Assembly: GCA_013407085.1 (NCBI GenBank)
Contig: JACCGJ010000323.1
Span: 29,700 to 93,699, forward strand
Origin: Atriophallophorus winterbourni
Taxonomy: Eukaryota; Platyhelminthes; Trematoda; Plagiorchiida; Microphallidae
Reading direction: 5' to 3'
Length of the DNA stretch: 64,000 nt
The notes under the pieces were generated by a model, which searched no databases, was not told the origin of the DNA, and worked only from the letters and a program-made list of their open reading frames with translations. Made by a program: the position numbers and the translations under genes. Shown here in pieces: positions 1 through 64,000 of this stretch. The number at the start of each line of letters is the position of its first letter. Positions within the stretch are counted from its first letter, which is position 1.

Positions 1-964
1 ATTATTCAAAGCGTTGGTGAAACACCCGAGTTGCACTTCGAGAGGTTTTAAACCCGAAGTCGTGATGCTCTACACACTGACTTCAGCCATTCATATGATT
101 GATCATTAAACTTGATTAAACTACATAAGCCACCGATACTGCGCACGGAACCACTCACCATTTCATCTACTACCAACAGCGAGAGCTACATACGGCTTGC
201 TACTTGAACCATAGCAACAAGGGCTCCAAGCTTGAAAACACCCGCTTGTCCAGCATGCTGTCCGCTGGCATTGATGAGAGAAGTAATAGCTTGAACTCGT
301 GAATTCCAAGTTGGCAACTAGTCACCAGTGGAAAACCGGTTGCTACTTGTCAGTCGGTTGAAAACAATTTTACGCACCAAAGTCCATTCCAGATCTGATC
401 AGGTGTGTTGTCAAAGTCAACGAGGGCGCAAGCATTTGTCGTTGCTTGCTGATCGTTTCGCTGCTGTTTATCGATTATTGACAAGTGTTCATTGCTCAAC
501 TGAAAGGGCAGAAATTTCATTGCTTAAATGATGCTTCATTGTTCCATACAATGCCAGGCGAAATGCCCAATACGTAACTATTCTTAATCTTCATTACAAT
601 CGTTTCAAACATAAAGATATACAAATTTTGATAAAAACCTCCACGGCTAATTCGAAATGCGAAATTCCACAAATAAACCTGCTAATAGTTTCCTGTTACT
701 CGTGATTACTAAATGATTAAACCGCCTTTCCGTTTGTTCAAGCTCACCAACTCAACCATCTAGGTGATTGTTAGTGCATGTAAGAGACGGGTACAGGGTC
801 AGGAATTAGAAATCCTATTTTCGTGCGTATTTCTCCCCCAATGGCCGTGAGATGAACTTGCTGAGAGAATGCTTCATCCGCCTCTTACTGCAAGCGATAT
901 CGGAATCGCATCGTAATGCAATGAAATACACCACTTGAATGCGTTTTAATCATGAGAGCTTTAT
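1..964. other. No recognisable gene
   Basis: No exon, RNA gene or repeat family that recurs in the window was recognised here. The only open frames are short and lack family motifs. Confidence 0.5.
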
Positions 965-1865
965 CAATACTCATACAAAGGACTTGGGTGTGTTGGTGAG
1001 TAGCACGTTGAAACCGTCACATAATACCACAGCAGTCTATGAATAGACGTCAAGAGTACTGCTTCTTCTAAAACGCGTGTTTGGGAGTTTCACGAAGCAA
1101 GCTGTTCATCGAATAATTAATACCTACTTGAGGCCAACCATGGAGTAGGCGGTTCAGGCTTGGTCACCCTGGCTACAGAAGGACATCAGCCTCTTGCAGA
1201 GAATATATCATCGGACCACCAAGCTCGTACGTGCTTTAAAGCATAAACAATACGAAGATCGGAACAGGCCTCAATATCTTCGACTCTAGCTACCGCCGTC
1301 TTAGAGGCAACTTGATTCTTGTGTTCAATATACTGCATACCCCCAACCATCCCCTGAATCAACTATTCACACGACTACCACCACGAACAAACCGGAGTCA
1401 TGACTATACAGTACTTATTCCCGACTCGAGACTGAACTGTCGAAAGTATTTTTATTCTGTACGTGTATGTTTTACTTGGAACTCCCTACACCGTAACGTT
1501 GCACATTCACCCAACTTGGATATATTCAAATCGAAATTGGACAACTTTATGTCGACCAATCCAAACCTTGAAACAATAAATTCTGCATCATAAAGCTTTG
1601 AACCAATGCATCGAAGTAAACTATACATATTTACCCTACCAAACCGGTTGAAAACAATTTCTGCCCTATGTATTTTACGTGATTACTGAACTGATCAGTA
1701 AGCAAACAAATCCCGTTTTTGCTACCTATGTTATTCGTAATTCCCATATTATTCTGTGGTTTTTGTAAAGCTGTGTTTTTTAGACCATTGAATTGAATCA
1801 TAGGAACATTTCTAGAGATAATCATAAAGCCGTCATAAGACAGAAAGAAAAACATGCCAAATTTC
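965..1865 (+). mobile_element. CR1-like LINE, 3' end
   Basis: Three-prime part of a CR1-clade non-LTR retrotransposon, inactive. Translation with stops and shifts gives the C-terminal region of the reverse transcriptase ORF (INTYLRPTME near 1110-1145, then an open 93-codon block at 1312-1593 with NHPLNQLFTRLP and SRLNCRKYFYSVRV). The same block recurs at 51435-51734 and, more diverged, at 40786-41094. About 270 bp of 3' untranslated sequence follows, ending in ATTGAATTGAAT, the start of the short tandem tail seen complete in the 51425 copy. The 5' end is truncated, as usual for target-primed insertion. Confidence 0.85.
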
Positions 1866-2164
1866 CTGGAAACTGTTCGGCCGTATGTCTCATCTCAATG
1901 TACTATTGCGATTTGTTACATCACAAAACGGTAGCACGCAAAAATGCTTAAATGGAACTTGTTTGAGGTACTTGCGGGTCTTGCAGAGAAGCTACGAAGT
2001 TACACGTGAACGTTATTTGATTTTGTGTTAATAGCGCCCATTATTCACCCAAACGTGTAGCTCGGTTTTCAGCCATTCCTTTCTTCCCTATTGTCATTAT
2101 TTTACGAGGCATCGCAAATAACCCCAAAATTAAGCTACAAAGTCAATTATAATTCAACGATATA

Positions 2165-2201
<37 letters not shown>

Positions 2202-2640
2202 AGAAACCAGTATTGTGAGCACCACAATACAATAATTAATTTAATCCAGTCATGAGCTTTGTGGGTTTTTTTGCTCAGCTAATTAAGTCAAAGCGCAAAC
2301 CCCTTAATAGAGATATCATAATGGGGCTTATTCTTGCGTTATTTTCCCTGCTTTATTGCACCCGAGCTATTTGCATCTACCGAATATCACCGGATATGCT
2401 TTTCAGCAAGAGTCACGTTTTAACAACGCTGTAATATCGCTGATTCCACATAATCGATTATATTTTTCTCTTTCTAGCACAAAGTTCTTTGCGCGTGAAA
2501 TGCCCACATTCACGATAGGGGACAGCCATCCGTGTCATTGACACACAAACACCTAAAATTCAGCACCAGGTCATCATTCTAGGGTACACGCATGCACGCA
2601 CATACACACGCACCCGGAATATGTCTCTACCAACCATTTT
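1866..2640. other. HES upstream region, unannotated
   Basis: No coding exon or dispersed repeat was recognised. It contains the AT microsatellite and lies directly upstream of the HES promoter, so it may carry control elements; none could be named from the sequence. Confidence 0.4.
2165..2199. repeat. (TA)n microsatellite
   Basis: About 16 uninterrupted TA dinucleotides. A simple repeat with no gene overlap. Confidence 0.95.
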
Positions 2641-2662
2641 TTAATGTCGCATTTGTGTTTAG

Positions 2663-2712
2663 CCAATAGGATTGCTCCGCACACGCTGATTAAAATTCTG
2701 CGACCTATAAAT
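2663..2712 (+). promoter_or_regulatory. CCAAT and TATA boxes of HES gene
   Basis: CCAAT occurs at 2663-2667 and TATAAAT at 2706-2712. The presumed initiator ATG is at 2752, so transcription would start near 2735 and leave a short leader. The spacing between the boxes fits a classical RNA polymerase II core promoter. No clear CSL (Notch effector) site was seen in the adjacent few hundred bases. Confidence 0.6.
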
Positions 2713-2751
2713 GACCTCGCGTTTGGGGAACTTATCCGCGTTAAAATCAAC

Positions 2752-5700
2752 ATGAGCAGAACAAGCAGTGACGAAGAATCTTTGCTCAATTCCTTGTCTG
2801 AGAGCATTGCACTATCGATGGATGAGTCAGATGTCGAAGATGGCCAGTGTGGCTCAAGCAGTGTGTTGTCACGATCACGGACACTTCCCGACTCGCAGAT
2901 GAAGCATTCTTTGCTGATACGTGATTCACTCTACACCCCGATGAAGGAAAACGATGAGAACGTATCCATGACTTCAGGGCCGATCGAAAAACCGTTTCGA
3001 AGAGACCGTAAAAAAGCCAAACAAATGACGGAACGAAAACGGAGAGATCGTATCAACGCGCTGTTGAACACATTGAGGTCGTTGATTCTTAGATTGTTGA
3101 ACAAAAACGTGAGTCGCGTTCGATGATACTTTTTTACATGGTATTTATTTTGTTCTATATCCAAATATTTGCTCTGAACCTGATCGTAACTGTCTAAACT
3201 TGATGGCGGCTAACAGCCAGATAACGGTTATGTAGTATGTGTTCCAAAATGATTGCCAGCTTTTATTATAATGTGAAATTATAACACTTAACTAGCCAAA
3301 ATATCTTGTGTGTATATCATTGGACATCAAGCAGAATCTTGGAAAAAGGGTTTAAGTAGTAAAGATAACCTTGAGTCCCGAACAAAACGATGAGCTCATA
3401 TGTAAATTGACTATTTTCGTTTTACCGTGAGACAATCAGTGATATTTAAATGTGATACGGCAACGATTTTGGCACAAAAATTGTTCCATTCCATCTTGTG
3501 AAATTCACAAAGATTTACAGTTCTAGAGCTATCGTGACAAAAGCAAGATTTGCTTGCAAGTTGATACTTATCGGTTTTCATCTTATTAGATTACTGAGCC
3601 ACACAGGGCGTTAAAGTTGATATTGTTCTACCCTCTGGAAAACGTGCAGGATGTTCGCTCATTTATTGACTACTTTTGATGCCCATTATGAATTAAGTAG
3701 GGTTATTACATTTTGCGAAATATGCAAGCGCGGCATGTATCAAAACAAGGTTATCTGGGAAGACTAGCATGCTAATTAATGTATCACCGATGCTCCCATA
3801 GGAAATATACATGAAGAGAATCATCCAAGTCGGTGGTACACATGGTTTTCGTAAATATACCCACGGTTAACTAACAATGTTACGTATTAGGTGAGCTAAG
3901 CCACTAGAGAGTTGATGGGACCTACCGGTATGGGGTATATAGAAGTATAACGAACGTATTCCGTTTTGGGCGAACGAATGTATTGCCTTGTTTTCATGCT
4001 TGATAAATCAGGTGCATTCCTCAAATTCAGCGTAAAAGCAACAAAAGTTTGCGCTGTAAATAGGGTGCCACATTTATTAACAAAATAATATCCTCCTTAT
4101 TTTACACTCAATTTGTTGAGAAACGCGGTTAATGGACTAACCTTTAATAAGCGTTATTAGGTTGAAACGAATCCACAAATGCTGGTTTACCAGTAGCGTG
4201 TTTTGGTAATAACAAAACGCGGTATTTCTCAATAACAACTTATCAAGCTTGTCGGGAAGTGTTTCGCATCCAGAATATTTATATAATGGCTAACAACTTA
4301 CACTTGTGAACAGTTTCGTGACAAAACAGAGTTAAAATTACCGAAGGGATATCAAACGTGCTATGATAAACTACTTTGAACTTGTGCTCATATGGCTACC
4401 ACAAACAATGCATCACATATAGTGTGATAGACATCACGTTTGTTAAATTCAATTCCCGGTAGTTCTTGCAGGGTTAACATCTTGAATGTTGGGCCTCATC
4501 ATTGTGTCAATAGGTCAACCATTGAACCAGTTGATATACAGACATTGTATTCCCAAATTTGCCCATAAAAAGGGGTTGTGTTGTGCATTCTATAATTTCC
4601 ACACTAGAATTAAGCGCATTGCCTGACAGGCTTTCATTCTGCTCAACACAACTTTTAGTTAACGATTAATGCATTATTTTTTATTTGTTCTGAATAATTC
4701 TTAAATACGTAAGTGTTTACATCTAGAACACAACACGAACGGATACAACCTGATTAAATTGCTTATAAATTCGCTACTTTAACGAATGCATTAAGTATGA
4801 TTACTCTGTTCTCAGGAAGCAAATTTTGCGATTTTTTCTAAACCCATTTATCGATCTTTTGAACAAACAGCAGCAAACCCTGTTACATGTTTTTCCATAT
4901 TAAAATTCGTGTTCACTACCATTGAATCATTCGAACCCCTTGTTAATCCACGTTATCTTATTACAATACGAGCAACAAGCTTTCAAGTCAATTTTTCTAC
5001 TCTTGTCAAATGCCTCCCACTATCACGGTTGCAGTAGCCGGGCCTGAATGTTTACCAAGCTATGGAGTGAAGAGAAAGCTGCTGCGCACGTGGTCATTAA
5101 TTTTATGACCAGTGGTAACATTGGCTTAGCGTTGTAGTTGGAATGACTTTATGTGGACATTACTCTACTGATCTGTGAGGTTATAGCAACATAATGGACA
5201 ATGATTCATTGAGAACACATATCCACCGTAAACCATCTAAAGGCTTCAATAAGGCTGCTCGTACGCAGAAGCCTTTAGGGTGAGGACGACAGAATGTACT
5301 TTGCAGATAATCGCCACCAGCTGACCGGTTTAGGAACAATAGAAAAAACAAAATAAAACCGAGAAGGGGATGGTCAATATCCCCACATGACGCTTAAATA
5401 CAAAGCCAACATCTGAGGCATACTAGATATCAATGTTCTGAAATACTGCCGACACACGTTGTAAGACATTCAGCGAAATCGCAGCTTCATAAAATGCTTG
5501 ACTCATTCGAAAGAACTTGCCCCTGTCAAACAACAATAGTATCGGTGTACTATTGATGCTATTGTTTAAAATATGCAAATTAATTTGTCAACTCATGTTG
5601 ATGCTCGAAATTGACAATCGCCATCACTTCTTTTCCAGCCTCGTCATCATCGTAAACTCGAAAAAGCAGACATTCTGGAATTGGTCGTCGCATACTTGAA

Positions 5701-6217
5701 GCGAGACCTCAATCGGAAACGCAAAGCTCCTGTCAATCAAAATACGAACAACACTGATTTGCTGTCAACACGATACGCAACATGTTATCAGCCTTCGTGC
5801 AATTATCATCAGAATATCATGGAACCAACTAATCGAAATCCTGTCACACAGCCTAACAACAATAATCTAACAATACCACCTTTCTACCCATCCAGCGTAC
5901 CTAATTGGGGTACGGTTCCAATGAAACCAATGAGTATGGTTCCACCACGAGGATCTAATGCAACACACCATTTATCCGAACTTTTGATATCAAGAAAACC
6001 CCTAGGAAGCTTGGAAAATGTTCAACGACCGTTTGCAATGACAGGGCATCCGTTGGAAAAGAAACCAGCCACATCGTGCAGTAACCTGAGACACGAAAAC
6101 CAATGGAATTCTAGCATATTTGCTAGACAACTATGGGGACCAAGTTCTGAAATCAGAAGCGATACGTTCGGGGGTAACTTCCATCCAGCGACTACGCTTT
6201 GGAGACCATATGTTTGA
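2752..6217 (+). CDS. HES: HES-family bHLH transcriptional repressor
   Basis: Two coding exons, 2752-3108 and 5639-6217, joined in phase 0 (GT 3109-3110, AG 5637-5638), giving 311 residues. HES proteins are nuclear DNA-binding repressors, often Notch targets, acting in cell-fate choice. Basic region and helix 1 occupy about residues 82-116 (KQMTERKRRDRINALL). The junction falls in the loop and helix 2 follows as KLEKADILELVVAYLK, a near match to HES/Hey helix 2. The last residues are WRPYV, a variant of the Groucho-recruiting WRPW. ATG 2752 is chosen because the upstream in-frame codon at 2644 lies before the TATA box. Oddities: Gln replaces the HES-typical Pro in the basic region and no Orange domain is visible; the Asn/Pro-rich C-terminal half is otherwise unfamiliar. 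The fold is very secure; assignment within HES/Hey is less so. Confidence 0.93.
3109..5638 (+). other. HES intron, repeat-free
   Basis: A 2530-bp intron starting GTGAGT and ending in a pyrimidine tract plus TTTTCCAG. No repeat family of this window and no extra exon was recognised in it. Confidence 0.6.
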
Positions 6218-6488
6218 TAAATGTGTCATAATCAGCTTTTGACTTCAACGCGCCTATTCAAATTGTATCATTATATTTTCACCATCTTATTCCAGAACAT
6301 TTTTCACCTAATTATATATATCACTAATGATTCAGAGAAACTTCAATATAAGCTGAATATTTTTTAAATTCTGTTTTATGCATTAAGCCAAGGAGCTGTG
6401 AATGGCTCAGTGAACTACTCCAGCAAATGAGTTCATTTTTAAGCGGTTAAACAATTGCATGACACAAGTCTGAAGAACAGTTCATAAA

Positions 6489-6690
6489 CGCTTAATTGCG
6501 ATCGGTCAAACGGTGGACGGTAGCACAGGTCGTTAAGGCGTGGGACTAGAATGGTGATGGTCGGGGGTTTGAATCCCTGATGAGCTCAAATAAGAACGAA
6601 ACTCGAGTCCAGTGCTTCCATTATGGACCGCCGTGATCAACTTTGTGAATGGTTCGATGGGCTTGGCACGGATGAGTAGTCACAAATATA
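6489..6690 (+). repeat. Family C hammerhead SINE, decayed
   Basis: Copy of the tRNA-like, hammerhead-bearing repeat seen best at 52870-53275. The A-box region, the B-box (GGTTTGAATCC) and the 3' half are present. A deletion just after the B box removed the 5' strand of helix I, so CTGATGAG at 6577 follows directly, and helix II is mismatched (GCTC against GAAC). The ribozyme should therefore be inactive. Confidence 0.75.
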
Positions 6691-7010
6691 AACAAGTTGG
6701 GGGATCATTTGTTCGATGCGTTCACGGTCACGACTCTCAAATCTTAAAGCCTGCACATTTACAAATAATTTCAGCTTAGTGTACAATTTGATTAACGTCT
6801 CTTGACCGATTCCTTCACATACATGCTACAGAGCGTTAACTCAAATCTCAGAAGGCGCCCACTGCTATCGTGGGCCGAGCTGATCTAGTATGATCGCCGA
6901 TATGTAGTCTTCCATGTGTGATATACAAGGGATATACAGAATAAGATTTGGAGTGTGGAGTAGTCTGGCAAAATAAGGCTAGTACTCAATAAAGTTTAAT
7001 TGTATTGTAT

Positions 7011-7275
7011 TGTGGTGCTCACATCCGCAGCACTTACACTCCACAACCGGTTTATAGCTGTTTGCCGTCCTCAAATACAGGCATTAAGATCACTTCAGTG
7101 AGCCTTGAAGCAGTGGAACTGTAGGAAACAAAGTTAAACATGTATGCCACAATTGAATAGGGTTCGTATGACGAACCACAACGTTCAAATGAAGAATCAC
7201 AGGGTGATTCTTGGTCAAGCGCTCAAGACGTTTAAATGGACCAATTTAGTGTGGTGCTCACACCCACAACACTTA
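7011..7275 (-). repeat. Family A retrozyme-like repeat, tandem
   Basis: One unit plus the start of the next: the 10-mer GTGGTGCTCA recurs at 7012 and 7251, a period of 239 bp. A decayed hammerhead occupies about 7040-7080 on the minus strand (ACCGGTTT with GCTGTTTGCC retained, CTGATGA and GAAA lost). The second unit is interrupted by the inverted-repeat insertion at 7276-7521. Confidence 0.75.
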
Positions 7276-7521
7276 CACTCATTGTACTTCATAGTTGTTC
7301 TCCGAGCTGGTATGGTTGATTGTGGACATTTCGTCATCAAATTAGATGACATCATCAGCGAAACTTCTTTCGAAGTAAATGGGCGGTGGGCATCATTCGA
7401 ATTTATCTGCTGCGCGTCGTCCTCATCTACTGTGTGAATCATTGCATGTCCTCGTTGGCGTGATGACGAAACGTACGCAATCAACTATACCATCTCGGAG
7501 AACAACTATGAACTACAATCC
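7276..7521. mobile_element. Inverted-repeat (foldback) insertion
   Basis: About 60 bp at each end are inverted complements: ATTGTACTTCATAGTTGTTC at the left and GAACAACTATGAACTACAAT at the right, continuing through CAATCAACTATACC. It sits exactly where a family A repeat would read from its ACACTC to its CCGGT, so it looks like an insertion into that repeat. No transposase is encoded. It may be a MITE-like DNA element or a collapsed inverted duplication. Confidence 0.6.
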
Positions 7522-7559
7522 GGTACCTGAGCTACAAGTTTTTAAAACGTACACTCATA

Positions 7560-7830
7560 TTTAGCAATGGCATGCAAGTATAACTTTGTTGAGCACTTAA
7601 CCACTGTTTCAACGCTCAATAAACCTGAGCTAACTGTCTTCACCCGATGAAGGCAAGCAGCCAGAAACTGGTTGTGGAATATGAGTCCGCGGAATGTGAG
7701 CCCCATTGGTCATTTTGAGCACTTGACCCAGAATCACTCGGTGATACTGTAGTTGAACATGGTGCTTCGTCGTACGAGGCCTATTTAACAGTGGAATGCG
7801 AGTTACATTTAATTTGAGCGATGGAGCAAA
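7560..7830 (+). repeat. Family A retrozyme-like repeat
   Basis: Single diverged unit. The hammerhead region at about 7650-7690 keeps GAAA, the CTGG/GGTT helix III side and the GGC-GCC helix II, but CTGATGA has become CCGATGA, which should abolish cleavage. Confidence 0.7.
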
Positions 7831-8039
7831 ATACATTTTCCATTTTAAAGCGCAAAATTTCAGTTTCCGTTCCTCTGAAGTTGAGAACATGAACAAAATG
7901 ACATTTTACTGCGTGAATAGTGAGATTGAATCTGTGAAAGGAAGAACAAACACTGTGTGTTTCGTTGCTCAGATCCATCCATAATCGGATTAATGCACCA
8001 AGCTTAGATTTAGTGAGATCGAAAACATCAGTAAGGTAC

Positions 8040-8330
8040 TAAACAAACTTCATACTTGCATGCATCTCCATCACACACACCCCACGACCAGTTTCTTGCT
8101 GTTTGCACTCATCAGGTAGGGACAGTAAGATCAAGATCCGCATGCGCTTGAAACAGTGGAAGAATGGTAAACAAGTTGCGTTTGTATGCCAATGTTGGAT
8201 AAGGCTGGCGCGACAAACCTGTTCAATCACGCGTCCAAACGCATGTAGATTGGGTTTAAAACTATGATCATGAACAAAAATGCTCATTTGCATGCATTTC
8301 CATCACACAGACACACGTTTTCTACAATTC
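8040..8330 (-). repeat. Family B retrozyme-like repeat, tandem
   Basis: The sequence around TGCATGCATYTCCATCACAC occurs at about 8057 and 8289, a period of about 232 bp, so the insertion is slightly more than one unit. Family B shares with family A the stretch GACAGTAAGATCA, the GCTTGAAACAGTGGAAGAATG block and the hammerhead position, but differs elsewhere (CACACAC-rich flank, CGCATGCGC). Confidence 0.8.
8080..8121 (-). ncRNA. Hammerhead ribozyme, type I (family B)
   Basis: On the minus strand: CCCTAC, CTGATGA, helix II GTGC-AAACA-GCAA, GAAA, helix III CTGG, then TC before the predicted cut, and GTGGGG. Helix I pairs CCCTAC with GTGGGG over 6 bp including one T-G wobble. All conserved core residues are present; the first helix II pair is G-A rather than G-C. 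Minimal helix III is typical of hammerheads in metazoan retrozymes and Penelope-like elements, which often cut as dimers. Confidence 0.75.
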
Positions 8331-8653
8331 TGGCATAGAGCAGTCTTTGATCTATAAAGATATTCGTGCCTAGAGATGCAAACTCTTGAAAACGCTTTAT
8401 AATTCAAGGCTGTCTACAATTCTAAACTCAGTGAGATTGGACATACATCGACGTGATTTCGAGCATTTACTAGCCTTATTGCCAAAGGTATCAAATCTAC
8501 ACCTGCAACCAATCTGGATTAAACGGTCTAAGCTCGAAAGCAATTTAAGCTTCAAGAGAATTTCGTACAAGCATCTAAAAGCTTAGCAAATTCCGTAACC
8601 TCCCCGAAAAGCAGAGAATTTCAGGAATTTCTCTAACAACCCAGTAAGTTTTG

Positions 8654-9618
8654 AGTTGAACTAATCATTAATTATAGAATGAATAAAACGTTCCACCAAA
8701 TAAAGCAACAATATAGATACAATTTCACCCTTAAACGAGAATTCCATTGTAATATAGGATTCACTAAACGAACCATGATGTTCATATACAGAAGCTTAAA
8801 GTGAAACTTGCTCAAGAGATGACGATTATAAACGATCAAAGTATAGTATCGTTTACATCCTCACACATACACTTGACAACCGGTTACTGGCTGTTTGCCT
8901 TCATTAAATGTAGACGGTAAGAAGCTAATACCAAACCAGCAAGGCACCTGAAGATTATGGAGACCGTTCCAGAATCCATAGTCATCATAAGAAAGTTTGC
9001 AATGAATCTATTAAATCTTATTTTTGACAACGTGTAGCTTCTGACACCGAAGCTTCGTCAGACCACGGGTGTCAGTAGGAACACGGTTCAGGTTTAAATG
9101 GCATTTTCTTGACCAATCGTGAGTGACCTAAGATGGGCTAGATCAAGACCATTGCACAAACCTCTTTCAAGCTGCGTTAATCCCATAATTGTTTATTTTG
9201 TGTGCAGGTGCAAACAGCTTCCACTGACCGATTGCTTACGTAATCAGTGTGCACGTTAGCGGCTAGGTACGTTAATCCTAATCCGCTGCAGATTGTGGAG
9301 ATATCCCCACATTCCCCTTGTTCACCGCCCCAGACTTTGTTATTACAACTGCTTCATCGTCAAGTCTTTCCCTATAAGGTTTCACACCCGGTCTTATCAG
9401 CTCCACGTTATCAAGATCCACGCTGTGTCCCGTGTCCAGCACGTGTTCAGCTAGGGTAGACTCCTGGATCTATGATTGAAATTCATTCAAATTGCGGGTT
9501 TGTGTTCCTATTCGCTTTCTCTGTTCGTTTATCTTAGTGAGAAGTTCTCTATACGTTTGCCCAATGTAAAGAAACGGGGCAACCCTTGCACTTGATTTTG
9601 TAGATATAGTTAGTCTTT
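8654..9618 (-). mobile_element. Inverted arm of Penelope-like element
   Basis: Reverse complement of about 11606-12606 over roughly 965 bp. Read on the minus strand it carries the GIY-YIG endonuclease C-terminal region (YKIKCKGCP, LYIGQTYREL, AEHVLDTGH), the stop, a 3' untranslated region with GTCTGACGAAGCTTCGGTGTC, and a decayed hammerhead near 8880-8925. Such inverted 5' fragments are a known feature of Penelope-like elements. Confidence 0.85.
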
Positions 9619-10009
9619 CGACACGAAGAGAAGAAGAAATTAGCTTCAGTCACAAAAACGAATTTTTAGCAGTTATATTCAATTCACCAAAAAAATTAAA
9701 AAAAAATTGACAATCAGGTCCAAAGTTACAAGTTACAATTTGTCGACTGAACGATGTTTCTTGTCCGTCTTGATTGATAATTTCCACATGTGATCCAGTT
9801 TATTAGCAAATGCCGTAACCTAAAGTTTTTCGACAAAAGAATCATATCAATTCTCGGTATCTCGTAATTCGTTCAAATTTGCACGTCCAAAATTCGCTTC
9901 AGTCGATATGAATAAGTGATGCATTTGGCCCCCAGATAGCGTTAACATTTAACGAAAAATCGGAAATAATGTGTAGATTTAAAGGCCACGTAAAAAAGAG
10001 AAACCATTG
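9619..10009. other. AT-rich spacer inside Penelope locus
   Basis: Between the inverted arm and the recognisable reverse-transcriptase ORF. No motif was recognised; it may be the element's 5' leader. Confidence 0.35.
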
Positions 10010-12606
10010 CTCACCAAACTGGTCTGCTCTAGTTTGACCTGGTGGTCAAACCGCTAGATAATTGTCGCAATTTCACAAAGGCTGCCGAAAACGAATCCAA
10101 ACAATCATTAAAACAAACAATCACAGGACCGATGTAAACCTGACACAGGCGCGTTCGAAAGCAACGAGTTTGAAGTCGGAATTACAAAACATGTTATCTG
10201 ATGTTCATTTTTACAAAATTTGTGGAAAACACGATATGGTCTTGTCCACACAGATCGAACAAAGAAAAGAAAGTCAAAAACGTAAGTTCACCAATTTACT
10301 AACTACAAAAGTTAAATATAGCTCTTTTGTTGACAGTCAGGTAATCTGATAGGCCTGTTCTCGCAGACGGACCAAAGATTAGTGTAAATGGACTTCAGTA
10401 AGAAATTTCTAAAAGCGGAAGATATCATTTCATGTGTAGAATCAACCCTCAACCAGCTATCTGAAAAACAGGCAGATACAATTCGAAACGGTATATCTAG
10501 TGTTATCTAAAATGGATTCACCCTACGCATCTGCCTTGAGCTGCGCAAATAAGAGGGAATAGTGATCACTAAGGCAGACAAAGGAAAGGTAACCGTGATT
10601 CTTTCTAAAAGTGATAATAGGGGTTAGGCTCAGTCGCACCTTGCTGAAGACCCGTATCAGGTTAATGACAACCGTAGATTAACGACGATTATGAAAAACC
10701 GTGAAGGGGTAGTTTCAAGACAACTACGAGGAATTAAGGAAAACCTTGTTCACAGATTATGTTTCATGCTCTACCCAAAATCTGCTCAAACACCCAGGAT
10801 CTATGGACTATTGAAAATACATAAGGTAGGTGTCCCCTTAAGGCCCATCCACAACAAATGATTCGGCTAAGTACCTCACATAGCTGAACAAACCGCTGGT
10901 TATTAACACTAATTCTTTCACTAAAATTCTTTGGATTTTGTTTTTCTTGCTTAAATGCCATAAAAGGATGAGATGATGGTTAGCTTCGACGTGAGCTCTT
11001 CGTTCATGAATGTTGACACAACCAGTGCTTTGGAATTAGCAAGGAAGTCACTCAACTGCGACGCGACCTTGAAGGATAGTACAAACTTGAGTGTAAAACA
11101 AATCATCAATGGTGCATCAATTTGTCTAAATATGAACCACTTTTAATTTAATGGATAGCTATACAAGCAAAACGATGGTTTAGCGATGGGCTCACCTATT
11201 TCTCAGTGCTAGCAAATATGTACAAGGAGCATTTCGATGAGATAGCCTTATAAAACGATGCTTTAAAACCATTCATCACCATCAAGCGTAACATACTAAA
11301 AGCGTTTCATAGTTATTACAATTATTTGAATCCCAATATCCAGGTTGCAAAAGAAACTAAGTATACAGAAGGGACACATCAGTTCTTGAACTGTCTTGCG
11401 CAAAAGGACAATGACATGATAAGAACGACGTTATATCGTAATCCGAAGGACCGAGGTGTAGTTTTAAGTTACACATCTACGCATTCTTAAAGGGCATTTT
11501 AGCCCTTAGCGAAATTTCTGTTCTATAAAATTGAACACCTCTGCAGTGACGCTGCCGATAAGAAACGAGCTCATCAAGAAGTTAATCGTCGACTTGCAGA
11601 TTCCATAGGCTTGTGCGAATAACAATATCTACAAAATCAAGTACAAGGGTTGCCCTGTTTGTTTACATTGGGCAAACGTATAGAGAACCTCTCACTGAGA
11701 TGAACGAACAGAGAAAGCGAATAAGAACACAAACCCGCAATTCGAGTGAATTTTAATCATTGATCCAGGAGTCTACCCTAGCTGAACACGTGCTAGACAC
11801 GGGTCACAGCGTGGATCTTGATAACGTGGAGCTGATAAGAACGGGTGTGAAACCTTATAGGGAAAGACTCGACGATGAAGCAGTTGAAATAACAAAGTCT
11901 GGGACGGTGAACAAGGGGAATGTGGTGGATATCTCCACAATCTGGCGTTCGCTTATGCACTGGATTAGGGTTAGCGTACGTAACCCCTAATGTGGACACT
12001 GATTACGTAAGCAATCGGTCAGTGGAAACTGTTCGCACCTGCACACAAAATAAACAATTAAAGAATCAACGCAGCATGTAGGAGGTTTGTTCAATTGTCT
12101 TGATCTAGCCCATCTTAGGTCACTCACGATTAGTCAAGAAAATGCCGTTTAAACCTGAACTCTGTTCGTACTGACACCATTTGGTCTGACGAAGCTTCGG
12201 TGTCAGAAGCTACATGTTCTCAAAAATCTACTTTAATCGATTCATTGCAAACTTTATTATGATGACTATGGATTCCGAAACGGTCTCCATAATTTTCAGG
12301 TGCTTTGCTGGTTTGGTATTAGCTTTTTACCGTCTGCATCTGATGACGGCAAACAGCTAGTCACCGGTTGCTAGGTATATGTGCGAGGGTGTGAACGACA
12401 CTATTATTTGATCATTTTTAATCGTCTTGAGCTATTGAGCAAGTTTTACTTTAAGCTTTTGTTTATGATCACTCTGATTCGTTTTACGAATCCTATATTA
12501 CAATTACATTCAAGTTTATGAATGGATTTAAATCTATATTGTTGCTTTATTGGGTGGAACGTATTTTGTTTGCTCTAAGTGAGGATTAGTTCAACCCAGA
12601 CTATAG
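10010..12606 (+). pseudogene. Penelope-like retroelement (RT + GIY-YIG), dead
   Basis: Degenerate Penelope-like ORF. RT signatures in order: PRIYGLLKIHKVGVPLRPI at about 10790-10848, SFDVSSSFMNVD at about 10982, QNDGLAMGSPIS at about 11165. The segment expected to carry RYVDD is missing: sequence passes from LKPFIT to IKRN and then to the HQFLNCLAQKD block. The GIY-YIG nuclease follows at about 11620-11990 (YKIKYKGCP, then YIGQTYREPL in the next frame, AEHVLDTGHSVDL). At least ten stops or shifts are visible. Beyond 11990 lies the 3' untranslated part, with a decayed hammerhead at 12333-12375 (CTGATGA kept, GAAA changed to GTCA). Family members prime reverse transcription at cut DNA or chromosome ends and can supply machinery to small non-autonomous repeats. 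Confidence 0.88.
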
Positions 12607-12624
12607 AGTATATGATTAATTTTC

Positions 12625-12800
12625 TTGATCTTGTCTGTCTTATATAACATAGGATTGGTTAAAAAATTTCAATTAAACACAGACCATTTTCGTATCAACA
12701 CCCTTCGTCTGACGGAGTCCATGTTTCAGAAGCGAAACGTTCCCAAAAACCTGCTCTAATAGATTCATTGCAAACTTTCTTTGCATGACTAATAATAAAT
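12625..12800 (+). repeat. Penelope-like 3' region fragment
   Basis: A second, shorter piece of the same 3' untranslated sequence: CTTCGTCTGACGGAGTCC, a CAGAAGCGAAACGTTCCC block and ATTCATTGCAAACTTTC match 12180-12260. Related scraps lie at 26470-26530 and 49900-50160. Confidence 0.65.
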
Positions 12801-12834
12801 CAGTTGTGCGTTATAAGTGCGTGATAGCACATTG

Positions 12835-13150
12835 CAGTGGTCTTTTATTAATCATCATGAAAACTCGACCAGGAATCACTCTCTGATAGTGTATGAAGTT
12901 TTTAGTTCTTCTCTATCTCCTATTCAAAAGTGGCTTTCCAATGTAATGACGTTTACTACTTTTCTACTGTTTCAAGATTCACGGAACATTTTGTTTACTG
13001 TCTCCACCTCATGACGGCAGGCAACCAGAAAACGGTTGAGGAGTTTCAGTGCGAGGACATGTGAGCAGCACGGTTTATTGAACTTGAGCGTTTGACCAGG
13101 AATTACTCTGTGATTCTTCATTTGAACATCCTGGTGCGTTTGGTATTAAA
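12835..13150 (+). repeat. Family A retrozyme-like repeat, tandem
   Basis: GACCAGGAATYACTCT occurs at 12867 and 13094, a period of 227 bp. A hammerhead region lies near 12998-13040 between them; CTGATGA is CTCATGA, so the core is damaged although GAAA is kept. Confidence 0.75.
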
Positions 13151-13668
13151 ACTATTTTTCAAGGGCTTGGAAGTTCTAAAATGAAATATGGACATGTTAA
13201 AATGGCATAACCCATTATTGATTTTGCGTTGTATGCATCAAGTAAGAGCAGTTTATCAGCAGCCCTTTACATCGAAGCAGTAGTCTAATGAATAACAAAG
13301 ATGGACATTTGAACTCACTTTTTGATAAACGAGTTACAAATACCTCTTTCAATAACCATCGCTCATTGTACAACTGTAATGATTTCGTATTAAATAAAAA
13401 CAAAATGACCCTATCAATGACAAAAACATGAACTCCAGGTATTTATTTCGTTTTACTGGACATTGAGCTGACCCTCGAAAAAAATGCTGGCTAGCTAAAA
13501 ATCTGTGAAACCCTACGTAAGTCACGGAATGACGCAGTGTAATCCAGCCACGTGACAGTGCAGTGTGATCGATAATTATGATCGCGTTCAGAGAATTGTA
13601 ATCACTGTTTCAGCACTAATCAATGTTTGCTCGAATCGCATTAAACGACAAACATTTTACCACACACA
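13151..13668. other. Upstream region of serine protease gene
   Basis: No repeat or exon recognised. A CACGTG palindrome lies near 13549, about 120 bp before the start codon; no convincing TATA box was found. Confidence 0.4.
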
Positions 13669-16600
13669 ATGGGATTTTTAAGCTACATTTTTCTGACGTT
13701 GCTCTCCTGGCAAATTGGTATTGCGGACGATGAGTTGCGATATCACATTCAAAAAGGATACGAGGCTATCATTGAGGAATTTCCAAGTATTGTGCTACTT
13801 CTTGGTAAACAGCATCGTTGTACCGGGACGCTGATAGCAAAGAATATGATCTTGACCGCAGGTCACTGTGCATGTGGGGATCCAATGCTGGAGGTTAGTC
13901 AAACTTATTGTGACGCCAACCCCAAACCCATTTCATTGACTTGGTATAACACTTATAATATTAACAATGTAAGTAGCCATACTTGAAAGCCAGTGTATCT
14001 ATATTAATATACAATATCTATAATTGTAAGCAAGTTTCCCATCCATTTTTGTATCATATAGTTAGATAAAAGTTTTCTGACTTTAGTCACAATATAATCT
14101 CGTCGAAGTTTCATGTATTAATTATAGCTATGAAAATAGCATTGCAGTCACTTTGTATTTTTTTTTAACTCCCCTCGCTTACATGGTAATTACACCAGTT
14201 TATTATTGTTTATATTGAATAAAATTAGGTGTATATTGTCTCAAATATCATTTCTCACTTACAAAATCGGTTTCTGGCTCAGCTTAACGTCATTAGCTAC
14301 AGAGAGTAAGATCAGTATCAGTGAGTCTTAAAACAATGAAAAATATAATAAAGTTGTTTAAGCGATATTTGGAGAATATGTTGTTTATATTTGTGACTAC
14401 TTAACTGTGCCAGGCCCATCGCTTAAATAAGAGCGAAACTCGAGTTCAGTACTTCCATTATGGACCGTCGTGATCAACTTTGTGAATAGTTCAATGGGCT
14501 TGGCACGGATGAGTAGTCACAAATATAATAAAGTTGTATTTGAATGCTATTGCTCATTAAACAGTTTTCAATAACTTAATTACCAAGGGTTTGCTGGTGA
14601 AGAACTCACGACGCTTAGAAAAGACTATTGAGGAGTGGGACTCGCACATCCGGTTCATGCACATCACATCTGACTGTTTATGGGATGAGTGTCCGATTGC
14701 TAGATGGCCTCTGACCTTGTTTATTTTTCCCAATACATGCCATGAGGTGTGCAACAGATGAAACGAGTAATACCACTTCGTTCGATTCAAATGTCGGACA
14801 TTCTATCGGTTGGTTTCATTCACAACCTTCGTTTGATTCGCATAACTAAAGACCATTATTCCGATTTCAAGTGAAGCAGTTGTTCATTTCATCGCACATC
14901 CGTGAACTTCAAAGTGCATTTACTTGTGTGATATACTGCGCTCCTCGAATGTAATAAATGGAGTTCAGTACTTGCGAAAAGTTATCAATCTCTTCTACCA
15001 GAATTTTCATAATCAGATAAATGCAATGCCATACAGCCACCAATCCGAATTGCTGGTAGCGGTCTGATTTTTACTGCAGGCTAAGCTAGCATCCTGCTAT
15101 AACAACAATAGCGTTTGTGTACTTCGAATGTGCGATTGTACAGTACGTCTGTGTTGTGCGACTAACACCTTGCTAAATTGATTGGCCACCGGTAGTGAGA
15201 TGCATGCTGAAACACGCTGGAGTCTCAATAGACTCTCTATTCTCTATTTCTTTTCTCATATCTGTCTAGGCCTGGGCAACTTGACAGTAACTTCGCCCAG
15301 TGCGGCACTTTGCCTGGATCAGGCTTGTGTTTTCATAATATACTGCGATATAAACCGTGTAAAGTATCATCTGTAAACTGGGGAAGAGTGAATGCAGTTC
15401 ACGGTCGCTGATTGCCTATCGCTGTCAGCGCTGCAGGAGAGATTGTTCCTCCTGCATCGGACTGTTTAGTTACTCGAAATGCGGCGGAATATGGAACCGT
15501 CATGCACTTGTGATATAAATCCATTGTGGATATCGAACGTAGGAGGCTGACTGCGATGATACGTGGCGTAATTCTTGGATAAAAGTTGTCACACGGAATG
15601 AAGCCATTTCCAGTGTGATTCAATAACAAGGGTATTTGATACTACTGCAGTTTATACCGAAGTGAATGACGTGTACAAATGCTCTTAGTTGCAGTGCAAA
15701 TGAAAGACGAAACAGGTCACCTCTTTACATGAACAATTAGGTTTACATTAGCAACCGGTGTCAGGTGTTATCCGATTCATTATTTTGAAATTGCACGCCA
15801 GGATTGATATGACTGACAACATTCTCCTAGCGAAGTCTATTCTAGATATAAGAGTTATGGTTGAGAAAACATTTTGCTTTACAACAACCACAGGGTCGAA
15901 TTATAGATACAAAAAGCATATACGTATTAATAGTGTGAGTCGGTCCTCATGACTGGGTTAACTAAGAGAAATGATTCCCAAATAGGCGCGGGAAATATCT
16001 AGATGATATGCCGGCTGACCTTAAGGATCCTCCTTCGGTCGATGTGGTCCATGGATGTACATCACAATCGCATGATTTTTCATGTTCTACAGCTTTTTGA
16101 ACGACTAAACAGTCCGATTCGGGAGGAACAATCTCTCCTGCAGCGCTTGCAGCAATAGCCAGAACTCGGTTGTAGGGTATCAGTTGGACGCCGGCGGCGT
16201 GATCTGCGTTCAGCAATCAAGAGCTGTATCTTTTCCTTCTCAGCTTGCGGACGACGCTTTACACAATGCCTCTAATGTTAAAGGTCAAGAGGAAGTTCTT
16301 CCCAACTCACGGGGATCTTGAGGAATAATTTATTTTATTTATACGAAAATATTTTTGTAGCTGCATTTCAAAACGGTTGCTATTGCAGAGTAGCTAGTAA
16401 CAGATTTGAATATTAAATCATCCAGAATTTCTTAAACATTCTATACGTAAATTTCCGTTTGTGGTTAACCTAAATTATTTGGCCGACGTGTCAATTGGCT
16501 CGTAGCTTTCAACAAGTCAACCTACATGGACTACACATAACTTTGGTCATCCATAAGTACCTTGTGTGCTTGACAACGAATCACTATGTGATTCTGTGTT

Positions 16601-18738
16601 TGAACATCGTGGTTCGTTGTACGAACCCTATGCAACAGTGGCATTCAAGTGTAACCTTGTTTACCAATTATCCACTGTTTCAAGTCTCACGGAACCTAAT
16701 CTTACTGTCTCCACCTGATGACGGCAAACAGCCAGTAACCGTTAGTGGAGTGTAATTTCGGGGGATGTGAGCAACACATAACCTTACTTGTATTTAAGTT
16801 TTAAGGAAAACGTGTAAACAAAAACACGAAAAGTATGTTTTCCGAAAAAGAATTTGACGCGAAGCTTCCTTATTACGGAGTACATTAGACTAAGCATTTT
16901 ATTGTGCAAGATTACTGTATTATTATTTTGTTATCCTACGTGTTATAGTTAGTTTTTGTTAGCGTGTTTCGAGTGGCTTGAAAGAATGCAAAGGAATAAT
17001 TTCGGTATCGTTTTGCCGTTATATCACCTCATCCTCAAAAGAGCCACAAAACTGGCAGCATGTACCAGATATTATGTGACAGAACAAAATCCTCACTAGG
17101 CGGAGAACGATGATATCTAATTGATTATTGAGTCTGTAGATAAAAGCACGACATACTCGGATGAGTAAAATAAAGCGTGCATTCAATCAAGTTTTATGGA
17201 TGAGCAGCAGGTCATCAGCATGGCGGACTCCTTGCGGCGTTTACTGTCTTGTGTCATAGCAAGCTTTTCTCACAAAGGATCACAGAAATGATTTTAAAGC
17301 TACCAATCTGCCGTACGTAGAAATCACGCAATTGGATTAAGTCTATGTTTGGTGAAACGCGGACATGCGTCTAATGCGAACAGCTGATTGAAAATTGTTG
17401 ACTGCCAAGTCCAACATGCAGTGTTTACAATGCTCAATATTTTATTAACACTTATACTTTACTACATGGATATATTTTAGCAAATATCGCCCTGGATCAC
17501 AACAACCTGTTGCTTTGGCTTGCTATTTCCGCTCTCTCACACAGACATGCACTCACTACAACTCGTTTCAGGCTGTTTGCACATATCACGAAGGGGCAAT
17601 ACGTTCAGGATCCACCGGCCTCGAAATAGTGGAGAAATGATAAACTAGGTATGAACTTCTAAATCATTGTTGGATCAGGTTAGCACGGCCAAACGTGTGC
17701 GATTAAACCCATGGAACTTAGAACTCAGAAAGTTTTATGGTAGAAAAAGCAGTAAGCTTAACATTAACCATAGGATGGCGAGGTATATGGATTAGAACTA
17801 TAGAATATCTCAAAAATCAATAGGGACAGTCACATACCGCGTGGTTCGTCATATACTCATCGAGTTTAGAATCGAAAACCGCAACAGGTTCCGAGCGTTT
17901 GAAATAAAATATCCGCATGTAAGAACAGGATTCCCATGCTCGTGGATTCAACAAATGTACTTGATCAGGGTGATCGTGCCAGCCTTATCCAACAATAATC
18001 TACAAGTTCACACATCGTTGTTTTATTCCCGACTGATTGCCGCAGTTTCTACAGAGGAATAGCCGATTGTTACCAACCCTGGAAAACTTATCCCCAATCT
18101 CGATTCTTTCAGGCCTACGCTAATGTTACCAATTTCGATCATCGTCGAAATGAAACGGTGCAGATGCGGTCGATCGTGCGTCGTTTCATTCCGCGGTCAT
18201 ACAGAAACGCATGCCGTGTACTATCGACCAACAAACCCAAGAACCATAACAAACTGGGTGGATCTGCGGACATGGCGATCATGATGACGGATCAACCGTT
18301 TGACCTCACCGCCGATTTCGTGGAGATTGCACGGCTGGCATTGGAATCGAGGCACAAATTCGGTGAAAAGATGAACAATACCGAGAAGTTTGACGCGTTT
18401 ATTGTGGGTTTCGGTAGAGATCCCAGTAGTGGAACAAGTGGAATTTTGCGATATGGTAATTCCAATTTATAAATTTCTCATTTGAAGGCTACATCACAAT
18501 ATCCAAATGTCCTTGGTATCTACGCGTGGACACAACCGGGGCATATTGTGCCGATTCCAGTGAGAACGAACAAGCCGCTGAGGTTGGCGACAGCGGTGGT
18601 CCTCTGATTGGAATCGCTGGTCAAGTAATCGGCGTTACATCCATCGCCGTCGGCGGGTGGACAGTTTTCTCTAGTGTCACGACTCACGAAGATTTTATCC
18701 ATCATCACTTGTACGAACGCATCAATGATACGTTGTAA
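13669..18738 (+). CDS. Secreted S1 (chymotrypsin-fold) serine protease
   Basis: Three exons: 13669-13968, 18113-18455, 18488-18738; phases match and give 297 residues. MGFLSYIFLTLLSWQIGIA is a signal peptide, so the product is secreted. Catalytic His66 is in LTAGHC on exon 1, Asp153 in SADMAIMMT on exon 2, Ser250 in VGDSGGPL on exon 3. Cys51/Cys67 give the His-loop disulfide and Cys222/Cys235 the next. Zymogen cleavage before IQKG (residue 27) would replace the usual IVGG. Around the pocket the sequence is AAEVGDSGG: the trypsin Asp189 position is Ala and Cys191 is Glu, so trypsin-like Arg/Lys specificity is not expected. Intron 1 is 4.1 kb and full of repeats; intron 2 is 32 bp. The C-terminal HEDFIHHHLYERINDTL corresponds to the terminal helix. 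Substrate unknown; secreted proteases of this class are common in flukes. Confidence 0.9.
14255..14570 (-). repeat. Diverged family A repeat split by family C insertion
   Basis: 14255-14357 matches the minus-strand family A block (CGGTTTCTGGCT, AGTAAGATCAG, GTGAGTCTTAAAACA). The match resumes after 14537 (TTTGAATGCTATTGCTCA against the family A TTGTATGCCACTGTTG). Between them lies the family C copy at 14358-14520. Confidence 0.55.
14358..14520 (+). repeat. Truncated family C repeat with foldback end
   Basis: The 3' half of family C (AAATAAGAGCGAAACTCGAG onward) lacking CTGATGA. Its first ~33 bp (from about 14389) are the inverted complement of its last ~33 bp (GGGCTTGGCAC...GTAGTCACAAAT). 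The 17-mer AAATATAATAAAGTTGT flanks it at 14341-14357 and 14521-14537 and may be the target duplication, although family C copies end with rather similar AT-rich sequence. Confidence 0.6.
15130..15360 (+). repeat. Unclassified dispersed repeat (family E)
   Basis: Shares CATATCTGTCTAGGCCTGGG, GCGGCACTTTG and GATCAGGCTTGTG with 59440-59700 (same strand) and 60445-60570 (opposite strand). The intact right end in those copies is CATACCATACCATAC, suggesting a non-LTR 3' tail. Confidence 0.6.
15370..15560 (+). mobile_element. RTE-like LINE 3' end with C2H2 finger remnant
   Basis: In one plus-strand frame the sequence reads CQRCRRDCSSCIGLFSYSK, the zinc-finger C-terminus found at 44181-44290 (CQRCGRDCSSRIGLFSH). 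The downstream ATATCGAACGTAGGAGGC corresponds to the family's 3' end, ATCGATCGAAGGAGGCC. Confidence 0.65.
16015..16325 (-). mobile_element. RTE-like LINE 3' end fragment
   Basis: Minus-strand copy of the same LINE terminus as 44118-44390: CATCGACCGAAGGAGG end, C2H2 finger region, and the upstream CGCCGGCGTCCAACTG block. Lies in intron 1 of the serine protease gene. Confidence 0.75.
16530..16790 (+). repeat. Family A retrozyme-like repeat
   Basis: Just over one unit: ACACATAAC occurs at both ends (about 16532 and 16771). Contains ATCACTATGTGATT and TTCGTTGTACGAA palindromes. The hammerhead at about 16700-16745 has intact CTGATGA and helix I (CTCCAC with GTGGAG), but GAAA is GTAA. Confidence 0.8.
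17155..17275 (-). repeat. LINE 3' untranslated fragment
   Basis: Minus-strand piece of the LINE 3' region that also occurs at 26700-26830, 57730-57840 and 61740-61870 (GTCATCAGCATGGC, CCTTGCGGC, ATAGCAAGCTTTTCTC). Confidence 0.65.
17545..17720 (-). repeat. Family B retrozyme-like repeat, decayed
   Basis: CACACAGACA, AGGCTGTTTGCAC and GTTGGATCAGGTTAGCACGGCCAAACGTGTG match family B at 8060-8240. A short inverted piece (GATCAGGGTGATCGTGCCAGCC) lies at about 17960-17985, only ~130 bp before protease exon 2. Confidence 0.65.
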
Positions 18739-19029
18739 ACCTGAAAACCTAAATTATAAAATCTTACAAATACTATGCACTAAAGTCATCAAAGTGTACA
18801 GAAATACCGCTAAATGCTAATTAGGGGTGAATTAGGTTGTTGCAATGGAGAACATAAAATGTCCGTCACTCCTAACTAGATTTTTGTATTCCATAATCAA
18901 ATACAATACCGAATGCTTGAACTATCATCTACTTATGGTGCAGTCAACTTAGTCTTTTTGGAAAAAATGAATAATAGAGCGATGCGTAATGTTTGCGCAT
19001 TCAATATTGTAATATCACATAGTTGTGCC

Positions 19030-19325
19030 TAGAGGACCAAAGTGATGTGTTGCTCACATTCCCCGAAATAACACTCCACTACCGGTTTCTGGCTGTTTGC
19101 CGTCATCAGGTGGAGACAGTAAAATCAGGTTCAGTGAGCCTTGAAACAGTTAAAAAGCGGTTAACAAAGTTAAACTTGTATGCCACTGTTGTTTACCGCT
19201 TTTCCACTGTTTCAAGGCTCACTGAAGCTGATCTTATTGTCTCCACTTGATGACGACAAACAGCCAGAAACGGTAGTGGTGTGTAAGGGATGGGGATGTG
19301 AGCACCACAACACATTGTTTAACTT
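19030..19325. repeat. Palindromic family A repeat
   Basis: The left half is a minus-strand and the right half a plus-strand family A sequence, giving two arms of about 120 bp (19048-19170 and 19193-19318) around a ~22-bp spacer. Each arm carries a hammerhead region; only the left one is intact. Confidence 0.8.
19074..19115 (-). ncRNA. Hammerhead ribozyme, type I (family A)
   Basis: 42 nt on the minus strand: CTCCAC, CTGATGA, CGGC-AAACA-GCCA, GAAA, CCGG, TA before the predicted cut, GTGGAG. Helix I pairs perfectly over 6 bp, helix II over 3 bp (GGC/GCC), and helix III is the minimal self-complementary ACCGGT. All invariant core residues are present. The first helix II position is C-A rather than G-C and the cut triplet is GTA rather than GTC, both expected to slow cleavage. 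Confidence 0.75.
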
Positions 19326-19767
19326 GCGAAAAACTTTTCTTACCTTGTTGTATCACTTTGAAACGTTGCAATGTCAATAAGTACCGCATATGTGACGGTT
19401 TAGAAATTTAACAACCGATTTTAACTGTTTTATACAATCGTCGCGAGATTACGTGCTATCTTCGATGCAATGACTCTTCTACCTTTTCATATACTATAAT
19501 CTCTAACCTAAGCAGTAACAAGGTTTGACCACTTAGACACTCTTTAATATTCTTTTACACATTTGTTGCTCCAACGAAATAACAATGCCTTCATGAATGC
19601 AAATAGATTTGTTTCAGTTTTGTAGTATTTTGTAAGGCAATGCTAGCAAGAAGTAATCGAAAATGTGATTTGATTTTTTGTACCCATATCACGCGGATGT
19701 CAGAGAAATGCAGTCTTGTAATATGTCACGTCCCAGGCGATAGATGTTACAATTTTTTACGTTGAGA

Positions 19768-22700
19768 TTAGCTCACAACCGCGGCAGGTCTCGAGCCACT
19801 AGATTTCAACGCGGACTTCAGCGGCGAACTAGCTATCTGTTTGACATGACCATTAGATGCAAGCTGCACGCGTTTCACAGATTTCAATGTCTCGGTTGCT
19901 TCCTGCTCTTCATCATCCTCTTCCTCATCTTCTATTTCTTCTTCTTCATCGTCTTCAGTATCGTCTATTTCTTCGGAATATCCGCCCCGCTGACCGGCGA
20001 TGTGCTCGCTGACTTCTTCATCCTCAAAGTCTTCTTCATCATCATCATCGTCGTCGTCGTCATCGTCGTCGCGACCTTCACTAAAGAGACTGACATCTCC
20101 ACCCAGCTGTTAAAATAACGGGACAATTTGAGCGGTCATTGATTATTTGGTACGATTAGTGCATTGTGTAAATAAGATAAGCAGAATTAAATTAGCATTT
20201 TGTCTCACATATTCATTTGAAATGATTACATACCAAGTCAGTGATAAAGAACTTGCAGCTTGTTTGCTGAACACTGAAGGTGTTCAGTAGAAAAAATTAT
20301 AGTTTTACTAAGGAAACAGTTTAAACAAATAAACTTCTTTAGGAGTTCATTCAAACAATGAACCATTCAACGGACTGTTTAATATGCTCATAAAATTCAT
20401 TCACTTCACGGAACAAAATGTTATTAGTGGTAAGTGGTGGGAACAAGCTTTTCAAATGCCAAACGGTTTTCGTTCCTCAAAGTACCTCTGGGTTACAAGA
20501 CATCCTGCTCTGAAGTGCAGATAGTCTTGCTTCAAATTTGGTTCTCACGAGACAGCGATGAGTTTTCAAGTAATGAGTGGTTAGTTGTAGTTTAAAAATG
20601 AGTAAAATTGTAGAGTCTCTATTTTTGTTTAGTATCTTAGGGCTATTTAAGTCCATTTGTATGCATTTTATGCCTCACACTCTAACGAAATTTTGTGCTA
20701 ATTGGGTATACAATAGTCTAAAAGCGGAGACGGACAAGGACACTGCTAGGGTTGACAATACGCTGTCGTTTGCGATGTTGCATACCGTTAAAATAGGAGA
20801 TCATTATATTACTGAGCAGTTTTATTTGCTCATAGCACACTGAAAACTGAAATTTATACGTGGAAATGAAGAATAAAACACACAGCTGACAATAGAAATT
20901 AGATACGAAAGTATGACATATGGATAAAAGTTCTTCATTCGTTGAATATCAAAACCTTAATCACCGATTATAACGATGCGGACGAACTGGAAACCAAAGG
21001 ACGTTTAGCCTTTTTGTGTCTACTTATCAGTACCAAGTCTTTCGAAATATTCACAAAGCTTATCACAACGGTCCACATTGGAAGCACTGGACTCGAGTTT
21101 CGCTCTTGTTAGAGCTCATCAGCAGTGCATATCCTGTCTCGGGTCTGACTTGAACCCAGGACCTTCACCATTGTAGTATCATGCCTTACGGCCTGAGCTA
21201 CCGACCCCCGTTTGACCGATCGCGATTAAGTCTTCTTCATGGGTTCGAGTCAGACCCGAGACAGGATATGCACTGCTGATGAGCTCTAATAAGAGCGAAA
21301 CTCGAGTCCAGTGCTTCCAATGTGGACCGTTGTGATAAGCTTTGTGAATATTTCGAAAGACTTGGTACTCATGAGTAGACACAAAACATGAACAAACTCT
21401 CCAAAACACCCCTCAACGTTTAGCCTTTCTTGATATTTTGCTAATAAGGTGATTAAATGGGGTATTTATCACAGATTCACCAAAAACCACAGGTTGAACA
21501 ATATATGCATTTCATGTGCGCACTTCCCATGAAGATTGAATAAAACGTGGCAAATAAACTATTCGCATAAGCTATTCGAATTCGCTCTGAAAGGAAACTG
21601 TTCTCGAAGAGCTTGCCCCAGTTTATCCATCTTGATTCATCAAAAGACTCATGGCTAATAAGATAACCGTACGGCGACATCGAATAAACCAATTTATCTC
21701 CGACTGTAATTAACGTGTCGTTAGGTTTAGCGAATCTTCTAAAACTCACAAGCTTGAACAACTAGTTCAACGAATTGGAAAAACGAGAATTACATTTATT
21801 AAGAACAACAATCGGACAGAAACTCAAACAAGAGCGAATTAGTCAGTCATACTGAGTGTGGATTTAACAATTCATATGCCTCGGTAGTGTGAGAAACATT
21901 GGTAGTAGGACGCGCATGTTTGGAAACCATTCTAGGAAGATAAAGAGTCCGACCTTGATCAATCTGGTGGATTCGGATCAACGGATAAAACCCGAGAATG
22001 CGTTTTCACCGCTACCGCGAAGTCGTGAGTTGACCAATACGAGGCCGTTTTAGTGTCAACAGGGGCGATAGCCGTAAAAATCTTTAGACCGAAACTTTAT
22101 CCCAAACGATAAATTCAAAATCTTTCTGGTACAGTTTGCAACCATCAACAAACGCACCAGTTTCGTGATCTTCATTTCCTGTTTGTTTGTTATTGATTAT
22201 TTCAATTTATGATTCATTCGATGTATGTATTGTAGCGCTTTCTATGAAATAACTAAAACGATATCATCCGCGCTAATTATTGTTTGGTTCACAGAAACGG
22301 AAATTTGCTGTCAAAATCCGATATTTTCATTTAGTCAGAAAATCAATATAATAAACAGATTGATGACACATTATGGAGGTGTATGTTGTTGTTGTTGATG
22401 ATGTTGGCCTCCTTCGGTCGATGTCGACCATGGATGTACATCACAATCGTGTGAATGTTCATGTTCTGCAGCTTTTGGAATGACTAAACAGTCCGATTCG
22501 GGAGGAACAATCTCTCCCGCAGCGCTGGCAGCGAAAGTCAGAACTCGGTTGTATTACGTCAGTTGCACGCCGGCGGCGTGATCTGCGTTCCGCAGCCAAG
22601 AGCTCTATCTGCTCCTCCCCAGTATTCAGACGACGCTTTACACAGTGCCTCTAATGTGAGCGGTCAAGAGCAAGTTTTTCCCAACTCGCCAAGTCAATGC

Positions 22701-25700
22701 CAAGGGCTTTCATATCTCTTTTGCAAACGTCTTTGTAACGCAAGTGCGGTCTGCCCAACGGTCGACTTCCTAGTTGCAACTCACCATAGAGTAGATCTTT
22801 CGGAATACGACCACTTTCCATTCTATAGACATGACCAAGCAGCGCTGTCGCGATAGAGTGGACATGCTCTGTAGACCAGCTTTTGAAAGCACTTCAGCAT
22901 TAGTCACTCTGTCCATCCACGATATGTTCAAGATACGACGGATGCTTCGTAGATGGAAAGCATTCAGCTTCCGTTCGTGTCTTGCGTGGGTGGTCCAGGT
23001 TTCACTGCCGTACAGTAAAGCACGCGCTGTATACCATCATCTTTCGTCTTTATAGTCAGCTTGCGGTTACCCCAAACACGAGATTTCAAACGGGACAGAA
23101 TGACAGCTGCTCTGCCAATCCGCTTATCAATCTCCGTGTCTAGCGAGAGGTTATCCGCAATGGTTGAACCAAGGTATGTGAACTGATGTACTGATTCAAG
23201 CTGACAGTTTCCAACAGTGATGATTGGTGGCGATACAGTCCCTTGACCAAGGACTTTGGTCTTGCTCATACTGATTGTTAGCCCAAAGTCTTTGCATGCC
23301 GACGAAAAACAGTCCATTAGAGACTGAAAGTGCTCTTGGGAGTGAGCAATAGAGGCTGCATCGTCGGCAAACAGCAGGTCACAGATTAGCACATTTCGTG
23401 CCTTGGTTTGTGCTGTCAACCGGTTTAGGTTAAAAAGCTTGCCATCACTTTGCGTGCGTAAATGAATACCTTCTGTCCTCGTCGTGGAAGCGTGCTTCAG
23501 AAGCAAAGCAAAGAAAATGCCGAACAGCGTGGGAGCAAGAACACACCCTTGTTTGACACCTCGGCGAATTTCAAAGGCTTCTGAGCTGAAACCGTTAAAA
23601 TGGACTGAGCCCTTCATGCCTGAGTGGAACGAAATAACGAGCTTTAGCAGTCTTAGGGGGCAGCCTATCAAATCAAGCATTAGCAAAGAGTGCTAACCAC
23701 GAACTTTCGAATGACAAACAGAACATCACCATCCGGCCAGAAACAAACACAGAAAGCACCCAAATGGCTGACGATGAAAACCGCGAAACCACGATAACTC
23801 TGGTTTCGGATGAACTGCTCATATTATATACTTATTCTTGTATCACTATCAGGATAGACTATTTATTTTTATTTAGGTTACGTTAATTAGTTTAGCAAGT
23901 ATTACCGTTGTTTATCGATCCATATTGTCAACATACTCACACTGATATTGGATTTATGCAAGTCACTGTTAGACTGATTGGGTGCTCTCCCCTCCGTGGA
24001 ACATCTTGCCCCACGAGGAAGACTCGATCGGGTCGAATATCCAGCCCGTTCCATCGTGGTACCATCGTGTTGCTCTGTGGAACCGCGGTACGCAGCCATA
24101 GTAGGGTTAGATGTGGACATGGAGCGTATTAGACTGGAGCGGAATTCCATTAAATCGGTCTCCTCGTGAAGTGTGTTCAGAATGTTGAATGATTCGCTCA
24201 ACGTTTCCAGTGCTTTTGCGTGCCAAATCATCTCAATTTGAATGAAATCTTTCAGGATGTTCTGTGAAACAGAGGGACAACATATAGACGTAATTAGTTT
24301 TCGAGAGATGAAATCTATTAACGAGTGGGAATGAATTAATTCTTTGGAGGCACTGTGTGAAGCGTCATCTGCAAGCTGGTGAAATACAGCTACAGTTATC
24401 GGCTGCGGAACGTAGTGTATCTTCCATCGATCTGCCGAGTATTGTCTATCGCCAGGAGCGCGGCGGGAGAGATTGTGCCGCCCAAATCGGACTGTTTAGT
24501 CATTTACAACGTTCTAAGACATTAAAACACCCTGTGCTTGCGATACGGATTGATGCTTGATATCGATCGAAGAAGTCTATTAGTTATTTGAGAGCATGCC
24601 ATCTTGGATAGGTGTTCCAATACTCCCATCGTTATCAGGGACAACATTACACTGGTAGCTTGTACCGAATGCTCAAATGACATACAAACCTGAAAAAAAT
24701 AAAATCCTAAAGATGGGGAAGGGCTAGATATGAACATTCACAGATTTTCTAGAAGAGTAAACACAAACAAACTCTAATGGAACAGGCATTCAATCAAGAT
24801 TCGTGAACGAGTACAGCGGAGTATCTAATAACAACAACTAATTAACCGGTGGCAACACATAGCACATTATTCATTTGCTTTTGTACGAACGAAAAAATAA
24901 TTCGTGAAAAATGTGCATTTTTATGGCCAATGTGATGTGTTGCTCACATTCGCGAAATTACACTCCCCTACCGGTTTCTGGCTGTTTGCCGTCATCAGGT
25001 GGAGACAGTAAGATTAGGTTCAGTGAGACTTAAAACAGTGGATAAATGGTAAACAAGTGTATACTGTCTCCACCTAATGACGGCAAACAGCCAAAAACCA
25101 GTAGTAGAGTGGAATTTCGGGGTGTGTGAGCAACACATCACTTTGGTCATCCATAAGCGCCGTGAGAGCTTGACCACGAATCACTATGGGATTCTGTGTT
25201 TGAACATCGTGGTTCGTTGTACGAACCCTATGCATCAGTGTCATTCAAGTATACACTTGTGCATTTGGTATGTTCACAACTATTAACCAATAGGAATAAT
25301 TCATTTCACGGTATTGATGGCAAGCCTCCACTAAACGAAAATATAGATTGCAGCGAAACATTAACATAATGTTTCAATAAAAATATTACTTTTGAATGAG
25401 TGATCAATTAAAAGTCCGTACATTTTAAGTACTTCAGAAAAGGTGGTATACCAATATTGGGCCACATCAGTAGTCTTTTGCATAAGATGAATAGTAATGA
25501 GCAAATATGCGAGATGAAATTCCTAAAACATGCATCCGTTCGATATTAGACCGGGAGCTAGGAAACAGCGTATCTTGATGAAATTGCAGATAGCAATTTC
25601 TCTGCAAGCCGACTAAAGTATATTCACCTTGAGTTGTACCACGGAGATAGTGCCAGGAGGACGTGTGAGGTAACAAATACCTTGAAGGTCTCTTGTTTGA

Positions 25701-28700
25701 ACCTCCTACGGTTGAAAATTCCAAATCATGCTTAATCACGACAACCGAGTATCCTTCTTTGTGGATGAAACTATAACACAATCACCGAGACGCTGGACAT
25801 TATCATCTGGAAAATGGGTAAACTATCAGCGGCAAATAAATATACTCACACATCTACTCGGCGACACATTATTGAGTTTAAAGTGGTTTCGCTTTGACGG
25901 AGCACATGCCTAATTACTTTTGTCTTATGTTTGTGACTACTCATCCGTACCAAGCCCATAATAGAAGCACTGGACTCGAGGTTTGCTATTATTTGAGCTC
26001 ATCAGCAGTATAAATCCTCCGCTTCGGGTCATATTATTATGTGGTTGTCTATAAAGCCAGTGACACTTCTCGGCTGCATTAGTACAAATCAACAGTGCTT
26101 AAAAGTTTAACTCATTGAATACGATATTCGGCTCTTACTTTTAATTTTACACCATTGTTAGTATGCATTTCACAACGGATTGTAAAGGGGATTTAAAGTT
26201 AAGCAAACAGTCTTGAGATCTGTAACAACGACAGAGTTTAATCCTTTTTGAATCGCTTTCAATGAAACACGTAATAGTCAATTTCTCATTTTATAAAACT
26301 TTCCGTTTTAAGCTAAATTGTTGAGTTACGAATACTACAGCGACAGTCAAACTTAGCGCAAAAACGTGGATACGATGCATATGTAGTCGAAAATCAATCG
26401 AAAATATTTGGGCCAAATCGATTAGTCATTGCCATGAAAATGAAATTTGAACACTGTGGATCGGGGCAGCTTTTTGGTCGTTTTGCCTCTGACGCTGAAG
26501 TTTTGTCAGACCGATGAGGTGGCCAAACCGTCACATGGCAGTTAAAAACCCTTACTAGTAATCTTTCCAAAGTAGGCGCAGCGTGTCTTCCAGACTGGTG
26601 TCCCCGCGATCAGATATCGCAGTGCTTAGTTACGCTTCAGGATATGTCCCGAAACCGTGTTCAATGGCGGTCTTGCACTAAGCATATTCTTGGAGTGTTT
26701 GCTTAACCTTGTATGTTGTCAAGCGGAATGACGAGAAAAGCTTTTTATGATGCATGACAGTGAAAGCCGCAAGGAAGCTGCCATGCTGATGTCGCTCTAC
26801 TAGTTCACAAAACTTGTTTGAATCCATGTTCCATTCGAGGTGTAGGCACCTCTTCCCAGTTTGTATGTGCTTACTCTTCTACAGAAGCCGTAGCTATTTA
26901 AGCCCCACCCTTCCCCATCTTTTAGGATTTTACTTTTTCATGGTTGTATGGCAGTTAGGCATTCGATACGTGCTACCGATGTAATGCTGTCTTTGATGAT
27001 GATGAGTCACAAGAGGAAACGTAATTAAACAGCACTCAATCCACCAAATCTTATTGGTCGTATCATAAAACAGTCTATTGTAATCCTATGAATGTCAAGG
27101 CACGCCAAACAATATATGATACTGAAACCAAGGCATGAAGGCAAAATGTCTCACTTTTAATCCCTTCAGCCGTTTGGCTTCAAATTCAATTACGCTCCGT
27201 TCAAGCTTGTCTGCACACTTGTTCGCGTCCAAGATTGAATTGTGTAATTGAATTTCCGCCTAAAATACAAATTTAATTTAACACTCGTCCGAAACGTTTT
27301 ACCACACAAACTAGTTAGTGACCTTCATGCATCAGGTCATGGGTTTATGGTGCAGGCAAATTGAGACAACATAGACAAATTCATGCTTGCTCATGATCGT
27401 ATGGAACCAGCAATGAGAGTTACACAAAAGCACACGTACCGCTGGTCTTCGCTGTGTAAGAAATGACCGTGAAATCAATGCATTTAAACGCAGAAAAGTA
27501 TAGTTCACTATAAAATCAACACGCGTAAATCCTTCAACTTATGGATAAGTTGTATTTTATTAGAAATATCTTTACTATACACCCAAACATTTCGTATTGG
27601 CATTGTATGTACGGATAATTTATTAAATTTACACCTACCGCCTCTAGCATATTATACTTGAGTTGGTTTCTTCTAAACTGAATATCGAACAAATAACATG
27701 GATTATAAACGCATTAAAGGATATAAAGAACACCGAAGCGCAAACACTATTTGGACAAGCAACCAAATCTAATTATGCGGGATCAAATGAAAAATATTAT
27801 AAAACGTGCTACTTATAGACAAAAGTAGTTAATACCTAAAGAAATGGACAAACGTAATTGAATGAGCGTGAATGAATACAAATTTTGATCACTGAATTAT
27901 TGAACCATTAAATCTTAAAACTTTTTTGATGTTAAAAGTTAGCTGAGTTTGGCTCAGCCAAGTCAGTTGAAAACCTGGAAAATTGTATCTGATCGCACGG
28001 TCACCTCCCGATGAGTGCAAATAAAACGAAACCGATCGTTGGGTCCGTGTGATGAAAATGAATGCAAGTCCAAAATATGATCAGATTTCTGTCTTCCCTT
28101 TAAACTAGTTTAGTTTCGCAAAATCTCTCGTCCAACTGGCTACATATTCTAGGATTTATAGCATACATTCGTGCTAAGTCGATGTCGTGTTGCAGGCAAA
28201 TTCGTTGACTGTGGGTTCCATTTTTTCGTTAAGAGAAAATGTGATTATGGGACTAAAACAAGCAAGAATAACTCCCTATGGTAAGCTTTACGTTTATTGA
28301 AATAGATTAAATGGATGTTTGGGGTGCAAAGGTGGCTCTATATATCTGATTTTCGGACTTTGCTTTCATAGCTTCTCTAGGCGCCTAAGTATAAATCCTT
28401 ATCTATTTAAGAATCATTCGTCATCCATCAGAAACCACCATATATGTATTGCGCTTCGCTATTCTGAGAATTCAAGTGATTTATTTCATTTAAATTTAAT
28501 CTTCAATTTATTCAACTTGCTGTTTGATCCGCACACAAAAAACTTCAAAAATTCAACCAGCTCTCACCAATCTCACTTGTTCCGACGTCATCGATTTTTC
28601 CAATTTTCGTCGACTTGAAATTTCTTTCTTGCGTGCATTATTCTCGGTTTTTAAATTTTCCTGTATTCTTGAATGAAAATCACCAGAGGTACTTACCCTG

Positions 28701-29090
28701 ACTTGTTTGATTTCATTCCCGAAACCGGCCAAGGGGTTGATCACTTTTCCGACTAATCTATCCACCTATTTGTGTGTGTGTGCAATGAGTATTTTACACG
28801 AAGAGTACTTACTTCTGTGTGCCTATAATCTTCCATTGTGGCAAAATGTTCGGAAACCTTTTTCAAAGCATTCGAAGAAGAACGATTAATCTTCTCTTTC
28901 ACGGAATAATCCAGTAAAATACGGGCAATCTCATCACCTTTGACATAAAGATAACAATGGATCCTGGAACAAACCATTGTTTCGTAACTTTGCGGTCCTT
29001 CTTGTATAGCTGACCAATTCGGCACAAAGGTCACCGAAAAATCGTTCAATTTCATTTACTCGCTGTTGCACGAATTTCGCCTGGTTCTCA
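19768..29090 (-). CDS. CIBAR1: CIBAR/FAM92-like BAR-domain protein
   Basis: Seven exons on the minus strand: 29090-28975 (5' edge tentative), 28937-28813, 28765-28697, 28660-28577, 27259-27155, 24261-23941, 20106-19768; all junctions keep frame, giving about 385 residues without the initiator exon, which was not found. Family members are BAR-domain membrane-curvature proteins at the ciliary base and mitochondria. Matches to the family run in order: ERFFGDLCAELVSYTRRTAK, KLRNNGDEIARIL, MEDYRHTE/VDRLVGKVINPL, EISSRRKLEKS, ANKCADKLERSV, and LKDFIQIEMIWHAKALETL. The last exon is strongly acidic (over ten consecutive Asp, then Glu/Asp runs) and ends ...SRPAAVVS; vertebrate members also have an acidic C-terminus but a shorter one. 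Intron 1 here is only 37 bp, while later introns hold family A and C repeats and LINE pieces. Linking the acidic exon to this gene rests on strand, phase and acidity. Confidence 0.85.
20107..21011. other. CIBAR last intron, repeat-poor part
   Basis: Nothing recognised apart from the splice acceptor (TTTTAACAG on the minus strand) next to the acidic exon. Confidence 0.4.
21084..21128 (-). ncRNA. Hammerhead ribozyme, type I (family C)
   Basis: Minus strand: GCACTG, CTGATGA, helix II GCTCT-AACA-AGAGC (5 bp, canonical G-C first pair), GAAA, helix III CTCGAG, GTC cut triplet, CAGTGC. Helix I is a perfect 6 bp. All core positions match the type I consensus, so this is among the best candidates in the window for an active ribozyme. 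Confidence 0.88.
21270..21314 (+). ncRNA. Hammerhead ribozyme, type I (family C)
   Basis: Mirror partner of the minus-strand motif at 21084-21128: GCACTG, CTGATGA, GCTCT-AATA-AGAGC, GAAA, CTCGAG, GTC, CAGTGC. Core and helices I and II are intact. A read-through transcript of either strand would contain one ribozyme and the complement of the other, which could compete by forming the long hairpin. Confidence 0.88.
21416..22389. other. CIBAR intron, unannotated
   Basis: No exon with family similarity and no shared repeat recognised. Confidence 0.35.
22390..23695 (-). mobile_element. RTE-like LINE, 3' half
   Basis: Minus-strand non-LTR retrotransposon. A 240-codon open block at 23686-22964 covers RT motifs: RRGVKQGCVLAPTLF (motif B), LLFADDAASIAH (catalytic ADD box), SMSKTKVLGQG, FTYLGSTIADNLSLDTEIDK. 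After shifts the C-terminal domain continues to a C2H2-like finger (SSRIGLFSH type) near 22480-22520 and ends CATCGACCGAAGGAGGCC, followed by an ATC/AAC-rich tail, consistent with microsatellite-like RTE 3' ends. 5' truncated; no endonuclease. Lies in a CIBAR intron in the same orientation as the gene. Confidence 0.9.
24330..24575 (+). mobile_element. RTE-like LINE 3' end fragment
   Basis: Plus-strand terminus of the same LINE family (GCTGGTGAAATACAGCTACA, RDCAAQIGLFSH finger remnant, ATCGATCGAAG end). Stops interrupt the reading frame. Confidence 0.7.
24590..24830 (-). repeat. LINE 3' untranslated fragment
   Basis: Minus-strand copy of the 3' region seen at 26700-27005 and 61555-61740: AAAATCCTAAAGATGGGGAA and the GTACCGAATGCT block are shared, but the copy is diverged. 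Confidence 0.7.
24925..25270. repeat. Family A repeat, inverted pair
   Basis: A minus-strand part (to about 25052, ending GGTAAACAAG) is joined directly to a plus-strand part starting TACTGTCTCCACC, so part of the unit is palindromic. The plus-strand hammerhead has decayed (CTAATGA, AAAA). The right end carries ATCGTGGTTCGTTGTACGAA. Confidence 0.78.
24963..25004 (-). ncRNA. Hammerhead ribozyme-like motif (family A)
   Basis: Same design as 19074-19115 with CTGATGA, GAAA, ACCGGT helix III and GTA triplet intact. Helix I is CTCCAC against GGGGAG, so one internal pair is lost. Confidence 0.65.
25926..26036 (-). repeat. Family C repeat fragment
   Basis: 3' half of family C on the minus strand. 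CTGATGAG is retained but GAAA has become CAAA and helix II is reduced, so the ribozyme is dead. Confidence 0.7.
26480..27005 (+). mobile_element. RTE-like LINE C-terminus and 3' UTR
   Basis: The coding remnant (FPKxAQRVFQTGVPAIRYR, LRFRICPETVFNGG) corresponds to the C-terminus of the LINE at 57470-57725, followed by ~300 bp of 3' untranslated sequence with GGTGTAGGCACCTCTTCCCA and CCCCATCTTTTAGGATTTTA, ending in a GAT-repeat tail (TGATGATGATGAG). The same 3' UTR recurs at 24590, 54830, 57720 and 61555. Confidence 0.78.
27260..28576. other. CIBAR intron, unannotated
   Basis: No repeat shared with the rest of the window was confirmed. Near 28010-28060 there is a weak CCGATGAG...CGAAAC resemblance to the hammerhead core that does not fold convincingly. 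Confidence 0.35.
28938..28974 (-). other. 37-bp micro-intron in CIBAR gene
   Basis: On the minus strand GTTTGT...CAAAG separates the codons for KLRNN and GDEIARIL. Removing it restores the family alignment around TAKLR-N-GDE, and retaining it shifts the frame. Confidence 0.7.
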
Positions 29091-29249
29091 CTTGATTGTT
29101 AAAGGTAAAATTGAGAAGCGGGTAAGTTAAATTTGAATATTCACGGATAAAGTTGAGTGAATACACTAATATGACAAGCTAGTATATGCCATATGCTTCT
29201 AATGAGCTCTTTTACATGTGGTTGTTTACGAATAATATTTTGTGAATGC

Positions 29250-29370
29250 ATTGTGGTGCTCACATCCCCATCCCTTACACACCACTACCGGTTTCTGACT
29301 GTTTGCCACCATTAGGTGGAGACAGTAAGATCAGGTTCAGTGAGCCTTGAAACAGTGGGAATGGTAAATA
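29250..29370 (-). repeat. Family A retrozyme-like repeat fragment
   Basis: GTGGTGCTCACATCCCCATC, CACTACCGGTTTCTG and the GAAACAGTGG block are present. CTGATGA has become CTAATGG on the minus strand. Confidence 0.75.
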
Positions 29371-31559
29371 AATCAAGACGTTCTATGCTTTTGTGTCAGG
29401 CAAATGTTGGGGAAATTGGAAGCAAGATATTGTTGCATATATTGAAATCGGGATCCGTCTCAAAATTAACATGCCAATACTTTCAAAGATGATCTTGAAG
29501 TCATTCGCGGTCAATGCAAGAAATACAAGATTCTACGCATCATCATTTTATTCTCCAACAGAAAAAATACACGGAACATTTCTCAAATATTTTACGGTAT
29601 ATCTTGTGACGATTCTGTAGTGAATGAATACGAACTAGTTAACCAAACGGTTATTCATATGTCAACTTTTATTTCTGTTTCTCTATGGATCAGTTATGGC
29701 TATTTTACCTAGATTTATGACTTTCAAGACGGTTTAGTTGGAGGCTTTCTGTGTTTGTCGAGTATAGACGCAAGAAGAGCTTTTCATTACAAATTTGAAT
29801 GTTAATTCTAAGAGAGCTTCATTGGCAATTATTCTGTAATCCTTCAGAAAATTCGATTGGATACGTGGTTAATTTAAGGTATGAACATTTAATTCTATTC
29901 TATTAGTGCATTTTCTCAATGATTTAGTTTATTGTCCGTGAACTTTTAACTCCTACACTCCGCGATATTTTCAAAATTCTGATGTAGAATAACTGCTTGG
30001 CAGTCAAATTTCCTACGTTTGCTTGTGCAATAATATCTATCATGATGACTATTCAATAATAATAATATTAATATAATTTGTGTTTGTTTTGACAGATTTA
30101 TAGATGTTCATCATTAGTTACGAACACTGTTTTCATCACACAGTATAAGTTATCTGCGTGATAACATTGGACATGTTACAGGATGAATGAATATCTATCA
30201 GAATATTTCTAGGAAAGAAGATATCGCAAATAAATTTTATAAATGCATTTCCAAGTTTTGGTGTTGGCCATATTCTAGGTGTAACAACTCAAAACATATG
30301 CTTGCTTGTAATATATTTCATGCTCTATAATGTTAAGGATAGAATTTAGATCGTATTTCCACTTTCGTTTACAACTGCTAATTTTCCTTCAATGTTAATA
30401 AGTGAGTTTAAAATAACATACTTTCTGGTGTAGCTTTAAACAGGAGTCTCAAGACGACTTCATAATCGACATAATCTATCGCACTTCGGCCTCAACGTAT
30501 GTCCAAATCGACAAGTTATTAGAGGTTATACACTACGCCGGAAAAAATTCAAAGTTCTCAATTCCTGGTATGCGTGACTTAGAAATTCCCCATTTCTGCA
30601 AGATCAGATCATCATCTACACACACTAGATCATGAATTAAATAAACTGATGACAAACTTTCACTGCATAACCATGTAACCGAATTCATCGACAGAAGTGA
30701 TGAGGAAAGTTGCTGTAAGTTTTGAATGTAGTCCTAAATTTTGAGAGAGCGATGGTGGAAGGCATTGGCTGCATAGCCTTCTAGGTCTTAGTTACTCTCT
30801 TTTATGCAGCGCAACACAAGTATTTGAGTCCATGGAACTACTTTGTACGATCGACTACTCAATTTTACGTAATCGCTTGAGCTAGAAAATGGTAAAATGT
30901 TGACCATCACAAAACCAAAACACAGAAAGCCTTCAGTTAAACATATCGGGACACGCGATTTTTTTATGAACAGCGGCAAGCGACTTTCGCTTCATCCTTC
31001 ATAATCACACGAAAAAATGAATCGTGCAACAAAACGGTTTTTGAATGTTATACAGATAAACACGGAAATTCATACGGGCAACAATTTTGCAGAATTTTGA
31101 ACAAAACGACCCATCTCATATTGAAAAATAATAAGATATCATCAATCCCTGTTTTCTGTAATGGAACTAAATCCTAGAGTGCTATATCCGATTGTAAATG
31201 CTTGTTCAAGCATGAAAGAAAGGGGTGTTCCTTGTGCTTATTTAGGATGAATAACAGTCCCAGCATAAGAAACAGCCCATGCTTTCGCTCAATTTTATGC
31301 TGAAATATTTAGTCAGTTAACGATTTGGTCAACTAAAGAATTAATAACATCAACCATGAGGCACTAGCTAACTGAGATCAAGATTAATCCAGTAATTATA
31401 CAATAAGCTTTGTGTCAAACGAACCCTAGGAAATACACTGGAGCGGACCGAATCACATCAACCGTACTAAAATTCTGTGAACAGCAGTTGTGTAAACTAA
31501 TTAGTTAAATTCCCTAAATAAAATCTAGCCCAAGGAGTGGTGCCAATAAAGTGAAAGAC
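29371..31559. other. No recognisable gene
   Basis: AT-rich, with only short open frames and no motif or recurring repeat recognised. Confidence 0.45.
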
Positions 31560-32700
31560 CGTGGTAAGTTCACCTATCCACAAGGGGTGATAGAGGTTCA
31601 GATCCTGCAAACTGTCGTCCTGTCACCTTAAATTCTGTGATATCCCAAATTCTAGTGGGTATAGTGAAGGAAACATATAGTTTATCAATTGGAATCGCAA
31701 AATAGACTATATGTAGAGCAGCATGATTTTCGTAAATCTTGCTTGTGCTTGACAAATTTGTTGACAGTTAAACGACAAGACTCAAGCGGTTGAAGATGTA
31801 GCTAGCGACCACGCTTGCTATTTGGATATGTCTGCAGCTTTTGACCCAGTTCATCACTCTCGACTACGACAAAAGCTGGATAAGATGGTATCAGCTGACA
31901 GCTATAGTATGGCTTGAAATTTACCTTACTGAGCGCAACGCAATCTTTCGAACCAACAACGTACATTTACGGGTCATTAACGCCTCCAGTTGCGACCCCA
32001 TGGATCGTCCGCGGGCCAGTACCTTTCTCGGTTTACATCAACGACCTACTGAAGTCCCTCTCATTCAAGGTGATTCTCTTTGCTGATGATATTAAACTTT
32101 GGAACCGGATACAATCGACTGCGGACTGTGCACAGATGCAAAGAAATTCAGATACTCTGTACGATTGCTCTGTAGAGAGTAAGCTTCCATTCAATTTTGA
32201 AAATGCAAGGCGTTGCAATTTGGCGAGCCATTCCAGTACCAATACAACCTTGAGCAAACGATTTTGAGCTGGACCGGGTGGGAGTGATTGTGAAGTCTGA
32301 ATTTGCGGCGGCGTGCATTTTGAGGTCATATACAAGCGTAACTGCAAGCTCCCAAATATCGTGCGAAGGATTTTCTTAACCTTTTGCCCAGAAGTTTGAC
32401 TACCATCATGAAAACCTACTCAAGTCCAACCATGGAGCAAGCATCACAAGCTTGGATTCCTTGGTATGAAAATATATACTACTTATTGAGAAAATACACC
32501 ATCGAGTGACAAAACTCTCGAGTGGATTCCAGAAACTAACGTGTAACGTACAAATGCAAAAGTTGAGACGCTCTAACCTTTGTAAAATGTCATTGGAATG
32601 ATGTGATACGTAAGTACATAATATTAAATACTCCAAATCATTCATTAAAGCTTTTATTCGAATACCGCGAGTAACAACATACACATAACCACTCGGCGAC
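31560..32700 (+). mobile_element. CR1-like LINE, RT fragment
   Basis: Frameshifted CR1 reverse transcriptase. The LDYDKSWIRWYQLTAIVWLE and IYLTERNA blocks come from one frame, VPFSVYINDLLKSLSFK, LFADDIKLWNRIQST (catalytic box) and ESKLPFNF from another. The C-terminal part near 32280-32560 is heavily decayed. Compare the intact block at 39839-40687. Confidence 0.85.
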
Positions 32701-33589
32701 ACTTGGTACTGTATAAATCATTACAGTTATAATTTATGTTTCAATTGTTACCGATATTTTAGTTTGTTCTCTCTGCTTCCGTTTTAATTTACTCAGACAC
32801 TATTGTAACCAATTCCAGCTTCGAAATACTTTTTTAAAATTTGGACACGTAAAAGTTGCGAGGCGATAAGACAGTATATGCGAATTAACTCATGGTAGGA
32901 ATTCAAATGTACTATATGTGACATTACATGATTGTGTGACATTTCTTTTTAATGAAAGATTATTTATTATACGAATATAATGGCTAAGCTTTTTGCTTTG
33001 TATCGCCACAAAAACTTGAATTATGAATCTTGATTGTATAAAACTGGTAGTTTTTAAATAAACAAGGAAATGTTTTTTGAAACATTTATTTATTCAGAAT
33101 AAACACATCATGAATAAGCTTGGATTATTTTGAGAAATAGTTAGGGATGGATAAAAATAAGCTGAAATTTTCTTTATATGATTAATTATTTACGATGAAA
33201 TATAGTTCATTTCAATTAAGAAAGAATTATGCATGTTTCTCGTGTGGGAATGTGAGAAATTATTATTATTTTATCACATACATAACATTGTTGTATGAGA
33301 TAATATTTGAGATTACATTTTTCTCACCATTCTTTAACTTGTGTAGTTCGGGATAATGTGGAGTGTGTAGATGCAGAAGTCATCGCATATAACTAATTCA
33401 AAAAAGTGTTAACTACACAGTAAACATTCACAGAATATTAAAACAACTAGTCATGAAAACGTTTCACGTTAAAGGTCATAAAATTTTTTTTCTCAAAACT
33501 CCATTCTTGGTATTTTATTTTCTGGAAGTTCGTTAGAGTTTTACGCCCGAAGCGCCTTTCGAAGTATTTATCTGATTCCTAAATTGAAT
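32701..33589. other. No recognisable gene
   Basis: AT-rich spacer with no shared repeat or exon recognised. Confidence 0.4.
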
Positions 33590-33825
33590 GGTATAGCATT
33601 CATTGCGAAACCACTAGAGATTAGAAATTGGCTTCATTCATCTGTTATAATAAGGTTTAGAAGTAGATTCTCGATATTTTTGATGAGGTTCATATACAAA
33701 TTACGCAGATATTTTCCTTATGAAAAACTGGTCATTTGGATGGACGGTTGCTTATCTCTGCTAAGTCTTTCAAAATATTTGGAACCCAGAATTGATCATG
33801 ACCAGCAATCGTTCACAACTTTTAT

Positions 33826-34135
33826 TTGAAAAATTTTAAAGAGATCTCCCAGAAGAATGCATTTCAACACAAGTTCATTCCACTGTATGAACCTCAGTCA
33901 AGTGAACAAGCAGAGCGATTTGTCGATAATCTTAATCGTTTATTACTCAATTACGGTGGAGACGGGCAATGCAAAAGGAAATATCCAGTGGGATTATTTT
34001 CCCGAGATTTCATCGCAACACTCCGGAAAACAAAAGTTCCTGGAAAAACATTGCCGGCAAGAAACTGCAAAGAGACAAATCATAAAACGAAAACTCCTTT
34101 GATTTCTATATTTTGGTCTTGGTAGTAAAGCGTAT
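33826..34135 (+). pseudogene. Gypsy-type integrase fragment
   Basis: Open block resembling the integrase catalytic core of Ty3/Gypsy elements: the PQSSEQAERFVD motif corresponds to the usual PQSNGQAERFVD around the last acidic catalytic residue, followed by an NRLLLNYGGDG block. No LTR or RT was found next to it. Confidence 0.7.
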
Positions 34136-34639
34136 GCACGAAATTACCAAGCAACTTACAAATGTGCTCGGGCTATCATTATCGAAACTAGGTTATTTTG
34201 ATTACGAAGTCAAGATCCGAAAAGAATAAATGGGCCAGGAACACCAACTGACGCCGACCTAACTACTCAAAATTTGATATAGAGAATATCGAATTTTTGA
34301 AGTTAGATTAACACTTAGATTACAGCCGTTATCGCAGAACGAAGTAAAAAATTAAACAGACAAACAAAGGCGAACGAAAGTCAAAATTCAACCTCCCTAA
34401 ATAAGGTCATTAAAACAGAAATTGTAAACATGTGATATCAAACGGATTGCTCCAAGCCAAGCCAAAGAAACTCGAATAGAAAGATGCGCGATAACCGCTA
34501 AACCACGAATACCAACCTGATTCTTTTGTGAATCTTGGCTTCACTGCCTGATTACACAGCTGTGTGCTCGCAACTACTTGCTTGCAGTCAGCTTAAACTG
34601 TCTCAAACGCCCAAACAAGAAGGCATGATTTAACTGCGA

Positions 34640-34920
34640 AACGAGTTCCGGTGGGATCTACGCTGTAGAATTAAACCGATGTGAACAGTGGTGTACCCCA
34701 AGGGTCGGGAATCAGTCCTCTTCTATTCCTGATTTTCATCGATGACTTGTCCTCTACATTGAAGTGCTCATGCTTCATTTTCGCGAATGATGTGAAATTT
34801 AACTGATCAACGGATGAAGAGACTTGATGCACGATATTGAGCGGTTCATAAACCGGTCATACCAGTTGGACCTCCCACTGAACCTTAATAAGAGCCAACT
34901 CTTGTCAGCATTCCACGTAC
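34640..34920 (+). mobile_element. CR1-like LINE, short RT fragment
   Basis: Contains a decayed motif B (PQGSGISPLLFLIFIDDL) and catalytic box (FIFANDVKFN in place of FADDIKLW), then IRANSCQ. Interrupted by stops. Confidence 0.75.
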
Positions 34921-35223
34921 GGTCGTATTTTTCGTTGCTGTGACATTTTTGCCCATATGTTCGTTGCATCTGCTCGGATTTATACCGTTTAAAATATTCT
35001 GTCTACCACACGACGACGCGTATCGGATTTCATACTTTTCGATCGCGCAATCCGAATTACAGCAAAGTTACCAGTTTTGACGGAAAATGCCAATTTGTTT
35101 ACGCGTACAAAGATTCTCGCACAATAAGCTACCCTGTGGATTTTGCTATCATTAGAAAGATAACATTGAGCTATAGGTTTTGCTACCTTACTCCATATTC
35201 AATATTCTGTAATCACCGAGTTA

Positions 35224-38056
35224 TTGCGGATTAATTGTTCAATGCAGAAACCACGCCAGCAACAACTGGAATCTCATTCAACTTTTAAAATACCAATTAT
35301 CGATCAACCGGCAAGCCCTACGCAGCCCACGAACATGTGCGAGCGTGTAACGAGGTCCACTGCACAAACAAAGAAATCGATCGATCTAGCTGTGACCGCG
35401 ACACGGGATCCGTGTGACCTCTGCATCACATGTCTAACCCCGGTAAGCGTTGATAGCGTTCCAGTTAAATGTGCTTTTTGCGGGTTCCGTTAACACGCGT
35501 CATGTGATAATAATTTGATTGCTGACTGTGTGCGTCTTGTGAACGACGAGAAACATCCATCTGTTTGTTATGTTTGTATTAACTGTAGACAATCCAATGA
35601 AAGCTTTCGCCAAAACACTGAAGGCACCGTTTGTAGGACAATATCAGCACTCGATTTAGAGAAATCTATAGATTTTGAAGACAAAATTTAAAAACGAATG
35701 TCTGCTCTGGAGCAAAGTCTACAGCAAGTTGAAATTGCTATAATCGCGAATGAACAGGTTTTGCATGCATCATTGCCCGCAGCGGAAATCAGCGATAGAG
35801 CAAACGTCGATAAAACACCACAAAAGTCAACTTTGGTTAGTGGAGCATCTTTGGTGATTAGTGGTCATCCAATGCGACAAAAAGGAGCAATAGGGATGAT
35901 TTCGTTACCAAGTCGCGTAAGAAAACATCTGCTATGAATGCAAAGAGGAAAATGAATACAGTTAACAGTAAGACACCTTATCGACCATCACCGGTGCAAC
36001 CTGCTGGTGGTTCTATAAAGAAGACACAGTCTCAGCGTAATTTGCACTAACGTTCCTGAAACAAATGATGCACTGTTCGACGACAGGAAAATGCACGATT
36101 TAGCCGAATGGAGCAGACTCGGTGACATGATGAACCTGGTTCTCATAAAACCATCAGCTATAATTCGTTTAAGTCGACATCTGAAATCACCCCATCAGGG
36201 TGATCCGAGATTACTGAAGGTGATATAGGAGAACGAAAACGACCTGGAAAACATACTATTAGACTCATACTTATTAAGAAGAGTTGCTGGCTCAAAAATC
36301 CGTATTTTCGCTGATCTCCCATGGTGGGAACGCAAATCAAAAGCCACTGATCGGGCATCAGCAAGAAGTTTAGTACTGCTTGGTGTTTCCGAGTGTGCTA
36401 AAAATCTAGCACCTAATTAAACAGGAAAACACGATTGACAACAATGGAAGTTTATATCCGAAACTATCGATGTAAATGAAACTGTCGCAATAGATACGTT
36501 CAGGATACCCAATTCCATCCAATACAAAGGGGATGGACCCCGACCGCTTAAAGTCACCTTCCTGACTAGCAATATGGCTGATTTAAGTAGAGCACAATGG
36601 ACTCAAAACAGTCGCAAGCTACCAAGTGGTGTCAGAGTGAGTGCTCCGAAAGCAAATATACTAGATCATGCAGACAATATACCACTCACAAGCCCAAGTC
36701 AAGTAATTTCAATTAGCTCTCAGAAAACGATGTGTCCGACTCATGCCGAGTCGGAAAAGTAGAAACGACTTCAACTCTGTATACTATGAACCAGATTGAA
36801 TTTATGCATATCAACCCTCAATTTTTGTCAAACATATCACAACTTGGAACTAAAACTAGTCTTTAACATTGTCCATCATTATTAACCCATAAAACCATAA
36901 ATTGTCTCTATACGAACGCGCAGTGTCTGAGAAACAAAATACAGGAGCTTGATATTGTATGTATACAGCACTCACCGGACTTAGTTGCAATTACCGAAAC
37001 ATGGTTTAAACCTCATTTCTCAGACAATGAATTGGCATTGAAATGAATGTCTCTTCTCCGCCAAGACCGTATGGGACGCGGCGGTGGCGTATCACTTTAC
37101 TACAACCAACAGTTATCATGCAGAGAAATTGACGATATTGACCTACGAGTATAGGAACACTGTGATGCTCAATTGAGCTGACAACTGGAGAGGACTGCAT
37201 TGTTGGCGTGATTAATCGGGCTCCGAGCGCAATTGACGCACACAATGTTGAACTACTCCAGAAAATTCGACTTCTGGCTGCCAGATTTTAAACGCCACTC
37301 CTAGTTATGGAGATTTCAACCTTCCAAACTTGATGAAGAAAAACGCTCTTTCGACGAATTCGCTTAACGATGCGTTTCAAGAACTTATCTTCGATATTCC
37401 ATTTTATTACCACGTTTTTGATAACACTAGATATAGAGAAGGTAACATGACATCCGCCCTGGATCTAATAGTAATGAGTGAAGAACACGCCCTTGAAAAT
37501 CTCGGATACGAAACTCCATTGGGTTCTAGCGACCACCTGGTCCTCTTATTCGATTATGTCTGTCAAGCCGAAAGAATCAATGAAACGAGCAAAAAATATA
37601 ACTGGATATTGGAAGTCTTCACAATGCTCTTCGAACGATTTCTGACTGGAAACCAGACAACACGGACGTGCATCGTTCTCGGGCAAACTTCATAGAAAAG
37701 CTGTGTGACGCAATAAACCTACATTACAGATTTGTGCCAAAGACAACGAAAAACGTTTTACCTTCACATTGAGAAGCCGCATAAGGAAGTGGATTAAGAT
37801 ACGCAACGATGCATGGAGAAACTATGTCCAGAATCCGATGCCAGATAATTGGGAAGCATATCGTCTGTTGAGGAACAAGGTCACCTCTTTTATCACCGAG
37901 GACAAGCAGTCTCATCAGGCAAGACTACTGACCATAATGGAGCGGAACCCCAAAGTCCTGTACCAGATTGTTAACACTTCATCAACAATTAAGCCAGGAA
38001 TCTCATGGTCTAAATACGACTGCGTTCGAGGCTGCCGAAGTTCTTGCAGGTTACTA
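35224..38056 (+). mobile_element. CR1-like LINE, ORF1 and endonuclease part
   Basis: 5' part of a long CR1 copy. ORF1 begins near 35224; its PCDLCITC, CAFCGF, HASC and CYVCINC segments form a PHD-like Cys/His zinc cluster, broken by a stop at about 35492. ORF2 starts near 36880 with an APE-type endonuclease (TNAQCLRNKIQEL, DLVAITETWF, GGGVSLYY, ALDLIVMS, LGSSDHLVL). It then runs into the region before the RT (AWRNYVQNPMPDNWEAYRLL, NPKVLYQIVN), where an LTR element is inserted after 38056. Removing that insertion and one TTACTA copy gives a continuous EVLAGYYCRVFSL reading. Confidence 0.85.
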
Positions 38057-38279
38057 GTTATGTATGTACTGCACTATTGTTGGCCCAGCCCGTGTGGTCA
38101 GAGAGAACACAACCGTCACTGAACTCGCGTATTCACCGAATGCAAAGAGTATCACAAGTGAGCGAATGTGTGAATATCACAGTGAGCGAAAATCATAATT
38201 TGAACTCACCATCGATATTGATTGATGATTAATCGATAGTTCGTTCACTGTCTATACGACAGGAGGCGCCATCCTAACA
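38057..38279 (-). repeat. 3' LTR of gag-only element
   Basis: 223 bp; in element orientation begins TGTTAGGATGGC after the polypurine tract. Matches the other LTR without length difference. Confidence 0.88.
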
Positions 38280-39283
38280 CATCCCCCTTTAAGCTTGGTT
38301 ATCGTGTGGTTACTGAAACACGTCTTCGATAGGCCCACCTTCTTGGTTTGCATTCCGCGGAGTTAATTTGAGGTGGCTCTTCTCCCTCTGAATTTCCATT
38401 TTCTGGGGTCTTGAAGGTGGCGAAGACAGAATAGGGATCATTGAACGCTGATCTTCTAAAATAGTTTGTGTGGTAGTAGTCTTCGTCATGCCCCTTTCTG
38501 TTGCACTTTTAGCATTAGTGCTTCTGCAATGGGTAATAACGCGCAAAATGCTGTTCGTAACATTGGCAAAACTGGGATGAAAGCTTGGTGTCTTGATGGA
38601 CACGGTCATCATTCTGCCGGCTGCTTTGCTGCTTGACTGTTAATACCACTGGCTCATTCTGACAGGGGTTTTGTTCGACCAGCGCAGTGATACGCTTTAA
38701 ATTTAGCAGCCTCTGGCATTCGGTTGTTATTAACGTCATGTTGATTGTCGGATTTTGATAGAGTAGTTACAGTAGTGATGTGCAAATCTCTTGATCATTC
38801 TCTGATTGCAGACCACATACAAATATCAGGGATCGAAATTTGTCTTCAGACATATCTTTCAACTTGAATTGTTCACAGGCTCTATTGACTTTTCCTGAAT
38901 AAGTTACAAAATCATCGCAATTCTGCTTGACCAATTTCATGCAGTTATATCGTCTGTTAAATAAAAAAGACTGTTCGCCAAAAATTTCTTTGAAAATTGA
39001 TTGAAAAATATATTTGAATCTCTTGAACCAAGATTCGAAAGTGAGACCGCTTTCTGGGTCGTAATTAAATTTGGGGATGCTGTTGATGATTGCATCCACC
39101 ACTGGGTTTGTACGTCAGCCGTCTTGTCTTGATAAATAACACTCAGATTTTTCAAAAGTGTCTGCATTAAACGGGGTTGAGCTTCTTCGAATTGGCGTTG
39201 CTGTTGCTGAAGTATTGATTTTACTCCTTCTGCTGTGATGGCCATTTCGAATTGCTGGGTTATTTTCTCCCTGTCGCCAAGTT

Positions 39284-39506
39284 GTTGTGTCTGTTCTGTA
39301 CTATTGTTGGCCCAGCCCGTGTGATAAGAGAGAACACAACTGTCACTGAACTCGTGTATTCACTGAATGCAAAGAGTATCACAAGTGAGCGAATGTGTGA
39401 ATATCACAGTGAGCGAAAATGATGATTTGAACTCACCATCGATATTGATTGATGATTAATCGCTAGTTCGTTCACGGTCTATACGACAGGATGCGCCCTT
39501 CTAACA
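39284..39506 (-). repeat. 5' LTR of gag-only element
   Basis: 223 bp; in element orientation begins TGTTAGAAGGGC and contains GATTAATCATCAATCAATAT, shared with the partner LTR. Confidence 0.88.
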
Positions 39507-39512
39507 TTACTA

Positions 39513-41185
39513 CTGCAGAGTTTTTAGTCTCAAGGAATCAGTGCACCTTACGTCGCATTCGATCAGCTTTTTCGATGAAATAATGAACGAAATCTCAATA
39601 AAAACGCGTGTGCCTTGCTCAAACTTCTTCGTTTGAATACCATAAGTCACCAGGAGCAGATGGAATCACTCCTTTTATCTTGAAACGATGCACATCCTCA
39701 TTGTGTGGTCCACTCAGCACGTTATTCCAAATTTCGCTCGAATATAGTATCGTTCCCGTGGAATAGAAATCTGGCATCATCACACCAATCTACAAGGGCG
39801 GGAATCGATCAGACGCTGCAAACTATAGACCAGTTACGTTGTTGTCAGTAATTTATAAAATACTAGAGAGTTTAGTAGCGGAAAAGATCACCTATCACCT
39901 CAAAACCAATAGACTGCTTGAGATTGAACAGCACGGTTTCAGGAAATATCACTCATGTCTATCTAATCTCTTGCTAATCTTAAACGACTGGACTGAGTGT
40001 GTGGACAATGGTTACTCCATCCACGCATGCTTTTTAGACATGTCAAAGGCTTTCGACCGCGTCAATCATTGTATTTTAATCCAGAAACTTGAATTGCACG
40101 GGATAACAGAAAAAATTCTTGCTTGGCTAGAAAACTATTTACGCGACAGGAATGCCCAAGCCATAGTTGAAGGCGCCTTATGGAAATCATTTAAAATTAC
40201 GATCGAAGTGCCCCAGGGTTCGGTCCTCGGACCGATTTTGTTTTTGCTCTACGCAAACGACATTTCCGAACGTGTTAAATGCAAGGTTATGTTATTTGCA
40301 GACGATATCAAGCTTTGGAGAAGCATACGTACAAATGATGACTGTGAAATTTTACAGAAGGATCTTAACACATTGCAGGATTGGTCTCTGAAAAATAAAC
40401 TACCCTTCAACTTCCAAAAGTGCGAGGTGTTAAACTTTGGAAAGACTGTGAATTACACCTACACTCTTGGGTCCCACCAACTCGTCCGGGCAATTAAAGA
40501 AAAGGATTTGGGTGTTTGGACCAGTTCAAGTCTGGAGACTTTACTGCAGTGCAAAGTGGTATACAAAAAGGCGTCACAAGTATTGGCGTTATTGAAACGA
40601 ATTTTCGGCAGATTCTGGAATCAGTTGGTGCCCCGTATCATGAACACCTATCTGAGACCAGCGATGGAGTACGCTGTTAAGGCTTGATCATATTGGATTC
40701 AGAAAGACATCAATCTTTTTAGCGTATTTACCACGGAACCACAAAGCTTGTACCCGTACTAGCTGCTAAACCATATGAAGAACGTTTGAGGAGTCTCAAT
40801 CTTTTCGACTTTCGCTGTCGTCGACTAAGAGGTGACCTCATACTGATGTACAATATTATGCACGTCCCTAACCATCCCTTGTCCAAACTTTTCACACGCT
40901 CGGTACCCCGTGACAGTTGGAAACATGAACTTACAGTGCTTATTCCCACTTCAAGACTGAACTGTCGAAGATATACTTATGCTGTACGTGTAAGTTTCAC
41001 ATGGATCACCCTGCCTCCACTGTTACACACTCAGCCAACCTGGATACTTTCAAAGCTAATTTGGACAAATTTTGATACGATTTATACTACATGAGTTTCC
41101 CTGTTCTTCTTTTTTATTGTATATACCTCATAACTCCATCCTATGGTTATTGTTGAGCTAAATGCTTTTTAGACCAGTACAACTT
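39513..41185 (+). mobile_element. CR1-like LINE, reverse transcriptase and 3' end
   Basis: Continuation of the CR1 copy after the LTR insertion. A 282-codon open block (39839-40687) includes HGFRKYHSCLSNLL, CFLDMSKAFDRVNH (motif A), VPQGSVLGPILFLLYANDI (motif B), LFADDIKLW (catalytic box), NKLPFNFQKCEVLNFG and DLGVWTSS, the order of CR1/Jockey reverse transcriptases. The C-terminal block (FTRSVPRDSWKHELTV, SRLNCRRYTYAVRV) continues in another frame to 41094. The 3' end is near ACAACTTTGAATAACTTTG. Without the insertion the copy would be about 4.5 kb. Confidence 0.9.
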
Positions 41186-41429
41186 TGAATAACTTTGAAA
41201 CGCTACTCGAATGACCACATACAACCAAAAATCTCTAAACACCGACCATGTTTTGCGACGGAACTTTCGATGGATTTTCACTTTCGCCGACATGAAAACC
41301 GGTATCCTCTCACGCTTTAATAATCCAGGCAACATGAGTACTAGAAAATTCATTGAAAATGTCAAAAAGATTACCGCCATCGGCCTTTTGTTTAATTCAC
41401 CCATACAAGCAAATCAAATCTGATTCCAA

Positions 41430-41990
41430 ATTACGATTCTTTCATAAAGGAATTTTCGCATATCTTCGAACCATGTGCACATGGCACTGCTCTAAAACAT
41501 GACATGAAAAACCATATTTTAATCCGTTGACCCTCGGTTTTCAGTAGACCACGTAGGTTGGCACCTAGCAAACTTGAAGCTGCCAAACCAGAATTCGAGC
41601 ATATGTTGGAACACGGAATCATCAGTCCAGCAAATTTACCTTTGGCCACACCTCTTCATATGGTTCAAAAGAAGAAACCGGACGCCTGGCGTCGATGTGG
41701 TGATTATCGTGCTTTGAATCGTGTCACGATACCAGATCGACATCCTATTTTGCAATGTCTCTTCACGGAAAATCTGTTTTCGAAGTTGGATTTGGGGCGC
41801 GTAAATCATCAGATTCCCGTAACGTACGAAGATATGTACAAAACGGCCATCACCATTCCATTTGGTTTGCTAGAATTTCTCAGAGGGTCTACGCAATGCT
41901 GCACTGACTTTCCAGAGATTCATGGACCAAGTCTTCCTTGGTCTATGATTCGTATACGTGTAAATTGATGATCTCCTAACCGCTAGTGCA
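41430..41990 (+). pseudogene. Gypsy/CsRn1-like reverse transcriptase fragment
   Basis: Shows the N-terminal RT region of Ty3/Gypsy elements: a decayed ARPRRLAP linker, KLEAAKPEFEHMLEHGII, TPLHMVQKK, WRRCGDYRALN, PDRHPI, FSKLDL, QIPVTYEDMYKTAIT and PFGLLEF. The order closely resembles CsRn1-type elements of liver flukes. The YIDD catalytic region and everything downstream are missing; no LTR found. Confidence 0.85.
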
Positions 41991-41994
41991 AATC

Positions 41995-42965
41995 CCGCTG
42001 ATCAACCGTTGACATGATTTTCTCCATGAGACAACTTCGAAAAAAGTTCCGGGAACAGCGTATGCCAGTATGTTTTATTGATCTAACAGAGGTATTTTAC
42101 AACATTAGCAGGTAGGGGCTTTTCAAAAGGCTTGAACTTATAGGCTGCCGTCGAAGACGGCTCAAACTTGTTATCTTTGCACTCAGGCATGAAGGCCTCA
42201 GTTCATTTTACCGATTGCAGTTCAGAAGCCGTTTGAGAGCACAAACCAACGTAGCGGTTTGCTACTACCTGACTTTCTGTTTACCCATCATGCACCCATT
42301 ATTGCTCACTCCTAATAACACCCCCAGTGGCTAATGGACTGCTTCAAGTCATCGTGCAACGATTTGAGCTGACAATCAACATGAGCAAGACCAAAATCCT
42401 TGGTCAAGTGACCGTTTCGTCTACCATCATCAATGTTGGAAACTGTCAGCTTGAATCAATAGATCATTTTACACATCTTGGTTCAACCGTTGCGGATAAC
42501 CTCTCGATAGACACGGAGATTGATAAGCGGCTTAGCAGTAGCTGTCATTTTATAATGATTGAAATCTCCTGTGAGGAAGCCGTTTGTTGATGTTAAGACA
42601 ATATGATAATATACAACATGTGCGTAATATATGTCTTAATGTACAGCAATAAATCCTGGACCATGCACGCAAGACAAGGAAGCTGAATGCTGTTTATATG
42701 AGAAGCATCCGACTTATCTTGAACATCGCGTGGATGGACAAATAGACGACTGCTGAAGTGCTTTCTGAAGATGGTTAATAGAACATGCTCACATTACTAC
42801 GACAGCTGGGTCGTTTACCGCACGGAAAATACTCCTAATCTAAAAGATATTTTCTATGGCGAGTTGAAATTAGGAAATCGACCATTGGGCAGACCGCAGT
42901 TGCGATACAAAGACGGTTGCAAACGAGATATGACTAGGACAGTATAGCCATTTGAAACCTTCATG
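41995..42965 (+). mobile_element. RTE-like LINE fragment
   Basis: Decayed plus-strand piece of the LINE at 22390-23695: FIDLTEVFYNIS (motif A remnant), IGCRRRRLKLVI, then SMSKTKVLG- and FTYLGSTVADNLSIDTEIDK-like reading at 42370-42530, KLNAVYMRSIRLILNIAWMD near 42680-42740. Several frames. Confidence 0.8.
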
Positions 42966-43684
42966 CAAAATGAAGGCCAAGTTCTTTTAAGCTCCCGATA
43001 GGTCGCCATTAGTTAAAAGCGGGGTGTATTTGTCAATAAGGCTTATTGCGTCTCCGTAGATTCTTTCCCACCAACTTTTCTCTCTGTAATTGCAATGCGT
43101 TTTCTGACAGGTTGTTAAACTCAATCAACTCTGTTTGCTAGGTGGTGATTTTCAATCAGTAAATTCATTGTCTAACGAAGTATCCGTTAACCACAAACTA
43201 CGCGATTTGACTGGGAACTCGTACAATGACGGAACTCAATACGCAAGATAGCCGTGAAAACATCCTCGACAATCATATTCGATATTTTGTAAGCAATAAT
43301 TTGCTAAACAATCGCACTGTACAACCTAATTTCTCCAGCGGAAGTAATTTTTGAAAGGAGCTGACAAAACGAAACCTTGAACACCTGTGTCCGCGAATGG
43401 TTTGTATAATAATAAGTGACAAGGGGAGACGCGGCCAAGCTCTTGGCGAAGTAGAGCATGCTCGTTGCGTTACGAGGTGACGATCACATATGAAAACACC
43501 ATGGAACCTGCTGCAATGCAAGGAATCTCTCTAACTTTTCGAAAAAGCCATTCTGGCGAATAAAACTAAATGGAACAATGAATATCAACTTGTAAAAATA
43601 AGCTCATGATCTGAAAAGTTGTAATCGACAAAGAGAAAATAAAAAAACGCTAGCATTCGAAATTTACAACCGAAGGAGATTCAT
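42966..43684. other. 3' flank of COX11, unannotated
   Basis: No gene or shared repeat recognised. It lies immediately beyond the COX11 stop codon and should include its 3' untranslated region; no clear AATAAA was found. Confidence 0.35.
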
Positions 43685-46600
43685 TCAGACAGGAGAAAGA
43701 GAGAGTTTGGAATTTGGTACAGCCGAAACGGAAGGTTTTTCTTCTCTGGATTGGAAAAAAGTGTAATTCAAAACAATATGATTAATGCCTTGTAATCTAG
43801 GGTCGTTGGCATATTCTGGATCCAAGAAAAAGAACACAGGCATGTCGACCTGTAATCAAAAAGTATGAGGAGAGAGAGTGAGAAAAGGATTAAGCAATCG
43901 TTAGCAGATGGACGGAAGTAAAAAAACGTTTGACAACTTGAGACATCATCCCCATTCTCGATAGCATTACATCGGTGCTTAACTGCCATACAAAGATAAC
44001 AAGTTGAAAAAACTAACTAACAAAATAAGACATGATGTGAACTAAAAAGCTACTCAACAGACATGTTGGGATTGAAGCAAGGGTTGTGAACGAGCATAGC
44101 GAGATCAGCATCTTGCCCGAAATTTTTGGCCTCCTTCGATCGATGTCGACCATGGATGTAGATCACAATTGAATGAATTTTCATGTTTTACAGCTTTTTG
44201 AATGACTAAACAGTCCGATTCGGGAGGAACAATCTCTCCCGCAGCGCTGACAGCGAAAGTCAGAACTCGGTTGTATTGCATCAGTTGCACGCCGGCGGCG
44301 TGATCTGCGTTCAGCAGCCAAGAGCTGTATCTGCTCTTCCCCAGCTTGCAGACGACGCTTCACACAGTGCGTTGAATGTAAGCGGTCAAGAGCAAGTTCT
44401 TTCCAACTTGCCGGGGCAATGCCAAGCGCTTTATTATGACTTTTGCAAACGTCTTTGTACCGCAAGTGCGGTTTGCCCAATGGTCGACTTCCTAATTGCA
44501 ACTCACCGTAAAGTAGATCTTTCGGAATACGACCATATTCCATTTTGTAGACATGACCAAGCCATCGCAGGCGGCGCTATCGCAATAGGGTGAACATGCT
44601 CTGTAGACCAGCTTTTGAAAGCACTTTAGCATTAGTCACTCTGTCCATCCACGATATGTTCAAGATACGACGGATGCTTCGTAGATGGAAAGCATTCAGC
44701 TTCCGTTCGTGTCTTGCGTGGGTGGCCCAGGTTTCACTGCCGTATAGTAAAGCATTTAGTACGCACGCGCTGTATACCATCATCTTTGTTTTTACAGTCA
44801 GCTTGCGGTTACCCCAAACACGAGAGTTCAATCGGGACAAAATGACAGCTGCTCTGCCAATCCGCTTATCAATCTCCGTGTCTAGCGAGAGGTTATCCGC
44901 AATGGTTGAACCAAGATATGTGAAATTATTTCCCATTTATCGTAAACACCGAAACGGGATGTCAAGTGAGGCGATTTTAAAGCTCCAATGTTGAAGATGA
45001 ACGCGTAATGGAGATGAAAGCAAGATCTAGGGTTGCGCACCCAATGACCTTGCAAAGTTAAGAGGAAATTGTTACAAGTCAAACAGAAAATAGAAGAAAC
45101 AACAACAAAAGTGGGTTGTAATAAGATACAGGTGTCAACGGAGTAATAACGCGAATGCAGATGTGGTAGAGACTTGGCTTTTATTTCATTGCGATTATTT
45201 CTGTCTTCCATAACACAAAATCGCTATAAATGATATTGCGGAGGAGTGCAGAGCACTAGCGATGATTGCGAATTACCAGCTTTTGGATGATACGCACAAC
45301 TAAAAGCAGGACGTAGTAATAGTCATGGTTGTATTGGTTTACTGACACTTAATCCCCAGGCATTTAACCCCCAAGTCACTTCATCCCCAGTTTGATAACT
45401 TCTGAAGAATGCAGAATACGTTCAAATGAATTTATTTAGCAGGAGAGATATGCAATTGATTTTAAAACGTCAATCTTTCCGTAGTTGAGTATCGCTGAAT
45501 TCCTCGAGATGCAACGAAAATTAAGTGAACTAGGGATAAAAGCAGACGATCATTTACGCCTTATGATTTTGCCATTGAATGATGTAGTCGACACATTTGA
45601 GATTTTAGCCGAATCTATGCCTCTTATATTGAACATAACTTTGTTCGAGGTCGACGAATTAGAGGTAAAATAGAAAACTTTGCACCAGTTATATTTCCAC
45701 CCGAATCCTGGAACAAGTATGAAGAGGCAAATAATGGTGTTGTCGGAACGAATAATACTGTAGAAGGCTGGCATCATGCACTACGGTCACTTTTTTCTTG
45801 CCAACATCCCACCATGTGGACATTTCTTAACGGTTTGCAAAAGGATTGCCGGCAGCCATACTGCCTCTGTTCTTCAAGCTAGTTTGGGNNNNNNNNNNNN
45901 NNNNNNNNNNNNNNNNNNNNNNNNNNNNNNNNNNNNNNNNNNNNNNNNNNNNNNNNNNNNNNNNNNNNNNNNNNNNNNNNNNNNNNNNNNNNNNNNNNNN
46001 NNNNNNNNNNNNNNNNNNNNNNNNNNNNNNNNNNNNNNNNNNNNNNNNNNNNNNNNNNNNNNNNNNNNNNNNNNNNNNNNNNNNNNNNNNNNNNNNNNNN
46101 NNNNNNNNNNNNNNNNNNNNNNNNNNNNNNNNNNNNNNNNNNNNNNNNNNNNNNNNNNNNNNNNNNNNNNNNNNNNNNNNNNNNNNNNNNNNNNNNNNNN
46201 NNNNNNNNNNNNNNNNNNNNNNNNNNNNNNNNNNNNNNNNNNNNNNNNNNNNNNNNNNNNNNNNNNNNNNNNNNNNNNNNNNNNNNNNNNNNNNNNNNNN
46301 NNNNNNNNNNNNNNNNNNNNNNNNNNNNNNNNNNNNNNNNNNNNNNNNNNNNNNNNNNNNNNNNNNNNNNNNNNNNNNNNNNNNNNNNNNNNNNNNNNNN
46401 NNNNNNNNNNNNNNNNNNNNNNNNNNNNNNNNNNNNNNNNNNNNNNNNNNNNNNNNNNNNNNNNNNNNNNNNNNNNNNNNNNNNNNNNNNNNNNNNNNNN
46501 NNNNNNNNNNNNNNNNNNNNNNNNNNNNNNNNNNNNNNNNNNNNNNNNNNNNNNNNNNNNNNNNNNNNNNNNNNNNNNNNNNNNNNNNNNNNNNNNNNNN

Positions 46601-49600
46601 NNNNNNNNNNNNNNNNNNNNNNNNNNNNNNNNNNNNNNNNNNNNNNNNNNNNNNNNNNNNNNNNNNNNNNNNNNNNNNNNNNNNNNNNNNNNNNNNNNNN
46701 NNNNNNNNNNNNNNNNNNNNNNNNNNNNNNNNNNNNNNNNNNNNNNNNNNNNNNNNNNNNNNNNNNNNNNNNNNNNNNNNNNNNNNNNNNNNNNNNNNNN
46801 NNNNNNNNNNNNNNNNNNNNNNNNNNNNNNNNNNNNNNNNNNNNNNNNNNNNNNNNNNNNNNNNNNNNNNNNNNNNNNNNNNNNNNNNGAAGGATGACAC
46901 ATCATCATGGGATGCTACGTGAACACTATTCGCGTGTATAGCAATCGATCAAGCATCAGCAGGACCCCCAAAGAAGCACTCTGCACAAGAGTAAGAGATA
47001 CCGTTATCGGAAATGAGAAACATGGACAAAAATAAAACATCATACCGACCTGTTCGTGCGGGTTAAGCCGCTGTTCCTCAAAACAGAAACACTGGAAAAA
47101 GAACAAAAAATTATGTGAGATGTCAATGTCATGATTTTTGAAATTCCAACACGGCAAACAGATTACAGTGATTGAAGATCAGCCAAAGTGAAGGCACGGG
47201 GAGTGCAGTTTTTAATGACCTTCGTAGATGACTGATATAAAATTATTCAAAACTATTTCAGCGGTGGTCTTCGCACACACGCTTCTTAACGAAATCAGAC
47301 AGTTGAAAGCGAAAAGTAAACTTTACACATCAATCAAAGGAAGTTAACAACATCAACGCTATCGAACTAAACGGCGACCAAGTCCAACGTCTGGCCTGCA
47401 CGAGTGGTTCCCCGATCCCAGCGGAACTGCTTCTACCAACAGGAGATGGGGCGAGTGACTGGCGCCTGAAAACCAGTTTGCTTCGGGCAGATGGAGCTCG
47501 TTAGCCTGGGAGGGCATTTCATCTAAGGAAAGGGAAACCCTGATTTTAAACCTCCGCTGCCTTGAGGGATACCCGATCGCGGGAAAGGCTTCGGGAGAAA
47601 ACCCTGAGGAAAAACCTGGAACAGAGTCTGGTAGACGGTTAGTTGGTGCACACCACCTGTTTCTGGCAACTCCCTGCTGCCTTGCAGGTCACACTTGGTT
47701 GTGCACAGGCTAGAGAAGCTGACTCGAACAAACGCCGAGTGGTGCTGGGGACACCGCTTTGTACCTAAATTCCCAAGACTCTTCATTGAAGCCGACTCAT
47801 CCACCAGAAGATAGTCGCACAAAAGTAAAAGTAAAGTAAACGACAATGCCTAGTCAATAACGGATATGTTTCCCTCCTTCAGTCGCTGTTGACCATGGAT
47901 GTACACAACAAGAGAATGATGGTTACAGGCTCCAGTTTCAAATGATAAAACAGTCCGATTCGAGATGAAAAATCTCTCCCGCACTGATCACAGTGATAGG
48001 CAGTATTCGGTCAATGAGCGGCAATGGTACACTGTTGGCGAGCCCTACGTTCAACAGCGATTGCCAGGTACTTATACACTAACGATGTAATCTCGCAGGA
48101 ATCTTTTCGAGAGGTGAGAGGCTACGTGAATAGATTTCTGTGGAGACCATGAAGATTAGTTGTTGTAGTACACTACCATGTCTATACTTACTTTACTTTT
48201 GTGCGACTATCTCCTCCTGGAGGATGAGTCGGCTTCAATGAAGGGTCTTGGGAATTTGGGTACAAAGCGGCGTCCCCAGCACCACTCGGCGTTTGTTCGA
48301 GTCAGCTTCTCTAGCCGTTGCACAACCAAGTGCGACCTGCAAGGCAGCAGGGAGTTGCCAGAAAGAGGTGGTCTACCAGATTCTGTTCCAGATTTTTCCT
48401 CAGGGTTTTCTCCCGAAGTATTTCCCGCGATCGGGTATCCCGCAAGGCAGCGGAGGTCGAAAATCAGGATTTTCATTCCCTTAGATGAAATGCCCTCCCA
48501 GGCTAACGAGGTCCATTTGCCTGAAGTAAACTGGTTTTCAGGCGCCAGTCACTTGCCTGTCTATCCGTCTCACCAGTCAATTGTAGACAACAAAATCAAC
48601 TACGGAAATCTTGCAAAAAGACCCCAAACCTGCAATACCTGTATTTTGTTGAAGTACTTGGCGGCATCCGGGGGAACCACGCTGTACGTTGCGATACCCA
48701 CGATGGGACGATCGGTTGGATTCTCGGCTGAGTAGAACGCCAGTGCGGTTTCACCCGGAGCCACTTTGACCTGAAACACAATCGAAGTCATCCACGTAAC
48801 GGATTAAAAGTACAAATGGATTGTGTGTGTGTGTGTATGATGGTTTACTGACACTTAATCCCCAGTTTGATAACATCTGAAGAACGCAGAATACGTTTAA
48901 ATGAATTTATTTAGCAGGAGAGATATGCCATTGAGTTGAGTATCGCTGAATTGCTCGAGATGTCCTGGCGCATATCACAGCATACTTCTTCTTCTGTTTG
49001 ATATGAAACCCAGCACTTGCTTGAATAACAGAGGCCGTATGTTGTCGGCAATCCTTTCGCAAACCGTTAAGAAATGCCTACATGGTGCGGATTAAGTGAC
49101 TGAAGATTAATTGACTGGCGATTAAGTGACCGGCCACCATGTATGATATCTATACACAAGCCTACATTTAGACAATGTGCCACATAGTCAGGTTGTTTGA
49201 GCATAGACAGATGGAAAAATGGCAGAGAGTCTAGTGTGTTTCCGCATGTAGCGCAGTGCATCTGGTAATTCAATGTAGCAGGGTGTTACCTGCGCAGTTC
49301 GGAAATGTTGCGAAATTGTATATTGTGCATATCTATTGTAAATGCTGAACTGCTCGTGTGGCACACATTACATTGGCCGCACCACGCGAAAATTGGAAAA
49401 GCGAAAGTCTGAATATTGTCTGATTTATTAAAACGAGAATTGTCCCAGGAAAGGGAATGGTCTGAAAGCAAAAGCATCGTCCAGTCAAAGTGCTGCACAG
49501 TCAACGAGTGTACGTGGGGGGGTAAGATACTGTCAGGTTACCAAGGCATAGACAGGAAGGTGAATAAATTATCCTAGCCCATCTGGCGCACACATGTCGC

Positions 49601-52488
49601 TGAGTGAAACTGGAGGATGAGTACTCTGTGGTTTACAGGGTTGCCCACAACGTGTCACGAAGACTTGTCTGCAGCATGTTGAGAATAGCTGAGGCGAGAT
49701 CGAAGTTATATGTGGAGTAACAATTAGGCATGTGGGCCGCTGTGTCAACTGACCTTGACCGTGTTCACTTGTATTAGATTGATGTGGATACACACTAGTA
49801 GGAAAATCGACCACTGATCCTGGCCATTCCCAAGAGACGTGACAGCGTAGGCGTACTGTAGGCTGTTTAGTGATAAGGTCAAATCAGTGGTTGATCACTA
49901 CTTAATCAGGTTCCCTGTCCTGACTATCACCCTTGGTGTGACGAAGCTTCTGCGTCACAAGTGAAACGATACCCAAAAACTGCTCTGACCGATTTGCATT
50001 ATGAATACACGAACGGTCCCAACCATATTCCAATCGATTGCTTGTCTGGGGCAATTTGAGAATAGCTGAGGTGAGTTCGAAATTATAAGTGTAGTAACAA
50101 TTAGCTCGTGATCTCTTATTAACCTAACCCAGATCATTATCAACCCAACTAGTTTAAGCATCATCACGTGATATTTATTTCCCTTTTAAAGCGTGTCTTG
50201 TAGAGCTTGTTGTGAAATAACGAAAAATATCGAGATTCCGATATAACTAAACCACGGAATCAACGACAATTCAGTATGATAAACCTCACAAGAAAACGAA
50301 CAAAACACCACGCACGAATTGTTGAAGAGGTTTGAAATGCCACGGTATGTTTGAATTGGTGTCGGCCGAAAAGTGTACCAGAATCGATCGGTCCTTCACC
50401 GGCTGCATGTTTTTGATCAGATCAGTTTTCGCTCGGGCAAATTCACTGTTCATTCCCACCCCGGTTTTCTAAGAGAACGGAACAAGAAAGATGCTTAGAT
50501 TTAGCACGGTAAATGCAGAAATTCGAGTCATAGTGAGGATAGATCGTTTAGACGGTTTTATAAAGCCACAGGGATTCACAGAACCAACTCTAGTACTCTA
50601 AAGTGATTCAGGCATCACTCTTTGTTTTAGGCTGCAGCGATCCCATCTGAGACTACGGTTGCTATACTCTTTGCACTTGGACACGATGATGACGTAGGTG
50701 GAGCGCTAATCGCGCGCTTCCTGTTGATATGAAGAACTCCACTCTCCGGCAAAACACAAGAGCAGACAGCGCCGAGAAGACCGACTGTAACGAGAGCACC
50801 CTCCTGACGAATAAAACAAGCCAGATTACCTGATCGACCAAAGCCGCAACGGAGAGAAGTTGTTGCCAAGGTACAGAATGGCTTACCTCCAGATTGAGGT
50901 CGCAGAGGCATCAAGAGAGCTATTAACCATCAACACTCAACGTGGGCTCTTCCAGTGATCAGGATGCGCATGCGCTTGAAACAGTGGAAGAATGGTAAAG
51001 AAGAATTGCGTTTATATGCCACTGTTGGATGAGACTGACACAACCAGCCTGTGCAATCATATATAGAATGGATTAAACGAAGCTCCTCAGTTGTATGTAT
51101 TTCCATCACACACACCCAACGACCGGCTTCGTGCTGTTTGCACTCGTCAGGTAAAGACAGTAAGATCAGGATGCGCATGCGCTTGAAACAGTGGACGAAT
51201 GGTAAACAAGATTTGCGTTTATATGCCACTGTTGGATGAGACTGACACAACCAGCCTGTGCAATCATATATAGAATGGATTAAACAAAGCTCCTCAGTTG
51301 TATATATTTCCATCACACACACACCCAACGACCGGCTTCATGCTGTTTGCACTAGTCGGGTAGCGATAGTACAATTAGCATGCGCATAACTTGAAATAGC
51401 GGAGAAATGGAAAACTGAGATCGCAAACCACTATGTGGGTCTTAGAGGTGATTTGATACTTATGTTCAATATACTGCATACTCCCAACCATCCCCTAAAT
51501 CAACTATTCACGCGACTACCACGCAGAACCAGCCGGAGTCACGACTATACAGTACATATTCCTGACTCGAGACTGAACTGTCGAAGGTACTTTTATTCTG
51601 TACGTGTATGCTTTACCTGGAACTGCCTACCTTGTAATGTTGCACATTCACCCAACTTGGATATATTCAAATCGGATTTGGACAATTTCATGTTGACCAA
51701 TCCAAACATTGAAACAATATATTCTGCATCATAAAGCTTTGAACCAATGCATCCAAGTAAACTATACATATTTACCCTATCAAACCGGTTGAAAACAATT
51801 TTCTGCTCTATGTATTTTTACGTGATTCCTGAACTAATCAGTAGGCAAACAAACCCCGTTTTACTACCTATGTTATTTGTAATTCGCATATTATTCTGTG
51901 GTTTTTGTAAAGCTATGTGCTTTTTGGACCATTGAATTGAATTGAATTGAATTGAATTGTGGGTGGGTACATGTGATTGAAGAGGTTGCTCGTGCTGGAC
52001 TTACCCAACAATGGCTTACACGTTCATAATCTTGATTTATCTTCAAAAAAGCTAGTTATGCAACCAAGAGCAATGACTGGAAAATGCTGGGTATTGGAGA
52101 TTCAACCGAATGTGAAATTTCGAAAGAATACGTTGCACATCGAGTCCCATCATCCTAATCACAGTCAGCAATACCTCGATAACACATATACAATTACAAG
52201 AGGGAATTATGCTTGCAAGGAGAAGGGGAACAAACTTTGCTCTTGGCACACAAGCAAGTAATGTGAATGATAGACGAGGCGCGAGCCGGAACTCACCCGA
52301 CAGAAGACACGATAAAGCGGGAACCCAGCGTATCCGAATCCAAGCATACCTATACCCGTGGCCAAAAGATAATTTAAACGGCTACGTTGACGCAATTCTT
52401 CTTGCTTTCGGGTGAAAAACCCGCGAGTACATTTGATCCCGACTATGGGACTATGGGAGCAAATTAGCCGCGGAGATCCCAGCAGCAT
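43685..52488 (-). CDS. COX11: Cytochrome c oxidase assembly protein COX11
   Basis: Five minus-strand exons, all phase 0: 52488-52297, 50468-50316, 48770-48639, 47091-47050, 43849-43685; 227 residues. COX11 is an inner-membrane copper chaperone that helps insert CuB into subunit COX1. Residues 1-37 form a basic mitochondrial targeting region, 38-59 a transmembrane helix (LLATGIGMLGFGYAGFPLY) followed by conserved Cys63. The intermembrane-space domain includes KTGVGMN, VKDRSILVHFSADTNSNIPW, VAPGETALAFYSAENPTDRP, the copper-binding CFCF (160-163, exon 4) with EEQRLNPHEQ, and VDMPVFFFLDPEYANDPR with LNYTFFQS in exon 5. It is slightly short against animal relatives (~250-275), mostly at the N-terminus. 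Exon 4 is only 42 bp and its donor (GTCGGT) is weak. Intron 4 contains the assembly gap; introns also hold LINE, MULE and family B/D repeats. Confidence 0.95.
44118..44940 (-). mobile_element. RTE-like LINE 3' end with C2H2 finger
   Basis: Best copy of the C-terminal region: open blocks 44936-44577 (FTYLGSTIADNLSLDTEIDK, KLNAFHLRSIRRILNISWMD) and 44543-44181 (MEYGRIPKDLLYGELQLGSR, HNKALGIAPASWKELALDR) ending CQRCGRDCSSRIGLFSH. The latter fits a C2H2-type finger, a known C-terminal feature of some invertebrate RTE-like proteins. The 3' end is ATCGATCGAAGGAGGCC. 5' truncated; lies in COX11 intron 4. Confidence 0.9.
44941..45335. other. COX11 intron 4, unannotated
   Basis: No feature recognised between the LINE and the MULE terminus. 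Confidence 0.35.
45336..45888 (+). mobile_element. MULE-type DNA transposon remnant
   Basis: Starts with the 24-bp terminus GGTTTACTGACACTTAATCC... shared with 48842 and (inverted) 60421-60444. It then reads transposase remnants: EMQRKLSELGIKAD, PLNDVVDTFEILAESMP, EGWHHALRS-like and WTFLNGLQKD, the order of a Mutator-like (MULE) transposase C-terminal half in several frames. Runs into the assembly gap, so its right end is not visible. Confidence 0.75.
45889..46888. other. Assembly gap (1000 N)
   Basis: Exactly 1000 N, probably a placeholder length. It interrupts the MULE remnant and COX11 intron 4; all COX11 coding exons are outside it. Confidence 0.98.
47380..47840 (+). repeat. Family D dispersed repeat
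   Basis: About 460 bp. Shares GGGAGGGCATTTCATCTAAG, the ACCCGATCGCGG block, the GACTCGAACAAACGCCGAGT block and AGATAGTCGCAC with 48177-48590, 55835-56330, 58445-58860 and 62865-62935. The 3' end has an AAAGT-type tail (AAAAGTAAAAGTAAAGTAAA), as in retroposed elements. The minus strand stays open for ~100 codons in three copies. Confidence 0.8.
47872..48070 (-). mobile_element. RTE-like LINE 3' end fragment
   Basis: Minus-strand LINE terminus, diverged: TCAGTCGCTGTTGACCATGG end, GTCCGATTCGAGATG finger region. Lies in COX11 intron 3. Confidence 0.65.
48177..48590 (-). repeat. Family D dispersed repeat
   Basis: Opposite in orientation to 47380-47840, with the tail (read on the plus strand as CTTACTTTACTTTTG) at its left end. 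The plus strand is open from 48178 for 185 codons, but the last part of that frame is antisense COX11 exon 3. Confidence 0.8.
48818..48841. repeat. (TG)n microsatellite
   Basis: Short TG run that merges into the TGTATGAT target duplication of the adjacent MULE element. Confidence 0.8.
48842..49139. mobile_element. Non-autonomous MULE element
   Basis: About 298 bp, ends GGTTTACTGACACTTAATCC and its inverted counterpart CTGGCGATTAAGTGACCGGC (49115 onward). TGTATGAT occurs at 48834-48841 and 49140-49147, consistent with the 8-10-bp duplications of Mutator-like elements. Internally it retains a short piece of transposase reading (FLNGLRKDC, about 49050-49087, minus strand). Lies in COX11 intron 2. 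Confidence 0.75.
49140..49899. other. COX11 intron 2, unannotated
   Basis: GAGAATAGCTGAGGYGAG and GTAGTAACAATTAG recur at about 49680-49730 and 50050-50105, so part of this is a repeat of unknown type; nothing else recognised. Confidence 0.35.
49900..50160 (+). repeat. Penelope-like 3' region fragment
   Basis: CACCCTTGGTGTGACGAAGC, TGCGTCACAAGTGAAACGAT and ACTGCTCTGACCGATTTGCA match the 3' untranslated region of the Penelope-like element near 12170-12260. Confidence 0.6.
50935..51420 (-). repeat. Family B retrozyme-like tandem array
   Basis: About 2.3 tandem units: ATATGCCACTGTTGGATGAG occurs at 51014 and 51221, a 207-bp period with high identity between units. Two hammerhead regions lie at about 51114-51155 and 51324-51365 (minus strand). 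The first keeps CTGACGA, a perfect GTGC-AAACA-GCAC helix II and a GTC cut triplet; GAAA is GAAG and helix I is weakened. The second is more decayed. The array sits in COX11 intron 1, next to a CR1 fragment. Confidence 0.85.
51425..51960 (+). mobile_element. CR1-like LINE, 3' end with tandem tail
   Basis: Open 99-codon C-terminal block (GLRGDLILMFNILHTPNHPL, LNCRRYFYSVRV, HSPNLDIFKSDLDNFML), ~200 bp 3' UTR, then five to six GAATT units at about 51931-51958. Short tandem repeats at the 3' end are characteristic of CR1-clade elements. Very similar to 1312-1865. Confidence 0.9.
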
Positions 52489-52869
52489 GATTCAACGCGG
52501 GGAAAAGAATCTGGAAAAAACGCAAAGGCAAATTGAGAATGCGGCTTGTCAGGAGGACAGGTCCACAGGAGGCGGCGGGAATAAAAGAACCCACAAAAAT
52601 GGGAAATCTCAATAGAGGGATTGAGTTAAATCCTGAAGCAAAAGCTAATTTGGTAGGCTAGACTTTTTCATGCATTCATCGTTTCCAATAAAAATGTGAG
52701 GTAAAACCGCGAACCATGGATAAAACCACAATTCAATGCCAAATAACCGAGATAGAAAGCCTTATCGTCGAATCAACACTATTGCTGTTAAAATGTGAGA
52801 GAAATTCTAGAGAAGTAAATTTGTATCACAGCGAACAACTGCGATAGCGAGAATACAGTAGTGACTCGC

Positions 52870-53275
52870 TATCAGATTTAATCGGTGTTAGCTTATAGTG
52901 TATCGCATTGGAATACCTGACAATGAGACCAAATCGGTTGGACGACCACAACAGAAGTTGCAGGCTGCTTCTCGACTGGTCGGGCATATGACGCTACTCA
53001 AATGTGTCAATCTGGAGACACATTCATGAAGGCTTAATCGCGATCGGTCAAACGGTAGCCCAGGCCGTAAGGCATGAGACGACAATGGTGATTATCCTGG
53101 GTTCGAATCAGACCAGAGAAAAGATAGGCACTGCTGATGAGCTCAAATAAGAGCGAAACTCGAGTCCAGTGATTCAAATGTGGACCGTTGTGATAAACTT
53201 TGTGAATATTTCGAAGGACTTGGTACTGATGAGTAGTCGCCAAACATAATGAAATAACTCTCCAAACACTCGGGA
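52870..53275 (+). repeat. Family C hammerhead SINE, best full copy
   Basis: About 405 bp starting near CAGATTTAATCGG. A ~160-bp head (GGTTGGACGACCACAACAGA; CGACTGGTCGGGCATATGAC) precedes a tRNA-like part with A box GGTAGCCCAGGCCG at 53054-53067 and B box GGTTCGAATCA at 53100-53110, i.e. a candidate RNA polymerase III promoter. The hammerhead follows and the tail is CAAACATAATGAAATAACTC. The arrangement recalls schistosome SMalpha. It is followed directly by a second copy in the same orientation (409-bp period), making a head-to-tail dimer. Confidence 0.85.
53128..53171 (+). ncRNA. Hammerhead ribozyme, type I (family C)
   Basis: GCACTG, CTGATGA, GCTC-AAATAA-GAGC, GAAA, CTCGAG, GTC, CAGTG. The core and helix II are intact; helix I keeps 5 of 6 pairs because the final C is A. 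Confidence 0.85.
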
Positions 53276-53283
53276 ACAACAAT

Positions 53284-53668
53284 GCCCGTCAGATTTAATC
53301 GGTTACCTTACATTGTATCTGATGGGAAGACCTGACAAGGAGATCAGATCGGTTGGACGACCACAACAGATGTTGCTGGCTCCTTCTCGACTGGCTGAAT
53401 ATGGAATGCTACTCAAATCTCCCAGTCTAGAGAAGCATTCGTGAATGCTTTATCGGAATCGGTCAAATGGTGGAGGTTGCCCAGACCGTAGGGCGTGCGA
53501 TGACAATGGTCGGGGTTTCACGTCAGCGGAGGGTATGCAATGTTGATGAGAGCAAATAACACCGAAGCTCGACTTCTGTGCTTCCGTTATGGATCATTTT
53601 GATTAATTTTGGGAATATTGATGAGGGCTTTGCACTGATGTATAGTCATAAACATAAAGCCAAACGTG
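53284..53668 (+). repeat. Family C repeat, second tandem unit
   Basis: Head-to-tail neighbour of 52870-53275, more diverged. The hammerhead near 53535-53585 is dead (TTGATGAG, GAAG) and the B box has decayed. Confidence 0.8.
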
Positions 53669-54079
53669 TATCGAAATTAAACACTTGCGCATTCTAATTT
53701 GCACACTGGAGCTTTCCTGTTTCAAGCATTATTCAACCCTTTAGACACTCAGAAACATGAACATCTTGAGTCATTTTATTTACTTGATACATACCGTTGA
53801 TAAATTTTCTGGTTCCAAAGTTAAATTCCTTGTGAAGTATGGGAGAGCGCATAATTGTCGCATGAATGTGCGGCCTCTGAAAGTCAAATTACGATTCCAC
53901 GATTTAGCTGACACGCCGATTTGATGACGAAATTAACTTCACAAGATCGTATAGACCACCAAACTGAAGCTCACCATCGATGTTGGATTTATATATCCAC
54001 GTACAAATCATTGTGCAATAGCAAGGTGTAATTTCCGAACTTCTCGTTAAAGTCTTGTAAACACTTATTCCGTTTTTTT

Positions 54080-54465
54080 GCGACTACTCATCAGTACCAA
54101 GTCCTTCGAAATATTCACAAAGTTTATCACGACGTTCCACATTGGAAGCACTGGACTCGAGTTTCGCTCTTATTTGAGCTCATCAGCAGTGCATATCCTG
54201 TCTCGGGTCGGACTCGAACCCAGGACCTTCACCATTGTAGTCTCATGCCTTACGGCCTGAGCTAGCGTTCACCGTTTGACCGATCGCGATTTAGCCTTCA
54301 TGAATGTTTCTTCAGACTGGCACATTTGAGTAGCGTCATATGCCCGACCAGTCGAGAAGGAGCCAGCAACGTCTGTTGTGGCCGTCCAACCGATCTGATC
54401 TCCTTGTCAGGACTTCCCATCAGATACAGTGTAGGCTAACACCGATTAAATCTGACGGGCAGAAA
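54080..54465 (-). repeat. Family C hammerhead SINE, full copy
   Basis: Opposite orientation to the dimer at 52870-53668, ~410 bp away. Contains all parts: head (GACGGCCACAACAG on the minus strand), A-box-like GCTAGCTCAGGCCG, B box GGTTCGAGTCC (a near-perfect consensus), hammerhead and 3' tail. This is the least decayed member in the window. Confidence 0.85.
54148..54192 (-). ncRNA. Hammerhead ribozyme, type I (family C)
   Basis: Minus strand: GCACTG, CTGATGA, GCTC-AAATAA-GAGC, GAAA, CTCGAG, GTC, CAGTGC. Helix I is a perfect 6 bp, helix II 4 bp with canonical G-C closing, and every core residue is consensus. Confidence 0.9.
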
Positions 54466-54829
54466 ACTCTCACACCGGAAAGTGGTGGACTCTCTTTTGT
54501 GGTGTACCACCGAAAAAATCTGGACTTTTAATGGGCAAAATCGTCCCGCGTAAATTGAACTGAGGGTGTTGATCAGCTGCTCAGGAACGCGAGAGCTTGG
54601 AACATGACCACCAAGCGGTAGAGATTGGGTGTACCGATTCCAATAGTAAACAAGGCCCGGTGTCATCTGGATTCGTAAAACAAAGCTGATGACTTGCTTT
54701 TTAGTTGCGATACTGACAGAATATTGCAGAGCAAGCGTCGATTGCGGAAAGAGTGTTTCAAAACCGAACAACACAACGATCACCAAGTTTGGGAGATCGT
54801 TTGCCATAGTACTTTTTGGACAACATGGA

Positions 54830-55015
54830 CAAGAGATCAACATCATCATCACAGACAGCATTACACCGGTAGCACGTACCGAATGCTTAACTGCCACACA
54901 ACCATGAAAAAGTAAAATCCTAAAAGATGGGGAAGGGTGGGACTTAAATAGATACGGATTTGATAGAAGAGTAAGCACATACAAACTGGGAAGAGGTGCC
55001 TACACCTCAAGACAA
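54830..55015 (-). repeat. LINE 3' untranslated fragment
   Basis: Minus-strand 3' UTR of the RTE-like LINE, ending in ATCATCATC at the left: GTAGCACGTACCGAATGCTT, AAAATCCTAAAAGATGGGGA and GAGGTGCCTACACCTC match 26840-27005 and 61560-61740. Confidence 0.78.
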
Positions 55016-55834
55016 GAGAAAGATTGATTTGGAAAGCTGAGACTGGACCTTAACGTGGTGCGATGGTTTGTGTACCTTCATGACCCATTGAGCTATACTG
55101 TGTGGTGCCTTTTAGTGCCAGCAAAGCTACTCATACCAGGAAGGTCGATCTATAGAGGTCAGACAAACTCAGTCTCAAGCCACTGCCTTGTGGTTCAGGC
55201 TTTTTAGCCAAAGGCTCCGGGTGGGGCCCCCTAAGCTAACCCCCTATTTCGGCCTGGGCAACCGGGAAGTATCACGCCCACAAGCATAACAAACTTGGCA
55301 CTTTGTCTGGCTCCAGATTTGTGCTTCATGATGATGACGTCGCAAGCGGAGAGGTCTATAAGGCACTAATGCCATTAAATCATAGCCGGTAAAAAAACAA
55401 ATGATTAAAACAGTAGCACAAAGTCAAAAAACAATCGCGTAACTGTAAGTCTATAATTGAAAAGAGAGGTGCAGAAAATTAAACAAAATTACAAAAGAAG
55501 GAAATCACAGTTGAACGCGCGCAACGGGAACACAGTGCACACCATGTCTCCAGTAAACAATTTGCTAAAGCACACCATTGGCGACCGCCTCCTTTTCAAG
55601 TTGCTCTAGAATGCTAAAAACGAAGCGAAAGAGATGAACAAAATTAAGCGTTTTATTATTATTATTATTACACAAGTCTTTACAGACGATGTGCCAACAA
55701 GTATACCATGAAGAGCGTACATGATGAAAGAAAAATGTAGGTTCCATGGTTCTTGTTGAAGGCGACATACTACCCGGTTGCCAAGGCCGAAGTAGGGGGT
55801 TGGCTTAGGGGACCCCACCCGGAGCCTTTGACTC

Positions 55835-56330
55835 AAAAGTCTACCCGCAAGGCAGCGGTTTTTTTTTCCTTCACGAGAGCCGGTGACCATTTTGAGGGTT
55901 CTTGCGCCTCTCTTGAAGTGCCTCGGCGATTGTTCGAGTACGCCTCTCTAGCCTTTGCACGACCAGATGCAACCTGCGAGGCAGCAAGGATTTTCCTCAG
56001 GGTTCACTCCCGAAGCATTTCCCGCAATCGGGTATGCCGCAAGGCAGCGGAGGTTTGGAATAAGGGTTTTCCTTCCCTTAGATGGACTGCCCTCCCAGGA
56101 TGTGACGAGCTCCATATTACACGGAAGCAAAACTGGTTTTGAGGCGCCAGTTCATCCGCCTTCGCCCCTTCTCCTGTCAGTAGAAGCAGTTCCGCCACGT
56201 GCAGGCCAGGAGCTGACTTGGTTGTCAGAGGCTGTTTGAGCGCAACGCCATATGGGAGCATTTGTATAGACAGTGGCGAGACTGCATCCCCACTGCCGCC
56301 CCGGCTGTGACAACCATGGAAATTAAGCGT
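55835..56330 (-). repeat. Family D dispersed repeat
   Basis: Reversed copy, with the 5' end extending to about 56330 (CAACCATGG region). Shares the CGATCGCGGGAAATGC-type block and CATCTAAGGGAAGG. Inserted beside a ~60-bp inverted repeat (TAGGGGGTTGGCTTAGGGG at 55793 against CCCCCTAAGCTAACCCCC at about 55226). Confidence 0.7.
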
Positions 56331-56349
56331 TGGAGTCAACGAATCAAAA

Positions 56350-56440
56350 TGTCGAAACACAGAATCACATAGTAATTCTTGGTCATGTAGAGATTGAAGA
56401 CCAATGTAATGTGTTGCTCACATCCCAGGCAGGTACACTA
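56350..56440 (-). repeat. Family A repeat fragment
   Basis: GAATCACATAGTAATTCTTG, GACCAATGTAATGTGTTGCT and CACATCCC match the unit segment upstream of the hammerhead; the ribozyme itself is not included. Confidence 0.65.
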
Positions 56441-56939
56441 TACAGTATATTTACCGCAAAATATGATGAGATGGATATTTTATCCGGTTGAATCAGCATT
56501 TAATTAGGCTTTTAGAGTAACCATGGTCAGCAAGCGGATGACTATATTTTTAGTGAGCTCGCTGTTTATTGATAGCATCGTGTTGATTTTGCCACAAAAG
56601 ATGAGACATGATCTTGGCCCAACATAGCTGGATAAGTGAATCCAGCGAATTCTGCAAAAAGACACTTGCGACATAGGGTACAAGGAGACTGTTCAATCAC
56701 TTGGAGAAAGATTTCGAGAGCACGCTTCACTATGAAATATTCCATACAAACGCATGAGACTGGCGACACTGATAAAAGTTTAATTCGCCAAACTTGACCG
56801 AACTTGGGAGACGATTTGACCTCCTCCATCTTGACTTTGCACCAGACAAGGACATCCGATTTCTTCGTTTCTATTAAATATGGTAATTGATGCCATTATG
56901 GAACACTAATAATAATAATACATAATACCAGGTAGCGAG

Positions 56940-57915
56940 ATTGTTAAGTTGGATTATGCTGATGCTATAAATCTGCTTTATGACTTCTACACCGTTGCAC
57001 AGGCGGGACTGAACAAGTTAGCTAGTATTGTGCCCGCATTTGCAATGCGTTTTGCACCCTCTAAGTGCAGTGTCCTGCTGCAGGACATCGACATGTCAAA
57101 CAGCACTTTATTACTTGACAATCAGGTGTTTGAAATGGTAGATGGTTTTACGTATCTCGGTAGTTGTATCAATAATTCTGCATCGTTAGATGACGAGGTC
57201 TCGGCACGCATTCCGTAACCTAGGTCACCTCTGGCGTCAGAAGGACTGACTCCGTTACACGAGGGTAGAGTTCGGGCTGTTAACGTATGGCTGCGAAACT
57301 TGGACCTTACGTGAACAGCACATTCGGTATCTTTAAGCATTTGATAGCCGATGTCTCCGCAGCATTTTGGGAGTCAGTAGTTACAGCCGCATACACAACG
57401 AATTAAGCTCTTCGGTAGTAATGTTGGTACAGAGATGCAGATCAACATGCATAGGTTACGGTGGTTCCGTCAAGTTTAACGGATGTCCGACCACCGATTT
57501 CCGAAAGGGAATGTTTTTGCGACGCGGCATCCCGACAAGTGTAAACCTCGTGGTGGCAAAACCATCACATCGCACAGTCAACTAAAAACTCTTACCAGGA
57601 ACATTTCCAAAGTCCGCGCACCACGTCTTCCCGGCTGGGGTCTTCGCGATCAGATATCGCAATGGTTAGTTACGCTTCAGGATATGGCGTCTTGTACTAA
57701 GCACATTCTTGGAGTGTTTGCTTAAACTTGTATGCCATTACGTGGAGTGAAGAGGAACGCTTATTATGATGTATTAAAGTGAAAGCCTCAAGATGGTTGT
57801 TGTGTTGATTTATGCTCTACTCGTCCATGAAACTTGTTTGGATAGCTGTTCTATCGGAAGTGTAGGCACCTCATACCAGTTTGTTTAAACTAACACTTTT
57901 ATAGATTCCGTTGCT
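56940..57915 (+). mobile_element. RTE-like LINE, RT C-terminus to 3' UTR
   Basis: Starts just after the catalytic box (LDYADAINLL in place of LFADDIVLL), then FAPSKCSVLLQDI, FTYLGSCINNSASLDDEVSA, LTYGCETWTL, FDSRCLRSILGVSS and the C-terminal LLPGTFPKSAHHVFPAGVFA-type segment, in several frames. The 3' UTR with AAACTTGTTTGGATAGC and GTAGGCACCTC follows. A different LINE subfamily from the one ending in a zinc finger. Confidence 0.85.
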
Positions 57916-58444
57916 ACCAGTTCGAACTGACGTAGATAGCACCCAAAGGAAGCAACCGAGAATTTCTTGAAACTTATCACTCAATAACTAACTGAATTAA
58001 CCAGCATCTCCAATTGGTTGCAACCTATGGACCAATGGGAAACAGCTTACACAAATTCGATCAAACAGCATGAGTGATGATGAGGGGAGAGACAACCCGT
58101 ATAAGAACCAAATAATTACAATCACGAGATGCCTGGTCACCTGTGCCTAGATAAGATAACAATTAGGGTTTTCAATCAGTCTTTGGCTAAAGAGCCTTAC
58201 TCACAATGGGACTGACACGGTATTCGTCTGACTTCTATCCACGGACCGTTCTGTTATAATTAGCTCTGCTTGTGCCCGAAGGACATAGCCAGGTATAGTT
58301 CGATGGGTCGCGAAAGTACATCAAACATCGCTCGGCGTTAAGGTCTAGTCGCCGCGCAATTCAGGTAATACAGTTCATTAAAGACGGCAAATCAATTTAG
58401 CAGGTTGATAGCATGTTAGCTCAAATTTGCACACAAACAAAGGT
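57916..58444. other. No recognisable gene
   Basis: No motif or recurring repeat recognised. Confidence 0.4.
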
Positions 58445-58860
58445 TGTTAACCAACAGGAGAAGTGGAGAGGGTGAGTGACTGGAGCCTGAAAACCAGTTT
58501 GCTTCGGGCAGATGGAGCTCGTTAGCCTGGGAGGGCATTTCATCTAAGGGAAGGTAAACCCTGATTTTAAACCTCTGCTGCCTTGCAAGATACTCGATCG
58601 CGGTAAAGGGTTCGAGAGAAAACTCTGAGGAAAAATCTGGAACAGAGTTTCGTAGACGGTTAGTTGGTGCACACCACCTTTTTCTGGCAACTCCCTGATG
58701 CCTTGCAGGTCGCACTTGGTTGTGCAAAGGCTAGAGAAGCTGACTCGAACAAACGCCGAGTGGTGCTGGGGACGATGCTTTGTACCCAATTTCCCAAGAA
58801 TCTTCATTGAAGCCGACTCATCCACCAGGAGATAGTCGCACACAAGTAACAAGTAAGCAC
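58445..58860 (+). repeat. Family D dispersed repeat
   Basis: Same orientation as 47380-47840 and very similar; the 3' end reads GATAGTCGCACACAAGTAACA followed by AGTAAGCA, a variant of the pentanucleotide-like tail. Confidence 0.8.
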
Positions 58861-59440
58861 AAACAAATCCACGTGAACACCAGTAATACTCACCTTCTCA
58901 AATGAGCAACATGTTCAGTTTGCGAATAAAATTTCTCCGTAATGAGACGAACAGCCTGGCGCGGTTTCTCCCACAACGCGGTCGGATCGAGGAACAACTG
59001 ACCTTGATAAAACTCGGACCAAACATCCTAAGAGGGATAATAATGGCATGTCATTTCAAAGGAGGGAAACCAGAGCTCGACTAGAATGGAACGTACGATT
59101 GCTTGGGGAGCAAGACAAGGCCAGCAAGCATAGTTCTCGCGGTCACTGGGTGCCCCGGAATACAATGGATTGGTGTAGCGCGCACGAATGTCCGGTTGTT
59201 CCAAATAGGACCTAGGAGATCGAAAAAAAATGACACGAGCAGGAAATCGGAGAAAAAGCCATCAAAAACAACAACTATGATTTAATCGAATTCGCTGACG
59301 GGGAACCGAAACACAAGTTCCGAATAAAGTGGAAATTAAGTGTTACAAGTGGTGATGTGTACAGAACGGAAAGTGATTGTAGTCAACTAAAATCGACTGT
59401 ATGCTGAGTTGAAATAAGTAGGTCGGCAATTGACAGACCG
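58861..59440. other. No recognisable gene
   Basis: Short open frames only; no family motif or shared repeat recognised. Confidence 0.4.
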
Positions 59441-59700
59441 TATTCGCGGTATAAAGATGTTTGCACGGATGAGCAATCGTGCAGCATTTCTGTGTTGTGC
59501 GGCTAACATCGTGCTAAATTGGTTGGCTAACAGTAGTGAGCTGCATGCTGAAACAGGCTGGAGTCTCACTACCGTTTTTCTTCCTCATATCTGTCTAGGC
59601 CTGGGCAACCTGACAGTATCTTCGCCCACGTGCAGTCTCTGACTGTGCGGCACTTTGTCTAGATCAGGCTTGTGCTTTCATACCATACCATACAAGAATG
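59440..59700 (+). repeat. Family E dispersed repeat
   Basis: Matches 15130-15360 and ends with CATACCATACCATAC. A partial inverted copy at 60445-60570 faces it across the MULE remnant. Confidence 0.65.
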
Positions 59701-59799
59701 TTTGCAAATCAGATATGGAAGCTGTTGACATTGATTCTCCTAGTTGGGTAGAACTTGCTATTGACCGCTCACATTGGAGATATTGTGTATGGCATCATC

Positions 59800-59990
59800 T
59801 TTAAGCAGATCAGATACCGCTATCGGCTGCTCCTCGAACATCACGTGTGCAAATTTGTCCGAGTACTGACAATTGCTATGAGCGCTGCGGGAGTGATTGT
59901 TCCTCCCGAATTGGACTGTTTATTCATTCATGCGCTTATGACCGAAGGAAGCCGAGAACAACAGGTGCGGAAAGCTAAGTGACCATGAAA
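59800..59990 (+). mobile_element. RTE-like LINE 3' end fragment
   Basis: A plus-strand frame reads ERCGSDCSSRIGLFIHS, the C2H2-type C-terminus, followed by GACCGAAGGAAGCC, the diverged LINE end. Confidence 0.7.
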
Positions 59991-60019
59991 TTGGAGGATA
60001 GAAAATAGCGTTGTGATTG

Positions 60020-60444
60020 AACGGGATGAAGGAAGAACTCACAAGTGTAGAGCGAGATTAGTTACATCTAACGATGATATCGCACACGGTCTCTGAGCAA
60101 GATGTGATTTAGTGATGGGACGTTCAAGGTTGAACCTTCGCTTTTCTACCAGTTATACACTATACATTTTCAATATGCTGAAGGCGTCACACCACCAGCT
60201 ATTACATATAACAAGTTGCTTAGTGTGTTGCGAGATATGGCTTTAACTGACTTTGAAAGTGCAACTATGAATGCATTTCGCTCAAACTTCCTATCCGCAA
60301 GAGTGACTGGATGTTATTTTCATCTATGCCAAGTCATGCAACGAAAAATATGTGAACTAGGGATGAAAGCAGATTATGAGGCAGACGATGATTTACGTCT
60401 TATGATTGGGGTTTAAATGTCTGGCGATTAAGTGTCAGTACACC
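60020..60444 (+). mobile_element. MULE-type transposon remnant, right end
   Basis: Transposase remnant MALTDFESATMNAF, GCYFHLCQVMQRKICELGMK, ADYEADDDLRL at 60216-60410, then the terminal inverted repeat CTGGCGATTAAGTGTCAGTACACC (60421-60444). FE.A, the CxFH zinc-binding-like motif and helix order fit MULE transposases. It overlaps the piece at 45485 by sequence, so the two copies together show more of the protein. Confidence 0.8.
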
Positions 60445-60570
60445 CTGGTCGACATGGCATGGTATGGTATGAAAGCACACAAGCCTGATCCAGGCAAAAT
60501 ACCGCACGATCAGAGACTGCACGTGGGCTAAGATACTGCCCAGGCCTAGACAGATATGAGGGTGTAAATA
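60445..60570 (-). repeat. Family E repeat, inverted copy
   Basis: Reverse complement of 59590-59700, with the GGCATGGTATGGTATG tail next to the MULE terminus. Confidence 0.65.
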
Positions 60571-60999
60571 GAAAGTAAACGTTAGGACCAAGAAGGTGAT
60601 GTGACATGAATTAAAATGACTTAATCTCCCTAGACTATGTTTCAAGTTTCAAAGTACAAGGATGAGCAAACGGATCCAACGACTCTAACTCACAAAAACG
60701 TCGAACAAGCATGGGAAATAACCACGTGGCACTAGCAAATATTTGAGAACACACACGTAAAAAGACTGATGAATTTGAGAATCGTTTTGAAACTTCGACC
60801 ATCTATCAGTTGACAATAACTCACCATACGGAAACAGTTTTTGTAAAAATTTGTAGCTCTTCCCGTTCTTTCATATTGTTACCCAGGAAGGTACCTAGAG
60901 AATCAGAGTTGATTATGAGCTAAAACGAAATATCAGTTTGGACAAAATTTCAATCAATTGTCATATGTGAGGCTATCATTTGCTAGAAGCACAACGAAT

Positions 61000-61375
61000 A
61001 TATCGCCAGCATGCAACTCCAAGGACGGTCCCAAGCCCGTCTGAGAAAGGAGGAGGGTTGGGCTTAGAGCTAGCAACCCTATCCCGTAAAACCTACATTG
61101 CTACGGAAACGGTGACAACAGATCCGTGGTTCGGTCATGTCTGCAGGATGGATCCCAGTTCGCATACGAAGGTAGCCATTCACTGGCGTCCGCAAGGTGA
61201 ACGAAAAGGGGACGGCCGAAGGAAACTTGGCGCAGAACGTTGGAACGCGAACTACATGCACAAGGATTCACGGTGCAGACGGTAACGGAAGCAGCGACAG
61301 ACCGGAACCACTGGCGTGAAGTTGTCTTTGCCTCATGTGCCACCCGGTACGGAGAGGAATGAATGAAATGAAATG
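61000..61375 (+). mobile_element. LINE C-terminal fragment (third family)
   Basis: WFGHVCRMDPSSHTKVAIHW and RPQGERKGDGRRKLGAERWN match the WIGHVLR...W.PEGKRKRGRP.TW C-terminal motif of RTE-like LINE proteins, and LPHVPPGTERNE then stop matches the usual LC..R..ERNE terminus. No RT core remains. Confidence 0.75.
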
Positions 61376-61554
61376 CAACTTTTTACCAAGTTTTGATCGA
61401 CAGACACTCAGTGAGACGATGTGACAAAATCTGGAAAAACACTATCATGCGGCATGCATAGTTAAGTGGTATTTTCAAAGATAGTAAGCTTTAACTAACA
61501 CAAAGAGGTGTGTACATTGGCAACGAATATTAATCACAAGCTTTCGGAAGATAT

Positions 61555-62345
61555 GTGGATTATCATCATCATCCCCATAGACAACATAACAAAGGTAGCA
61601 CGTACCGAATGCTTAACTGCCACAGAACCATGAAAAAGTAAAATCCTAAAAGATGGGGAAGGGTGGAACTTAAATAGCTACGGTTACTATAGAACAAACT
61701 GGGATGAGGTGCCTACATCTCGAATGGAACATACATTCAAACAAGTTTCGTGAACGAGTAGAGCGTCATCAGCATGGCAGCTTCCTTGCGGCTTTCACTG
61801 TCATGCATCATAACAAGCTTTTCTCGTCACTCCGCTTGACAACATACAAGGTTAAGCAAACACTCCAAGAAGATGCTTAGTGCAAGACCGCCATTGAACA
61901 AGGTTTCTGGAGCGTAACTAGCCATTGCGATATATGATCGCGGGGACACCAGCCTGGAAGACGCGCTGCGCCGACTTTGGAAAGGTTACTAGTAAGGGTT
62001 TGTAACTGTCTATGCCAAGTAGCAATTTGGCCACCCCGAGATTTACGCCAATCAGGATGTGGCGTCACAAAAAGAATCCGTCTTGGAAGTCTGTGGTCCG
62101 GCATCCGTAAACCGTGACCCAACCAGCGTAACCTATGCAGGTTGATCTGCTTCTCTATATCAACACTACTACCCAACAACTTATTTCGGAGAGCATAATT
62201 ACATATGCGACTGTACCAGCTATCTCTCGAAATGCTGCAGAGACATCGGCTGTCAAATACTTGAAGACACCGAGTTTCCAAGTTTCGCAGCCATACTGTA
62301 ACACAGCCCGAACTGTCGCTTTATAGACTCTACCCTTGAGTAACA
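61555..62345 (-). mobile_element. RTE-like LINE C-terminus and 3' UTR
   Basis: Open 134-codon block at 62281-61877: FDSRCLCSISRDSWYSRI, LHRLRWLGHGLRMPDHRLPR, PDWRKSRGGQIATWHRQLQ, ARLPGWCPRDHISQW. The 3' UTR runs to a GATGATGATGA end near 61563. Same subfamily as 56940-57915, and its least decayed C-terminus here. Confidence 0.88.
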
Positions 62346-62864
62346 GAGACAGTCCTTTCGTACGCCAAAGATGACCTTAGTTGCGGAATGCTACGGTCGC
62401 CTTAGAAATACATGCCGAGACCTTGTCATCTAACGATGCAGAATGATCAATTGAACTATCGAGATAGTAAAACAATCTACAGTCTCAAGCATGCTAGCAG
62501 TTATGAAATACCAATATGTGGAGCAGCACCGTCTGGCACAGCATCAGAGCAGGAGACGATAAAAATACCATTCGGGTTCCGGGAGGACGGCATCGGAACA
62601 CTTTGAGCGACAACATGCACGGAAACACGGGGCAACCGCCACCGCACTCAAACGATGAGCAATAGGAGATGAATGCGGTAAGGGATTGACGTGAGTCGCC
62701 TAGCATCAAACCGATGGATAAATAAGATCACACTGACAGGCATGTTGTGTTTTGCCTATATAAGATAGGCGTACCGTCGTATCGAGAACAAATACACTTA
62801 ACCAACTGGCTTTGTCTGGTGTTGTGGGATTCGTGGGTGAATAAGATTAGGGTTGGAAAAGGTT
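62346..62864. other. No recognisable gene
   Basis: The first ~100 bp continue the LINE (minus strand, diverged). Beyond that no exon or repeat was recognised. Confidence 0.35.
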
Positions 62865-62935
62865 GGGCTCACTTACTTTACTTTACTTTGTGCGACTATC
62901 TCCTCCTGGAGGATGAGTCGGCTTCAAATGGGGAG
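62865..62935 (-). repeat. Family D repeat, 3' end only
   Basis: Tail plus terminal ~55 bp: ACTTACTTTACTTTACTTTG followed by GCGACTATCTCCTCCTGGAG. Short 3' fragments are what 5'-truncated retroposition would leave. Confidence 0.75.
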
Positions 62936-63149
62936 GTAAGTGAGTGTAAATCGCTGGGTCGACTGTCCACGAAGTCTGTGTGAACAATGTACTAGGTATT
63001 AGAACAATCAAACTGATGTAATCCTTCCTCTCTATATACACTGATATGACATCTTCCACTAGGTGCGCTAGGTTGTCGCAAACATTCTCCCGGCAACTGC
63101 TAGTACCCATTTTACATCTGGGTATGATGAAGAACGGAATTTTCCAACA

Positions 63150-63480
63150 AGCATGATGGCGGCAAACAGCCAGAAACCGGTAGTGGAGTGTCATTTCGGA
63201 GTATGTGAGCAATACATCACTTTGGTCATCCATAAGCGCCTTGAGTGCTTGACCACGAAGCACTATGTGATTCTGTGTTTGAACACCGTGGTTCGTTGTA
63301 CTAACCCTACGCAAAAGTGGCATTCAAGTATTATTACCTTGTTTACCATTTATCCACTGTTTCAAGGCTCACTAAAACTAATCTTACTGTTTCCACCTGA
63401 TGACGGCAGAAAGCCAGAAATCGGTAGTGGAGTGTCATTTCGGGGGATGTGAACAACACATTACTTTGGTAAGCCACAGC
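63150..63480 (+). repeat. Family A retrozyme-like repeat, tandem
   Basis: About 1.4 tandem units: CAGAAAYCGG at 63171 and 63415 gives a period of 244 bp. The left copy begins inside its hammerhead (ATGATGGCGGCAAACAGCC), so the insertion boundary falls near the ribozyme. Confidence 0.82.
63391..63432 (+). ncRNA. Hammerhead ribozyme, type I (family A)
   Basis: TTCCAC, CTGATGA, CGGC-AGAAA-GCCA, GAAA, TCGG, TA, GTGGAG. Helix I is 6 bp with one T-G; all core residues are present. As in other family A members, the helix II entry pair is C-A and the triplet GTA. Confidence 0.7.
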
Positions 63481-63711
63481 ACGGATTCGTAACATCGACC
63501 TCTCGCTTGCCAGCATTATCAGTGTCAGCGAAGAATCACGGACACCATGTGCATGCTAGCGAGTCAGACAACCGTTTGCCGGTGGATTAAATAGTTTTTT
63601 ACTACCCTCCTTTACCAATCAGCAGATTGCAAACAATATATATCTTGCCGACGAAAAACAACCTTTCCTGGCGATTCCCACCACACGAGTGCATATCGGC
63701 CAAGCGGCCAA

Positions 63712-63985
63712 GTGTAAACGATGTAGACCGTACGTAGAATCAAGGTGCTGCTGATGCTACTTCTTCTGTTTCTAAACTACATCGCTGAAAGGTTTATAAG
63801 ATTCTACGACCAAACATCACGAGAGCTTCCTACGAGGAGCATCGTGTAAACGATGTAGACCGTGCGTAGAATCAAGGTGCTTCTCCTGTTTCTAACTGTG
63901 AGATGTCGATCCAAGGTTTCTAGGATTCCACTCTGAATTTTCCGTGAGACCCTTTACTCGAGCAAATTATCACAAAGCAAGGAGA
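63712..63985 (+). repeat. Two-copy tandem repeat, 132-bp period
   Basis: GTGTAAACGATGTAGACCGT begins at 63712 and 63844; CGTAGAATCAAGGTGCT and CTGTTTCTAA also recur. The second copy may run past the window edge. No coding or ribozyme motif recognised. Confidence 0.75.
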
Positions 63986-64000
63986 CTGAAGTTCGCGTTT

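Follow-up and report, generated by a model that had tools for sequence, protein, structure and literature searches.

Insertion scars of two retrozyme-like hammerhead repeat families resemble those of Penelope-like elements in the same genome

Hammerhead repeats in the window

The window (the whole stretch of 64,000 nucleotides that was analysed) contained 19 hammerhead-like 42-mers of two families, 14 of family A and 5 of family B, when up to 11 substitutions relative to either family's motif were admitted. The repeats reported in the first-pass annotation were confirmed. The features identified were as follows.

Family A
63156..63476 (+), 1.3 tandem units (245-bp unit); one hammerhead at 63147-63188 with a broken 5' part, another at 63391-63432 with an intact core
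19030..19317, head-to-head composite; minus copy 19030-19191 with a perfect A motif (19074-19115), plus copy 19189-19317; the main start site lies close to each outer end
24923..25252, head-to-head composite; minus copy 24923-25057 (motif 24963-25004), plus copy 25077-25252 (motif 25068-25109)
24912..24920 (left) and 25258-25266 (right), TGTGCATTT, duplicated target site around composite 24923-25252 (p 0.03 against a control of mismatched pairs)
16535..16785 (+), copy; hammerhead 16709-16750 with GTAA instead of GAAA
7016..7262 (-), decayed copy; motif 7039-7080, triplet GTT
7568..7803 (+), decayed copy; motif 7638-7679
12864..13140 (+), decayed copy; motif 13002-13043
29252..29371 (-), fragment; motif 29280-29321

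Family B
8040..8314 (-), copy; motif 8080-8121, core intact, G-A at 10.1-11.1
50957..51415 (-), tandem array of 2.2 copies with a 207-bp period; motifs 51115-51156 and 51324-51365, both decayed
28002..28067 (+), fragment; motif 28002-28043

Other elements
8937..12310, Penelope-like element, degenerate and head-to-head; minus part 8937-9615, plus parts 10036-11601 and 11606-12310; its tail site (CTTTGCTG) lies at each outer end
12181..12224 (+), what is left of the hammerhead belonging to the Penelope element, without GAAA; mirrored at about 9022-9069 (-)
12311..12598 (+), A-like unit directly adjoining the Penelope tail; motif 12334-12375
8652-8936 (-), mirror image of this A-like unit; motif 8872-8913
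21010..21395, tRNA-type SINE with HH9-like hammerheads head-to-head, 21080-21133 (-) and 21265-21318 (+)
21001-21013 and 21416-21428, 13-bp duplication ACGTTTAGCCTTT flanking the SINE

The three cores previously called intact were confirmed in place (8080-8121 and 19074-19115 on the minus strand, 63391-63432 on the plus strand), and a fourth, near-intact core at 24963-25004 (-) carried a single helix-I mismatch. Unit sizes of 207-244 bp were also borne out (207 bp × 2.2 at 50957-51415; 244-245 bp at 63156-63400). The repeat listed at 17545 was very weak, with 11 substitutions. True tandems exist, as had been described, but several copies were head-to-head inverted pairs (19030-19317, 24923-25252). 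These inverted composites, the duplications, the Penelope-like element at 8937-12310 between two A units, and the SINE hammerheads had been missed.

The core with its spacing (CTGATGA-N6-30-GAAA) occurred 14 times in the window against 1.52 expected, a count reached in 0 of 100 shuffles. Four of these sites belonged to A or B, five to the SINE and five to neither. The SINE hammerheads were the strongest in the window (35.3-39.2 bits, under Rfam's own cut-off of 52).

Properties of families A and B

Genome-wide, a 34-mer core search allowing up to 2 mismatches gave 10,297 matches for A and 9,057 for B, together about 19,000 hammerhead-ribozyme motifs; the reversed-pattern controls for both cores gave 0 matches. 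The units were small, non-coding, multicopy and partly tandem, with sizes of 207, 233 and 241-245 bp. The 233-bp unit represented B elsewhere in the genome, and one B locus (L028) held 12 whole units in succession. A layout of part unit, whole unit and part unit was found in at least 15 of 40 scored A loci and was not universal. GC content was 0.44-0.46 across three folded units. No coding match was found for the A and B units, which are too small for a reverse transcriptase (RT) plus GIY-YIG endonuclease.

The distinction drawn earlier between the families held in the main. In sampled sequence, the triplet was GTA in 49/60 A motifs and GTC in 68/90 B motifs, and the helix II entry was C-A in 50/60 and G-C in 68/90, respectively. 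Six decayed A copies in the window read GTT, however (3194, 7039, 7638, 8872, 12334, 13002), and in the best B copy of the window (8080) the helix II entry is G-A. Likewise, the self-complementary ACCGGT reads ACTGGT in copy 8080 and ATCGGT in copy 63391. The best B copies scored 32.9-34.4 bits against RF00163 (cut-off 34). The A motif has a conserved core, yet carries the C-A mismatch at 10.1-11.1, which may indicate a difference in activity between A and B; A in two sampled loci (L074, L079) gave no Rfam match at E 0.1.

Judged by sequence, A and B are retrozyme-like repeats with a minimal type I hammerhead, and they are likely retrozymes. The original retrozyme reading is partly supported overall: units, hammerheads, GC content and, in some copies, duplications of more than 4 bp agree with it.

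Folding and conservation

When two A motifs or two B motifs were cofolded, a double hammerhead formed that was favoured over two separate monomers by 7.1 kcal/mol for A and 4.1 kcal/mol for B; proper folding of the minimal hammerhead is predicted in the dimer only. Circle folds were not found to be stable against mononucleotide shuffles (z -1.2 for A, -2.0 for B and -0.1 for the window's B).

Compensatory changes in helices I and II across copies, called for in the first-pass annotation, were seen between families only (helix I pair 2-41, helix II pair 10.2-11.2). Within families, pairing equalled independent decay (A, 424/516 against a shuffle mean of 424.2; B, 660/804 against 657.4). Cells that pair made up 82%, against 31-50% when slid; pairs changed on both sides numbered 5, against 5-10 in slid controls, and covariation was rejected as proof of selection. 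The ribozyme showed no added conservation relative to the remainder of the A unit (0.053 vs 0.037).

Insertion footprint of A and B

What is new here is the insertion footprint of the two families. The 3' ends of A fell in unit positions 60-80 at 18/25 loci, at one spot 24-40 nt past the ribozyme; those of B lay at one spot 24-40 nt past the ribozyme at 15/27 loci, with 8 more in 155-185. An inverted fragment adjoined the 5' side, forming a head-to-head composite, at 10/26 A loci and 7/30 B loci. With start-site windows picked after the 3' ends were seen, the outer ends of these composites lay on a start site in 7/10 for A (against 0.19 expected) and 6/7 for B (against 0.22; binomial 0.0007 each), and away from the start sites in 3/10 and 1/7. 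The genomic ends of A and B point to an internal RT start at a fixed site near the hammerhead, on both strands.

Target-site duplications of 9-13 bp were found around some composites. Duplications of more than 4 bp were clear in A and weaker in B. For A, own flank pairs scored a mean of 7.68 against 5.63 in 600 mismatched pairs; examples are GAAACTTCTTCA, TAATTTGTACTAT and CAATAATACT, the latter two surrounding composites. For B, 4/27 loci reached a score of at least 9 against 20/702 mismatched pairs, although one of these four consists of element sequence; examples around composites are AGTTACCCAGTTC and GATTTTATGT.

Penelope-like elements and control elements

The window element at 8937-12310 contained RT and endonuclease-like remnants. 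Two pieces of it gave no Pfam RT or GIY-YIG match, and its intact relatives matched Penelope proteins with PF00078. Named matches of the genome's Penelope protein were from Dicrocoelium (48%), Clonorchis (51%, part) and Opisthorchis (43%, part), which makes the proposed trematode host likely.

The genome's Penelope elements carry their own hammerhead inside the repeat between ORFs. Of 17 usable 3' ends, 15 lay at either of two sites, the nearer being 38 nt past the hammerhead. Head-to-head composites were found at 8/30 loci, with outer ends within 5 nt in 6/8, and target-site duplications of 14 and 9 bp in 2/3 loci tested. The scars of the sampled A and B insertions resemble those of the genome's Penelope elements; in all three, direct observation covers the motifs and their counts, the fixed ends, the composites and some of the duplications.

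Sequence common to the start sites is only suggestive of a relationship. B and Penelope had about 20 nt in common at best (p 0.010-0.013). For A, p was 0.04-0.13 against Penelope subfamily 1 and 0.30-0.71 against subfamily 2; an antisense control (A of L074 vs subfamily 2) scored 25, higher than all sense scores. Matches of A or B to the second site of the Penelope tail were not significant (p 0.37-0.87). A stem-loop rule for the start site was dropped because the Penelope tail does not fold well (z 0.75), unlike the A tail (z -2.9).

Among the sampled LINE ends, 0/11 had a head-to-head composite against 17/56 for A and B together (Fisher 0.029); the control comprised 11 ends without the two query copies and 13 with them. 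Penelope composites compared with the LINE control alone gave p 0.06. The window's tRNA-type SINE forms the same kind of inverted composites, as does an inverted element of no assigned family at 47449-48557; the pattern is thus not confined to the A/B type of hammerhead repeat.

Proposed mobilisation by Penelope

The same footprint occurs in A, B and Penelope and is absent from the 11 LINE ends; from this we infer that the Penelope RT mobilises A and B. They are probable retrozymes, likely inserted by the RT of the genome's own Penelope-like elements. Within the model, the RNA steps (transcription, cleavage and circle formation) and the enzyme's identity are suppositions. A tandem copy would be transcribed. 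Its adjacent minimal hammerheads, each with a third helix (ACCGGU) too short to form by itself, would cleave the RNA after pairing as a dimer, and the template would be either multimers left uncut or circles made by ligation. At an AT-rich site the Penelope protein would cleave the two DNA strands, and copying would begin inside the RNA, at the fixed spot 24-40 nt past the hammerhead, on one or both strands. A single start would give a copy ending at the fixed spot; two starts would give a head-to-head composite with the start sites outermost and a 9-14-bp target-site duplication.

LINE machinery can also yield 9-14 bp duplications and 5' inversions. A and B might accordingly be SINE-like and LINE-moved, with inversions from ordinary twin priming and the hammerhead as a passenger, and the composites made by the tRNA-type SINE would fit. 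We consider this unlikely: twin priming would place the outer ends of inverted parts anywhere, whereas they lay on fixed start sites in 13/17 A and B composites, and none of the 11 LINE ends had an adjoining inverted partner.

It is less probable still that A and B form no independent family and are instead truncated parts of the terminal repeats of Penelope. An A-like unit does adjoin the Penelope tail on both sides at 8652-12598, and B and the start region of Penelope have the stretch of about 20 nt in common, but BLAST of the A and B query units against three Penelope loci gave no match longer than 12 nt and the Penelope hammerhead differs from theirs in sequence. The abutment was found at 8652-12598 only, and A was rejected as a general part of the Penelope terminal repeat; outside the window only L063 among the sampled Penelope loci gave a B match, about 200 nt off, so the abutment looks local. 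Satellites spread by recombination, with hammerheads as relics, would account for the long B arrays (12 whole units) and for the lack of visible selection on the ribozyme between copies, but are very improbable because the fixed ends, duplications and inverted parts of dispersed short copies require insertion.

Extending mobilisation by Penelope further, we give an even chance to the idea that animal hammerhead repeats are Penelope parasites that copy the layout of hammerhead plus internal start, the enzyme priming from both cut strands and leaving head-to-head insertions. If true, the long-sought mobiliser of metazoan retrozymes could be named from the footprint, and A and B would share their route with the tRNA-type hammerhead SINE.

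Comparison with known systems

In the cited account, the units of metazoan non-LTR retrozymes are non-coding, measure 170-400 bp and carry type I hammerheads; they have GC below 50%, tandem and dispersed copies and duplications of more than 4 bp, with platyhelminths among the named hosts (Cervera and de la Peña, 2020; PMC7229834). As far as that account goes, A and B are alike in unit size, hammerhead type, tandem and dispersed copies, GC and duplications, and their hammerheads are of the minimal kind that it likens to Penelope motifs (PMC7229834). The fixed internal 3' end and the head-to-head composites are additional features of A and B; as metazoan retrozymes they would also be expected to self-cleave and to yield abundant linear and circular RNA of unit length.

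Schistosoma Sm-alpha is a hammerhead SINE and a dispersed fluke repeat. W36.2 (PMC8490949) belongs to the same comparison. Both Sm-alpha and A/B are dispersed fluke hammerhead repeats, but A and B are without a tRNA-type promoter arm, and the better counterpart of Sm-alpha is the window's tRNA-type hammerhead SINE. Penelope-like elements with hammerheads are reportedly the subject of Cervera 2014 and Lunse 2017, both of which PMC11167929 cites.

According to the cited passages, animal retrozymes have no conserved motif that would reveal the autonomous element responsible for their movement, and Penelope elements are given only as likely candidates (PMC7761336, PMC7229834). A full-text search for work connecting retrozymes, Penelope and internal initiation found no paper. 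In vitro, an anole Penelope protein in purified form cleaves each of the two strands and extends it; reverse transcription begins internally on the RNA, close to the hammerhead, at two positions that are identical for both strands (PMC11167929). Since this in vitro assay already exists, the footprint common to A/B and Penelope in one genome makes Penelope mobilisation a testable claim. A and B differ from Penelope-like elements in encoding no protein and in having at most about 20 nt in common with this genome's Penelope; they resemble those with hammerheads in the minimal dimer-type hammerhead, the internal RT start downstream of it on both strands, the tandem copies and the tail signature (PMC11167929).

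Hammerhead motifs and repeat families

The hammerhead-fold repeats described in the first-pass annotation were present in the window as 19 motifs (14 of family A and five of family B); its three intact cores were placed exactly, and its 207-bp array was recovered at 50957-51415. The A hammerhead comprised helix I CTCCAC/GTGGAG, CTGATGA, C-GGC-AAACA-GCC-A, GAAA, ACCGGT, and GTA; of 60 A motifs, 50 have C opposed to A at 10.1-11.1. That of B comprised CCCTAC/GTGGGG, CTGATGA, GTGC-AAACA-GCAC, GAAA, ACCGGT, and GTC. The predicted monomer fold left helix III unclosed, and two copies gave a double hammerhead. Regarding compensatory changes in the helices, two positions covaried between the families, but neither family showed a pairing excess over independent decay. 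The proposed retrozyme class, an ordinary repeat class for a fluke, agreed with the sequence features, by which A and B are predicted members.

In the 537-Mb assembly, where the window lies on contig C296, 34-base core patterns (up to 2 mismatches) matched 9,057 times for B and 10,297 times for A, which are motif counts, not copy counts; the patterns read backward gave 0 matches in the same search. Unit searches scored 40 of 1,649 B and 40 of 3,882 A candidates. The B unit in arrays was 233 bp, with 12 whole units in a row at one locus (L028).

The top Rfam matches in the window (35.3-39.2 bits, cut-off 52) were hammerheads of a tRNA-type SINE, distinct from A and B; the only A/B motif among the matches was at 51115-51156 (23.9 bits).

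Other elements in the window
6571-6700, tRNA-type SINE with HH9-like hammerhead
14421-14536, the same SINE
21010-21395, the same SINE; head-to-head composite with a 13-bp duplication
25920-26005, the same SINE
53042-53250, further SINE copy
53458-53663, further SINE copy
54076-54285, further SINE copy
8937-12310, broken Penelope-like element with reverse transcriptase (RT) and endonuclease-like pieces

The SINE is presumably Sm-alpha-like; since ARAGORN found no tRNA within the window, its tRNA likeness is a by-eye reading. An element with ~360-bp inverted arms around a spacer containing a LINE fragment occupied 47449-48557 and 58470-58897. A weak twister-P1 match at 61010-61061 (30.2 bits, cut-off 67.2) is likely due to chance.

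Penelope-like elements of the genome

Two pieces of the element at 8937-12310 gave no RT or GIY-YIG match in Pfam. A locus found by one piece (L070) carried an 872-aa frame with Penelope-type protein matches at 48% and less. Long open frames occurred in tandem Penelope copies spaced about 2.75 kb apart, and the repeat between frames contained a hammerhead (TTGGT-CTGACGA ... GAAACGTT-ACCAA) that the Rfam search did not report. Of 20 fetched 3' ends, 17 were usable: eight lay at site c1 (TATTTTC), seven at c2 (CATTACATT or ATACTTTG; two duplicate others by flank), and two elsewhere. Clear head-to-head composites, i.e., inverted pairs of copies, were found at 8/30 loci, with outer ends ≤5 nt from c2 in six of the eight; L048 and L068 contained further inverted parts. 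Duplications measured 14 bp at L041/L092 and 9 bp at L044/L093, and no clear duplication was found in the L056/L095 flanks.

A-like units at 8652-8936 and 12311-12598 adjoined the Penelope tail in mirror image, with the same junction on both sides; either Penelope landed within a pair of A units in inverted orientation, or the arrangement arose by insertion of a Penelope-A transcript.

Insertion footprints of A and B

The A sample consisted of 20 stretches fetched from the 40 scored places and 16 more; L076 and L088, whose flanks duplicate those of L075 and L082, were uncounted. Aligned A copies ended at ACTTT(G) beyond a stem-loop, about 35 nt past the hammerhead, and by BLAST limits the 3' end fell within unit positions 60-80 in 18/25 loci (17 genomic and eight window, omitting L073 and the two duplicates). 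An inverted fragment lay on the 5' side at 10/26 loci. Duplication scores of at least 9 were obtained for 10/25 loci versus 18/600 mismatched pairs in the flank comparison; among these ten, window loci W16530 and W7011 reflected element sequence and L090 low-complexity sequence. At L075, L080, L082, and L091, the duplication flanked the composite from outside the inverted part, and each of these composites therefore inserted as a whole in a single event.

For B (28 genomic and two window loci), 15/27 3' ends fell in unit positions 60-80 and 8/27 in 155-185, omitting three arrays that extended past the locus edge. Inverted 5' parts occurred at 7/30 loci, excluding a 19-bp match in L029, and target-site duplications were clear at L017, L019, and L026. 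Five B copies (L012, L017, L022, L031, and L032) started within unit positions 74-79, which coincide with the RT start, and thereby spanned nearly whole numbers of units; post hoc, this could reflect at least one complete round of a circular template.

Candidate mobiliser and comparison with known systems

The insertion footprint of A and B points to the RT of the Penelope-like elements as their likely mobiliser. An abutting inverted partner was absent at 11/11 LINE ends in the sampled sequence (Fisher 0.029 against A+B composites, 0.06 against Penelope). Likeness to the Penelope start region (TATTTTGTTTCATGGTTATG) gave p 0.010-0.013 for B and 0.04-0.13 or worse for A, and one antisense control outscored sense matches; this likeness is a hint, not proof. 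Copies exceeding the stretch from cut site to start site would require a template with intact cut sites, either a circle or an uncut multimer.

The anole Penelope enzyme extends both strands that it cuts, and on each it starts reverse transcription at the same internal sites near its hammerhead; it used uncut RNA, and its hammerhead required the protein (PMC11167929). By analogy, a loss of fast cleavage in A would not necessarily block its mobility. The footprints of A, B, and this genome's Penelope elements match what the anole enzyme's chemistry would leave. Penelope-type minimal hammerheads are reported, in work cited in PMC7761336, to cut as dimers, with which the predicted dimer fold of the A and B motifs agrees.
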